Part shown: positions 1 to 64,000 of the stretch, one piece after another | Numbering within the stretch: the stretch's first letter is position 1 | Layout of the letters: each line of letters opens with the position of its first letter | Assembly: GCF_963576615.1 (NCBI RefSeq) | Contig: NC_088715.1 | Location: 28,472,463 to 28,536,462 of the forward strand | DNA from: Watersipora subatra | Lineage: Eukaryota > Bryozoa > Gymnolaemata > Cheilostomatida > Watersiporidae | Direction: 5' to 3' | DNA: 64,000 bases | Translations under genes and position numbers: made by a program | Notes under the pieces: model-generated | The model's database searches: none | Told to the model about the DNA's origin: nothing | Seen by the model: the letters and a program-made list of their open reading frames with translations, nothing else

Positions 1-1047
1 AACTAAGCAGACCCCATGTATTTAGCTGTTGGTTTGTCTCCACTTTAGACCATAATCCTTCTAGAGTTCTCAGATACAGGTTAGTATTTGTCTATAAAGT
101 TTTCAAGTTATATAATTTTGAGCAATGATGTCGGTAATGGAGGTGTGTCATTTATCTGCTGCAAGTGCTGAGAGTGTTTGAGTGACTTTTTGAAGGGGCG
201 GCCGTTCGCTCATTACATTACAACAGATTGCTCAACTGTCAGTTATTTAATGAGCCAAAAATATTCAACATCGGTGTTCGATGTGTAATGTTTCGGGTCG
301 TGTCTGCAACATTTGCGGATTAGTGGTTAGTCAAAAAATGTGACTTATTTAATATAGATTATTGTTCATTATTGAATAAATAACTAGATTTTTATTTATT
401 TAAAAAATGGTTAAGCTTATTTAACTTCTGATAACATATTATCATGAAGCTAAACGTCACAAAATAACCTGAATAAGATGATGAACAACTTCCTCATTCT
501 TCCCATGACTTGCTAGAGAGGGGTAATTGTTTACATAGCCATAAGAGGCTGACCCATTTGAGCGAATTTATTATTTTAAATCAAACATTAATGAAATTTT
601 TTTCTTACTTTTTTGTGTTTGTCTAGTATGTGAGCATAGACAGAGCCACCTGTTTTTTTGTTTTCATAGTGTTGTAAGTTTATCGAACTTCAAGGTTGTG
701 GTAAAATTATAAAATATTATTTTCTAGTACTAGACCTAATAGCATTAAAGTATTTGTCACTTTTTACTTATTTTTCAAAAACCCTTTATTATTACAGCGC
801 GGCAAAATAGAACTAAAGACTGTTTATATTATTTATGTGTACTCCTGGCTTTACCTCAGGGGTGTCCTAACTTCTAAATTGAAGGTTAAATATACAAAAA
901 TATAGCAGGGCTGTGCCACTTTATAAAAATAAAGTTTTTAGCTTCAACTTAAATTTCTTAAAGTAAAAAAATAGATACATTTAAATTAATATGCTGCATT
1001 GGTGAGTATAATTAAATACCAACTAACTTTCTCACAGGTTTCCATAG
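1..1047. other. gene-poor stretch, nothing recognised
   Basis: AT-rich sequence with stop codons in all frames. I see no exon, RNA gene or transposon end that I can support. Confidence 0.5.
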
Positions 1048-1190
1048 ATGTATCATCCATAAATGTATCATCCACAAATGTATCATCCATAGATGTATCA
1101 TCCATAAATGTATCATCCATAAATGTATCATCCATAAATGTATCATCCATAGATGTATCATTCATAAATGTATCATCCATAAATGTATCA
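1048..1190. repeat. 15-bp minisatellite, about 9.5 units
   Basis: Nine tandem copies of a 15-mer close to ATGTATCATCCATAA, plus a partial tenth. Units differ at one to three positions. Because 15 is a multiple of three, both strands stay open here and produce repetitive reading frames of about 65 codons (Ser/Val/Ile/Asn on plus, Met/Asp/Thr on minus). These are by-products of the repeat, not genes. Confidence 0.95.
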
Positions 1191-2317
1191 GCTCAAAATA
1201 AGTTTTAGTAGCTCAATTTTAGACCAGTAGCATTAAATCTCTTCTTAAATAATAAAATATCTTCAAAAGAAGCAGTAAAACGATGAAGAAAATTGATCTG
1301 GTCAATTTTAAGATTGTTGTTGAAACAACAGCGTTCATCCACAAGCATGACGGTGTTTATTTTACAAAAAACACATGTGTATTATAGTCTTTCATAGCTG
1401 TCACATTTTCAGTGCAGATCAAACATACAGAATTGGCTTTAAATCTAGCGAAGAAATATTTTCAAACGCATTTAAAACTAATTATAATAACTTAAAGCTT
1501 ATCACTCATATGTTTCTGATACAATAAACTAATATTCGCTGACAACTGCAGTTTGTTTGTGGGGTGTAGCTGCAATGTCTCTAGTTTGTGGTCTGTGGCA
1601 AGCAAGTAAAAATTCAGTCTACTATAAATGAATATAAAAAATATATTTTATTCAGGATGATTGAAGAGAAAAAGAAGCTGGTAAACTATGATGATGATGA
1701 TGATGAGGAAAAGGAACTCAAGACTGAGTTGTTAGGAACAGCAGTTCAATTTGGTATCCACCTCCTTGCTACTCTACTAAAAGTAATAGGCACATGTAAT
1801 AGGCACAATAATCTACTATAAGCAACCTATCTTAACATTTTCAGAGCACTAGTACAAACCACTCAACATTCAAGGAATGCCAGCGCCTATCATTCAAAAC
1901 ACTATTATTTTACAACAATTTAAAACTGTCATGTTTTTCTTCTTTCTGAGTGAATAAAACCAAACATATATTTGCTGCATTGCTGCTACCTTTCCTCTTA
2001 TAGTTAGTCTGCAAGCAATTTGAATCTCAAAGTTCAACTTTTACCTTAGAGACAGTTTAAAGGAGTTTGAAGAGGTAATATAACTCCTCAGCTAATTTCT
2101 CTACTCAGATGTTAGTACACTGAAGTCTATTTATCTACTAGTTTGTATTTTCCACATTCATCTATCAGAGATTAGACAACTCATAGTACAACAGTGAGAA
2201 GCACACTGTTTGTGATTACAAAACTTACTCATTTGGTTTTAGCATCAAAGATTCTATTCTTAAATGCAAACAAAACAAGACTGGTTCAACTTTTTCAAAA
2301 ATAGATGGGAGTTGCTG
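1191..2317. other. gene-poor stretch with one weak exon candidate
   Basis: Mostly featureless. At 1655-1770 (+) a T-rich acceptor-like TTATTCAG is followed by a frame with an acidic run (five Asp then Glu-Glu). No convincing donor or homology supports it, so I do not call a gene. Confidence 0.3.
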
Positions 2318-2500
2318 GCACAAAGTTATTATGTCGCTGCTTTCCTGGGCATATGATCTCAGGCAGCCACAAAACTGGAAGGGAAGCTACAGATGTGGTT
2401 AATAAAAACTAACAAGGCTCTCCAGGCAGCAACAGAAAGCTAGCTCTCCACGCATAGATGGAGATTTTTTGGAACATAGGCTAAAAGAGCAGAAGTGCTA
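2318..2500 (+). repeat. dispersed repeat, copy 1
   Basis: About 180 bp starting GGCACAAAGTTA are clearly similar, with many substitutions, to 62521-62700 in the same orientation. Shared blocks include GAGGTTAATAAAA-like, GGAAGCTCTA-like and AGACTAAAAGAGCA-like stretches. No coding capacity or terminal repeats are visible. It is probably a decayed interspersed element. Confidence 0.6.
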
Positions 2501-2507
2501 CTAGTCA

Positions 2508-3530
2508 GGTCAGGTGTAGCCTGGGCATGGCTCTCGTGGGGGGTTGGGAGAGAGAGCTTGGGACACATAGCAACACGCGGGGAAGACAACTCTAAAAGTC
2601 AACTTCTGCAGTCGCTAATATCACAATTGTTATTTCTGAAGGAGTATCATGTGACGGTCTTATTTATGATCTACGCGAGTATTATGTATTATTTTTAATC
2701 TGAATTGGCAGCAAACAAATGCTGGTTAGTAAGTATGAAATGTTGGTTGCATAATAAATCAATCACGAGAGTTATATTATTTCATAAGTTCAATTCATTA
2801 TGTTTTGATTTGATTGTAATAAAAAAATAAAATCAATTGAATAAAAAAAATTCACAATAACAATACAAACGAATAGCAATAGAACAACAAAAATGAATCA
2901 CACGCTGCTAGTAAAGAAAAGTTTATCTAGTAAAAAGTAATCTCAGTTTTATTTTACTCACGAGTATTATGATTACTCGCGACCGTTATTATGAACAACT
3001 CGGACCTACCACTGCAAAACGGTGCCATCTGAAAGCAAATACTCTTTCCGAAGCCAGTAGGAAGAACTATAAATGGGTCAAAACCTACGATAATATGTTG
3101 TAAAGCTTGAAACTGTTCTGGTCTCAGTGTGACTATGCCTAGCTTTGATAGTAATTTTTGAATTGCTCCATTTTTTATCAGTATATGTAATGAAACTGAC
3201 AACGTAAAAACGCAAGAGAATAGTAACCTATAATTCTTATCATTTTATTATCAAACGGGGTGTTACGTAACCACCCAGCCTACTATCAAAAATAAAGGAC
3301 TTTTTACATTTTACAAGTCACGTGTCTGTGACAATAGGCTTTTAAACGCGCCACATCTAATACATCGTGAGATTCGAATCTAATGACACGCTTCCATTAG
3401 TATCAGTCTGAGCATCATATGTAACATATGTCGCTCGTTTTGCAGAAGTTATCTTACCTTTTTTTCGTTATCTGTCCCAGACTCTCTCTCCCAATCCCAC
3501 ATGAGAGCCATGCCCAGGCTAGGTCAGGTG
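2508..3530. mobile_element. DNA transposon, 1005 bp, 9-bp target duplication, carrying a RecQ-like fragment
   Basis: The element is 2517-3521. Its ends are inverted repeats of about 48 bp starting TAGCCTGGGCATGGCTCTC and ending in the complement at 3474-3521. GGTCAGGTG occurs directly on both sides (2508-2516 and 3522-3530), a 9-bp target site duplication. Nine bases is typical of Mutator-like elements; hAT (8 bp), Academ (3-4 bp) and Harbinger (3 bp) fit less well. No transposase is visible. The only coding trace is a helicase fragment on the minus strand, so this is an internally deleted, non-autonomous copy. Confidence 0.85.
2954..3202 (-). pseudogene. RecQ-like DNA helicase N-terminal fragment
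   Basis: An 82-codon frame with the order typical of a RecQ-family helicase start: an arginine-proline-glutamine motif (LRPEQFQALQ, about residues 26-35), then Walker A/motif I in LPTGFGKSICFQ (about residues 48-59). RecQ helicases are 3'-5' DNA unwinding ATPases. Downstream motifs (DEVH, motifs II-VI) are absent and the frame soon runs into unrelated sequence, so this is a fragment. It lies inside the 9-bp-TSD transposon, which suggests that the autonomous parent encoded a helicase. It starts on a non-ATG codon and is not functional as it stands. Confidence 0.75.
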
Positions 3531-5410
3531 GATATACAGTCAACACTCCTACAACGTATACCTGCTATGATGTAAATTCCACATTATGTAAATAATTTAT
3601 GTAACATTTTTTGCTTCATATTATATAAAAAATTCCATTAAAGTGTGAAGTTGGTGCAAGTTCTCAAATTTAATTTCAATAACGAGAATTTTATAGTCAA
3701 ACTTAAAATATATCGCTTTCTCTCTCGTCACACTTGGGATAGAAAATGACGTATACAGATATCCCTATGTAAACGAGTGCCCTGGCAGTTTAGTTCATCA
3801 TGAGAGACTGTCGTGTCTCCAAAAAACCACAACAAAAATGTTGTAATAACAAGCAATTTTAAACAGTGATAACGCTTTATCAATTGGAACATGTTGTGAG
3901 AGAGTGTAAACCTTTGTGAAGCTCACAGATGAGTTGAGCGGAGGTACCCTACAGGATGATATTGTTCGATGGATTTAAAAATTTGCAAATTCGTTGGCAG
4001 ACAATCCCGTGAATGGTTAGAATTTGCGAATGGCTAAAATTCGCACATAATTAGATTTGTTGACTCTTTTTAAAAGAAAAAGAGAAAATAACTACTACAT
4101 AAAACTAAAAACTAGTCACCAAGCGTAGCCAGTAAACATAACTGGGTTCCAAACTTTATGGAACAGTGCAGCATTCAAACGGCTGCCAGTTTGAAACATG
4201 TTACACTTACGCCCTTATATTTACATCACAATTACATGTACTATTATTGCCTTCATGAACAGGAATCAGTCATGTATAATGTCAAGCAGTGCATGAGATT
4301 GGCAGCCTGGTTGATGCCAGTCTCTATTTCGGTAGTTCTGTGACAAGGCTAATCATTTGAGCATCAAATATTATTGTTTATCTAAATGTAAAGTTAAAGG
4401 AACTATGATGTCCAGGAAGTCGCCATGTAAGCAAGATTAGTATTATACTCTTTTCATTAAAATCAGTGCAATTGAATTAATAAACTTTAATAAGTTTTAC
4501 AAAATTACTGAGTGAACCAAAAACATTTTACAAAAGATTTGCATAAATTTACCATGTAAATCAAGCAGATGTTTGATTTGTTTTTACACCTTTCTGTTGA
4601 CTCCATACTACTGTCACAGAAGTGTAAAGGGTTAAAAACTTTCAATAACTGGGCACATATGACAACTTTCGAGAAGGATGAAGTTGTTTTTATCGGTCAG
4701 TTGCCCAATGCAATTTTAGGAATGAATTAAGAATAATACCAGTCAGCATCACAATTGTTCAGAGCATGTAAAGATGGCTTCTTGCTATATCAATCCAATT
4801 TGCGTTTTTGGAGCTCTGTACATGTTTGTTTCTGTTCATACAAATTTCATGTAATCTTTAAGAAACAGTTCATGGTAGTCCTAAGTAGAAGCATCAGGAG
4901 TCGTCTGAACTTTGATTCCAGATGAATCAGTGAAAGCACTATTTAGATTGTTCGAACAAGTATTTCTGGCTCATTTTCAGACAAGTATGTGATGAAGGCA
5001 CGGTAACCATTATGTTTAAGGAAAATGACCTTGTCAGCAGTTTTAAAAATCCAATGAGAATTATATTTATATAATTATTTTGTACATAATAATAATAATA
5101 AGAGTAATAATAATAGTAATAATAATAGTAAATTTGAGAGAGGAATTAGAGAAGTTAGACATGGGAAGGAAATAGTCAAAGCACAGTTTTCTGCTTTGTT
5201 GGGATCTGCAAGAATATTACGAAAAGTAGTGGAACTCTGAGGAAAGGGGTCTTTACCGTATACTAGTATACTTACCAGACAGTGAGCTAAAAAAATCATC
5301 CAGGAGCACTAATAATATTAATAATAAAAATAATAATAAGGACAATATTAATGATAAATCACATTCTACATATATGTTACTTGCATTGTGATAGCCTGAG
5401 AAAATTGCAG
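3531..5410. other. gene-poor stretch
   Basis: No supported gene. Short AAT/ATA low-complexity runs occur at about 5087-5131 and 5311-5340. The run at 3535 (ACAGTCAACACTCC) resembles the start of a pogo-type terminus, but I found no matching other end. Confidence 0.4.
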
Positions 5411-5620
5411 TGGACGTGTGATTTTGATGGCTGATAAGTTGAGAGAAGTAGCAAATTGTGGGATTATAAAAGGTACAATGGCTACAAATCAGCGCAGTAA
5501 ACCCTACAATACATCAACAAGCAAACATGAATATCTAAGAAAATTGCTTGCTGCTGAAAAATCAAGAATGGGAGTTGTCAAACCATCACAGCGATTGAAA
5601 TGTGAATATTTAGGACATCG
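5411..5620 (+). CDS. possible internal exon of an unrecognised host gene
   Basis: A 210-nt open stretch is bounded by an acceptor-like TTGCAG (ends 5410) and a strong donor GTGAGTG (5621 on). In the only fully open frame it reads about 69 residues, including MADKLREVANCGIIKGT, then a Ser/Thr/Tyr-rich link, then a basic helix around HEYLRKLLAAEKSR. Composition is balanced and unlike the surrounding AT-rich sequence, so a real exon is plausible. I do not recognise the family, and neighbouring exons were not found. Chance openness remains possible. Confidence 0.4.
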
Positions 5621-7544
5621 GTGAGTGTGGGAGTTGTCTGACCATTACAACAAAGACTGAACACCAGAAAGTTGTTTGCACCCTGCTCCTAACACATTTT
5701 CCTGTCATTCTAATATGTTATTGAAGTGTTATCAACCAAGAAATTGACTGGTAGTGGCTACCCAACATAGATATTTCGATTTCCAAACCATGTATTGTTT
5801 TGAATCTCATCAAAAGCATCTCATATAAGTTAACTTGATGTGCATATATTGGTACCAATTTGCAGCTAACGATGTTACTAACAAGTTGCAAACAAACCAT
5901 TTATTATTTGAATGCAGCATTATTTATTTCTTATTTATTATTATTTATTTCTTATTATTATTTATTTCTTATTTATTATAATTTATGCCCAATTTAATCC
6001 AACTCACTTTAACAAATAACGAGTTTGAACATCTAACTAGGCCTGGCAGGCGATCAACTGGAAAATAATTAGGACTGAAAGGGCTAATCAAATAATAAGT
6101 TGGCTTGTTGCCAAAGTGTGACATCTTGTGGTGTGGTTTGCTCAGGTTTGAGTAAAGGAAATTGTCTGAGTGGAAGAGTGAGAGTGTATGCAACCGGCAC
6201 AAGGCTGTTTGCATTGAGCTCCTAGAAATGGCGCCGAAAAACGACGTATTTTATTGAGTTCACCATGGCACTGAAATTGTTTTTTTCCAATAACTATGCC
6301 ACTCACAGGCTAGTCATAATTTGAGGTATATTGAGCAAAAATTCAATACCTGTGGAGTCTATTGAAAGCACAATAGTCAATATAGCAGGTAAATCTTATG
6401 CCTAATGCCTTAATTTAAAATCCAAATGTACCTTGTCATCAACATTAGCTATCGTTGATTGCTAGATTAACCACATGGTTGTTACTTGTTTGCATGTTGG
6501 CGTAACCAACATTATTCTAGTAATTTCTGAATTCTGATTAACTCAAATTAACATTTTTGCTTATCTCTTGTACCATTTTAATTATATTCAAGTTCAAAGT
6601 ACTAGTTTCTCATTCCATAATTAAACAGATTAGTTCAATAGATAGAGGAAACGTTACCAGTCACTGAGTGAGTATCAGGCGATATATTTTTAAAATGATA
6701 TTATAAAATAAATATAAATATTATTTATATATATTTATGTATTATATTATTATATAAATATATTTATTGTTTTATTACCAATTTTACATTACACATAATT
6801 TTATATTGTTATCATAGTTTATCTATATTTTAATATAATATTACGTACAATTAAAATTACTACTGCGTACTACATACAATACATGAGTAATAAATATATA
6901 ACTATTATAATATTTTATCATGTCTTATTTTATTAGTTAGCGTTAGTCACAGTGTAACAATTATAATAATTTATTCAATTACATTTTTATTCACTATATT
7001 TATATTAAATTATATTTTATTGTAAAGTATGTATTATACTACATTATTAAATTAATAAATATTAAACGTAAATATATGTAGGATTAGGATATTAAAATTA
7101 AATATTTTATAACAACAATAAATCGTATAAAATAATACATCTTCATAGTTTATAAAAGCATGCAACATGTGAAATATTAATTTTAAATTTTTTAAGTGAA
7201 ATACTACTGGTAGCAATATTGATAGTTTAATTATTTGATATAACATTATAAATCATATTGATTGGTAAATGAAATGCTGTCACAATATTGTTGGTTATTT
7301 ATATCTAATATTGCAGTTCCAAGTAGCTGTTCTGCTCCAGGTTGCTCAAATAGAAGTAGTAATGGTAACCGCACCCATCATTGATTTCCCAAAGCAGCTC
7401 AATGACCATGCAAGATGTCATCGAACGACTCTAAATTAATTGAAACAGAGGTGATTCAAAATGTCTATTCATTTAGTTTACATGCATGTCATACTACGTC
7501 TATATGTTGCACTAGTGTTTCTATGAAATGTCACAATAAAATTA
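5621..7544. other. AT-rich stretch, no gene
   Basis: TTATTT low-complexity occurs at about 5925-5985, and an extremely AT-rich block runs from 6690 to 7260. No coding or RNA feature is supported. Confidence 0.5.
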
Positions 7545-8373
7545 GTTATAACAATGATATACAGCCCCTCAAGGATAGCCGACGGCTATCATATGGGCGG
7601 GGTTTAATGATGGAGCTCTATTAGGATTGTGCTAGCTTGGGTTTCGGAGCAAACACAACTCTCGCGGGCGGTCGCGTTGCCTTGTTAGGTTTTAGAAAAC
7701 ACGAATCGCTGTTATCGTTTCATTAGCTTATTCAGCCGGTAGACCCCGCGGGTCACAGTAGCAAACATTGAATTTCTGCAATGTAGGGGTAATACTTAAC
7801 CAAAATAATGTATCTATTCAAAATAAAACATTTCAAATTACCTACTTTTAGTAATTTTAAAATTGGTAAAGGTCGTAGTATATGCCTAAAGTTAAATATA
7901 ATTACCCGAACAACGGCATTTTTTTCTAGTTTTTGATTAATATTTTGCCACCCCTAATATAAAATGACAAAGTCTTTCATCGGTTTCACATTGTTTTACC
8001 TTGCCAATAAGATGGGACAGCAGGCAAAGCTGTGCAATGTAGTTTTCATACTCAAAATCTAAATGCGAAACCGAATTTGAGCTATTTTACTATTGTGACT
8101 ATTAATACCCCGAATGCTTGTGGATGGCAACTGACTGATCATAACGGTGACAATATTGGGATACTATATTTATTTGACAACAAAATGAATTTAACAGATA
8201 AGTAAAATAACCACTATAGTTCATAATATTCGTAAATTTACAAGGTGCTTTATTCAGCATATTTGTTTGTTCGGGTGCCGTGTTCGGGTTAATCCCAACA
8301 GAGCTTCATCATTAAACCCCGCCCATATGAGCGCCGTCGGCTATCCTTGGCGGCTGTATATCATTGGTTATAA
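7545..8373. mobile_element. non-autonomous inverted-repeat element (MITE), about 0.83 kb
   Basis: Inverted repeats of about 70 bp bound the unit. The left end reads TTATAACAATGATATACAGC and the right end (8350-8373) its complement with one extra base; the arms continue through GGATAGCCGACGGC and GGGCGGGGTTTAATGATG. The interior is non-coding. Flanking duplications are not clear because the repeat itself runs into the flanks. It is probably a DNA-transposon derivative of unknown family. Confidence 0.8.
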
Positions 8374-9820
8374 GCAGTATTCATATTGTAAATTGTCTGC
8401 ATGACACTCATTTGGTTTTCACATGTTTATATTACATGTACATTTTAAGTTTATGTTCTACTTTCAAATCTTTTCTTTGAATATTCATAATTCTTTCATA
8501 ATTTATTTAATAATTTGATTAATTTGCATTTAATCAATACTTTTCTACTTGAAAGTTAATATAGAATTTATAAATGCTAAACTTATTATAACAACTACAT
8601 TTGAACATTTATACTAAATGTTACAGAGAGATAGCCTATGAAATCAACTGTATTTTGCAATCTTATCTCTGACTGAAATTATTTTTAATAATCATCAAAA
8701 AAGCATTCTACTTCTAGTCAATCACAAAATATATTATGTTATTTGATTAAACTTCCATTTACTACTATACATGCGGGTTTGCTATTATGAGATTAAAGTC
8801 TTTCTGGCTACACATTTGGAATATAGAACTTTCTTTTATGTACATATTTACATATACACACTAGTTGCATACGTGATAAAATGATATCATGTACCATGTA
8901 CATGATATATCATGTAACCTGGTAAAGGTGTAACATAATATGAGGGGAATTGTGCACTCATGCATGTATACATTCTGGTAATTTTCTAGAGAAAGGTATA
9001 TGAGTGAATAGGGCACATTCTGGGCTTTTCATTGGTTACTCCTGTTAGAGACTTTGCTTCTAAGGATTTTGCTATTTCAGAGGCCAAAATTACAACAATT
9101 CGTATTAGCTCTAATGGTATAATTGGATATCCGCCGCCAGTGCTTTACCGGAAGTCGACCAATGCACCCATTTTCACTCTTCCATTCTGCACATTGTCTC
9201 TGCCTGGGCAGTGTTACCTGGTTTGTAATTGGCCGGTAGATCTGATCAAATTGAATGGACCAGTCCTGTATTCTTTAGCAGTATGTTTCTTAGTGTTTGG
9301 CAATCCGCCACCCATTGAGAGGGCCAGCAGTGACTGGCTTGAGCAGTACTGTAAGAGCAAACCTTTTATTGAGTTCTGATTTTTTATCACACATTTTTCT
9401 AACAGCACTGCAAGTACACAGATGGCAATAGGTTTGTTTTATAATTATATTATTTCTTTGCCCTTTTTAATACCTTTTTGTAATACTCTGTAATTGAAAT
9501 ACTTTAATAAGCATTCTTTGATACCTTGTAGATTTCATGGCTTGATGGATTTATAAATGTCATCCAAAATCAGTGCATCGAACACCATCCTACATACTGG
9601 CAAACTTTGAACCTTGCGAAAACCACTATATTCGTTAAGAACATGACACTAGTTAGTCAACAGCCGTTGATGGCCCTTTTTCTATGATGGCGTTTACTTA
9701 CAGGTGACCTTCACTGAAAGGGTACCGTTCAATATTTCAACTAGCTGCTCGGGATTTTGAAAGTCAAATGTCATTTAATAAATAACAAACGATAACATAA
9801 CATCCAACATGAAATTGTAA
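8374..9820. other. gene-poor stretch with an unrecognised 115-codon frame
   Basis: A palindromic patch lies at 8882-8920 (ATATCATGTACCATGTACATGAT). A plus-strand frame at 9032-9379 is 115 codons, starts on TTG and shows no motif I recognise. Its minus-strand shadow is also open, so it may be chance. A CTATTTCAG acceptor-like site lies at about 9072-9080. Confidence 0.25.
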
Positions 9821-9915
9821 TACCCTAGGACACTTATATTTCGCTAGTATTTAGTTTCTTTTTATTTAGAAAACGCGAAAGTTAGATGCCACGAATACAT
9901 AAGTGTCCTAGGGTA
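9821..9915. mobile_element. tiny hairpin element, about 91 bp, TA duplication
   Basis: The element at 9823-9913 begins CCCTAGGACACTTAT and ends in the complement ATAAGTGTCCTAGGG. It is flanked by TA on both sides (9821-9822, 9914-9915), consistent with a Tc1/mariner-superfamily MITE. The interior is about 50 bp. Confidence 0.75.
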
Positions 9916-10709
9916 CAAGTTAATTTAACAAACATCGAATGATAACATAACACACAACATAAAACTCTAACAAAAAACGGTTTAACGAATGATGAACGAT
10001 AAAATAACAATCAACACACAATTATAATACAAAAAATGTGATACATGACATATCATACAAAATAACATGGTGATCACTGATAAGTATAAAATGTTTACTA
10101 TTTAAAATCAAATGATACATCCTAGTGATACATCGCTATTGCAAGTCCCTGTTATTCTCTAGAACTTGCTCATCAGCGTCGAGTAGTTGGATGTCATTTT
10201 TATTGGTAATGGCAGCACTTGCTGGAGAGATCAATTGATGGTGCTTGCAGTTTTTCGGATGCTGTCTTGCTCTTTTTGCCGTGCACCATTCAATTCTCGT
10301 AAAAAATTCATATGTTACTCTTAAATGGGGTGAACCAATAGACGTCGGGGCCTGTATAAACTTTTTGCCGATAAACTGTTTTGTGCTCGACATATCTGCC
10401 AAAATTTAGAGGTATGTTCTTGTAGTGCTCTGATGAAGTATAATACACAACTATGCTCCCAGGAGCGTTTAATTGAATGCCGAGGCTACAATGTAGTAGT
10501 AATCATAATCCAGATGTGTTTATTCACGTGTTTGATGCTTTATCAATGCATTTAATATTGGCCGACAAAACTCTAAGTTCATTTAAATCAGACTGGTCCT
10601 TTAGTACAGTATGCCTAGTTAGGTACCTCTGATTACTAATTAGTGGGATGAATGTCAAAGTGTCCCTCAAATATAAATGACCTTCATAAATGACCTCTAT
10701 GTTTCAACC

Positions 10710-10811
10710 CTTCTCTTATGGTGGCCCTTCTCCTATGGTGACCCTTCTCCTATGGTGGCCCTTCTCCTATAGTGGCCCTTCCACTACGGTGGCTCGTCTC
10801 CTATGGTGGCA
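10710..10811. repeat. 17-bp minisatellite, 6 units
   Basis: Six tandem copies of a 17-mer close to CTTCTCCTATGGTGGCC (102 bp). A related but unarranged sequence (TTCTCCCATAGTGGCATTCAA) occurs at about 13030, which suggests that the array grew from a dispersed repeat end. Confidence 0.9.
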
Positions 10812-11334
10812 TTCAAATAAAGGCGCAGTCAAATCAGGTTTTACCGTAAACATTGATTGCTTAGGCTAAGATTTGCGTACAGTAAAAACAGTGGCCAATT
10901 CAGTGGCTTGGGTGGCTACAGTGGCTTTGTCGACACGCTTGAGTAAACATGTTAATCAGGTAGTTTCTACCTCAACTGATTCAGTTATTAGTTGGACAGA
11001 TGCTGCTAGTTATTTAGTAGAGAGACAAGCCGGTCGCCTCAGCAGATATCCACTGCATCTAGAACTTTCTATATGTGTAATCATAGCAAGCGCACAGCTA
11101 AGAGCTTATTTCAGTGATAACCTTTTCTCAGAGCTTCTTCCCTTGGTAAGTGTAAAAACAATGGTACAGTTAGGCATTGTAGATGAGTTTATAGGTGTTT
11201 CTTGTGAATGCTGTGATATAATGTAACTTAGTTTGTGATATAACGTGCATATTCACAGTGTTTAGAAACTCGGGTTGTTATAATACCATAGAGTTACTAT
11301 ATAATACCATAGAGTTACCTGGTTTTACTAGTAT
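10812..11334. other. no supported gene
   Basis: A plus-strand frame at 10873-11226 (117 codons, TTG start) is open but Ser/Val/Thr/Ala-rich with no recognisable domain. I do not call it a gene. Confidence 0.3.
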
Positions 11335-11815
11335 TGAAACTAATTGAAGAGGCACTTACACACAATTCAAGTAGATTTTATCAGAAATTATCAGTATTTT
11401 TCTATCATTTGCGATTGTTTTTGATGTTTGATGTGATCTGATTGCAAGATGTTTCAGAATTAAAAATCGATTAAACTTGATCGGCATTAAACCGACCAGA
11501 AGCAAAATACATGCCAATGACATCACTAGTTGTTATTTTTGCTCTAGTTGATATTGGCTACTGTGTTCAAGTTGAAGTGTTACGCGTCTCTATTCTGTCG
11601 GCATCTTTGCAATTATATACGTCATAATCACACTTTCACTTGATGTGAGCGTTTCAACAGCGATCAAGTTTTGTCGAATTTAGTCTTGAAACATTAAACA
11701 TCCTGACAGTCAGATCACCTCTAACATCAAAATCAATCGCAAATGATAGAAAAATACCAATAATTTCTGATAAAATGACTAAAATTTTCGGTTAGTTCAT
11801 CTTTAATGCTAAAAA
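11335..11815. repeat. palindromic dispersed element, family P, copy 1
   Basis: Two inverted arms flank a spacer of about 90 bp. The left arm carries TTTATCAGAAATTATCAG, TTTTTCTATCATTTGCGATT and GATGTGATCTGATTG, and the right arm carries their complements (11705-11775). The same architecture occurs at 34050-34465, and a single arm at 46005-46165. It is non-coding and likely a foldback MITE family. Confidence 0.75.
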
Positions 11816-12284
11816 GCCCTCATTCGCTGCCTAAGCCAGGTTCACAAGACATGGAATAAGACACCAAGCTGAGTAAAGTAAATCTATTAGTTTTACTCTA
11901 TTGTTGTCAGAGAGAGTCCTGAACAATGAAAAACACATGTTGCTGGCAACAGCTGATTAGCAAGGACTGCCTCCTGATGAGATTGGCCTACAGAAGTAGC
12001 TTGTGAGCTTCTCATAGCTTGACTAACAGTGCTTTGCTAGTTGTTAGTAGTTAAACAAGGAGCCGATCGATTTACTCTAAAATGGTTTGGAATTAAGAAG
12101 ATAGAAATGTTATTGGTTATGAAGAAAGTAGATTTTTTCCCGACGAAGATGGTAAACCTTGTTTGCTATGATGACAGTATGTCTATAATGTCAGAATGAT
12201 ATTAGATTGCGTCACATCGATTTTAAACCTACAAAAATAAATGGAACTACAGTTCACCTTGGGTTATGATCGCTCTGTTATGCA
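11816..12284. other. no gene seen
   Basis: Featureless sequence between two transposon-derived blocks. Confidence 0.4.
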
Positions 12285-12558
12285 ATTTTTTCGCACGACA
12301 TCACCTAAAACAACAAACAAATCTCAAGTGATAAAAAAATTTCTATACTTTCAGGTAAAAAATTTTAAACTTTACATTAGAAGCATTTAATTCGAAACAA
12401 GCCATTTATGCTTTTACTTTATATTATAGTTTGTATATGTACATGTATCTACTAATAAATACATAGACTTGTGACAGCGCTCTGATAACTTGAACGCTCT
12501 GATAACTCGAACACTTTCACTCGGTCCCGTGAAATTTGAGTTATCCGTGTTTGACTGT
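12285..12558 (-). mobile_element. terminal fragment of a pogo-type element (family T2)
   Basis: On the minus strand this matches the first 280 bp of the complete element at 20908-22026, including the terminus (complement of GTTTGACTG, ending at 12558, followed by TA) and the internal GATAACTTGAACGCTCTGAT block. The other end is missing, so it is a truncated copy. Confidence 0.75.
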
Positions 12559-13587
12559 ATTTGCTTCAGATGCTTGGCAGGTTGCATTCTGATTGTTGCT
12601 TTCATATGAAACCATGTCATCATCTTCTAGCTGTTCAATACCTTCCACAGCGTCTGCTGACCTGAACTCTTATGTACTAAGGAACTAGTACTAACTATCA
12701 AGTACTAGTACTAACTAGTATTAACTATCAAGATCGCGTTAAATAAAGAACTATTATTAGCCTGATACATTTACGATTCATTTATATGGGGTTGCAATTA
12801 GTTTTATTACGATAAAACCTAAAGGCTTGGAGTTGGGAAACAAAATTTGATACAGACAAAAACAACGAACCAATTAATTATTATTGATGTAACTGAGTCA
12901 TTATAAGTACGGTTTTGTGGACACTTCTACTGATCATTTGCTATTTTGGGTTAGTAAAGGTAGGAGAACTTTCAAGGTTTCAAATAGAAGTGGTGTTCAA
13001 ATAAAAGGTGGCGCTTTTTTTGTAACCTTTCTCCCATAGTGGCATTCAAACAGAGGGAGTGTTTGAATAAGGGTGGTGTTCAAATACAGGTTTTATGGTA
13101 TGTGAATTGCAGCATACAAAACATTTCCGCTGTTGGAAAGGCTGCCAGGAGAGCACCACAACAATGAAAAATGTTTCCACTAATGTTATTCATCACTTTC
13201 CAGTCGAGGGATTCTTGAATGATTTATACTAACGATATTTGTGCTGCTGCACAGCTGAGAGCTATCTTTGCTCGCTAGACAAATCTTTCCTTTTACAGTT
13301 TTTCCTTTCATAAGTCTACTCCAAAGAGCTATAGAACAGTGTCAAAGTTTTAAACTGTTTACTATGAAGGCGCATACAGTGTTTGTGTGCTATAGTTGCA
13401 AACATGCAGCAAAAGTAAAAAAATGCGCAAAAATTTTTTTAAATGACACCTTTCACAAATGGTTATACAGAAAATAAACTTGCTAATAGCCATACAATCT
13501 AAAATGGTTGTGTTACAGAAAGGACAAGAAAGTGACCAGCTGAAGACATTCTACTTCTATACCATCCCGCAGATGAACAAAGGGACT
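12559..13587. other. no supported gene
   Basis: A remnant related to the 17-bp minisatellite family lies at about 12985-13090 (ATAGTGGCATTCAAACAGAGG). Nothing else is recognised. Confidence 0.4.
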
Positions 13588-13810
13588 ATGAACTAGGGTG
13601 TCTGGTACTAGCTGTACTGCATTTTAGAAGGCTTATAGCTCCCTCTGCTAACAAAGTAATAGAATTGTAGTACAGGATGCCAACCAACACCACCCAGTCG
13701 AGGATCAGACAATATGAACTACAGCATCTGGTACTGGCTCTGCTGTATATTATATGTGTCATAGCCGAGCTGTAAAGCTACTAACTCTACTAACAAGGCA
13801 ATAGATCCAG
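13588..13810. repeat. diverged tandem duplication, about 125-bp period
   Basis: 13594-13670 and 13723-13800 share an ordered series of blocks: CTGGTACTAGCT/CTGGTACTGGCT, TGTACTGCATT/TGCTGTATATT, and CTCTGCTAACAAAG/CTCTACTAACAAGG. Both are non-coding. Confidence 0.55.
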
Positions 13811-14136
13811 TCTATGACAGACACAATAGCTAGTACAGTTATTCAAGGACTCTGAACTGAGTGATTTTACCAAAGCTATTGTGTATATATTTTTCCCAGC
13901 AACTGCATACGAAAGAGGCCTATTAAGGTTAAGCCAAATACCACAAGATATGCCATTCAACAAAAATAAGGCAACTAGTAATCAAAAGTGGCCTTTTTCA
14001 ATTTTGCAATATATTCTACAAGGCTTATATATTCAATTTTATCCATGCAGGTCTATTAATAATCAATACAACTAATTTGCTAAATTTATTTATTTCATGT
14101 GGTTATTTCCGCTACTATCAGCTCCAAAATTTGTAT
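13811..14136. other. left flank of the provirus, no gene seen
   Basis: A short plus frame at 13881-14075 has no recognisable content. The stretch ends at the 6-bp target duplication of the Polinton. Confidence 0.4.
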
Positions 14137-14142
14137 AGTAAT

Positions 14143-14362
14143 AGTAGTTATGTTACCGCCTCTACGCTTAGATAATTTTTACTTTTGCGCACTTCTTTCC
14201 GTATGCAGTTTTTGCTAGTGCAAAGCTGTTTGTGCACATCATTAGTTACGTTGATCTACGCTTAGATAATTCTGTGAGCAAGCCTTGACCACAACTATGA
14301 TGCTCATGATTGCTCTTCTATTCGAAACTTTCACAAGATCTGCATCAGTGATTATCGCACTG
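14143..14362 (+). repeat. Polinton left inverted terminal repeat
   Basis: It aligns by eye with the complement of 32470-32688 over about 220 bp, with many substitutions and small gaps. The outer 25 bases are identical. It contains two copies of TCTACGCTTAGATAATT about 100 bp apart. Weaker similarity may extend further inward. Confidence 0.9.
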
Positions 14363-14842
14363 TGCTAGTCAAGAAACCTAGCATTGCCATTACAGGCTGT
14401 ATTCTATAGGTTATGTTCTGCTCGCATAACATCGCTACTTATGATGGAACTGTTTGTAAGACTCAACTCAATCTGCAGACAATTTTTGTTTCGACCTTTG
14501 AGGTCTCTTCAGTGCAGCTCAGAGTTTGATCATTACTATTATGTGAGTATACTAATTCTTTTTAGCCTTTCTTTCGTTGAATAAGTTTTTACTATTCTTT
14601 TTACTAGTTACATTCTTTGTATGGTGCTTTGCTAGGCTATATGTATATTAGAATGCTATTTTTGTTCCTCGATGTGGCACAGCAGTAAAGTGAGTAAAGA
14701 GTGTTTGATGTATCTCATATTTAGTAATACAGCAATTGCAACAGAGTATAATAACATATTGTCTATGTTGTAAATAAGCATACCCATGATTAGTATTGGG
14801 CATTGGCTACGCTTTGAATGATCAGAGGAATATCAATCACAT

Positions 14843-15279
14843 TTAAACTGCTATAGTAGTGTTGATAACATTTCTGTACTTGTGTATTGTATAGCTATAG
14901 ACGAAAGCATCATTTGCAAAAGTATCTCCATTATCGTCAAGAAGATTAATAATATGATCTAGAGGGAACCCCTTTGCCATATGCGTTAGAAAGAAGATAC
15001 AATATTCTCCGCATACAGTAGAGAATGGAGTCTGAAGTGATTTGGCATTATATGTCCAGTCTATGCAATTAGCCAGTACATCTCCCACTTCGGGTAAATT
15101 GTAAGGTGCGTATCCATAGCTGTCAAAATATATACCAGTTCTGTCTCTGTTTTTGATAAAACACACCCAATGTTCGCCTCTTTCTGTATGTGGCTTTGTG
15201 TTGATCACGGCGCATGATGGAAAGGTGAACTCTTCGTTAGGAATCTTGTCAATACCCCCCTAAAGTTTAGCTTGTCCAT
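14843..15279 (-). pseudogene. adenain-like cysteine protease (PRO), one frameshift near its start
   Basis: In Polintons and adenoviruses this protease processes capsid and core proteins during virion maturation. The downstream 121 codons (from a GTG at 15208) hold the C5-family order: His in GEHWV (residues 12-16), an acidic residue in YFDSYG, a Gln in the SLQTPF loop, and the nucleophile region CGEYC. An ATG at 15279, overlapping the 3' end of the capsid gene, opens a second frame that reaches a run of six G (15255-15260) and is then out of phase with the catalytic part. Either the gene is broken there or the run is miscounted in the assembly. Total length would be about 145 codons, short compared with adenain (about 200). 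Confidence 0.85.
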
Positions 15280-16631
15280 ATCTTTATCAGCTTTGAGTAC
15301 TTTGTATATTTGCTCCGTATCCATCGCGAGAAATTTGTCAAAACTTGTCTGTTTTTATCAATCTTGATCGCTGCATCGCTTTCAGCAAACACAATAATGT
15401 TGACTGATTCGGTAAGAGCGCTAGCAAACTTTAACTCCAGTCTAATGCTTCCTTTCTTAAGTATGTGATAGCAACCAGATTCGTCTTGATCTGGAGTAAG
15501 GTCAAAGGCTAACAGCGAATAACCTTGGTTAAAATCTGATCTATCAAAATCAACGCCACCGTTGTTAAATATGTGTCCTGTACTTTGTAGGAGCATGAAA
15601 TAATTTCTCAGTGTTTCTCCAGTAGTGAAGTTACTCACTAACGGTTTTTGTGGAACCATTTTTCCATCAATTAGTAGAGTGCAATAGCACAGGTTTTGAT
15701 GAGTAAAATTGAACGGGTTTTTATCATACCCGCCTTCGAAAGCTTTAGAGGTTACAAAACCAATAACTATTCTTTTTGGTAGAATACCGCTAAATAGACT
15801 TTCTTCGTTCATAGACAGTGAGCCTGTGGTTACATTATAGGTTTTCATATCAACCTTTCTAATAGGGTAAATAGCTGGTTGCATTTTTTTATCCATCAAC
15901 TCGATGTGCTGCAACTGTATACCATTGTTTACCTTAACCTTTCTCACAAAAAACGATGCAGCAGTTATTTTTAATTTGTGAGTTGAGTTGTTTGCGCCCA
16001 TCAAAACGAATTTATCAGAATTTCTGATGAGTTTTATTTGCATATCTACCCCATTTAGTAGCAACCGCTTTTGGAAAAAAATAACCGAATGGAGTTTACA
16101 TATGAGTGGTACCGTTTTGCTTTTATCGGTAAATCCTCTTCTCGCGACTAACCCTGTATTAGCGTCAGCGATATCATCCATTTGGCCTGGTGTATCTTTT
16201 GAGTATAGACTCATAGTCAGTTGTGATTTTTTAGACTCATCGCTAAATGACAGTAAAGTCTCGAGATAAGCTCTGTAGTGGTACAGGTTTGATGACGATG
16301 TGATCAATGTATCATTTAGCCATACGTCTACTTGCCCGAACAAGCTGTGAGCTAACAGATTAACTGGACCTATCTGAGTTCCAGCATCGATGTCGGTTCC
16401 ATCTTGCTTGGTAATTTTTACTTCTAAATACAAGTAACTAGAGTAAGGGTCTATGTAGTGGTTTGAGTCTCCCGAAATCATGAATTTTATTGGACTCGTA
16501 TCGTCTAAAGATGTGGTGGGTAAATACTCAGTGCTCCAACTATCTTCTAACGCAGCCATTGTTGGTGGAGCTGAAAATATATCTAGCTCTGGCTTAGCGG
16601 CTAAGCAGCTATGCTCGAATATAAGTGACAT
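15267..16631 (-). CDS. Polinton major capsid protein (double jelly-roll, hexon-like), intact
   Basis: 454 codons from ATG to stop with no break. It corresponds to the Polinton MCP family whose members are found in animal genomes as long ORFs next to the penton and protease. Visible conserved pieces are the early strand IKFMISGDSNHYIDPYSSYL (about residues 46-65), LAHSLFGQVDVWLNDTLI, then YHYRAYLETLLSFS, and a basic C-terminal end. Members form pseudohexameric trimers that tile an icosahedral shell. It ends inside the start of the protease gene and begins 10 bp downstream of the pX-like gene, so the four virion genes form a tight cluster. It is the only large provirus gene without a lesion. 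Confidence 0.9.
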   Translation of the reverse strand: MSLIFEHSCLAAKPELDIFSAPPTMAALEDSWSTEYLPTTSLDDTSPIKFMISGDSNHYIDPYSSYLYLEVKITKQDGTDIDAGTQIGPVNLLAHSLFGQVDVWLNDTLITSSSNLYHYRAYLETLLSFSDESKKSQLTMSLYSKDTPGQMDDIADANTGLVARRGFTDKSKTVPLICKLHSVIFFQKRLLLNGVDMQIKLIRNSDKFVLMGANNSTHKLKITAASFFVRKVKVNNGIQLQHIELMDKKMQPAIYPIRKVDMKTYNVTTGSLSMNEESLFSGILPKRIVIGFVTSKAFEGGYDKNPFNFTHQNLCYCTLLIDGKMVPQKPLVSNFTTGETLRNYFMLLQSTGHIFNNGGVDFDRSDFNQGYSLLAFDLTPDQDESGCYHILKKGSIRLELKFASALTESVNIIVFAESDAAIKIDKNRQVLTNFSRWIRSKYTKYSKLIKIWTS

Positions 16632-16640
16632 TTTTCTTTG

Positions 16641-17113
16641 TTATGCGTTAAAGATATCTCTAGGTTCTGCTTTTTGTTTGAGTCTTCTACGCTTAACGGG
16701 TAGTGAAGAAGTGATTGTTGTTTTGCTTTGTCGTTTTCTTTTATTCTTTCGTTTAACCGACTTACCGCCAACTATATAGCTCACATTGTTTAAACCTTTA
16801 GCCAGTATATCATTGCCAGCGGCTTTCAAATTTGTTTTTAACGATGTTTTCACATTTTTACCGGTCAAACCATCCTTGACAACATTTATACCGTGTTTTA
16901 GAGCAGTTTTTCCAATGCTAGAAGCTTTTTTATTATTGGTAGCGCGGCTTTTAGTAATCCGCCAAAGACTCCTCCGAGACCATAGCCAACTTGCGTTTTA
17001 GATCCACTAAATATAGGTATTGAGCCTGAGCCAGTTTGACTATAGAAATGTTTGTACGATTGTTCAGCGTGATTACAATCGAATGGTACGAGATGCATTC
17101 TGTAATTATTCAT
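16641..17113 (-). pseudogene. pX/pVI-like small virion protein, split by one frameshift
   Basis: Two minus frames, 16898-17113 (71 codons) and 16641-16868 (75 codons), read as the two halves of one gene. The N-terminal half has a Gly-rich amphipathic stretch (GYGLGGVFGGLLKAALPIIK), a hallmark of the Polinton pX-like and adenoviral membrane-active capsid proteins. The C-terminal half is very basic with an RKNKRKR-type cluster and a KRRRLKQK motif, suited to DNA binding or nuclear import. The frame changes in or near a run of A on the coding strand (complement of 16926-16931), and no stop separates the halves apart from the shift. The start ATG overlaps the penton stop by 8 bases. Confidence 0.75.
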
Positions 17114-17934
17114 AAATAGGTAATACTCTTCTTATATCTAGTGTAACAATGACACGTCCGTCTTCGAATGGTACACGCTTTTTATAGTCTGTGTATATAT
17201 AGATAGATATAGTGCTCACACTCTTTTTAGAAACAGGAACGTATTGGATCTTGTTGAATTTCGTAGATTGCATTTTCCAGTGACCTTCTTCTACGATGAC
17301 TGATCGCAAAAGACGCATTTCAACATCCCCGACAATGGTTTCAGATGCTATATCGCAATAAACTAACAGTTCAAATATTGTATGAAGACGAACTACACTC
17401 GTTCCTTTTGTAACCATGTAGTGATCATTTCCATTTTTCATTAAAACTGAATTGTTGGTAATAGATGTTCCGAAACTCATAAAAGTTCTTTCCATCCCAA
17501 TCAGATCAGCCAGACTTTTTGAGTAAGTTATTCCTATATTTCTTCTAGCCACAGCTTTTATCAATCCCGCTACATTTTCTTGTTATGTCGTTGTATTCGA
17601 ATGAAACTACTTCTTCTTTGACATTCTCTGTTATGCTATCATTTAGCTGTTTGATTAAATCTGATGCTGACTCGTAATATCCATCGGGAATAGTTACTTT
17701 GTGATCAGTCCCATTTAACAAAATGATGACATAAGCGTTTTTAATATTGTGCCATGACATGTAAAATGATATCTCGTCTAGTCCAACTTCCCATCTTCCT
17801 TTTGCTAGATCAATAGTTTGAGGTAATTTAACTGTATACTCAGCTATCGTATTGCTTGGAAAGTGTTTTAGAGAGGCGTTACTCGGTAGTACAACCCTCA
17901 TCTTGCGAACAATGAGCGATTGACTCAAGAGCAT
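17106..17934 (-). pseudogene. Polinton penton (minor capsid, PY) protein, one frameshift
   Basis: Pentons are single-jelly-roll proteins occupying the 12 vertices. The first frame (17545-17934, 129 codons) carries the family signature LPSNASLKHFPSNTIAEYTV, a WEVGLDEI motif and the IPDGYYES segment. The second frame (17106-17564, 152 codons) supplies the rest. They overlap by 20 bases, and the shift lies at a short A run on the coding strand near 17565-17570. Apart from that there is no stop. It is followed directly by the pX-like gene (8-base overlap). Combined length of about 275 codons is normal for the family. Confidence 0.85.
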
Positions 17935-17998
17935 TAGTTCTTATAGTCTTTAATCAAATCTGATTTGTTTATGTATGAGTTGAAGCTAGAATCATATC

Positions 17999-19038
17999 CT
18001 AACCATTTGATGAGATACTGTTTTTTCCTTTTACTTGTCGCTGACCCACAATTGATTCTATCTTGTATGTGTTGTCTTTAACTCTTATTTTTTGCAGCTC
18101 TGGCTCATACCACGTTCCAATGAGTTCATTGTTGTGGTCATCACTGAGAGAATATGCAGGTGAAGTGGTGCTATGCCTTTTGGAAATGGTAAAGATTTCT
18201 TCAGTCCAATTTGGTAAGTATGATTTAGCAAAAGTAGTGGCGTATTTAGATATTCTCTCTTTATCACCGAGTTGAAATTTAAACTTACATTTGATTTCTG
18301 TGATAGGCTTATCGGGATTATACACACTTTGCCATACCTTTTCTTGGTTAGCGTAATTTATTTCATTAGGAGCTCTACTGTGAGCCCTGTGAAGTGTAGA
18401 GTTGTATGACTCGATCAAATCTTGTAACACATCGATATACCTGTAGCTATTGGTATGAGTGAAATAACGATATATCTTTTGCTTTAGCGTACGCATCAAC
18501 CTCTCGACATAGCTAGCTTTGATTTCTTGGTTGGTGTAGGTGTAATGATAAATATTATATTTCTTGAATACATTTTGTGTGTAAGCGTTTAGAAACTCTG
18601 TACCTTTATCCGTTTGACAATATAATACATCTTGGTTTTGACTTTGTAAAAATTTATCAATTGCTTTGCTAACTTCTAAACCAGACTTCGACTTTAGTGG
18701 AATACCATGTGCCTTTCTGCTAAAGACCTCGATAATAAACAATATGTATTTGTATCCATCATTGTACTTTGCAAACTGAGAAAAAATGGCTAGATCCAGT
18801 TTTATTAAATGATTGACACCCGTAACGATATATAGCTTCTTCTTTTGAACTTTTTTCTAGCCGGTTTATGTAGAGTGTACGAATCAGTTTGTTGCAGCCA
18901 TTTATCGACGTTTGCTGATGATACTTTGTTTTTTATGGCAGCTTGTAGCTTTGTTCTTCTAGTAAATCTCACTTTGTGCTTTGGGTTAAAGTATACATTT
19001 GTTATATTAGTTTGCCTTCCGCTTTTGTTTTTTCGCAT
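17999..19038 (-). pseudogene. Polinton retroviral-type integrase, one frameshift
   Basis: A DDE integrase that inserts Polinton ends and generates the 6-bp duplication. The N-terminal piece (ATG at 19038) is basic and includes the DSYTLHKPARKKFKR motif that precedes the catalytic core in Polinton integrases. A frameshift occurs at about 18830-18840. After it come the first catalytic Asp (before the 247-codon part), the second Asp in CQTDKGTEF and the Glu in ASYVERLMRTLK, 35 residues apart as in a D,D35E core. The C-terminal 90 residues resemble the chromodomain-like tail of this family (GTWYEPELQKI). The core residues are all present. Confidence 0.88.
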
Positions 19039-19463
19039 ATTTTTTAGCGATCGTGTGACTCCCAATTGCCAAGCCCTGCTTTCTTCTGCGTATCTCGCTG
19101 ATGGGAGTGAGACTTTATACTTTCATTTTCAGATACAACCAGATTTGATGGTAGTGGTATTTTGCTCTCACGCGTTAACAGAGATTTAGGAATATTGATT
19201 TCAGTCAGAAGTTGATGAAATCTATCCCATCCTGGTATGTCTTTCTTTAGCTGTCTTGGATTCACTGCCTTGTTTACCATATCTGAAATGTTATTGTTTG
19301 GAATCGGTTCGCCTTTGATGCTTACTTTACCATTATCAAAAACTTTCGGGCTAGTGGTTTTTTTCAATATAAACCACAAATTTTCAGCTTTGTGGTTTAG
19401 GTTGATACGGTTTAGGTATTATTTCTATTGGGTTGTAAATACCCCCTTGGCTTTTATCGAGGT

Positions 19464-20239
19464 TACAGTGTAACCTCGGTTCTCGACCATAATCCGTTCC
19501 TGAAGGTTGTTCACACACCGAGTTGTTCGAACACCGAAATCATTTTTCCCATTACAAATAAGGTAAATTGTTTTAATCCGTTCCAACACCCTGAATGTTT
19601 ACCTTGTTAGTACATGTACATGTATTTTATACATTATTTTATGCATGAAATTGCACATTAAAATGCTGACCAACACATAAAAAAACAATGTATATCTCAG
19701 AAAATGTTAAGCAAAATGGCAAAGACACAAATAACATAAACATAACTGTAACCCGTAAAACGTAATGTAATTACTATCGTAATCTTCCATACGAAAGATT
19801 TCGTTAACATGAACGTGTAAAAATAAAAAAGGATAAAGAAAAGAATTATGAATAGGATTTTTTAGGATACAGGATGTTCTTTTCTCTTAAAATATCTATC
19901 CAATGACACTTGCTTCTGCCTTCTTTTTAACACTTTTCGGAAGTGGTTCATGATAGTGCCGTTAAAGTCATTGATGACTCTTGTGGCTGCAGCTTTATCG
20001 GAGTGGTGGAGTTTGCCGAAATTCTGTAACTCGGCCCATTTGCTACACATTTGTTTAATCTCGGACGTCGGGGCATCCTTTCTTGGCGACAACAGTTGGT
20101 CACGGTCAACGCCGCTCAGCATCCGGCGTTCGAACTCCGATTTTTGTTCGAACTACGAAGCAAGAATTGCTTGAATTTTTTGTTCGGACTCCGATTTGTT
20201 CGAACTGCGAGTCGTTCGAAAACCGAGGTTACACTGTAT
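19464..20239. mobile_element. pogo/Tigger-type transposon remnant, 772 bp, TA duplication
   Basis: The element is 19466-20237, with ends CAGTGTAACCTCGGTT and the complement, flanked by TA (19464-19465, 20238-20239). The interior has several GTTCGAA-type subterminal repeats near both ends and one transposase fragment (19862-20122, minus). TA duplication, CAGT ends and the Tigger-like protein identify a pogo-group Tc1/mariner element. It inserted into an existing Polinton gene, so it is younger than the provirus. Confidence 0.92.
19862..20122 (-). pseudogene. Tigger/pogo transposase C-terminal fragment
   Basis: 86 codons resembling the C-terminal tail of Tigger/Jerky-type transposases, recognisable by a helix around NDFNGTIMNHFRKVLKRRQK followed by SLDRYFKRKE. 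In this family that segment follows the DDE domain. The DDE core and the CENP-B-type DNA-binding domain are absent, so the fragment cannot be active. It runs antisense to the transposon orientation shown and parallel to the Polinton genes only by chance. Confidence 0.7.
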
Positions 20240-20497
20240 TTGTTTTTGAGACACCGAGTTCTTTAGAGGGTTGAGAACTTTGACTTGATACGGTTTGATA
20301 CTGTAACAGTAAATTGTTGTACCTCTGAACCTTTTCATCAGTAGAGAGTGATGAATCATTAATTATTTCCATCATGTTTTTGTCTAAGCTCTCGATTTCT
20401 TTAGACAACAATGGCTTTGTTCTCTCCTTATAACCTTCTGTCGAATGTTTAATTTGGGAAGCATTTACTAAATAAATTTTTTTTATACTTTTCACGC

Positions 20498-20845
20498 TCA
20501 TTGCTTTCGTTTTTCAAAAATACCACTCAATAATGGTGTGATCACTGACCCTAGCAGAGGGGCTAAAAGTGAACTCAAGAAACCACCTTTTTGAATCAGA
20601 GCTTTTTTAGTTTTTTTAACAGTTGATTTGTCAGCGATCTTTCTTATATGTTTTTTGTATTTTATTAATCGTTTTCTCTCTGTAGGTGCGAGCTTAATAT
20701 TTCTTCGCAACAAATTGTGACAAGTATCTGAAAAACAATCAATAAGTTGCGGTAATCCCTTTTCAATAATAGACTTTGCTGTACGTTTATCACAGCTCGC
20801 TAAACAGTGCAAGGTTGGAGCAAATCTTCTAAGTTTCTGACTCAT
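20498..20845 (-). CDS. conserved Polinton protein of unknown function, 115 codons
   Basis: An intact frame from ATG at 20845. It is helical and basic, with a run near residues 45-65 (RRNIKLAPTERKRLIKYKKH) followed by QKGGFLSSLLAPLLG, a hydrophobic Gly-rich tail. I recognise this order (basic middle, QKGGF, hydrophobic end) from the small ORF between ATPase and integrase in animal Polintons. The function is not established; a virion core or membrane role is a guess from the tail. Its start overlaps the original 3' end of the ATPase reading frame by 17 bases, and its stop overlaps the next gene. Confidence 0.7.
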   Translation of the reverse strand: MSQKLRRFAPTLHCLASCDKRTAKSIIEKGLPQLIDCFSDTCHNLLRRNIKLAPTERKRLIKYKKHIRKIADKSTVKKTKKALIQKGGFLSSLLAPLLGSVITPLLSGIFEKRKQ

Positions 20846-20905
20846 GTTCTTGCTCGTTCACCACATGTCGTGGTAATGACATAGCTTCATCTCTGCTAGT
20901 GTAAA

Positions 20906-22028
20906 TACAGTCAAACATGGATAACTCGAACTTCAAGGGACCGAGCAAAAGTGTTCGAATTATCAGAGCATTCAAGTTATCAGAGCACTGTCACAAGTCC
21001 ATGTATTTACTTATTTATTAGTAGATACATGTACATATACAAACTATAGTATAAATCAAAAGCACAAATGGCTTGTTTCAAATTAAATGCTTCTAATGTA
21101 AAGTTTAAAACGTTTTCATGAAAAAGTATAGAGATTTTTCTATCACTTGAGATTGGTTTGTTGTTTGAGGTGATGTTATTGCCAGGACGTTTTTCAGATT
21201 GACATTGGCAAAACTTGATCGTTGTTGAAATGCTCAAAAGAAAAGACATTTTTTTCTTTTGGGGTTTTACCCACCATCAATTTTGCCGTTTTTTCTTGAA
21301 GTTTATGCAGATTACTTTACTTTACCTGGGATTCGTTAAGAGCAACACTCCGAGGCAGTTCAATTAGAAGTTTTACGAGGTTTTACGGTACATTCTATAT
21401 CGCTCACGCTTTTTTAATAGATACTTATTGAATGTACACACGTATTCTGTGTTTAGGTCAAACGATGAATAGTTTTTTGTAGCTCAGACAACGTATACGT
21501 TTAATTACAACATTTTTTAAGACGTTTTAAACATTCAACATTCCGACGTTGATTCAACACGGAATCAACGTCGGAAAACTATTCATCACGGGCTAGCCGA
21601 GTCACGCACTCAAGGATTTTCGCCACGCACATACAAAACAACATGCGATTTTTGTTTTGTATGTGCGTGGCGAAAATTCTTGCGCGCGTGACCCGGCTAG
21701 CCCGTGCTATTCATCGTATCGCTGTATAAATCAAATTTCACCAAACTTAGAAAAGTCGTTGACAAAAATATTTTGCCGATGGTGGTAATAACGACGCTTA
21801 TGAATTACGAAAAGATGAAGTTTACCTCTATGGCTTTGAATAAAGTGATTTTCTAAAGCGAAAACAACCGTTTCGGTAGCTGTTGGGCAAAAAAACAGTT
21901 CGAATTAACAGTGTTGAATTCGAGTTATCTATAGCAATTTATCATTACGTGGGAACGGACCAAAGGAAATGTTCGAATTAACCATTTTTTCGAGCTATCC
22001 GTGGACGAGTTATCCATGTTTGACTGTA
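20906..22028. mobile_element. pogo-type non-autonomous transposon (family T2), 1119 bp, TA duplication
   Basis: The element is 20908-22026. Both ends read CAGTCAAACATGGATAACTCG (one as complement) and TA flanks both sides (20906-20907, 22027-22028). Repeated GATAACTCGAA / CGAATTATCAGA motifs lie near both ends. There is no transposase. It carries a nested hairpin at 21587-21706 and a GTTGATTCAACACGGAATCA-type repeat at 21546-21576. It sits in the last codons of the packaging ATPase. A truncated relative lies at 12285-12558. Confidence 0.93.
21587..21706. repeat. long hairpin inside the T2 transposon
   Basis: An inverted repeat with arms of about 52-55 bp and a short loop. The outer arms read CACGGGCTAGCC and GGCTAGCCCGTG; the inner arms include CGCCACGCACATACAAAACA. 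Only a few mismatches occur. It is GC-rich compared with the surroundings, so it is likely a small foldback element nested in the transposon. Confidence 0.85.
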
Positions 22029-22618
22029 TATGTTTTTTCATCATGAAATATATTCGTTCTAACTCTCAATAGGTCAGGAGTTTCTTGCTTCAAATCTAAG
22101 AAGAGGTAGCCAAATGGTACCGATGTAGCATCATTAAAGGCTTCGATTAAGAAATTAGACTTTTTTCCATACATTTGCGTAGAAAGACACATGATTTGGT
22201 TTACATCTCTAGGATTTGTAAACATTACTAAGTACGACGTGTTAAGTGACATAGTTCTCAAGTGTTTGCTGTTATGAAACATATTTTGGGTTATAAAGAT
22301 AACGCTAGCATTTCTGTGGTGACTGTATTTTGTAAACATCATTTCTATGTTTTTACCGCATTCCGTTAAAAGATCATCATAAATAACCAAATTATTTATA
22401 TTTCCATCTAAAATAGATGCATCAATGGCTCCTTCGTGAAACTCAACAGCTTTAAAGCACTCAGATCCATATAATGGTTGCCATTCACTATAGCAATAAT
22501 AAATTTTTTTGGGTGTTGGCTTTATCATTTCTTTATGAAATCTTATCAATTTGGCTATAAATGTAGACTTTCCCGCTCTACTAGGACCAGCGATTATAGC
22601 GGAAAAGCTGTGTTCCAA
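22010..22618 (-). pseudogene. Polinton packaging ATPase (FtsK/HerA, A32-like), C-terminus cut by a transposon
   Basis: This family pumps viral DNA into the capsid. Walker A is GPSRAGKST (about residues 11-19), Walker B is LVIYDDLL (about 77-84), and a sensor-like IFITQN follows at about 108-113. The first in-frame start here is TTG; no ATG lies upstream before a stop at about 22650, so an upstream exon or a lost start is likely. The last seven codons of the present frame are made of the transposon end (22026 and below). On the far side of the insertion, with one TA copy removed, the frame stays open to a stop at about 20829, inside the next gene. The C-terminus was therefore intact until the insertion. 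Confidence 0.88.
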
Positions 22619-22721
22619 TGGTAGTGTTATAATTCTGCCAAATTATCAACATACGACGTTAATCAGAAAATGTAATGGGTTTTGCAAATTTTGTACAACT
22701 GATCATTTGGAGTTGGTGTAT

Positions 22722-22735
22722 GCTTATATATACAT
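22722..22735 (-). promoter_or_regulatory. TATA box upstream of the ATPase region
   Basis: On the minus strand ATGTATATATAAGC, identical over 14 bases to the site at 23233-23246. It lies about 100 bases upstream of the ATPase frame and just past the end of the Bcl-2-like ORF. Confidence 0.6.
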
Positions 22736-22744
22736 GAAACAGGA

Positions 22745-23173
22745 TTAGATAAATGTTGATAGGTTGCCTTCGTTCATGATGCTGCTTACTAGCGATACTC
22801 CAAGAGATTTTTGCAGTTCATAGATTATATGCTTTACAGTGAAGGACTCCCCTCTATCGATGTACAGTTTTCCGTATTGAACTGCTATGTAGAGTATAAT
22901 CAATATACGATTATGTTCTACGATAGGATTTTCCAACTCCGATGCTACCCTCTGAAAGTCTGCAAAGCCTTGATTGTCATACATGTCAAAAGCTATACTT
23001 CGTAGCTCTCGCCTCATGTCTCCATTCCACATTCTTTGTTGCTCATAAAGCAAATATACTGTAGAGTTGACTTCATGACTAATGAAACATTTATTATAAT
23101 AGCGTGACAGTCGAAACCATACAAAGTTGTAGAGATTAGTGTATATTTGTCCGCGGGAAATATTGACATTCAT
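22745..23173 (-). CDS. small helical ORF, tentatively Bcl-2-like
   Basis: 142 codons from ATG, intact, in the accessory position between polymerase and ATPase. The second half has the spacing of a Bcl-2 fold: a helix with MRRELRSIAFDMYDN that could be a BH3 region (about residues 52-66), then HNRILIILYIAVQYGKL (about 89-105), where BH1 and the central hydrophobic helix would be, then an amphipathic helix and a C-terminal NEGNLSTFI in the BH2 position. The key BH1 Trp-Gly and BH2 Trp are missing, so similarity is by pattern only. Bcl-2 homologues are reported in some adintoviruses. An unrelated all-helical accessory protein is the alternative. A TATA box lies 60 bases upstream. Confidence 0.4.
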   Translation of the reverse strand: MNVNISRGQIYTNLYNFVWFRLSRYYNKCFISHEVNSTVYLLYEQQRMWNGDMRRELRSIAFDMYDNQGFADFQRVASELENPIVEHNRILIILYIAVQYGKLYIDRGESFTVKHIIYELQKSLGVSLVSSIMNEGNLSTFI

Positions 23174-23232
23174 AACTGATAGTTAATAAGAGAATGACAG
23201 CTAATCACTAAGCATCATAGAATATGAAGTAA

Positions 23233-23246
23233 GCTTATATATACAT
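23233..23246 (-). promoter_or_regulatory. TATA box upstream of the 142-codon ORF
   Basis: The minus strand reads ATGTATATATAAGC, 60 bases before the ATG at 23173. It is the same 14-mer as the ATPase-side site, and it lies just after the polymerase stop. Confidence 0.65.
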
Positions 23247-23276
23247 TCGGCAATACTCGTATCACAAGCAAATGAT

Positions 23277-26200
23277 TTACAACTGCGTAGGCAACGTGGT
23301 TACATCATCGGCGCATACAACCCTCTTGCCATACATGTAGTTTAGCCCTTTCCTATGCTGGGTATACGTAAACATTGAATTGTTTTTAGAGCGAATGCCT
23401 TTGTTAGTTCCAGTGCTAATTTTACGAGTTAGCAAAACATTCATATAGTCCTCTTTATCGAGTTGAGTGTGTCTCTTACTGATGCCCTTTGAGCTGTATT
23501 TTGGCTGTTTGCCAAAACAGTAGTAGCACTTGCTGCACAGGGCAATGACACGTCAGATACATTTACTACATGAAAAAGACCGGCTTGTCTAAGATAGTAC
23601 TTAGCTGCATGCGTACAACATTGTTGTGCTTTCCAACATTGACTCGCAAAGACCGTTCGAAAAAAGTCATCTTTGTGGTCGTTGCAATATTCTCGAGATA
23701 GCCATTTTTCATACTCGTTTACGAATTCACCTCGTTTGTCTTCTTTTACTGCCAAGTACAATGTTTCTTTGCTGAGGCTCATTTAGAGCGAGTCTGTATC
23801 GCATTGTATGAGACAAAAGTCTTCGAACGGGACAAATTTAAGTAGAAAGTCATAGTAAAACTGTAGCAAAAGCAACTTTCCATATTCCAGTACGAAAAAT
23901 CCTATTTGAACTGGTATGTTTAATCGCACCATGCGTTTCGCTTTCTCAACTTCTATAATCTTTCCGTCATCTATTTGTTGCAGGTCTCGAAATTGATGAT
24001 TGTTTATTAGGCTACCCACAGTGATATCATCCGTCTCGTGAAAGGATACATGCGTGTGTGCCTCAACATTGGTAAGGGTTCTCCCATAGGCGCTGTTGCC
24101 TACAAATGGAAATCATTAGGTTAGATCTATGCGTTCACTGTTACCATTCGTATCATATGGTCAGACAATTTTCTTACCTATTAGTTTGCAGTTGTCTGAG
24201 ATAGCTTTCTTTGTAGGATCAATGTCTCCATCTCTGCGTGCGCTCATGACTTCTTGGCCAAATCGAGTGAAGCACTTGGAGGGTTTATATTGAATCACTT
24301 GGTATACCTTTGTACACTTTATATTGTGGTTCATGTACCATCGTAACAGAGGTGTTGCCAATAAAATCTTTTTAGCGAAATAACTGTTTATCTTGGCTGG
24401 GCGTTTTAATAGATCATGCTTCTCGGCAAACTCTTTCATATGATCTCCAATATCATCTCTAGACAAATATGCGTGCTTGGTAATAGGCTGAAACTCAGAA
24501 AATATCTCCTTATATTGATCTGGGACATGAATGTCGACTTCAGCTATACCAAACATCTCTCTATTCTCTATCTCCTTCAGTATTTGCTCTTCTGTTAGTT
24601 TGTATCGATTGTCAACGGGTACACGTAAACCCATACAAAACTTTACTGTTTCTGTATGGTCTACTTTCATTCTGTCAAAAACGCATTCCCACACATGATA
24701 AACTTTTTATCCTAGATCCATGAAATATTGTAAATGTTTGTATGTTTTAGCTCTGTTTTCTTTGTCCTCACTCACGTTGTTTCGAATACCAACAGGTGTA
24801 CGTGAACACATGTGGCTGTGATACCAGCAACCGCTGTAGTTTAGAACTATCTCTTCACCTTCATCCGTTACACCATACGCATCTACTGGGATATTTAATC
24901 CTCCAATTCTTTTTTCCGTACCATTAAATTGATGCCGTAATGGTATATTAAGCTGTTTGCTCATCCATTCTATCCACTCAGTAGCCTGTTCACCAGTTGC
25001 GCGGCTTTTCTCTATTTTATAGTTTGTTTCTCGTCGACGTCTAACAAAAGCACCCGTGGGCATGTCACATAACGAGAGATTGTGTAGGTACATTGCACTG
25101 CAGTCCCAACCCATACAAACTTGTGTATGTATTCGGTTTTGATTTTAGTTTTTTCCTTCTCTTGATAGCGATGAAAAACGAGGCTGAGACCTCCTCTAAT
25201 GTTTTTGCGTATTAAATGATATAAATCGTTGAATTTGTTTCCAAACAAAAATATAGGTGACTCTGGATCTTTTAGCTGGAATAGATATCGAATTGAAAGT
25301 CCTGGAACTGAAATTGCTGACTTGAAGTCCAAGTTTCGACTTTTAAAGAATTCATTTTGTCTTTCGATAAGCTGTGACTATAGTGGAGCTACATCAGCTT
25401 CATTGTAATAAATTAGAAGGTCACGAAGTGTAGTCATTTTTTCTTTTGTCCAGACATTCTTACAATGCTCGTATTCTTCATCTGATATACCCTTTCTTTT
25501 TAGATCGCTGTAAAATTCTTCCTTCTTAGGAAAATCCATTCGTTTTAGCACTTCCATCGATGTAAATTGTTCATAAATCCAGTAAAACTTTCCGCTTTCT
25601 ACATCCATTGCCTTTAGATAATCACTTAGCGATATGCCTTCTGGTGAGAAGTTGGCAATGTCCAGAAATCTGAGCTTTTCCGTTTGTATCATCATATACT
25701 TGCTGCCTTTGTATCATCATTTACTTGCTGCCTTTTTTTAATAACAACGTCAATTTTTGTACGGTTCTCCAGCAACTATCTAACAATGTGTTTCTTCATT
25801 AAAGGAATATCGAAGGATTTGCTTTGAAAATCAAAACGCATCAAATCTTTTAAATAACTGTCCAAATCTTCTTCAAGAGTTTCATATTTGCGTTCTATTT
25901 TGCTCACACCAATTCCATCCATCGCTGAAGACTCTCTTTTTATAGCTGATGTTCTAGCTTTCTCAAGTTTGTCAAATATATCTTTGTATCGCAACTGCAT
26001 TCTGTCATAGCAAACACCAGAAAGCATTTCTAAATATATCATCATTTTCTTGACTACAAGATACTCATCATCTTCATCATTAAGGAATGTTTGCGGGGTT
26101 TTAAAACCAACGATGTTGGAGCACACAGACGCTGACGCAAGCCTATGTTCTGCTACCCATTCTATGGTTTTTGTAGGGTTTGGTAGATTGCTTGTGTCAA

Positions 26201-27666
26201 GATAGCTTTCACAGTCGAAAACGGCTATGTATGGATAATGCTTATGACTTTCATCCACTACAATTCCAATGTCGTTTAGCTTCTCAAATATAGTCTTTGG
26301 AGGTGAGTACACGCCTGAAGGATATATAAGTTTGGTTTGTGCAGAACATCCACGCGTATGACTATTTAGCAGTCGAAGAGAAGTTACAAGTTTTGTACAG
26401 AACATACATTTGTAGGACTTGGTGTATTGTCGTAAATTGAATATCCAACAGAAATGATAATCTTGCAAATGCAAATTGAGCTTTTCTCTGCAATTGTTCT
26501 GTGAGCGATAAACTAGCGTAGCCACAGCCGAGTCCTCATTTCCTTCCAACTTGAAGACGTTTATTGAGATGTTAAATATCTTCTCTACATTTGGTAGCTC
26601 CGTCAGTGAAATACCCTTAAAACTTTTTGCTTCATTAGTAGTGCTTTGAATACACTTCTTAAAATATTTGTTTGTGGTAGATTCTAAAGTTTTCTTTTCT
26701 TTTCGCATACATGCGATCGCGCGGAATAAGCAAAGGTTGTTTTGGTAAGGCTGTCCCGAACTATCCAAATCAGCCGACACTATTGCCTTGTTGCGTTTGA
26801 TGTAGTCTGGTAAAGTCGTTGGACATCCGATGGTACGATTTGGTATCGGATACAGATAGAATGTGATGTTGGTTATCAAATGCAGAGACCAAACTGTTGA
26901 TGGTCTCGCTCGAGTTGCTCTTTCTATAAACTGCTTCTGAGAAAGTTGTTCTAAAAAGTCTTTATAGTCAGCTTCGTTTTCTATCAACAATGGGGTATCA
27001 AAAAGTTTGTCATGTCCCGCACTGGCATGCCAGTATCGCAATCTGTTTGTTTCATTGTTCACTAGCACAAACCCAATGGAAGCCTGTAGCTTAAATTTTA
27101 AACTTTGTTCATAGAATATGTTCATTGCATTCAATTCAGATAGTGATTTCTGTATATCATTATTTTCCACTCACAGATTGTAGAGTCTAGAATATTTGCG
27201 ACGCATGCTGTAGTTACGAATCGCTGTGCAATTTCTCCTCAACACTTTGTTAGTTTGACGTTTGTAGATTCCTTTGTAACTAGAAGTGAATTCAGTTTCA
27301 TCATGAAACCGAATGGGTAAACAATCAGAAGGTTCAACACGTCCGTTATTGTTGGCAGTTTCAGTCTAAAATAGTAACGGCATTTCATAATCTAGCGTAA
27401 TTATTTACGGCTAACTCGCTCTACTTTCATAGTGTTTCAGTTGATTCAAAGAAATGAGTTCAATTTCATAAGAATATATCATAAATTAGAGTGAAGGAGT
27501 ATCAATTTTATAGCAATTACCTTACACACGTGCTTAGATTGCTTCCAGGGAGATATTAGTTGGTTGCAAGTTGAGCATCTTACTTTGTGCACATTTAGGT
27601 GTCTTGACAGCCCAGACTGATACTTGTACTTTTTTGCGCATAGGAAACAGTCATATTTGCTCACAT
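23277..27666 (-). pseudogene. protein-primed DNA polymerase B with zinc-finger leader exon; multiply broken
   Basis: Polinton replicase. An upstream exon (27531-27666) holds a C2H2 finger (CFLCAKKYKYQSGLSRHLNVH) and a second Cys pair; a 165-nt intron (27366-27530, GT...AG) leads into the main frame. In it are a further zinc-binding patch (YKCMFC...HTRGC), the exonuclease I motif in IAVFDCESY, motif A (GWDCSAMY), motif B, which is interrupted by a clean 78-nt intron (24100-24177), and motif C (CDTDSL). Lesions on the coding strand are: stops at about 27171-27173, 25776, 25378, 24707 and 23783 (the last directly after motif C); a 25-bp tandem duplication at about 25697-25746 that shifts frame; and frameshifts near 25110 and 23515. 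Length without breaks is about 1,300 residues, normal for the family. The gene is dead but recent enough to read throughout. Confidence 0.9.
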
Positions 27667-27872
27667 CTGTAGCATAAATATTTGGCTATTTATTGATTAA
27701 TGATGAATACATATTTGCATAGGAATGTGTACGTTTTAAAAAGTAAACCACCAGCATCAATATTCAATCAGCATTTTATTCAATCATAGATAAGCATAAT
27801 ATAGGGGACTATCCGTATATATGAAAAATCAGTAACTCATTCTGTATGTACAGCATAGAAAGGTGTTAGCTG

Positions 27873-28394
27873 TTATAATGGAATACAATCACAAGTGAAT
27901 TTGACAAAACTGATGTATTCGCATTCAACATTCGCATTGTCTACATTCGCATTGTCTAATAACCAATGAAAAGCATCTGTAAATAACTTTCTAGTAAAAT
28001 ACTGGGGTATAATAATCATTTTTGAGATTATATCTAATTGTACTTTTTCTTTTGAAAGTTCTTTGTAAACATTCTCTATAGTAGTGAATACTCTCCTCAC
28101 AAAATGCTCAAAGTTTGGTTCTCTTTCAGGTATCAATAGTATTACATCCCAAAGCAGCGCACCATCCACGTATAAAGGGTACCGGGTGATCATCAAAGAA
28201 ACAAAGGAGAGCCTTTCCATTTCATCATGCGTTTGTGGCTGCGCCTGATACCTTTCATACAACTGCTCTAGGTACTGTTTATGGATTGACAAAATTGACT
28301 CATTAGTTATTGGGTTGTTTTTGATTTTACTGTCAATGAATAGTTTGTAAGTAGAATATGTGTTGCTGCAGGCTGCATCAAGTTTATACCACAA
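27873..28394 (-). CDS. unrecognised helical Polinton ORF, 173 codons
   Basis: Open frame, hydrophilic then amphipathic helices, with regularly spaced aromatic residues and five Cys. There is no motif I can name. No ATG precedes it in frame; the first start is TTG at 28394, and an acceptor-like TTTTGTAG lies 14 bases further upstream on the coding strand, so it may be a final exon whose first exon I did not find. A near-duplicated NANVDNANVE patch occurs close to the C-terminus. It sits between the polymerase and a 92-codon ORF, with the same direction and similar composition. Confidence 0.45.
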   Translation of the reverse strand: MWYKLDAACSNTYSTYKLFIDSKIKNNPITNESILSIHKQYLEQLYERYQAQPQTHDEMERLSFVSLMITRYPLYVDGALLWDVILLIPEREPNFEHFVRRVFTTIENVYKELSKEKVQLDIISKMIIIPQYFTRKLFTDAFHWLLDNANVDNANVECEYISFVKFTCDCIPL

Positions 28395-28484
28395 AGTACA
28401 ATTTTCTACAAAACATCAACCAAACCATTATAAACATTTATTCAGCGGTTAAAACGGTTTGAGTTATAGTTGTACAATGTTCGT

Positions 28485-28763
28485 TTACGCTGTAAAGAAT
28501 CTAAGTTTTGGCTGATCTACTACATGAAAATATCCTTTGTGTCCAGAAGGCAAGTCTTTCAAATTGGCCTCCAAAATTTGAACTTTCCACTCATACTCTC
28601 GTTTAGACTTTTTAAGAATTTTACCAGACTGTAATACAACTTCAAAGTACCCTGTTTTCGAACCAAGCTCGTCTAGAGGAATGAGTTTTTCCAAATCATT
28701 TTCAAGAACATTTAAGCACTTTTGCTTTTGCTCATTTTGGATAGTGATAGGAAACACACTCAT
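28485..28763 (-). CDS. unrecognised Polinton ORF, 92 codons
   Basis: Intact from ATG. An acidic first third (NVLENDLEKLIPLDELG) is followed by alternating beta-type segments with charged turns (GYFEVVLQSGKILKKSKREY) and a C-terminal aromatic end. It looks like a small compact beta or alpha/beta protein. No family is recognised. It lies 68 bases after the spliced leader gene, in the same direction. Confidence 0.45.
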   Translation of the reverse strand: MSVFPITIQNEQKQKCLNVLENDLEKLIPLDELGSKTGYFEVVLQSGKILKKSKREYEWKVQILEANLKDLPSGHKGYFHVVDQPKLRFFTA

Positions 28764-28830
28764 GCGTACGGCTTCATTTTTACCATAAAACGATAATGTT
28801 TAGTTCTTTCCAAGCAATCTCTCGACGCAT

Positions 28831-29994
28831 TTACGAATGCACTCCAAAACTTCTCCCTTTTTGATCAGAACAGAAGTTGAATACTTTGATTGAAACGTTT
28901 GCAGCCTGCCTGTGTATGTTCCAGATTTTATATACAATGTACAATCTGGTATTGTTTTGGTATGACAATGCAAAAGTAGTCGGGTCTACTTGACAAATTC
29001 CCAACTTGTTTGTAGAAAAGTTGTCGTTCAAATCAATGTATACACCTTTTAGTGTAGCATCTTTTTCATCCTCGGAGCTTTCAGATGAACTGTCATTAAG
29101 TTTTTTCATTTCATAATTCTCATCTTCACCTGTAAGTCTGAAACAATTAAATTCAATGCATCAGTTTATTTTTAGATACGAGAATACAAGCATGACATGC
29201 AAATAAAATAATTGTTAGCATTTTATGTCACGTTTTCCATGGTATTTTGTGGAACTTTGACCACTTAATAATATCATGTGCAACTGTATGCACATAGTAT
29301 CGCGCATGTCTTTGCATGGTTCATATTGTGTGAAATATCATCCACTTGGTATTGTCACTAACTTGTGCACATAATATTGTGTGCAACTTTTCTCACTGAA
29401 TTTGCAATTTGCAATCTTTTTACACTTGGAATTGTGATTAATAGTGGGTTTCAAGTTTGTAACTCACTCGCTTAGCTGCTTGGATGATTGCCCAATTTTG
29501 TCTGGTATAGAACTTGTCTTCTGGGTTGAGCTCTCTGATGAGATAGATTCTTTGCTAAAAATGTACACATATGCAATGAATAATGGTAACCAAACTTATT
29601 CTATGCATGCATGTTTAACCTAAATTTGGTCTGCGAAAAGTTTCAACAACAGATACTCTTGCTCAGTTATTCTTAAATAGAAAGCATTTAACGATAATAA
29701 TAAACTTACTTCTCATCTTTAGACTTTCTTTTCTTCGCCGATGGAGCTTCATCGCCCCTCTTTTGCCTCCTATATAAATAAAAATTTGGACCCTTTAGTT
29801 TATAGCTTAGACTACATAATATTTACAAATTTGCTATCTAACTTATACTAAGATATAAACTATTTTAAATATACATTATATTTGAATGATACTTACACTC
29901 TTTCTTTAGATAATTCTTTTCGAAACATCTTCCTCTTCTCCGTAAGCTCTTTCTGTAGCTTATCAATAGCGTCTCTTGATAGCTCTCCTTCCAT
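28831..29994 (-). CDS. four-exon Polinton gene, basic/acidic nuclear-type protein
   Basis: Exons 29897-29994, 29710-29769, 29468-29554 and 28831-29137 join to 552 nt, exactly 184 codons including the stop. All three introns have GT...AG ends (donors GTAAGT, GTAAGT, GTGAGT; T-rich acceptors). The product begins with a coiled-coil-type helix (MEGELSRDAIDKLQKELTEK), then a nuclear-localisation-like KKRKSKDEK, a Ser-rich linker, an acidic Ser patch (SSSESSEDEKD) and a 70-residue mostly hydrophobic C-terminal domain. A second frame at the 3' end stays open past the stop, so a late frameshift is possible. The function is unknown; regulator, terminal protein or DNA-binding factor are all guesses. 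A TATA box lies 47 bases upstream. Confidence 0.75.
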
Positions 29995-30040
29995 GGTTAG
30001 CGACGAGGTACAAGACTAAAGGATCACTTTTCATTCTAGC

Positions 30041-30047
30041 TTTTATA
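30041..30047 (-). promoter_or_regulatory. TATA box of the four-exon gene
   Basis: TATAAAA on the minus strand, 47 bases before the ATG at 29994, at a reasonable distance for a short 5' leader. Confidence 0.6.
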
Positions 30048-30305
30048 CAAAAAATAGTTAGCATTGCTCTTATCAATCACGCATAGTCTAGGCCTTGTCG
30101 GCCAAAGTTGGCAGAGATGGCTGTTATTTTTTTCTACGCGTTAACCCTTGCACCATAGACCAAGTTCCAAATTGTTAATTTTGTAGCTGCGCAGCAACTA
30201 ATTCAGTTGTAAGACATCAGAAGCGCGTATTATATAATCATTGAACCAAAGGCTTTTTCGTAGACTCCTATCTCTAGTTCACTCGCTCAAGATGGGAGGT
30301 AATAC

Positions 30306-31134
30306 TTAAGGCGTGGTCACACGAGCACCGAACCGAACTAAATGACGCAAAACGACGTCGCTCTCAGCTGTAAAAAGTTCGGCCGAAGACATTTCTAGCC
30401 GAAACGAACTATTTCGGTACTGCTCGAAATTTCGTGTCGAACCCTTGCTCTTATTGGCTGGTTAAAATTCTAGAATTCTAGCGAGCACGCGTCACATTTC
30501 TCCTAGCGTGCGTGTGAGTAAAGTTAAAAAAGAAATGGGACGATACTTTTATTTCGTTAAATAAACAACATGAAGCAATTTACGACAAGGTTCACCCGGA
30601 CTAGTGATTGGGTTGCATAAATGTAAGATGTTGCACTTAAGTTTTGAATAAATGTAAGGGAATGGTTGTGATTTTCTTTTGTGTAGAATATAAGTAATGT
30701 GTCATATTCATCCTGATGAAGTGCCGTTGACTGATTTATTTATGTAAAACTACAGTACTATGATAAAGACTGTTTTTGTTTGTTATGTACTCAGCATAGA
30801 AAAACATTCATATGTTAATAGAAAAAAATAATTATGTTGATGGGAAGGGTTAGCAAAATCTTTGTATCGAGTGATTTATTTTGAGCAGCTGAACGATCTT
30901 CTGATAAATCTGCTGTGTAAATATAATTTATAATTGTTCCTCAAAGTTTTTTGTTTACAATAGAAATATTTAACTCAAATACATAACAACTACTAATGAA
31001 ACCGTGTCCTGTCTCTATACGTATGGTATCTAGGAAGCGAAGTGACTTCGGATGCCGTGTGACATGTGCCACGAACCGAACCAGCCTCCGAACCGATCCT
31101 ATGTCGGTTCGGTGCTCGTGTGACCACGCCTTTA
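30306..31134. mobile_element. MITE, 823 bp, TTA duplication, inserted in the Polinton
   Basis: The element is 30309-31131. Its ends are AGGCGTGGTCACACGAGCAC and the complement, flanked by TTA (30306-30308, 31132-31134), matching the 3-bp TWA-type duplication of PIF/Harbinger elements. There is no coding capacity. A partial relative lies at 42632-42925. Confidence 0.92.
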
Positions 31135-31450
31135 GTCATACTCGCCTATTGATGTAATCTCTTAAGATGATATCTTCATCCTGTTTTTTTCGTAATTTAT
31201 CCTGTTTTGCAAGTTAATAACGTGAATGTTACGAAGCTTTTGCGAGTCAATACGCTTGCTGTTCTTGCGTAGACTTACCCGCTAATTGACAGCATTCATC
31301 TCGTTTTACAACACAATGTCTACATTACTTTGTAGGCTGCCATATTCATTCTCCACAAACACTTTCATGGTCATAGCAGATGATGTATTTATTGTTAAAT
31401 ATCGTGTAGAAATTATTTAGCCAAAAGCATCATTTGCGTATCAGCGCAAC

Positions 31451-32068
31451 CTAGCTTGTAATAGGATACAACTTGACTACTCTCATAACAATCATTGAAA
31501 ATCTATCCACTAAATAATACGGTATCGCTATACCTTTAATGGAAGCTTCATCATGCAAAAAATATCTTACATCTAAAATTAGTTCTCTTCTTTCATTTTT
31601 GCAAAAAGATACTTTTATATTATTATCAAGATCATATTGTACAAAACAATTATTATATGAATGGTTAACTCTTGAATTGTTGACTTTCCACCTTACTTCA
31701 TTAGACGCTGTGAGATTGCAATCTGTCTCAATTGCAGGCAATGCAGTTCTATGGTGAATATTCAAGCAAATTCCAAAACCGATGGCGAGACAAATACGCA
31801 AGAGAAACAGACTAGCTCTGTATTTGGTTGCATAAAACAGTGTAGCTTGATCAGTAAGTTTTAGATTGCGCTTCAATCTCACTGAGGATGGGGTGCGAGG
31901 TGTATCAATAGGTTCACTCGATATCATTGTGGCGCCTGAAGGAACTTGAGGACTTATACGTATAGACTCTATAGTCTCGTGATTGGATGTAGGAGACATG
32001 GATGACCTATTGACGTAAGCTGTAGACGTTACGGGAGCGAATGCTGTATTCAAATGACAGACATACAT
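31451..32068 (-). CDS. 205-codon membrane protein, Polinton cargo gene of unknown role
   Basis: Intact from ATG. Residues 1-80 are Ser/Thr/Pro-rich and look disordered. About residues 87-105 (LFLLRICLAIGFGICLNI) form one membrane-spanning helix with basic residues before it. The following 100 residues have three Cys, NLT and NHS sequons and a compact end containing ELILDVRYFLHDEASIKGIA. That last part resembles the PC4/p15 coactivator core (DIR...KGI), but a DNA-binding core behind a membrane helix would be odd. It lies next to the right terminal repeat, beyond the Harbinger-type insertion. Coding appears real because it is intact while its neighbours are decayed. Alternatives are a virion or surface glycoprotein, or a captured host gene. 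Confidence 0.55.
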   Translation of the reverse strand: MYVCHLNTAFAPVTSTAYVNRSSMSPTSNHETIESIRISPQVPSGATMISSEPIDTPRTPSSVRLKRNLKLTDQATLFYATKYRASLFLLRICLAIGFGICLNIHHRTALPAIETDCNLTASNEVRWKVNNSRVNHSYNNCFVQYDLDNNIKVSFCKNERRELILDVRYFLHDEASIKGIAIPYYLVDRFSMIVMRVVKLYPITS

Positions 32069-32121
32069 GTATTAACATTCCTTATAATTAGTAGTATTGT
32101 AATAATTTTTAAGGCTGTCAT

Positions 32122-32155
32122 GCCGCCTCCGCGACTGTAAAATTGCGGAGGCAGC
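32122..32155. repeat. short GC-rich hairpin near the provirus right end
   Basis: GCCGCCTCCGC and GCGGAGGCAGC are inverted around a 12-base loop in an AT-rich region, 50-90 bases upstream of the 205-codon gene. Its role is unknown. Confidence 0.5.
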
Positions 32156-32469
32156 TCATTGTACGTTGTTCCATAACCACTAGTTTCACAAGTTTTTTTT
32201 GCAATACTGTACCAAAAAAAAATTGGACTATAATTGTGCTATCTGAATAGATCACTCTAGAAAATTTTACAGCCACTTTTTAACTCTTTTTGAGGGACAT
32301 TATGGATAAATGCGCAGAAAGATTGTACAAGAAGTAAAGGCATGAGCGTAGAGTAACAATTGATGATCAAGCATGCATAGAAAATCTTTGACTGTAATTC
32401 AGTGTAGATTGGGTCTGGGGTCTTGTGATTACGACCACTGAGCTTTAGGAGCCTGTGAAAGTGCAGGGC

Positions 32470-32688
32470 GATAATAACTGATACTCGTGGAAGTGTCTTG
32501 AATAGAGAGCAATCCTGAGCATCAATCATAGTTGTGGTCAAGGTTTGCTCACAGAATTATCTAAGCGCAGATCAGCGTAACTAATGAGGTGCAAATATTG
32601 CACAGCCTTGCCCTAGCAAAAACTGCCCACAGAAAAATGTGCGCAAACGTGAGAATTATCTAAGCGTAGAGGCGGTAACATAACTACT
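32470..32688 (-). repeat. Polinton right inverted terminal repeat
   Basis: The complement of the left repeat, with matching AGTAGTTATG end and the same pair of internal motifs (complement of TACGCTTAGATAATT at about 32653 and 32552). The 94-codon minus frame that overlaps this zone (32257-32541) is not counted as a gene. Confidence 0.9.
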
Positions 32689-32694
32689 AGTAAT

Positions 32695-33684
32695 CATGAG
32701 TGACTTTACCATCTCAAATTTATGGCTACCAATGTTTTAAATACGAAGAGCACGATGCTGTTGGCAGTGAATTTGTTTTTCAGGAATTTCAAGCAATTGT
32801 CTAGCGTTGGTATGAGGTCATCAGACCTATAACAGCAATTTTACTTATCGTCTATTGTGTTATCACAAGGTTAAGGTAATTTGAACAAAATTGGCCTACA
32901 TAATAGGAATAAAGGTAATGGATGCATTGGGTTGGGTATTAATGACATATTACCATTGGCTGCTAGGTAACGAACTCATTCTATCAAAAGTACATGATAA
33001 AAAATACAGATAGCTAGTAAATAGTTGAATTTATTTACATTTTCTTGCGGTACTTAACTGCAGGTTAAAATGAGCTTTAAGACTGGTAATAGAATAAATG
33101 TAGAGATGTAATAAAACAACAGATCAGGCATAAATTAATCACTTTGCTTCCAAGTTTCAGATATTTGTATTTTTATTGTTCTATATCTCTTGCTAACAAA
33201 CAATAGAGAACACTTGCTATCCTTCACACACCCTGACATTATATATCCATCCTTGACATGAAGCTAGTAATAGAATTAGACTGAAAGTATTGTTCTACTA
33301 ATTCAGTATATTAGTCATAAACAGTAATACTAGTAGGGTAAGTAACTTTGAAATGTGATCATTTTTGCCAAGTATGTAATTTATATGTGGTTCTTTAGGG
33401 AAAAGGAAGTATCTGACATGGTTCACTACGTACATACCTGGGTTCAGGATGTACATACCTAATCTCCTTGTATATAGAACTCAGAAAGGCTTAACAGGTA
33501 ATGCATTATTGAACAACAACAGTACTGATGTACGGTACAACAAAATGAGCTTGCTTTAGGCTAGTCAGCAAATTACAGCTGTTTAACTCGTAGACCAGTC
33601 TAGAGATTGTCTTCTCATGAAATGAGCAATTAATTTTGCTGAAGGCAAGGGGCCACGACTACTGATTAGCATTGCAAGGTAAAT
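32695..33684. other. right flank of the provirus, no gene seen
   Basis: AT-rich non-coding sequence. Its last part is probably the 3' untranslated region and downstream flank of SPCS3. Confidence 0.5.
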
Positions 33685-34864
33685 TTAGAACCTAGAGCCT
33701 GAATATGTGTTGGGGAGGTTGAGGACTGTTGATCCGATACCCTGTACTCTGGGAAGTTTGCCAGCATTGGGAATTACATTCCAGGAAAGGGTGAGTGTCA
33801 CATTACTGTTGCCTCTGAAAAGATGAGAGAAAGGATACAATATTGCAGAAGGAGAGAAGGGAAAATGCATAGAATAGTGTAGAGATATAGATGATATTGA
33901 ACGAAAGAACGAAATATGTCTTTTTTTCTTGAAATATTTGCATTAACAAATGATAGTTTTGTCATATACTATTATGGCAATAACTCGTTCTGAGGTTGGA
34001 GTCTTCAAGTTGAATCACTCTAGATAGTGGTGCTTCTTAAAAATAAATTCACACAAAATGTTTGAGCATTTTATCAGAAAATATCGGTACTTTCCTATAA
34101 TTTGTGATTTGGTTTCTGATGTTTGAGATGATCTGATTGCCAGGATGTCTCGAAGTTAAAATTAACAAAACTTGATCAGGAATAAAATACTCAGATCAAG
34201 AGATAGTTGCAAAGAGACAATAGAGACGCCTACTGCAGCAAATTGATCCTAACAGCTGACATCGAAAACTAGAGAGACAGGCAGTCATTTTGGCACTTAT
34301 TTTTCTTCTGAGCATTTTAACCGAGATGAAGTTTTCTCAATGTTAATCTTGAATCATCCAAACAATCAGATCACCTCAAACATCACAAACAATCTCAAAT
34401 GATAAAAAAATACTGATACTTTCTGATAAAATCTACTAAAACTGTGTGTAAGTTCATCCCCAATCTCGGTTTTTTGACGCTTCTCTTTTCAAGAAATACA
34501 GTTTTGTCAGTTTAGGCAGTTTTGTCAATGACCTTGCATGATATTTCTGTTTGAATCACAATTGAAAGCCCACAAAACTGCTAAAAAGTATTGCTATGCT
34601 ATTGCAGCAATCTATAAAAAGTTTACTTTCACGATAAGAATCACACCATGTCAATTTTAAAATTTACTAATGGCAGGCATAATGTTTCTAATATAGCACA
34701 CACCCCACCCTCTCCCTAAACTTTTATTGTAGCTAAGGAAATAAACTAGTACCATAACAAGAGTGGACTTACATGAGTCCTCTGGAATCATCAAAGTAAT
34801 ATTTGGGCTCCATGGAGGGTACATCTACCACAATCTTGTCCCACAGCACCACCTGGTTAACTGC
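33685..34864 (-). CDS. SPCS3: signal peptidase complex subunit 3, last two exons
   Basis: SPCS3 is the single-pass ER membrane subunit that helps cleave signal peptides from secretory proteins. Exon 34773-34864 encodes the NQVVLWDKIVV segment and YYFDD; its acceptor is TTACAG and its donor GTAAGT. The last exon 33685-33814 encodes NSNVTLTLSWNVIPNAG and runs to a TAA. The 92-nt exon ends in phase 2 and the last exon picks up in frame. Both segments match the conserved lumenal C-terminal half of SPCS3 in order and spacing. The first 100 or so residues (with the N-terminal anchor) must lie upstream of 34864; I could not find those exons, and transposons fill that region. This looks like a functional host gene. 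The intron (33815-34772) contains a foldback repeat. Confidence 0.92.
34050..34465. repeat. palindromic dispersed element, family P, copy 2
   Basis: Inverted arms (TTTATCAGAAAATATCGGTA and the complement near 34420) around a spacer, the same design as 11335-11815. It lies in the SPCS3 intron. Confidence 0.75.
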
Positions 34865-35265
34865 CTGTAAATATTAATATACCACATGAATCCTTTGTTT
34901 TGACTGACCTAATGCCCTAACAACATGGCTGTAAATGTGTGTACCACCATGTACACACTGACAGACCAAACACTAACAACTCATGACAATTACTAAGTTT
35001 CCATACAGAGAGGGCAGAAGTGATACACTGGCATATGGTGCTGCAATGTAATCATGGAAATACGCTGTGTCACTCTCATTTGGTCATTATCCAGTATCGC
35101 TGTTTGGAAGTGAAACACTCCTTAGGATGCACTATATTTTAGTCATGGAAACGGCCACGACGATCAACACCGTCGCTATTGTGCATGTGCATAGGTATTG
35201 TCTTCCTATCACTTCATATGCATCTCACAGTCATTGCTATACTATAGTGTACTCTATGGAAACAC
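34865..35265. other. no gene seen
   Basis: Probably SPCS3 intron sequence. A 68-codon plus frame at 35067 has no recognisable content. Confidence 0.4.
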
Positions 35266-35862
35266 TACCGTAAACCGGGGTTACTTTGAACACAGGGGTA
35301 ACTTTGAAGGCTTTTTGAAGTTTTGTTGGATTTATGTAATACAGTAGAATTACATCATGTCATCCCATAAACATTGAATTAAAATATATTTTGATCTATG
35401 GATGTTCTGCATAATAATTAGAGAAAAAATATATTGGTGCTCAATTTTGAAAACCTTTTTGGGAGACTCTTCGGTGGCCATATTGGAGCAGACAAAATTC
35501 ACACATCACAAAAGTAAGCTAAATTTAATTACAAATCTAAAACCTAAATGAGCTAAAACATTTCCACAACTGATATTACATACTATTTCCAGTTCTTCCC
35601 CCAATTTCGCCTTTTAAGGCAGCAATTATAATGATTATGCTTTGGACAGGCCAAAATTGATCAAGAACTCCAATACAGAACCTGTTCGAATTGAACGCCG
35701 TTCAAAGTACCCCATGTGTGTATTGGAAGCCCAGAAATACTAGTATTTTACTTGTTGGTAGCTGAATATTGTATAAACTTGTTAAAATCTACCCTAGATT
35801 AATGTCAAGAACTTATTTGGTCATTTGCTTCTTATTTACAGTGTTCTGAAACAATCATTACC

Positions 35863-35979
35863 ATGGTGCGAACTTACAAGAAAACGTCAGACACTCAGAA
35901 ATACAGACAGTTTGATTCCGGAACTCTCAAGAAAGCTTTAGATTCCATGAAAAGTGGATCAATGTCTTTAAAGATGTAG
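35863..35979 (+). pseudogene. pogo-type transposase N-terminus (HTH start)
   Basis: ATG followed by MVRTYKKTSDTQKYRQFD and a helix (TLKKALDSMKSG), then a stop at 35977. The MVRTYK start, the spacing and the first helix are typical of the CENP-B/psq-type helix-turn-helix that opens many pogo-group transposases. The recognition helix and the DDE domain are gone. Confidence 0.6.
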
Positions 35980-37550
35980 TTGCGTCAAAAAGGTCGATTA
36001 TATGAAATTAAGACCAATGAAAGGCTAAAACATCAGCTACAATTTGATGTCATTTTTGTCTTTGTAGACTAAACTTGTCCAGAGATATATGCGTTTGAAT
36101 GAGGCCATCTTTTAAAAAGCTCAGATTCGAGCGGGTGCTTCATTCGTGACGTAACGAGTGATACATGTGAAAAAAGCCTACGAGCGATAAATGTAAGATC
36201 TCTTCATTAGCCAATCATTAGGATAAAATTTTTATATAAGTCATATTAAATGTTATCGCTCGCTCGTAAAATGAGTTGTCTGTGATGTTGAAGATTTTCG
36301 TTGTTAGGGAGATTACTCTATTACTAGTTACGCGCATCGACTACTACTTGATTCTAGTAGCTACATGCATCAGCATATTCATTTTAAATTAATCATCACA
36401 CGTTCAGACTGGTTGTGGTTAAAGCTGACAGGCGTCAGCAGCGCTATGCTGCGGAGGAAGATAGGAGAATGGAGGTAAACTTATCTTCAACCTTTAGTAT
36501 CCTATACATATATTCTAAGCTAACGGTAATAATTTTAGTAGTTATGAATACATCTACTAATAAGTAAAATTATAACTTTTTGCTATCATGAACCATCTTT
36601 GCATAACTTTTTAATCGTTTCACAACTTTTTATCATTTCACCTAGCTATAGCATTTTCTTTGACATTTTTAGCTAGTGAATTAGATTTATGATTAGAATT
36701 TATGTTCAGTAGGTAAAAAGTGAGGAAAATCGATTGATCAATGCTCATCTTCAACTCTCAGAAACAAAGCTTCGAATTGTTGGCTTGGCATATTTATGCC
36801 TTTGTTAAACATTTATTCCTTTTGAAAATTACACTCGCAATCTATCAAACTCTCAAATTCAAAGCTTTCAGTAGATACGTGTTAGAACGACATATCTATG
36901 AATGACATTTATTACATTTGTTTTATTGTTGCAGGATGTTTAGGTGGTTCACTAGGGAATCAGCTGTGTCGGTCTGGAAACTGCCATAAATGGGAAAGAG
37001 AAACACGAATGTGTGCTGCACCAGCCATAATATGTTTTGTTTGAGTTTGCTGCAGTAGATTAATTTGTCCTATTATAGAAACAATGTGAATGGCCTTGAC
37101 TTGGATGGGTGTTTTTAATAAAAACTTTGTGCTGGGATGAAAATTTTTTGGCTTGTAAAAATTATATAACAAAATATAATTGTTGAAGACCATAGATATA
37201 TAAACCTAGATTGGCTAATAATAGCTGTTACCATTGGTTGCTTGGTCAGACTTAAATAGCATGACGTTACGTCATTGAATTGTACCTAATGCTTGACTGC
37301 GCTGTTGTTAAAGATGGAGCTAATGAGGAAAAGGTGACAAAATCACATTTATTTTTACATAAAAACCTTTTTGGATAAATAATCCACTAGAGCAATTATG
37401 TGATAATATCTGATAACTACCATAAATTAAAACTATAAAAGTTATGAAATGTTGCACACAAATCATGAGCCGTCAGAGCTTTATTTGCCCTCCCCCCCCC
37501 TCCAGGGGCAAATAAGGATCAGGGGTTAACCAGACTGAGGTTAAATAGGG

Positions 37551-37778
37551 ATGTTTGCTATATTCAAATACGAGAGGGAGTTTTATCCTAGCAAAGTACT
37601 GGAAGTAGATGAAGATGGGGCCACCATCAGCAACATGATGAAATGCAAAGGGGCAGGATGGCGATGGCCTAATACTGCAGACATATTACAATGTGATTGG
37701 TCAGAGATAGTAAGTGCCAACATTGGCTACATTGTGTTAAATAATCGAGGGGGTCATATAGATATATCCCGGATATAG
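37551..37778 (+). pseudogene. transposase C-terminal domain fragment
   Basis: 75 codons with the pattern FYPSKVLEVDEDGATISNMM, then GWRWPNTADILQCDW. This is the small Trp-rich domain (YPGxV ... WxWPxxxD) that ends many invertebrate pogo-type transposase ORFs. It is consistent with the N-terminal fragment 1.6 kb upstream in the same element. It ends 390 bases before the right terminus. Confidence 0.6.
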
Positions 37779-38169
37779 AAACCTGATGGGGCCCATAAAC
37801 GGTCCATAAGCCTACTCACCATTGATTGAATAAATTGCATTATGCATTGTGTTTGTTTCCAGTTAATAATAATAATGAAATAAAATGTTTTAATAACTTT
37901 TCACTCTAGTGTTTTGCATTAATTTGAACCATTTTAGACCTGTTCAAAGTAGGGCAGGGGCGGTTCTCGTGGCAGGGGCTACTTTGAACACATGATTTAT
38001 TTCACCTTGCTTAACAAGCAGAGATTGTTGAATGTTGCTGATCAACTTAATGGCTTCTACTAACCACAGCCCCAATACTGGGCACAAATGATTGTGTGGT
38101 GCTTGCAGTACTTGCATGGTAGCTGCGATCGAGGTGCAAAAGTGTTCAAAGTAGCCCTGGTTTACGGTA

Positions 38170-38869
38170 CCTGATTGTTAATCCATTGTAGCATTCTGGC
38201 GCTGGTGCACTAGAGTATCGCTACACTATAATTGCTGAATGGAAACTCATTGATTGTCACAAACACATAGCTAAATGCATGCCAAAACAAGTCAGTCAAA
38301 TTTTGCTGTTTACTCAATTGATTTTAACACTAAATAACCAAGAATGTTGCACAAGCTGCACTCTGTCACTGGCTAAATAAATAGTCACTGATTTATAATT
38401 GCATATCTATCGGTAAAACAACTAATAGCATGGGAGCCTATCTTATAAATCTCTAACAGTCATAACATCAGGATCACTAGATATGCTGGCAGTTAATGAG
38501 TATTTACGTTGTCCTAAAGTAAATACTGTAGGTTAAATGTTTATCAAGACATGTTGAAAATGGGCCTTACCTGACTTAGCTATTGTGTGATGAAGTGTGA
38601 AAACATTTAAGACAAAACCCGCTACCGTATTTCTCCTAAAATTGTGAGGGTGGGTTGTAAAATTTAGAGTGCCTCAAGCATACATGATCAAGCAAGAAAC
38701 CAAATAAGCAGGAGCTTGACATAGTCTTACACGCTGTCTGTAACAGCAACATCTCTCCTGGTTTATCATTATATTGGGTAGACAACTAAAAGCGAGTGGC
38801 AGTTACTGAACGCTGTAAACCTCTGAAAAACATGTCACAATCAGAAACAGTTGGGGGAGGAGAACAATG
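38170..38869. other. no gene seen
   Basis: AT-rich non-coding sequence, possibly a host intron. Confidence 0.4.
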
Positions 38870-39362
38870 ATTCACTATGTTTCCATGATGCGCAGTACTT
38901 CGGAGTTGCGCTCTCTCCGAATTCCGATCTTTCACTTAAATTTAATTATGGTCTGCACCCACGAGGATGATGAGGTGATTACTTCCCTAGACTTTGTTAT
39001 CGATGCCAACACTTTTCGAAAATTAGGTGGCAAGTCCTGAAGTAACATTTAAATAATAAATTACCGTATTTAAAAATACTTATTAAAAATGTATTACTTT
39101 GTAAAAATTGTGTTAAGGTTCGTAAAACCTTGTGAATGTGTATTGTAAATAAAAGCATTATGACGACAGAAACATAAAAAGATCGTTTCTGACGTTTGGT
39201 ATCCATGATCGATTCTATTTCTCCATCAGGCGATTCGATTTATAGAATTTCTCTTCTCTAGCTAATTTGCTGAAAACCACTGTGCAGCATGTAAACGTAC
39301 AATCCCCTCGACTTTGGAGTAGGCTGCATCGCAGTACTGCTCACCATGGAAACATAGTGATT
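38870..39362 (+). mobile_element. DNA transposon copy A, 487 bp, ATT duplication
   Basis: The element is 38873-39359. Its ends are CACTATGTTTCCATG and the complement, with ATT on both sides. It is an inverted relative of copy B at 41464-42145. The interior reads about 80 percent like copy B in the opposite direction and has no full gene. The 3-bp duplication suggests a Harbinger-type element. Confidence 0.85.
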
Positions 39363-39465
39363 GATAATCAAAGGCACATTTAATCAGACCGGACCTGTAT
39401 TCACTTGCAGTGATATACACTTTATTTACTTAACGCCTCATTGAAAATGATGAACAGCAAAGCTT

Positions 39466-40892
39466 GTGAAAATTGCAGCTCCTGCTTTAGCTTATCTTCT
39501 AGCTCATGTTATAAATACTAGCTTACAATTACGTATATTCTCCGAAAGCCTTAAAATAGCAAAAGTTAAAGCTTTGTTTAAGAAGGGTTCACCAAAGCTT
39601 TTATCAAATCATAGACCAATATCTATATTGCCAGTTTTTAGTAAAATTTTTGAGAAAGTTGCTAATGCGCAAATATGCCAATGTTTAGAAAATAACAGCA
39701 TTCTTACGACACAACAATTTGGTTTTTAAAAAAACCGAAAGACTAGCCAAGCATTAATTGAGCTCACAAATAAAGTTTTATCAGTGATGAACCATGGCAG
39801 AGCAGTACTAGGGATATTTCTTGATTTTAGTAAGGCTTTTGACACTATTGACCACAATATACTCATTCACAAATTAAAATATATTCATTTTTTAGTGTCT
39901 TCTATTCACCGGATAAAAAACTACTTGGAATATAGAAAACAAGTAATCTTTATAGAAAACTATAAATCTAGCTTTTCGAGTTTAAATTGCAGTGTTTCTC
40001 AAGGTTCTATCCTGGGTCCAACCTTATTCCTAATATATATTAATGATCTTGTGTTATCTACTAATCATCTAAAGCCTATACTATATGCTGACGACACAAA
40101 TTTAGTTTTTGAGTCTAACAATTTGAATAATGACATTGATATATAGTCAATAGTGAACTTAAAAAAATTGAACAATGGTGTAATACAAACAAATTAACTG
40201 TAAACATGGACAAAACCATGTACATTGTAATGAGAAACCATCAAAACAAATTCAATTAGAAAAACCAATAAAATTATTTGATTCAGAGTTGAAAGAAACA
40301 TCTTTAATCAAATTGTTAGGAATTCATTTGGACAGTCACCTGATATGGGATACACACATCAATAAACTAAATAAGCAGATAGGTTCTATCTCCGGCCTGA
40401 TTAGTAGATGCTCTAAATTTTTACCCCGAAGTATTATGAAACTAATATACAACGCGTTTATTAACTCTAAAATTAGTTACTGTTTTGAGTCTTGGGGAAA
40501 TGCTCCACTTTGTTATTTAAAAAATACTGATATCACAAAAGCGTCTAATGCACATAATATTTAATATACCACCACTAATTTCATCTCGGTCCCTGATTGT
40601 TCAGCTCTCTGTGTTGCCTGTTGACAAACTTTATCAGTATAAAATTCCCTTGATAGCTCATTCAAAATTTTATTCAAGTGATGACGAAACCAAAAAGGAT
40701 TCACACTATAACACCAGATTTTTAAAAACCATTCTACTTTTACCATTATTTTATACTGCTTCAGGTCACAAAACAGTTGCATACAGAGTACCATCGCAAT
40801 GGAACAGTCTTCCAATAGACTTACGCAAAACTTCTGCTTTTACTAGTTTTAGAGTTACTATGAAAAGCCGTTTGTTAAACCTAGATTCCTAG
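39466..40892 (+). pseudogene. non-LTR retrotransposon reverse transcriptase, 5'-truncated and broken
   Basis: Four plus frames follow each other along one RT. The first (39466-39729) has the fingers-type KVKALFKKGSPKLLSNHRPI motif. After an in-frame stop, 39784-40146 has the catalytic FLDFSKAFDTIDH (motif A) and LYADDTNLV (motif C, YADD intact). Frames at 40289-40564 and 40548-40892 give the thumb/C-terminal part with VPSQWNSLP. Endonuclease and gag are missing at the 5' side, as usual for truncated LINEs. Style is CR1/Jockey/L2-like rather than RTE; a closer call needs alignment. A 3' untranslated tail probably runs to about 41095. Confidence 0.85.
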
Positions 40893-41460
40893 AGGGAAGA
40901 CCTGCCATTTAAGTTTGCCAATTCCTGTGGGCCCAGAACCTCGACTAGCTGCAGTGCTACTGCGCATGTGAGCCTCATCACACCTTAACAATAGTAACTA
41001 AGCTTCATTTTTTGTTCAACCTAATCAATATTATTATTATATCTTTATTTTGGCCTAATGTTATTTGTTTACCAATTGATAAAATAAAACACACATGCGC
41101 ACGCGCACGCGACTGGTTGACTTTATGCTAGGCTTTTACTTGTGGATTTGATTGTCAATGCAAAAAAAGTGAAGAAGACAGTGTAAAGAAAAATACTCTG
41201 CTACCAAAACACTGACACATCTGGTGAGTATGAAATTGCTACCTCTACATTAAATTTATCTACAGAGAAATAGAATACTTTGTACCATCTGCCTACTATC
41301 TACATGTATAATTTCTCTTTGTAAGTTTTTTTATAGCTACCATAGCATAGGTAACTGCAACCTTGTCAAAACATGATTTAAGACTTTAAGAGTACTAGAC
41401 ATGACAACTGAGTTGGCTTAAAGAAGGTCTGTATAAAACTTTTGGCTTCCAGCCTGATAC
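40893..41460. other. RT 3' tail and unassigned sequence
   Basis: A short CA/CG-alternating run (ACACATGCGCACGCGCACGCG) lies at about 41091. No gene is seen. Confidence 0.4.
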
Positions 41461-42148
41461 ATTCACTATGTTTCCATGGTGCGCAGTACTGCGAAGCAGC
41501 CCCCTCCAAAGTCGAGGGGATTGTACATTTCCATGCTGCGCAGTGGTTTTCAGCAAATACCGCAAATTAGCCAGAGAAGAGAAATTGTATAAATCGAATC
41601 GCCTGATGAAGAAATAGAATCGATCACGGATACCGAACGTCATAAACGGTCTTTTTATGATTCTGTCGTCATTATACTTTTATTTACAATACACATTCAC
41701 AAGGTTTTACAAACCTTAACACACTTTTTACATAGTAATATATTTTTAATAAGTATTTTTAAGTAATATATTATTTAAACGTTACTTTAGGACTTGCCAC
41801 CTATTTTTCGAAAAGTGTTGGCATCGATAACAAAGTCCAGGAAAGTAATCACCTCATCATCCTCGTGAGTGCAGACCATAATTAAATTTAGGTGAAAAAA
41901 GATCGGAAGAATAGTAAAAAAAACAAGATTAGCAGGACAACCTTTGTACTAGTTTATGGCCCTCGAAGAATCCGTCTCCACGGCATGAGAGCTATGCGAA
42001 GCCACTGCGCAGTCGCTGTTTCCTTGCTGCGAATTTGCACTGGCTTCGCACTGATCAGTGCGCAGTGATTTCAGTGCGAAGACGCCGTTTCCATGATTCG
42101 GAGATAGCGCAACTCCGAAGCACTGCGCATCACGGAAACATAGGGATT
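41461..42148 (-). mobile_element. DNA transposon copy B, 682 bp, ATT duplication, inverted to copy A
   Basis: The element is 41464-42145 with ends CACTATGTTTCCATG and CGGAAACATAGGG (near complement), flanked by ATT. It carries 190 bases more than copy A near its right end, rich in TGCGCAGT-like motifs. With copy A it brackets the dead RT as a large inverted pair. Confidence 0.83.
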
Positions 42149-42631
42149 ATCATCCTTTGCATGGCACATGAAAACTAGTAAGCTATCATTAGACTTGAAA
42201 TGTGTCTACATGTACATACATGTAAAAGATTTCTCATAGTCTTAAGAGTTAACTAAATACTCATGCAAAGACTCTGGGATGATAAGTTGTGATAAGTAAA
42301 CAATACCTCAGTTTTCATGTCAAGCTGAGAGTTATGTTATCGACTGACTCATCAACTTTCAAAATCATAAAATTAAATAACACACTTTAACACTTGTTGC
42401 AAAACAAATAATAATTAAATTTTGATAATAATAAGCACAATAAAAAGTTACATAATAATTGTTTGCTGGATGTTAACCAACAACTAATATAAGAATAACA
42501 CGACTCCTTGTTTATTAATAATAATGCTCTAAAATGTACAATATAACAAAAGTAAGGCTGCCTTGTTAATTTACTAATCATTGGTGTCTCACCTATTGCC
42601 CCATAACACCATGCCTGCCATCAGCCCATTT
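42149..42631. other. no gene seen
   Basis: AT-rich sequence without a supported feature. Confidence 0.4.
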
Positions 42632-42925
42632 AAAAGGGTGGTCACACGAGAGCCGAAACGAACAAAACGACGCAAAACGATGTCGCTGTCAGTTGTAAAC
42701 TGTTCAGCCGAAAACATTTCTGGCCGAAATGAGCCACTTCGGTCCTGCTTGAAATTTCGTGGCCGAACCCTTGCTCTTATTGGCTGGTTAAAATTCTAGC
42801 GAGCACGTGTCACATTTCTTTTTACGTGGTGTGAGCAAAGTTAAAAAAGAAATAAGATCATCGTTTTATTACGTTAAACAAACAGCATGAAGCAATTTAC
42901 GACACTTCAATTCACATGTCACAAG
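42632..42925 (+). mobile_element. end fragment of the TTA-type MITE
   Basis: Starting AGGGTGGTCACACGAG, it matches the first 290 bases of 30309-31131 (same order, about 85 percent). The far end is missing, cut where BEL/Pao sequence begins. Confidence 0.75.
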
Positions 42926-42982
42926 ATTAGTAATAGCGGAATGCCATGAGAAGGTGAAACACCCAGACAAAGGCATGACAAT

Positions 42983-44055
42983 GTGTGAGGTCAGGTCAGC
43001 ATGGGATTCTGGGTAATAGGATTGAACTCTATGGTAGCCTTTTATAATCACAAGTGTGTGTCATGCAGAAAACGAAGGCGTCCAAATGAAACGCAAAAGA
43101 TGGCAGGCTTGCCAGGTGAACAAGTAACCTGCAACCCGCCTTTCACTTATGTAGGGTGTGACTGTTTTGGCCCATTTGTAGTCAAAGAAAATCGAAAGGA
43201 ATTCAAGCGTTATGTGGTTATCTTTACCTGTATGGCATCTAGAGCCATTCATATTGAAGTCATAGATGACATGGACACAGATGCATTTGTTAACGCTCTT
43301 AGATGTTTTATCGCAATCAGAGGCCCAACTCGTCAAATTCAGACTGACAGAGGAACCAACTTCATAGGTGCTGGAAACGAACTACTAGCAGGCTCTAGCA
43401 AAAAGCAGCAATTCTAAACTATTAATGAATGCCCAGGAAAACAATTTTGACTTTTTTACAAATACACCTCATTCCAGCCACATGGGAGGGGTGTGGGAAC
43501 TCCACATTCGCACAATTAGAAGTATTCTAAATTCCATCCTCATGATTAGCTCCAATAGGCTAGACACTAGTACGCTTCGAACATTTCTTTATGAAACTAT
43601 GGCTATTGTCAACTGCAGACCTTTGACTGCGCGTTAATCAGTTACTCACAATGAAATCAAAAGCTGTCCTGCCTTCACCCGGCAAGTTTGACCAAACCGA
43701 CGCTTACTCCAGAAAACGTAGGAGGGTAGTACAAAGTTTGGCCAACACATTTTGGTCACGCTGGCGCAAAGAATACTTGCAAACACTTCACGCCAGACAG
43801 AAATGGACAGAAGCTAGCCCGAACATTGAAATTGATGACATAGTCATCTTAAAAAATGAAACTAAACACAGAAACCACTGGTCGCTAACCAGAGTTATAG
43901 CAACAATACCAAGCAAAGATGGGTTAGTTAGAAAAGTCAAACTACTAATGGCAGATAGCAACATGAATAACAAAGGGAAACGTGTTTCACCACATTCTAT
44001 CGTAGAGAGACCTAAACACAAATTAGTTTTTCTTTGCAAGCCTGTCAATTCATAA
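42983..44055 (+). pseudogene. BEL/Pao retrotransposon integrase and pol C-terminus, broken
   Basis: Frames 43001-43417, 43425-43637 and 43651-44055 continue one another. The first has a zinc-site remnant (CVSCRKRRRP), then FTYVGCDCFGPF (first catalytic Asp in the BEL pattern), SRAIHIEV, and RQIQTDRGTNFIGAG (second Asp). The second has SSHMGGVWELHIR (catalytic Glu) and NCRPLT. The third is the DUF5641-type C-terminal domain (NTFWSRWRKEYLQTL, VKLLMADS) that follows integrase in BEL/Pao. Frameshifts near 43417 and 43640 break it. RT and RNase H are missing upstream. Confidence 0.88.
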
Positions 44056-44065
44056 ATGCACCAAT

Positions 44066-44863
44066 TTAAACCATAACTGTCACGTACAACTTTTATCGTA
44101 TTTTCTAGGTAAATCAGACACGCTGATTCCGATTTTGTACTCAAAATAAAGATTGGTCCACTAACCTTCGAAGTCATTTAAGCTTTTTTAAAGCTTTTCA
44201 ATATCAGTCTCGAAAACAACACAATCGGCATTACAAGCTCCGCCCATAAATATGTGACGAAACCTAGCTTTTTCAGGAACGGAAGTTAGGAATGTTTAGT
44301 CCGATTTAGAATAATAGAGGTGGGTGTCTTAAAACCCACTATTATTTAAATCCAGGCTGTAAAATAATTTCAGTTTTTTTATGAAAGGTATGTAAACTAT
44401 GTGAAATTGCTCGTAGCTTGTTACATAATGTTTATATAGGCTGGACGCCGAGAAAAATGAGCTCAAAAAGCGCGGTTTTATCACAAGCTAGCGTTGCTAT
44501 CGTGCTTTTTAAATATGCAATGTTTAATAGCTTATCTACCTTTCAGAAAAGACTGAGATTATTTTTAAGGCTGAATTTAGATATTAATAGATTTTACAAC
44601 ACCCATCTCTATTATTCTAAATCGGTCTACACATCCCTACATACCTTCTGTTCGTAAAAAGCTAGGTTACGTCACATATTTATGGGCGGAGCTTGTTATG
44701 CCGATCGTGTTGTTTTCGAGACCGATATTAAAACGCTGTAAAAAAGTCTTCATTACTCTGAAAGTTAGTGGACTAATCTTTATTTTGACTACAAAATCGG
44801 AATCAGCGTGTCTGATTTACCTAGTAAATACAATAAAAGTTGTACGTGACAGTTATGGTTTAA
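44066..44863. mobile_element. palindromic MITE, about 790 bp, TTAA duplication
   Basis: The element is 44070-44859, between TTAA copies. Its ends are ACCATAACTGTCACGTACAA and the complement, and the arms stay inverted over about 300 bases each. TTAA fits piggyBac- or Kolobok-derived elements. It lies between the BEL integrase stop and the polypurine tract, so it inserted in the retrotransposon's 3' region. A second copy starts at 63505. Confidence 0.88.
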
Positions 44864-44987
44864 GTTAGTAGTAGTTTAGGATTAGCCAGTACTCGCTCGC
44901 CTCGCTTTTATATAGGCCTATATTAATCACATGCTATCTTATTAAGCTGCAAGTTGTTGAATTCGTCCCAATAAAAGATGGCCAAAT

Positions 44988-45579
44988 TAAAGGGGGGAGT
45001 GTAGAGGCATCCCTAGCGTGATCAGCACGGTTGTATTTTCAAGGTTTACATGGTGCTGCCATGATTCATGTATGTGGGTTGGTTGTCATTTTCCTGTTTG
45101 CTGTTGATTTGACCTGGTGGATGCTTAATTGGTAGGCTGCCTGAACTGGTCGTCATTGTGCAATACACTAACTTTCAATGATGAAAATGTAGTGACACCC
45201 CTGTCACCTTTAATAAAAGCAACAAATGAATCGGCAAAACCCTATTTATTGTTTACTAATTGCAAAAGTTATTTTAGTGATTTTTAAGTTCTAATTTTAT
45301 ACTTATCAGTAGTTGTTTACATATTTACCAGATTGCCGCTGTATAAAAGCGAGATATTGTATCAAGACAGCAGTACAGCACGAACAGCAAAGAGGTGCAC
45401 TCAAAGGTACGAGTGACACTTTCGAGATAGTCAGTATTGACTTTGAGAAACAACAAAAGTTCAAACTTTTTGGTTGGCTGGTTTTAAACAGATGACCTCC
45501 ATGAAAAGATACATTTGACGGGCAATTTTTAAAATTTTCCGTTTGTGTACAAGAAAAATGTTTGCTGGTACACTCTACA
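44988..45579 (+). repeat. BEL/Pao 3' LTR with polypurine tract
   Basis: The polypurine tract AAAGGGGGGAG (44989-44999) is followed at 45000 by TGTAGAG; the LTR ends CTCTACA at 45579, an inverted 7-mer. Inside are AATAAAA (45214) and TATAAAA (45342). The order of U3, signal and TATA is loose. Length is 580 bp. The 5' LTR is not in the window, so the retrotransposon is 5'-truncated. Confidence 0.8.
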
Positions 45580-47031
45580 AGATGATATGTATGGTGTTAT
45601 TTTATAACCATCGTTCATGGACTAATGCCAGACAAATAAATACAACGGAGACTTTTTGATATTTGTAGAATCTGCTGTTAATATGTTTGATCTGCCATGT
45701 TGAGTAACCAAAGCAACTAGATGGGAAAATGCATAAGAATGGCAGCTAGCAGAAGTGCTTTTGCTTCGTGTTCATACATTGGCTAATCATCAGCATTGAC
45801 ATCATAATTCATAAGTTAATTTTTGGGAGCAAAATGACTTCCTTATGTCACAGTTTGGAGTTTGCATCCTGCTTGTTTTTGTCTCGAAACTAATTTCTGT
45901 TCATCTAACAGGACAGTTAGACAGTTAGACGTAAAGAAGAAAATGTCATGATTATGTTGGTATAAATAGAAGTCATTTCAACAGGCTGGTGGTTGAATGC
46001 TAAAAATGAACTTGCAAAAAATTTTATTAGATTTTATCAGAAAGTATTGGTATTTTTCTATCATTTACGATCATTTTTTATGTTTAAAGTGATCTGAGAG
46101 CCGGAACATTTCAAAATTTAAAATTGTCTATACGTGATCACGTGATTAAAACACTCGTGTGGTACATGATGAGCCAGCAGAACAAACTTTCACAAACTGG
46201 TCATATCAGCAAATTAGCCAGAAGTAAACCTATATGTATATACTATATATTCACACTGAGCTTCACCCTTTTGCTACTAGCTGCATGTTAGTTACACAGA
46301 AGCATTCAGTGTTCTAGTGCCTAGACAATTATTGACCTAATTACCTTAGTTGAGAAAGATTACCAATGAATAGACGACTCACTGCCAGGAGAACAGTTCT
46401 GTGCCAGAAGATGTTGGCTCACAGCCAGTATGACTGTTGTAATAGATAACAATACTTACTGATGGTCACTTATTCTTACCTTACATTCATCATGAATATG
46501 AAACTCAAAGACCAAATAGATAGCTTAGATATATATCATTAATATGTATAAAAAACTCATTAAAGCTAAGAACTTGAATGCCTGAAAAGGTTTTGTTGGT
46601 TTAAATGTGGTTTATTTTTAAAATGTCAAGTCTATGAATTTATTTAATGCATAAAAGTGTTAACTGTAGCAGTCCACCATCAGCTGATGGCTATTGTGTA
46701 AGAGGAGACAAATCTTCTTATAATGTTCAAAATAACAAGATTCAAGCTAAAATACAGATAAATGGCAAAAAATTTAATGTGTTTTCATTTTAAATTTACT
46801 TTTAGCAATTTTTTTAAAATTCACTGACAAGCTACAGAAGGTACTTTTAACAATTTAATTTTAAAATTAACTGTCTTATAGCTCATTCCAAAATTTATTT
46901 AACAGAATAAAGAATAACTTATTAGATCAACCATAGTTTTTTAAATGAACCACATCTATAATGTTTCTCTGCATACCATAACAACTGCACAGCTTCCTTT
47001 TACATGAGCAAAAGGAATTAGTCCGGCAGGC
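45580..47031. other. no gene; one arm of family P
   Basis: 46005-46165 matches one arm of the family P foldback element (TTTTATCAGAAAGTATTGGT). A possible minus exon at 46483-46525 (donor GTAAGAA) is open but has no homology that I recognise. Confidence 0.4.
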
Positions 47032-47255
47032 GAGAGAGAGAGAGAGAGAGAGAGGGAGGGAGAGGGAGGGAGGGAGAGGGAGGGAGAGGGAGGGAAAGGG
47101 AGGGAAAGGGAGGGAGAGGGAGGGAGAGGGAGAGGGAGGGAGAGGGAGAGGGAGGGAGAGGAAGGGAGTGGGAGGGAGAGGGAGGGAGAGAGGGGGAGAG
47201 AGGGGGAGAGAGGGGGAGAGAGAGGGAGAGAAGGGGGAGAGTGTGTGTGTGCGTG
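47032..47255. repeat. purine microsatellite (GA/GGGA)n and GT tail
   Basis: About 200 bp of almost pure A/G on the plus strand, grading from (GA)n to GGGAGA units, then a short GTGTGC run. Apparent coding here is low-complexity Gly/Arg/Glu. Confidence 0.95.
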
Positions 47256-47481
47256 TGTGCGTGCGTGTGTGTGATCAGCCTAATTGTGCACTTTTGATGT
47301 GTATCGTATGCAAAATTATATATAGAAGTAACGAATATATATATTATACATCTTTGTTACTCTGTTTTAAAAAGCATGTTTTAAATAACATTCTGGTTCC
47401 TAGGACAGTGAGTTTACCCACAGTTGATTACAAACATATGACAAACAGCAGGTGACTTTCATAATAGTGGCAGTAGTAATA

Positions 47482-47747
47482 TTGGCAGGTGTATGGCGAC
47501 AGGCGTTTGGCGACAGGCATTTGGTGACAAGCGGGTGATGACAGGTGTATGGTGACAGGCTTGTGGTGACAGGCATAAGGCAATAGGTGTTTGACAACAG
47601 GCAGATAATGACAGGTATATGGTAACATGTATATGGTGAGAGGCATATGGTGACAGGTATATGGCGACAGGCATATAGTGGCAAGTATAAAGTAACAGAC
47701 ATTTAATGACAGCTATGTGACAGCGGATATATGTTGGCAGATGTATA
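47482..47747. repeat. 14-bp minisatellite, exactly 19 units
   Basis: 266 bp = 19 x 14. The unit is close to GTGACAGGTATATG. Because 14 is not a multiple of three, the minus strand is open in all three frames and produces three overlapping frames of 72-108 codons, which are artefacts. Confidence 0.93.
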
Positions 47748-47935
47748 TTGCAATCATGTTGCACCAAGCATAAGAAATAAATCATATGACTGAAGAAATA
47801 GCCAGCAGGTATTTATAACCTTGAGTAAAACTTTAAGTTTATTCAGTTCCAGATTTTCCAGCAAATCAACCATGTTCCATTGTTGTACTTGTTCTTTTCC
47901 AGGAGGCAAAACAGTCTCGTCTAATGTTTTTTCTT

Positions 47936-48332
47936 ACACGGTTGCTTTTCTCACTCAAACTTTTATTTTTGGCTCATTTTGTTAAAGTTCATTTTGAAGG
48001 CATTTTGCTAGTTGGTACCTGACCATAGTTTAAACATGTTATTTACGCAAATAACACAGAAAGGGTGGCAGCCTAAAAATTACGATTGAGCTTGTCAGAG
48101 CGGTTTGTCTTATTCATTATAGTAGTGCTTCAAATTGCTATAGAAATCCTGCAATGTCAGAAGACAATTTCTTTTACTATAAAATATCAACTCTCTTTCT
48201 TGAGTTTAACAGACATTTTTTAGATAAATGAGCGACTGATTGATACTCAGAAAGTCAAGCAAGCCTTATCTATTATGCTGCTTTTTTATTTCCTGGTTAC
48301 AGACTGTAGGTTGCGCGGTGAATGCTTCAAAC
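47936..48332 (+). repeat. tandem duplication copy 1, left part
   Basis: It matches 57725-58088 with few differences (same order of blocks TTGGCTCATTTTGTTAAAG, AAAGGGTGGCAGCC, CTTTCTTGAGTTTAAC, GACTGTAGGTTGC). It is cut at 48332 by the hAT-like element and resumes at 56716-56823. Confidence 0.85.
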
Positions 48333-51152
48333 TAGTGCTGGGCACGGGTAGTAATACTCGTTGAACTCGCGGGTTTATCTTCTCTCCAGTGTCGGGTAGT
48401 AGAGATTTCGGGTATTCCGGTCCTTCAGGTTCGGGTTTTGACTTTCGAGTTCGGGTTTTGGCACACGGATCCGTCGGGTAGTGTGAACAAAAACTCGGTC
48501 TATTGCGCCCTGCGCTCTTATTCTGGGGTCACAGGGCATTTCTGTGTCATTTTTTGCTAAGGAGGCACGACAATGGGGTTTAACGAGTCTTTAATTTAAT
48601 AGATAGAATAAAACATCTCATACCTTATTTACCATACCTACTAAAGATATTGTAGTCAAGCAGTGATTACTTTTCATTAAAAAGTGAGTAGAAATACCTA
48701 CATCAAATTTTATTTGCGCAATTAGCCAAATGGGCATCGTAAAAAATGTTATGCCTTTTTTAATACGGCGCGTGTTCGCTATCACCAATAACACATAGGT
48801 CCTTAGTCTGTTTTCGCTATCGCCTTGTTAGCAACTGCCATCAGCGTTGGTAGTGGCAGTGAAAATTTAATAACTCCGTTTAAATTGATTACCACAGCTA
48901 GCTATTATGGATTACATAATTCGTTATAATCAAGTTTTACTAAGCCTTACTAACGGAAAAAGCCGATAATGTAAAGTTTTTTATGAGATTTGGAGCACCA
49001 TCTACAGAAAGTCAGAGAGGTCCATAGCAAACCAATTAAAGTCATCGTAGCAACTTGCAGTGCTTGTCTTATGCGAATACCTGACTGAATGCTTGATGAA
49101 AATTGTTAGTGAGTGAAATAGCCAAGAGCTTCTCAAGCTGCAAAGAATCTCAAACCCTTGAAACAAACTAAGGTGAGATGATAGCAAACTCATTTACTTA
49201 ATACTTCGATTAATAATATAACGACTCATCAATCAAAGATTAAATGCATTGCTTCATTGAAAATCTTGCATTTCCTTCACCTAGTTATGCATTTTTTAAA
49301 ACAAAGCTGCTTCGTGCTTGAGTATTGTTTGTTGGTGTTTACTGTAGTCGGCTGGATCAACGAGTGATTGGTGTTGATTATAATGAATCATTGTCAAACT
49401 TCTCAGTCCATATTTTACATATTGGTTAAAAACTATACAATAAATTACTCTCTGCCATATGTATTGTTGCTGTGTCTTTAGACACTCCGTGTTTCATACA
49501 ATCAATGGCTTAATGCAACTTGTTTAATTTGTTTAGGCTAAGACAGCAGCACTACATAACATTACATGTATTAGCTAGACTTATATTATTGGGCTTCATA
49601 AATAGAATACCTATTGTATATTTTTGTAGTAAACCAGTAATATTGGATTATTTGTTATATAGCATGCCTCTGCTGATCATTATTAAGACTTAGCTCGCCT
49701 ATTTATAAAATTGGAGACTGTAATGCTTTTAGAAACGTCAAACCAATTTTAACACAGAGTGTAGTACCTTCATGCAATTGTATGATTATTATTTTACTGA
49801 TGGTTTGGTTAGTTTTAAATTATTATATTATGTCATGCAGAACTTATACTGTATTATTGTGTTATTACATTTTATTCTTGTGTATCGTATTATAATAACT
49901 GTGTTGTATTGAACTGCGTTGCATTGAATTGTGTTATAGGATTTATGTGTTGCATTATGTTGTGCGATATTATTTATTGATACATATTTCATTGTATTTT
50001 AATTTATTGCATTATATTGTATTGTTATAGTGCTCACATATCAATTATTACCTTACAGAAGTATGTGACATATGAGTTAACTAAATATTGTTGCGGCAGG
50101 AGCCAAATGGTGTCTATCTATGTTTTTCATGTAGGGCTATGCATATTGCCTACATATCCAAATCAGTCCTGTACCTCTTCCTATTTTTAAGAAAGTTTTA
50201 AATTTATAGTTACATGCTTTGATAGATCGGTTTTCTGATAGGTTATGATGTACACTTATTGCACCATAAACATAAGCTCTTATATGTCTATATGACAATT
50301 TTGTATTTTGAACTTATTGTCTGTAATGGATGTGATTCTTTACTTTGTAGTCAGCCGCCAGAGACTCAATATGACAGACATATCTCGCCGTCAGCTTAGC
50401 CACTGGTCTGCCAGGAACCCTCTACATACTTTTTACAATAGGACCAGAACAGTTGCTGATTGACAGGCTATACTGTATACCTCATTGGATACACTGGTTG
50501 TGACGCAGACCAACTAACGAATGTTTAATTTTTTAAAATTAAATTATTACATTGCTGGCCAACATGTGACAAGCATAAAATATTTATTATGTTTCTTTTA
50601 GTACTTTCCGTTGGTACATGTTATTTACTTTTTATTTAACTGGCATTTACATGCGAAATTTTTTGCTTAGTTTTAGATTTATAGTACTGGTAACGAGTTA
50701 AAACAATATGTCTGCAGTATGTTCGATGACAACCAATTTTTTGCATGATTAATTAATATTATACAACTTTGTATGTGTATCTTGGTACATTGTATGATTA
50801 TTATAGGATATAGCATGTTTACCTAGGTGCACAGTCTGTTTATCATGATACATCGAAAACTTTCAATAGATTCTAGAAAGCATATTGCAAAGTGTTTAAC
50901 ACTTAGAAGGCTAGCGACGAGAACACTCGTCCGAACGGTTTCATCGTGGTTGCCTAGCGACGAATATAGTCGCGATCGAGTCACATGATAGTTTTCTTAC
51001 AAAACGGATTTCCTAGAAGATTGTAATTGGCCCAATCATAAACTAGAAGCCTTTAGTATCGGTCCTGTAGCTGTTTCCCCTCAGTACCGCGATTTTACAA
51101 CCATCTTGCGCTTTGGAAATTCCAGTATTGTAACACCCGTTTTTATTTCAAA

Positions 51153-51258
51153 ATGGCCGCTACTCGAAAAACATCGCGTCGATCTATGGAGGACATTTTT
51201 CAGGAAATTATCAATGATAGTGGGAGTGAAGTCGAGTCAGATAGTGACAGTGATGAAG
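51153..51258 (+). CDS. piggyBac transposase exon 1
   Basis: ATG followed by 35 codons, with a basic start and an acidic Ser/Asp run, ending at donor GTAAGT in phase 1. A middle exon probably ends at 51854 (donor GTATGT, also phase 1, acidic: SESDENAD), but its acceptor is uncertain and the simplest choice meets a stop. The 52012 exon begins in the matching phase. Confidence 0.6.
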
Positions 51259-52011
51259 GTAAGTATTTTTAGCTTTCATTTATGTGTTAGAACCTTATTT
51301 CAGTCGTCGTAACGAACAAAATCTCTGTACAAATTACGTAAAGAAAATAGAATAATATAGTAATACGATAAATAAAGTAACTAGTAGTAATATAATATAT
51401 ATACTGTTGATAAATAGAGTGACTAGTAGTAATATAATAAGTATATAATTTATAAATAGAGTAACTAGTAGTAAATATAATATAATTGATAAATAGAGTG
51501 ACTAGTAGTAAATATAATAAGTATATAATTGATAAATAGAGTAACTAGTAGTAATATAATAAGTATATAATAAATAAAATATAAATTTATCATCAGATTA
51601 CATCATATTGCTCTGCGTTTCAATTTTTTTAATACCTTATGTTTGCTTCTCTTAGAATGAGCATGATAGATTAGACTGGAAGACCTGTGTGGGCTACTTT
51701 GTGTTGATTACTCAATATGCATACCCATATATAGAGTATACAGTTGGAGATGTCACACTTGATCAGGACAGGTAGATTAATTTTGATGGTGCGCTATCAG
51801 AATCTGATGAGAATGCTGACCCTGTTATTCCTACTGTATCTGCTACTGGTGATGGTATGTTAGCACAACTGTGCTTTCATTGTGAAATTCATGATCCTGC
51901 ATGATTTCTTTGTTAAAAAGAATTATTGTTTCTGCAAATGCTTGATGTCAATCTACATGACTCATCTATGCGCAGACTTGTGTGTGTTCTAAATTCTGTG
52001 GGCTCTGTTAG

Positions 52012-53626
52012 GTGTGAGTCTAGTAAGTACTAGGAGAGGAAGAGGCAGAGGTTTTCATGCTCATGGTAGAAGTCATGGTACCAGAAGTAATGCAAGACGT
52101 GGTGTCAGGAGCACTAGAGGATGGGCTGGTAGGGCAGCAGCTGAGTTTGTTTGGGTAAATCCTTCTCCAAGGCATTTGGACAGGTTTGACGGTTCCACTT
52201 CAGGTCTGAACACCTCAGAGCTAGCTCCTGGCTGCTCAATAATGAATTCTTTCCGTGCAATATATGACCGCACATTCTTTCAGCTACTAAAAGGTGAGAT
52301 CAACCGTTATGCCAATCAAACTCTTACTGACACTGATCGAAAGATATGGAAGCCTATCACTTTTGATGACCTGCACCAATTCTTTGCTATGGTGATCCAC
52401 ATGTGCTTAGTTCACAAACCTACCATAGATGATTACTTCAGCACTAATGCTGTCATGCATTCCACATTTCCAAATGCTATTGGCCTAGGTAGAGACAAGT
52501 TCAAGCGCATCTTGAGATACCTACATCTAAATGACAATGAAAATTATGCCAGACGTGGTGATTCTAACCATGACCCTTTGTATAAAATCAAATCGTTCTA
52601 TGACCACTTGATACCCAAGTTCGGTTCTTTGTACAAGCCTGGTGCAAGTATCACCGTTGATGAAGCTATTTGTCCTTTCCATGGTAGGGTGCATTTCAGA
52701 GTTTATATGAAGAATAAGCCTAACAAGTATGGCTTGAGAGTAGAGTGTGTATGTGAATCCACTAGTGGCATTGTCTGCAACATGGAGGTGTACACAGCTA
52801 CTGGCGATAACACGGTAGAAGCGCTGCTGACACGTGTCTTGGGTCCATTTTCCATCAAGGGTCATAGAGTGTTCATGGATAGGCGTTACAGTTCATCTGT
52901 AATATTCAAGAAGTTACGGGAGATGGATTTTTATCCTGTTGGTACAGTAAATAAAAATCGTAAACACCTTCCAATAGAATTCAAAAATAAAAAGCTCAAA
53001 AAGGGTGAACGCATCACCAAGCAGTGTGGAGACATACTGGCTACTATGTGGAAAGATGTTCGAGATGTATACACATTGTCAACTGTAGATGAAGATGCCA
53101 TGATCAATACTAACACTCAAGGGCCTCGGTATGGCAATCATGAGACTTTAAAGCCAGCATCAGTAGTCACATATAATAAGAACAAGGCAGGTGTAGACAA
53201 GCACGATCAGATGGCATCTTATTATCCTTTCATACGCAGGCAGATGAAATGATGGAAAAAGCTGTTCTTCTTATCAACTGCTACAAAATGCACCGGATTT
53301 CTAATCCTGGGTGTAAGTTAGCTTTTTCTAGCTACCTGTGTTCTCTTGCCAACGAGTTGTCTACACAAGTTGAATATGTGACAACACCATCAGCGGCTCA
53401 GTTACCAGTGAGGAACAGACCTGGTGATCACTTTCCTATCCGCATACCGCCTACAGAACATAAGCAGTTGCCTACACTTCGTTGTGCACACTGTTCATCT
53501 AAGGCGGGTCCTGATGGGAAGAAGCCAAGAAAAGAAACTTCTTGGTTATGTAAAGAGTGTTCCATGGCTCTGTGTGTAGCTTGCTTTCATCCATACCATC
53601 GCCCTAACAGCCGTTTTACACAATAA
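52012..53626 (+). pseudogene. piggyBac transposase main exon, stopped by one TGA and shifted
   Basis: From acceptor TTAG at 52008-52011, an Arg/Gly-rich start leads to the DDE_Tnp_1_7 domain. Catalytic Asp residues are visible at about 216 (ITVDEA), 289 (VFMDRRY) and 395 (KAGVDKHDQM), counted in the 412-codon frame. That frame ends in TGA at 53250-53252 immediately after RRQMK, where the family has Trp (TGG), so a single G-to-A change would explain the stop. A second frame from 53249 (125 codons) holds the rest and the Cys-rich C-terminal domain (CAHCSSK, WLCKECSM, CVACFHPYH). A small deletion or shift near 53270 separates the frames. piggyBac transposases excise precisely at TTAA. This copy is inactive. 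Confidence 0.9.
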
Positions 53627-54166
53627 TATTTTCATCTTTTATGATCTATGTTTTTACCATCTATGTTCTTTATGTATTCTATAATCTTCCATGTTATTGT
53701 AAATTGTGTTAATACTTTTGCTAAAGGTGGTGATTATGACAGTAACTATAGCTTGCGTTCTACAGTATATATAATAAAGTATACAGCTAAATTTATACTG
53801 AATTCATTCTGCTAGCATATAAATTACGCACTAGTTTCATGTGCAAATTAGGACTTGAGTTATACAGACTGTGTGCCTTAGACTTCTTTATCAGAGGTAT
53901 AACCTTTGGTACCAATGGAAAGAGGAGGCTTTTGGCTTTCAAATGATATATAGAACATAGTAGTGAAAGCAAAAAAGATGATTGTGCTGGTAATGCAAAG
54001 TAGAGCAAAGCGCTTAGCTGACTGAGACGTGTTATGTAATAGCCAGGCAGCCTTGGAAGTGTTAATAAAGCTATTACATAATTATAATCTTGAAGCTCAT
54101 CATCGCTCTCTATCTGAATACCATCTTCAATCCCCTCGATCGTTTAATTGCTGCAGTCTACCCAGC

Positions 54167-54382
54167 TGTAGTGTATCAGGGTCATAAGTATGCCACCTGA
54201 ATCATACTGTCAACAATTGCAATAATGTGGCAATATGTTTGTTTCTCGGTGCTGTTGTCTTTGCACCTGAAATCGTCACTATGGTGAATCATTGATGACT
54301 TGCATACACATATATATTGCTTGTAATGTAAAAATAAAACAGTCTTGAATTAGCCAGCCACCAGAAGTCTTGATACACTAAA
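54167..54382 (+). repeat. 5' LTR, 216 bp
   Basis: TGTAGTGTATC...GATACACTAAA, apparently identical to the 3' copy. It contains AATAAAA near its end (54333). Confidence 0.92.
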
Positions 54383-54394
54383 TTGGCGACGAGG

Positions 54395-55164
54395 ATGCCA
54401 GATAATAAAGCCATGGCTAATTTGCCAGAATTTGACAACTCTACGAGTGTTGAGTCATATTTGGAGCGGTTGGAGATATATTTTGCTGTGAACAAGGTTA
54501 CGGGAGACTCTCGTCAGCACATGCTGCTCATGGGCTTGAAAGGCTATCAATACGATACAATACGAGATCTGGCAGCCCCACAGAAGCCTAAGGATTTGAC
54601 ATACAGTGGCCTAGTTGACCTTGTATGCAAGCACTTTGGTACGTCAAAGCACTGGCTGGTGGAACGACTTTCATTCAGAGAGATGAGACAGAATTCGGGT
54701 GAGAATCTCAATGAATATGTCAGCCGCTTGAAAAGGACAGCTCGCCAATGTGAGTTTGCCAGTAGTCTGGACGTCAACCTAGTGGAACAATTTCTACGTG
54801 GCATGCGGGACACAATGCTGAGGTCAAAGCTGATCGCACTTGAGGAATCAAAGCTAACTGATATTACTGTGTTATTGCAAGAAGCAAATGCCAAGGTCGC
54901 TATAGAGCAGATTACACTTCCAGATGTGAAATCTGAAATGAATGCAGTCAAGAGGAATTGTTTCAGCAAGGACAAGCAATCTGTGGTGATTGTGGTTTAG
55001 AGCAACGGATTAACCACAAGTGCCCAGCAAAAGGGCGCACATGTTTTAAATGTGGGGGCAACGGTCATTTAGCAAAAGCCCCTGCCTGCCCAAAGAATAA
55101 CATCAGAGCTGTTGAGAAGGCACAGAAATTATTTGACTACGAGGACGACGATTCCCTGTTTTAA
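54395..55164 (+). pseudogene. gag polyprotein (capsid and nucleocapsid), one frameshift
   Basis: From ATG at 54395, a capsid-like all-helical domain (about residues 1-190, including SVESYLERLEIYF, LTYSGLVDLVCKHFG and NLNEYVSRLKRTARQCEF) of the Ty3/gypsy retrotransposon type. The frame ends at 55000. An overlapping frame (54958-55164) provides nucleocapsid with two Cys/His knuckles (CGDCGLEQRINHKC and CFKCGGNGHLAKAPAC) and an acidic end (YEDDDSLF) where pol would start in a full element. The shift near 54955 may be a mutation or a frameshift site. Gag packages the RNA. Confidence 0.85.
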
Positions 55165-55504
55165 GTCAGTCAGCTTAGCCAGTAAATCTACTAGTCAGTT
55201 AGCCAGTCAGCAATGTTTGCTCAATTTTGAAATGTGACGTTATTCAGCCATTCACTGTGTGTGATGTCTCTCTGCTATCTACTGTGTGTAGTGTTTCTAG
55301 TTTAGTCCAGCCAGAATTTGAGTTAGTACTGTGTGAACTTCTCAACAGATCTTGCATATGTTTCATGTGAATATTTCTGCTTTTGGAAGAAAAGGAAGGA
55401 ATATGTTTATATGTTTATTGAATTGTCAAAAATTGTCATATCCTCCTTTGTAGCCTATGTACCTGTATTACGTAAGCTTTCAATTTTGTAAAATTGGTAA
55501 GGGA

Positions 55505-55720
55505 TGTAGTGTATCAGGGTCATAAGTATGCCACCTGAATCATACTGTCAACAATTGCAATAATGTGGCAATATGTTTGTTTCTCGGTGCTGTTGTCTTT
55601 GCACCTGAAATCGTCACTATGGTGAATCATTGATGACTTGCATACACATATATATTGCTTGTAATGTAAAAATAAAACAGTCTTGAATTAGCCAGCCACC
55701 AGAAGTCTTGATACACTAAA
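55505..55720 (+). repeat. 3' LTR, 216 bp
   Basis: The same sequence as 54167-54382. Equal length and visual identity indicate a recent insertion. Confidence 0.92.
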
Positions 55721-56819
55721 CCAGCCACATAGACTTGTACAAACTCGTTTTGCATGGGCAACTGGTCCATTAGACAAACTGCCTGGGAATAGCTCTATGC
55801 TCACTAGGAAAGCATTGCACAGAATTCCCATCATCGTCTTTACTCTAGCCAGGGTTTGTGGGATCTGGTGGCATGATTAATGGCTGAACTGCCACTGCCA
55901 TAATGCTGCTTGGTAATTGATCCTTATTAAATGCTGACGGAGAGAAGCCTCTTGGTGGAAGGGTTTTCTCATAAGATTGCCCTTGGTGAGAACAACCTGC
56001 ATCTGGCATCGGCTAGACTTGTAGAATGAGGCTGGCCATAAAGATGCAGTGTTGAGCGTGGTAGTTCGTTAAAAAACTCTCAATCCATTGACTGTGGTAT
56101 TTGATTATAGTGAATTATACAATCCATGATAGATAGCTTGGGAAATCGGTATCAATAGTGAATTACAGTTTTCGATTGTTACTACCAACGGTAGTAACAA
56201 TGTGGTAACAACAATGTAGTATGTCTCCGGTCATTCGGCTGACCAGAGACATACTACAAACCTAATTGCTATTGGGGTAATTTAATAGCCAGTTACTCCT
56301 AGCTTATCAACTAAAATAGTAGGAGACCGGATTAATAATGACTAGGTTAAAAACATGCTTGAGTATTAAGCTACCATAGACCCTATCTTTTGCCACCTGT
56401 TGACACGAAAATGCCCTGTGGCCCCAGACTATCTTGACTGTTAACGCTGCGAGTACGAATGCCAGTCGATAAAAACTGTGAAAAATAATAAATAAATTGA
56501 AAATAAATATAATTGCTTTGTAAATTTGAAGATATGTCTGTTTAGAAATTTAAACATAAAATCCATATCAACAAACCCAATACCCGAAGAACCCGTAGGC
56601 AAAGAAATACCCGAGCCTAGCACTACTAGCTACCCGAAACTCGAAAAACCTGAACAGAAGGGGCCGGTCTAAACCCGTTGACCAAGGAGTACTCGTGCCC
56701 AGCACTACTTCATACTGTAAGCTTCCGACATGGAGAACAATTTAAAGGTGATTGCCTCTTGAATATATGACTCAGAGCCAAAGCTAACCACGAACTATCT
56801 CCATATTACTGTTATATAT

Positions 56820-57702
56820 ACATAGGGGAGGAGTAAGATAGATGGTCACACAGGATATCTAGGCTACTCCTTATTGTAGGAGTTGTGTTATCTGTGAATG
56901 TTTTCCACTGCAATAATCTTTTTAGTCAATCAACAAAGAACCCACGGTTGCCAATTTTAACAATTTTAAACATTCATACAAAGAGCTGCAGGTGAGGTCC
57001 CTTATGTTTGCAAACTTTGACTATTTCTAGTAAGTCAATGCTGGTTGGGTCTTTGTAATTATTAAAAAAATGTTATGGATTTTAATTTTATACTAAAGTT
57101 GAACATTAAATGAGCCAATCAATGCATTTTGACAAACATTTAAAACTGTTTAATCCCAAAAATTATCAAATTACTAATGTTTTGACTGAGGACACATGGG
57201 CCAAGTCATGGTAGAATAGGCGACCGAGCGGTCCAAGTATTCTACATGAATGCAGATATATACCTCGAAGATTGGGAAGGTGGTACATCTATCCTATTTT
57301 TTTATTATGTCAGATAATCATGCCCCAATTTTACAAAAAGAAAACAGACAGAGAAGCGGTGATCGAGAATATGATGAGAAAAGCTGTCGAAGAAGAAGTA
57401 GAGGATAAGAATATCTTGAATGTCCAAATATCCTAGGGCAGCGGACTATGTATCCTCCGTACCGGCTCATGTATCCTCTTTCAAAGAATACATGAGCCAC
57501 ACTTTTAAAACTCACTTTTCATCAAATGTTTTTGTGCATGAGTTAAATGCCTTTATTGTACATGTAATGCCATATTGTATCAAATGCTTTAACTCATGGC
57601 GACATGAAATAAGGAGTTTTTTTGGCATTTTCGGCAGAATATATTCAGATTACAAATTATTAGCACTTTTGGAGGCAAATGTATCCTACTCCTCCCCTAC
57701 AT
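56820..57702. mobile_element. inverted-repeat element, 875 bp, ACAT duplication
   Basis: The element is 56824-57698. Its ends are AGGGGAGGAGTAAGATA and the complement (TATCCTACTCCTCCCCT, one difference), with ACAT on both sides. It sits in duplication copy 1, and copy 2 shows the empty site (GACATGTATC at about 58201). The interior frames (57318-57515 and 57420-57800) have no recognised domain. Confidence 0.82.
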
Positions 57703-57715
57703 GTATCAAAACTTT

Positions 57716-58215
57716 CTCCTTGCTTTTCTCCCTCAAACTTTTATATTTGGCTCATTTTGTTAAAGTTTATTTTAAAGGCATTTTGCTAGTTGGTACCTGA
57801 CTATAGTTTTAGACATGTTATTTAGGCAAGTAACACAGAAAGGGTGGCAGCCTAAAAATTACAATTGAGCATGTCAGAGCGGTTTGTCTATTGCTATAGA
57901 ACTTTTTCAATGTCAGCAGACAATTTCTTTTGCTATAAAATATCAACTCTCTTTCTTGAGTTTAACCGACACTTTTAGATAAATGAGCGACTGATTGATA
58001 CTCAAAAAAAGTCAAGAAAGCCTTATTTATAATGTTGCTCTTTATTTGCCTGGTTACAGACTGTAGGTTGCACAGTGAATGCTTCAAACTGTAAGATTCC
58101 GACATGGAGAACAATCTAAAGGTGAGTGGGCTCTTGAATAGATGGATGACCCAGAGACAAAGCTAACCATGAACTATCTCCATATTACTGATTGCTGTAG
58201 ACATGTATCAAAACG
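57716..58215 (+). repeat. tandem duplication copy 2 (uninterrupted)
   Basis: It contains in one piece the blocks found at 47936-48332 and 56716-56823, plus short flanking sequence, and serves as the reference for both empty sites. Confidence 0.85.
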
Positions 58216-58934
58216 ATGCCTACCTCGAAACTGATTTTAAATGTTATAATTTGCAGTTTATTGACAACTTTTGTGATATATAAATACAAAATAATAAAAA
58301 TGTAAAATACAGAATTATTGAAGTTGATCAAATGGGTGTTGATGGCTTATTTACTTTAGAAAGTTGTTGACTATCAAACACGCCAACTAAATTATGATAG
58401 TTGAAGTCGACGTGTAGATTTGAAGACTTTGTTTCAAAAGTACATGCAGCAGAACTCTACTTCTGTATGGCACATTTATGAATGACTAGTATGCACCTAC
58501 ACAGTAATCAACACACAGTGTAAGTTGTAGTTGACCTACATTGTGGCCTGTAAGCTCCTCATTACAGACAGACAAATGTATCAACTATCAGAACACAGTT
58601 TTACTGATATTGTCATTTTATACAGGAGAGGGTAACTCTTTGCGCATATCATAAGCTACTTTTCAAGTGATTTGTGGTTGTGTTAGTCTAATAAATACAC
58701 TGTGTAAAATAATAAATATTCCGTCATTGAAACCTACCAGAAAATAAACCAACGCAGTCCTCGTCGGTCAGTCAGCTGCCTGCTTTGCTGCTCGCTGCCA
58801 ACTTTGTGTTATTTATAACCTATGACATTTATTAGCTCTCCCCTGTCTTCCAACGCATCCCTATTGCCAAACGTGAAAAGCAACTTGTGCAATCAGCTAA
58901 TCTAATCTAGATGAATAGTCTTTAAATCACTTAC
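58216..58934. other. no gene seen
   Basis: Non-coding, possibly intron of the gene suggested by the next two exons. Confidence 0.4.
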
Positions 58935-59229
58935 CAATAGTTCCACTCTCCAGTTTACAACTAGTAAAATGATTAAACTGAAATATCTCTTATTATTATT
59001 ATTATTAAGACCAAACCAAAATGTTGGAATTCTGGTTGTTTCAACAAATAGCTCAACGCAAAATAACATAAAGAAGTGAAACAAACTCACAGCCATCTCC
59101 TCTGCTCTGCTTCTCGATGTCTGATATTAGATGTACCTGTAGGCCTTCAGCAAGCTGCACTGAAGCCGATCCACAAACAAATACGTCTGCCAGACCTAAC
59201 TGTTGTCTAATCCTAGGAAGAGCGGGCAT
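58935..59229 (-). CDS. possible first two coding exons of an unrecognised host gene
   Basis: On the minus strand an ATG at 59229 opens 46 codons (MPALPRIRQQLGLADVFVCG and on, ending around DIEKQSRGDG) to a donor GTGAGT at 59085-59090, phase 1. A 26-nt exon (58935-58960), after acceptor ACTAG and before donor GTAAGT, continues in frame (VNWRVELL). Balanced composition and matching phases argue for a real gene, but I do not recognise the family, and a 26-nt exon is unusually short. Confidence 0.35.
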
Positions 59230-60013
59230 TGATCTCGCAGCCGCCGATAAATAGTTTGCTTTCTATCCACTGTAAGCCTTCGGCAATTAGCCTGCCTCTT
59301 AATTTAAAAACTCGTTTATCCAGTTATAAAAGAATGATAAATTTTACCTCAATAAAACTACTTAAGTTAGCACTTTTTTAACTTATCAAATAAAACTTGA
59401 GATTGTTGCCATAATTTTTAACTGTTCAATAAAAAATGTCAAGTTCCAAGGAGAAATATGGGAGAGTTATGTCCAGAAAGCGTGGTAGGTCAATTATAAG
59501 GAGTGAGTGACGAATTCTTTCTAAGATTGTCTGTGGCTGCCTGTAGTTGTGTGATACAAATCTGTTTTCCCAGCAAATACTATCTTACTCGAGTCAATAT
59601 AGTTTCCACTTATTGATTCATTGATATGTATAAATATAAACTTTATAAAGCAAGGTCTTCTGACCAACTGCATTGGATATCTGATGATGATTTGAGCGCA
59701 GAATAGATTGGAGGTCTCATTTAATAAAATGCCTAGCAAGATCAAATTTGCCTGTCATTATAAACTATGCATTAAGGTTATAAGGTCATAATGAACAATT
59801 GGCCACTTTTCATGTCTAATGATGTATAACAACACAGATATATTCTGCTTTATGTTACATAATTGTTATGTGTTATGTTAGGATGTAATTCAATGGACAT
59901 AAACTGATTCATAGATGGAGACAATGTTTACATAAACCACATATTTTCATGGTCTCTTGACCTTCTTAAACTCAGGTTAATTTGTTATTGTGAAACCATT
60001 GTTTGTTAATCTG

Positions 60014-60017
<4 letters not shown>
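59230..60017. other. no gene seen
   Basis: Non-coding; probably promoter side or intergenic if the preceding exon call is right. Confidence 0.4.

Positions 60018-60109
<92 letters not shown>
60018..60109. repeat. (TA)n microsatellite
   Basis: About 90 bp of nearly uninterrupted TA, with one C. Both strands give Ile/Tyr frames that are artefacts. Confidence 0.95.
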
Positions 60110-60236
60110 CTTTGTCTAATGCTCCGAGTGAGGCTGCGAACAGACAAACAATTAAACACGGCTATTATTATAGTAAAGACTACTAAACTCTGATACTATA
60201 ATCTTATTTAAAACTGCACATTGAAGGAGATATATA

Positions 60237-61930
60237 GGCAGTAATTACAGTGCTTCGTAAAAGATTGCTTGTAGTGGGGCTTGAACTCATCACACTCAGT
60301 TTGCTAGACTGTCACTCTACTGCTTCCACCAGTCAGTCATTTCCTTATTAATATCACTCTTAATTATAGTAAAGATTAGTCTTCAAAATTGAAGAATAAT
60401 ACTCACTATAGTAGCAGTGATAATCTGTGAAGTTAGCAGATTCTTATGTGAGGGAAGTGTTATATGAACAGACTCACTACGGCTTATGAAATGTGCATGA
60501 AGCAGGATCACTTCAAGCACTGTCAGGTGGAATTGACAATCTTAAAACTTTTGTTTAATTGTATAAGTGTGCCACATCTGATTATATCTGATTAGATACT
60601 CAAGAATGCACATTTTCAATAAGGACTGTTTGGTCAACAGCAGTTTGATATTTAGGAGTTGTCCAACCAGGCTGAGATCACCCACACCAAATACAGCCAA
60701 TGAAGAGCAAAAAGGGTAAGCGAGCATTTATTCTGTTTAAATAAAGATCAGCACTGTTAGTAGCTACACTATAAATTCAAACTTTGACTGAATGAACACA
60801 ATTCTAAAATATTACAAAATGCAGTTTTTTTGCTGCAAATAATATGAAACCCACGAGATGAATATAGTCTGGTACTTTGTAAGGAAGCCATTGAGGACTT
60901 CACAGAGTCTGATCTATAGATTTGAACTGGTGTATCACAGAAGAAATTGTGATAGGACTCTCTTCCTAATTACACCCATTGTACTTGTGTGATGCAAACC
61001 ATCATGCTGATCATAAGCCCTAACCACTGAACCATGACTTCTTCATTGCCGCAATTATAATACAACTATTCAAAGGTAGTAGAGCTACAGGTAGTAGAAT
61101 GTAGAAACAATAACAAGCAAAGGTAAACGCAATACAATAGACTGAGTAGAGCATAGGGGGGGGGGGGGGAGTGAGTAGCAGGGGAGATAAAACCTAATAT
61201 GTTTATATAGTTTCTGGTCGCATGATTATAAGACTAGCACATGAAAGTTTTATATATCCACTGGTGCCCTGACAGTCTAGTGTGCTGTGAGAGATTGTCA
61301 GGTGTGCCAATAAAGTAGGCCCTACACAGAATTTATATATGCACATTAATTTAAAAATACTGGAAGGCGAATGACTGGTGCAGGTGGTATCATGCCAGGT
61401 GTCTGAGGAAAGGGTTTTGGGTTCTAACCCTGTAAAAAGCAATCTTTTCTCAACCTCAAGTTATCACTTCAAACAGATAGATGAATACAGTTTTTATTAC
61501 AGTAAAGCAAATCCAGTGTGCCTTGCAAGATCGTGAGGGTATTAAGTACCTGCAGAGTTATTCTGAAATGCAGTAAGGTGTTTGAGTGGATCAGGAGGTA
61601 GTATGTCTGGCAGTAAAGCTGAATGTCCAAGTTCAAATGCTTACATCTCGACAACCCAATGTGACTTCGGCCAGATGGTAGACTGGCTCATTACAATAAA
61701 GATTGGTTTTGTTCACTTTTCCTGCCATGGAAACAAAGAACAGCAATGTGCACAAGTATTCTGGAATGTAAAAAAAGCGGTTGATTAGCACAGGTGTTAA
61801 AGTGTTGGACAACTAAATCAAATGTTATGGATCTGAGTACCACACTAAGCACCTTATTATTCAAACTTCAAACCCTCGCTTCAAATGGTCTGACGAATGG
61901 CAGGACAAACAGACAGACACCGGTCTTACT
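60237..61930. repeat. cluster of tRNA-derived SINE-like copies
   Basis: At least five tRNA-like heads: minus at about 60265-60330 and 60985-61040 (complement ends in GAGTTCAAGCCCC-type B boxes), plus at about 61375-61435 (GGGTTCTAACCC), 61570-61650 (AAGTTCAAATGC) and 61783-61850. Each has a GGTGGTA-like or GAGTGGATCAG-like A-box region, and tails often read ATAAAGATTGG or ACAGTAAAG. None folds into a clean tRNA, so these are SINE heads, not tRNA genes. A run of 13 G lies at about 61157. Confidence 0.55.
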
Positions 61931-62520
61931 ATAGCACAGATGGTCACAGTGGGTCTAAGCCACGGCCCATCTCAATACTAAAAACCAATTTACTATTTGT
62001 CATTAGGTATTGCTACAAATGCATGTAAACAATTTGTCTTTTTAGTTTTTTGAGTACAATTATAAATTAAAGATTACAAAAACTCTGTAAAGATTGCACT
62101 TTAATAATATGATGAACCTAAGATGTATTCCTGTGCTCAAGTTAGCAATGGTTGATATTGTCACAGTATGACTCATATCTAGTCACAAGTAACTCGTTTC
62201 TTTATAACTGTTATAATCTCTGCATATGAAATATGCATATGGTTTATTATTATTGTAATTTGAAGAAATAAAAAGCTACAGTATTTATATCAGAAAACAC
62301 ATTTACTATATTGATATTACTTTGTTTCTTTCAGATGTCTGAAATAACAATAAACAAACACTCATAAACCTTTCACAGGCATGAAGAAAGATTACATGTA
62401 TGACCTGTCATGGATAAGTAGGTGTTCTCAACTAGTCAACCACATGTATTATCTGTCAGAAGATGAGGTCACTAAAGAATTGTCTGTAATTGATGAACTT
62501 CGCAAAGGATGACAATAGCC
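61931..62520. other. no gene seen
   Basis: AT-rich, non-coding. Confidence 0.4.
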
Positions 62521-62700
62521 GGCACAAAGTTAGCATATGGCTGTGTCTCTGGGCTAATGGTCTCAAAAGCCACAAAAGTGGAAGGAAGCTCTATATGAGG
62601 TTAATAAAAGGAAACAGCCATGGGAGCTCTACATAAGCAGATCAGAATTTCTTTGAACCAAAGACTAAAAGAGCAAAGGTTTCACTAGTATAGAGGCTGC
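62521..62700 (+). repeat. dispersed repeat, copy 2
   Basis: Relative of 2318-2500 in the same orientation. Confidence 0.6.
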
Positions 62701-63500
62701 GTATTTGGCAATATTGTATCCTAGTTCCAAAAAGGATCAATTTATGAAGCTGAAACATCCATTAATAATCAAAGTTAACTGAAATACCTATTATATAATT
62801 TTCAGCTTTCACTTTAATAGATTTACAGAGTACAGTGTATGTGTTCATTTAACTATTGTATTGTGTGAGATAAGTATATCTCAACGACAACCGATATTCA
62901 AGCCATCCCTACCAAACCATGACCTCTACATATTAGCATCCTTCCGTTCTCATGTCAAAGCTAAATGACAATTGGTCCAACTTATATTAATGCTAACGAA
63001 CTTTATTTTATTTATATGTACATATAACACTAGATGGTGAAACAATATCATCTTAAAATTCAAAGCCGGCCATTGACGTACACTAAATATATATTCTTAT
63101 GCCAATGTAACTTCTGACGTCATAACATGTCACCTCGAATAGCAAGACCTGTTTATACGAAGGACATTTATCTTTCCTTGCTTATTGCCTCTGTCTCTAT
63201 GTGTCTGAAACAAAAATATAATGTTATTGTTTCTTTCTGCATCTTGTGCTTGGCTCATGTCATGCATAGGTTTATATATATAAGCAAATGATACTCCTTC
63301 ATTTGTGTCAGTCATTTCAGTCAGTTTTCTATACGATACATTTGCCTGTGACACTTTAACAAATAGAATTTATAATTTGGAACTCGAGTAAACAATTCGT
63401 TACAACACTGGGCTTTCACATAAAGACCCCTTAGAATAGCAAAGTTGGAATAACCCACTATCACAGTTGCTTAAAGCCCATCAATGAGATCATAGCTATA
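62701..63500. other. no gene seen
   Basis: Non-coding. A 74-codon minus frame at 63130-63354 has no recognised content. Confidence 0.4.
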
Positions 63501-64000
63501 TTAAACCATAACTGTCACATACAACTTTTATCCTATTTACTGATTAAATCAAACATGCTGATTCCAATTTTGTACTTAAAATAAAGATTAGGTCACTAAC
63601 TTTCAGAGTAATGAAGGCTTTTTTACAGCGTTTTTATTTCGGTCTCGAAAAAAACACGATCGGCACAACAAGCTCCGCCCATAAATACGTGACGTAACCT
63701 AGCTTTTTAGGAGCAGAAGTTACATAGGGATGTTTAGACCAATTTAGAATAATAGAAAAGGGTGTTTTAAAATCCATTAATATCTAAATTCAGCCTTAAA
63801 AATAATATCAGTCTTTTCTGAAAGGTATATAAGCTATTTAGCATTGCATATTTAAAAAAGCGTGATAACAACGCTAGCCTGTGATAAAACCATGTTTTTT
63901 GAGCTCATTTTCTTCGGCGTTCAACCTATTTAAACATCGTGTAACAAGCTACGAGCAATTTTAAATAGTTTATATACCTTTCATAAAAAAACTGAAATTA
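63501..64000. mobile_element. TTAA palindromic MITE, copy 2, cut by the window end
   Basis: TTAA (63501-63504), then ACCATAACTGTCACATACAA and about 490 bases parallel to the element at 44070-44859, with about 10 percent differences. The right half lies beyond the window. Confidence 0.85.

What the first reader, a model, noticed from the sequence alone, without database searches (positions are those of the whole stretch)
14137..32694. Full-length Polinton/adintovirus provirus with both ends and a perfect 6-bp duplication
Seen directly: AGTAAT on both sides, inverted AGTAGTTATG ends, and the complete core set in one orientation (PolB, integrase, ATPase, protease, MCP, penton, pX). Complete copies with readable ends are useful for defining the family in this host. 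The preserved duplication shows integrase-mediated insertion with no later recombination of the ends.
Basis: partly seen in the sequence, partly recalled or inferred. Interest (0 to 1): 0.9.

Follow-up and report, generated by a model that had tools for sequence, protein, structure and literature searches.

The report
Decayed patchwork virus in bryozoan chromosome
A virus-like element with both ends readable sits in a chromosome of the bryozoan Watersipora subatra; untouched copies of its landing site lie nearby, most of its genes are now broken, and its two ends group with different lineages of such elements, a trace of recombination between them.

Summary
The window is Watersipora subatra chromosome 8. 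The element spans 14143-32688 (18,546 bp), with AGTAAT on both sides and inverted ends that align for about 225 bp. It is a Polinton/Maverick of adintovirus type: double-jelly-roll MCP, integrase with chromodomain (whole in a sister copy), OTU-like domain in PolB, (AGT)2//(ACT)2 ends.

The interpretation needs correcting. This copy is not coding-complete: 8 of 13 genes are broken and three host transposons (about 2.7 kb) are nested inside. It is also a mosaic: to about 30.1 kb its closest relative is copy B (91-99%), but the last 1.6 kb group with copies I and J, and the right terminal repeat with I and K (100% support each), where B is only about 80% alike. Drift since insertion does not explain the unequal ends; exchange before integration is the likelier reading, later gene conversion the other. 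PolB has two intron-like gaps shared by sister copies, unlike reported vertebrate Mavericks. In passing: a second Polinton family with at least 40 near-identical capsid-gene copies.

The parts
14137..14142 (.). target-site duplication, left copy AGTAAT
   Evidence: single AGTAAT in 4 of 4 empty paralogous sites
14143..14362 (+). left terminal inverted repeat (groups with copy B's left end)
14793..15324 (-). adenain-like protease remnant, in three frame segments
15267..16631 (-). major capsid protein: frame open over the whole 436 aa of relatives, natural stop lost (18 extra aa)
16644..17113 (-). minor capsid protein remnant, one frameshift
   Evidence: name recalled from Polinton gene order
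17109..17934 (-). penton remnant, one frameshift
   Evidence: homologous stretches among L001-L003; name recalled
17937..19072 (-). rve integrase with C-terminal chromodomain, frames broken
19023..20501 (-). gene of 237 aa in copies B and C, split by nested transposon 1, with a frameshift and a stop
19466..20236 (.). nested transposon 1, 771 bp, CAGTG... inverted ends, TA duplication; absent from copies B, C, D
20501..20845 (-). uninterrupted 115-aa frame, function unknown
20832..22630 (-). packaging-type ATPase, split by nested transposon 2
20908..22026 (.). nested transposon 2, 1119 bp, CAGTC... inverted ends, TA duplication; absent from copies B, C, D
22748..23173 (-). uninterrupted 142-aa frame, function unknown
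23277..27685 (-). PolB gene: zinc-finger exon, OTU-like domain, polymerase motifs; in several pieces
24100..24177 (-). putative spliceosomal intron 2 of PolB, 78 nt, GTAAG...TAG, between KLI-G and NSAYG
   Evidence: same position in copies B and C
27366..27520 (-). putative spliceosomal intron 1 of PolB, 155 nt, GTAAT...TAG
   Evidence: same position in copies B and C
27876..28394 (-). uninterrupted 173-aa frame, function unknown
28488..29148 (-). gene of 219 aa in copy B, frameshift and stop
30143..31174 (.). interval holding the switch of nearest relative (B-like to the left, I/J-like to the right)
30309..31131 (.). nested transposon 3, 823 bp, 28-bp inverted ends, TTA duplication; absent from copy I
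31451..32068 (-). uninterrupted 205-aa frame in the exchanged end segment; one membrane span by eye; no homologue at E 0.001 in the protein search
32464..32688 (-). right terminal inverted repeat (groups with the ends of copies I and K)
32689..32694 (.). target-site duplication, right copy AGTAAT

Best explanation
This is an endogenous Polinton/Maverick of adintovirus type in Watersipora subatra. A linear element whose two ends already came from different co-resident lineages was inserted by its rve-chromodomain integrase into an AGTAAT site in a locally duplicated stretch of chromosome 8, with a 6-bp staggered cut. It has since decayed by point mutations, frameshifts and three nested host DNA transposons, with signs that its MCP gene is no longer under purifying selection. 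Shown: the ends, the duplication, four empty paralogous sites, gene identity by profile or fold for protease, MCP and integrase, the nested insertions, and the conflict between trees of different segments. Inferred: integrase action, exchange of the end before integration (during replication of two elements in one cell), splicing of PolB, and packaging into particles at some earlier time.
For: Ends and duplication. Perfect 6-bp duplication at 3 of 4 copies where a pair of ends could be read, 5 of 6 bases at the fourth. Empty sites with one AGTAAT, 4 of 4, the best 571/597 identical without gaps. MCP model pLDDT 82, matching double-jelly-roll capsid proteins (PBCV-1, Sputnik, mavirus). Integrase rve in the window, rve plus Chromo in copy C. 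Adenovirus-type protease. OTU proteases fill the top 18 PDB matches of the PolB N-terminal piece. Segment trees: A with B at 99-100% support in four segments, A with I and J against B and C at 100/100 in the last. Tree of ends: right end with I and K (100/97), left end with B's left end (88/88). Repeat mismatch 21/214 against 26/597 for the closest empty paralogue, Fisher one-sided P 0.004, Poisson P 0.0007. Private MCP codon changes nonsynonymous:synonymous A 9:7, B 1:3, C 1:10, Fisher P 0.023.
Against: The outermost 46 bases of A's right end are nearer to B (96%) than to K (91%) or I (87%), which fits a later conversion tract that stopped short of the end as well as it fits end homogenisation before integration. 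PolB has no Pfam match even as a 1026-aa frame in copy B; its identity rests on motifs, an OTU fold with best Foldseek E 0.02 (none at 0.001) and weak endonuclease matches. The paralogue-based age limit assumes no conversion between the duplicated flanks. Which of A, B and C carries the foreign end is not settled. The MCP test has small counts. Three of the five segment trees have only four or five tips.
Confidence: 0.66

Rival explanations
1. Gene conversion after integration replaced part of the right end from an I/J/K-like copy elsewhere in the genome, leaving the outermost bases, flank and duplication untouched.
For: A's outermost 46 right-end bases are nearer to B (96%) than to K (91%) or I (87%), and its first ten bases read AGTAGTTATG as in B, not AGTACTCATG or AGTACTTATG as in I and K: what a tract stopping just inside the end would leave. 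The nearest relative switches within one interval.
Against: Only a few sites set the outermost bases apart. No close donor was found: the best relatives of the end segment are 93% (I) and 90% (J). B and C show that whole ends also differ between copies without A, so exchange is common in the family.
Confidence: 0.28
2. The unequal ends are only age: both repeats were identical at insertion and drifted apart.
For: Repeat pairs of copies E (348/384) and F (761/880) are also 9-14% mismatched; the window copy carries other decay.
Against: The right repeat groups with I and K and the left with B. Mismatch exceeds the divergence of the closest empty paralogue. A's end branches in the segment trees are 1.6-2.8%. 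There are 17 gap columns against none in that paralogue.
Confidence: 0.06
3. An assembly artefact joins two different copies.
For: Long elements of one family invite mis-joins; copy D shows an odd internal duplication.
Against: Matching AGTAAT on both sides and clean empty sites; no N in the window; QV 63.2 reported for the primary assembly (PMC12902671, passages).
Confidence: 0.05
4. It is a plain transposon, never a virus: capsid genes are passengers.
For: A second family in this genome has at least 40 nearly identical MCP copies, as a transposon would.
Against: MCP, penton and protease frames are open in copies B and C, with 1:3 and 1:10 nonsynonymous to synonymous private MCP changes. MCP relatives at 57-78% identity lie on contigs of 1.3-18 kb from unnamed sources.
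Confidence: 0.15

Closest known systems
Polinton/Maverick elements of vertebrates (PMC8097293, passages seen)
   Same: 6-bp target duplication, (AGT)2//(ACT)2 end motif, capsid, integrase and PolB genes, core genes under purifying selection in living lineages
   Different: That paper saw no introns in intact elements; here PolB has two putative introns shared by copies A, B and C. Here the two ends group with different lineages.
Adintoviruses (PMC11071296, passages seen)
   Same: PolB with N-terminal OTU-like domain, rve integrase with C-terminal chromodomain; that paper reports mixed Alpha/Beta MCP-PolB pairings, the same kind of modular exchange
   Different: The Alpha/Beta class was not tested; here the exchange is seen within one host genome at about 70-99% DNA identity and reaches the terminal repeat.
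Other MCP-bearing places in the same genome (NCBI 'F54H12.2-like' proteins)
   Same: Copies B, C and D share the capsid-to-ATPase segment with the window at 91-99%
   Different: 20 match rows (about 16 places) at 53-81% and 70 rows at 30-32% MCP identity are other lineages.
Contigs L001-L003 filed under bacterial MAGs (mussel symbiont, Breoghania, Poribacteria)
   Same: Related MCP; penton, minor capsid, integrase, protease and ATPase relatives among them
   Different: 23-42% MCP identity; probably host DNA left in the MAGs (inference).

Membership tests
[quoted passage not shown]
Polinton/Maverick | (AGT)2//(ACT)2 or (AG)3//(CT)3 end motif | tested here: met
   ends AGTAGT...ACTACT; motif as given in PMC8097293
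Polinton/Maverick | rve-type integrase | tested here: met
   PF00665 9e-10 in the window
Polinton/Maverick | protein-primed PolB | tested here: inconclusive
   NSAYG and DTDSL(Y) motifs (meaning recalled), no Pfam polymerase match
Polinton/Maverick | double-jelly-roll MCP | tested here: met
   model pLDDT 82; matches PBCV-1, Sputnik 3j26, mavirus 6g44
Polinton/Maverick | adenain-like protease | tested here: met
   Peptidase_C5 2.4e-9, above cut-off
Polinton/Maverick | A32-type packaging ATPase | tested here: inconclusive
   Pox_A32 2.9e-4, 20.8 bits against a cut-off of 22.8
Polinton/Maverick | intronless genes (reported for intact vertebrate elements; not a defining trait of the group) | tested here: not met
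   two GT-AG gaps at the same PolB positions in A, B, C; no RNA tested
Adintovirus | PolB with N-terminal OTU-like domain | tested here: met
   top 18 Foldseek matches are OTU proteases, best E 0.02, prob 0.99, none at E 0.001: moderate support
Adintovirus | integrase with C-terminal chromodomain | tested here: met
   PF00385 1.4e-8 in copy C; matching piece 17937-18026 in the window
Adintovirus | MCP recognisable by BLASTp with adintovirus reference MCPs | not tested
   no named adintovirus reference was in hand
Intact (mobile) element | all core genes open | tested here: not met
   8 of 13 broken

The most novel reading that the evidence does not exclude
Bryozoan Polintons form a living, recombining pool: elements in one host exchange whole end segments (terminal repeat plus an adjacent gene that looks membrane-bound) and replication segments, and an element with two heterologous terminal repeats can still integrate with a normal 6-bp duplication. 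End exchange followed by partial repeat homogenisation (matched 162-bp ends in B and C, an unequal 225-bp pair alike only in its outermost bases in A) would be the way new combinations arise.
Probability: 0.4. Interest if true: 0.65.

Novelty: new member of a known kind. Interest (0 to 1): 0.5.

Why it matters
It gives a Polinton insertion with verified empty sites, an upper age limit from the duplicated flank, and two terminal repeats that group with different lineages. That makes it possible to ask whether the integrase needs matched ends and how often these virus-like elements recombine inside an animal host. My searches found no paper in the held library that describes such elements in Bryozoa. 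An intron-bearing PolB would mean that its messages pass through the host splicing machinery.

Tried and rejected
Rejected: age alone as the cause of the unequal ends. Rejected: counting every PolB frame break as damage; two breaks are intron-like and shared by A, B and C. Rejected: reading the NCBI protein P0051 as a real gene; it is a gene model on this very locus that fuses the first part of the MCP to the protease. Led nowhere: MCP scans of viral contigs by single sequence and by alignment found no relative; the phage collection gave none; PHROGs gave integrase and weak matches; the 205-aa end gene had no homologue; the PDB sequence search with the MCP gave none. Copy D's right end and copy I's left end were looked for and not found. 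Left out of the duplication count: copy F, whose second end lacks its outermost bases, and copy G, whose candidate ends lie 55 kb apart and whose flanks do not match. Weaker partial matches to the ends were not labelled. The script stopped with an error after its first search, which had already covered L001-L003 together. Not done: the right-flank genome search did not complete. The alternate haplotype GCA_963576605.1 was not searched: G000 has the size of the primary assembly.
Full report
Host and place. A gene model from the protein database matches the MCP frame of the window (residues 4-231) and the whole protease frame letter for letter, and it lies on a 65,553,477-base Watersipora subatra chromosome (P0051). 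The window is placed at G000:C8:28472463-28536462 in a genome of 783.7 Mb, which fits chromosome 8 (65.55 Mb) of the published assembly of 783.70 Mb (PMC12902671, passages).

The observation.

The empty site. The reported relatives of the left flank all lie within about 0.8 Mb of the same chromosome (46 of 46 rows on C8, the window itself included; counts are lower bounds). Four other places reach the junction, and I fetched all four. All four align through the joined flanks with one AGTAAT: 571/597, 532/592, 479/561 and 483/561 identical. The closest empty paralogue differs by 4.4%, which limits the age of the insertion unless the flanks were later homogenised.

Family copies. Searches with the two ends found ten further copies or clusters of ends that I labelled B to K; A is the window. 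Where a pair of ends could be read, the duplications are AGTAAT (A), TAACCA (B), GATATG (C) and CGTGTC/CGTGTT (E): 3 of 4 perfect; F and G were left out. Copy D is about 99.8% identical to C, lacks its right end and carries an internal duplication.

What is broken. Against frames of copies B and C, 8 of 13 genes in the window copy are interrupted: protease, minor capsid, penton, integrase, the 237-aa gene, ATPase, PolB and the 219-aa gene. Uninterrupted are the MCP, which has lost the stop that B, C and D keep, and the 115-, 142-, 173- and 205-aa frames. The sister copies are not perfect either: PolB of C also changes frame once, and B carries an insertion of about 8.1 kb. Three host DNA transposons are nested in the window copy: 771 bp and 1119 bp with TA duplications, absent from B, C and D, and 823 bp with a TTA duplication, absent from I. 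So 18.5 kb is not the length at insertion; by subtraction that was about 15.8 kb. Private MCP codon changes are 9 nonsynonymous to 7 synonymous in A, 1:3 in B and 1:10 in C, with 2 codons differing in all three left out (A against B and C together, Fisher P 0.023).

Mosaic structure. In 500-bp steps, A and B are 91-99% alike up to about 30.1 kb, outside nested transposons, then 79-82% to 32.3 kb, and 96% over the last 46 bases of the right repeat, where I is 87% and K 91%. C and D are 91-99% like A to about 22.6 kb, then 77-85% through PolB and about 69-74% to 29 kb. C is 79-95% like I and K at 27.7-30 kb (90.7-92.4% in two tree segments). In the end segment B and C are 97% alike, and A is 93% like I and 90% like J. 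Trees give A+B in segments 18643-19460 (99/97), 25776-27170 (100/100), 28549-28905 (100/99) and 27970-28394 (100/100), and A+I+J against B+C in 31175-31935 (100/100). The tree of 15 ends puts A's left end with B's left end (88/88) and A's right end with I and K (100/97). Repeat pairs are 158/162 in B, 160/161 in C, 348/384 in E and 761/880 in F. A's 21 mismatches in 214 exceed the 9.3 expected from the closest empty paralogue (Poisson P 0.0007; Fisher one-sided P 0.004). So drift since insertion does not explain the unequal ends. Two readings remain: exchange before integration, which I prefer because ends differ between other copies too, and gene conversion afterwards, which the B-like outermost bases of A's right end would fit. 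That this is a decayed, mosaic Polinton I hold at about 0.93. I cannot say which lineage received the foreign end.

Identity. The MCP model (pLDDT 82, pTM 0.83) matches double-jelly-roll capsid proteins of PBCV-1, grouper iridovirus, Sputnik and mavirus (221 matches at E 0.001 or better). Protease and integrase are recognised by Pfam; the chromodomain is seen whole in copy C and as a fragment here. The PolB N-terminal piece gives a moderate model (pLDDT 77, pTM 0.45) whose top 18 PDB matches are OTU proteases (best E 0.02, none at E 0.001). The long frame of copy B has a weak Vsr-like endonuclease match. No Pfam polymerase match was found. By the description of adintoviruses in PMC11071296 (passages) this fits an adintovirus-type Polinton; the MCP reference test was not made.

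Introns. Two gaps in PolB lie at the same places in A, B and C, start with GTAA and, in A and B, end with TAG; for C the first ends so and the second was cut short in the alignment, though the frame beyond it resumes at the same GNSAYG. The inner sequence differs between A/B and C more than the adjoining frames do. The second gap separates KLIG from NSAYG in frame. A relative from another source has zinc fingers and the OTU part in one frame (P0134), which agrees with the first. Vertebrate intact Mavericks are reported without introns (PMC8097293, passages). No RNA was examined.

Literature. A search for at least three of bryozoa, polinton, maverick and adintovir (14 papers, 13 listed, each with zero occurrences of 'bryozoa') and one for Watersipora with polinton (none) found no description of these elements in Bryozoa in the held library, which lacks most subscription journals.

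Verdict. A well-supported endogenous Polinton with proven empty sites.

Noticed in passing
G000, all 11 chromosomes and C185; example L065 (C10:20366500-20374500): A second Polinton family: 70 of 94 MCP match rows are 30-32% like the window's MCP, 68 of those 70 without a stop in the match (93 of 217 candidates scored). With one of them as DNA query, 40 of 40 scored places are 99-100% identical over 1393 bases (119 candidates); four copies compared are 97.8-99.8% alike. One stretch shows an uninterrupted integrase-penton-minor capsid-MCP-protease row. It looks like a recent burst.
   Followed up: partly
G000:C7:9198258, C5:22593744, C5:22878144, C2:47145556, C3:12376469, C6:44296902 and others: A further MCP group or groups, 20 match rows at about 16 places, 53-81% like the window's MCP. 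Many rows hold stops, but one of them may be the natural stop, since the query runs past it.
   Followed up: no
L042-L043 (copy B), opposite window 17977-17981: Copy B carries an insertion of about 8.1 kb with a 5-bp overlap and opposite-strand frames of 923 and at least 1162 aa, probably a retrotransposon.
   Followed up: no
L046-L047 (copy D, C7:49376000-49395999): Nearly identical to copy C but with an internal duplication and no right end found: recombination or assembly error.
   Followed up: partly
window 13343-14142 and C8:28.36-29.17 Mb: The insertion site lies in a stretch with many relatives within 0.8 Mb of chromosome 8 (46 rows).
   Followed up: partly
window 39454-40889, 42989-44052, 51993-53249, 54374-55161: Remnants that look like a reverse transcriptase, a retroelement integrase, a piggyBac transposase and a gag with zinc knuckle (read by eye, no search).
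   Followed up: no
window 12298-12562 with 20903-21176; 42789-42904 with 30471-30587: Parts of nested transposons 2 and 3 have further copies elsewhere in the window.
   Followed up: no
most of P0002-P0048 (P0035 is from W. subatra): MCPs at 53-78% identity on contigs from unnamed sources, closer than the named echinoderm relatives (44%): free virus or other bryozoan DNA.
   Followed up: no
L001-L003: Polinton genes on contigs filed as bacterial MAGs (mussel symbiont, Breoghania, Poribacteria), probably eukaryotic DNA left in the bins.
   Followed up: partly
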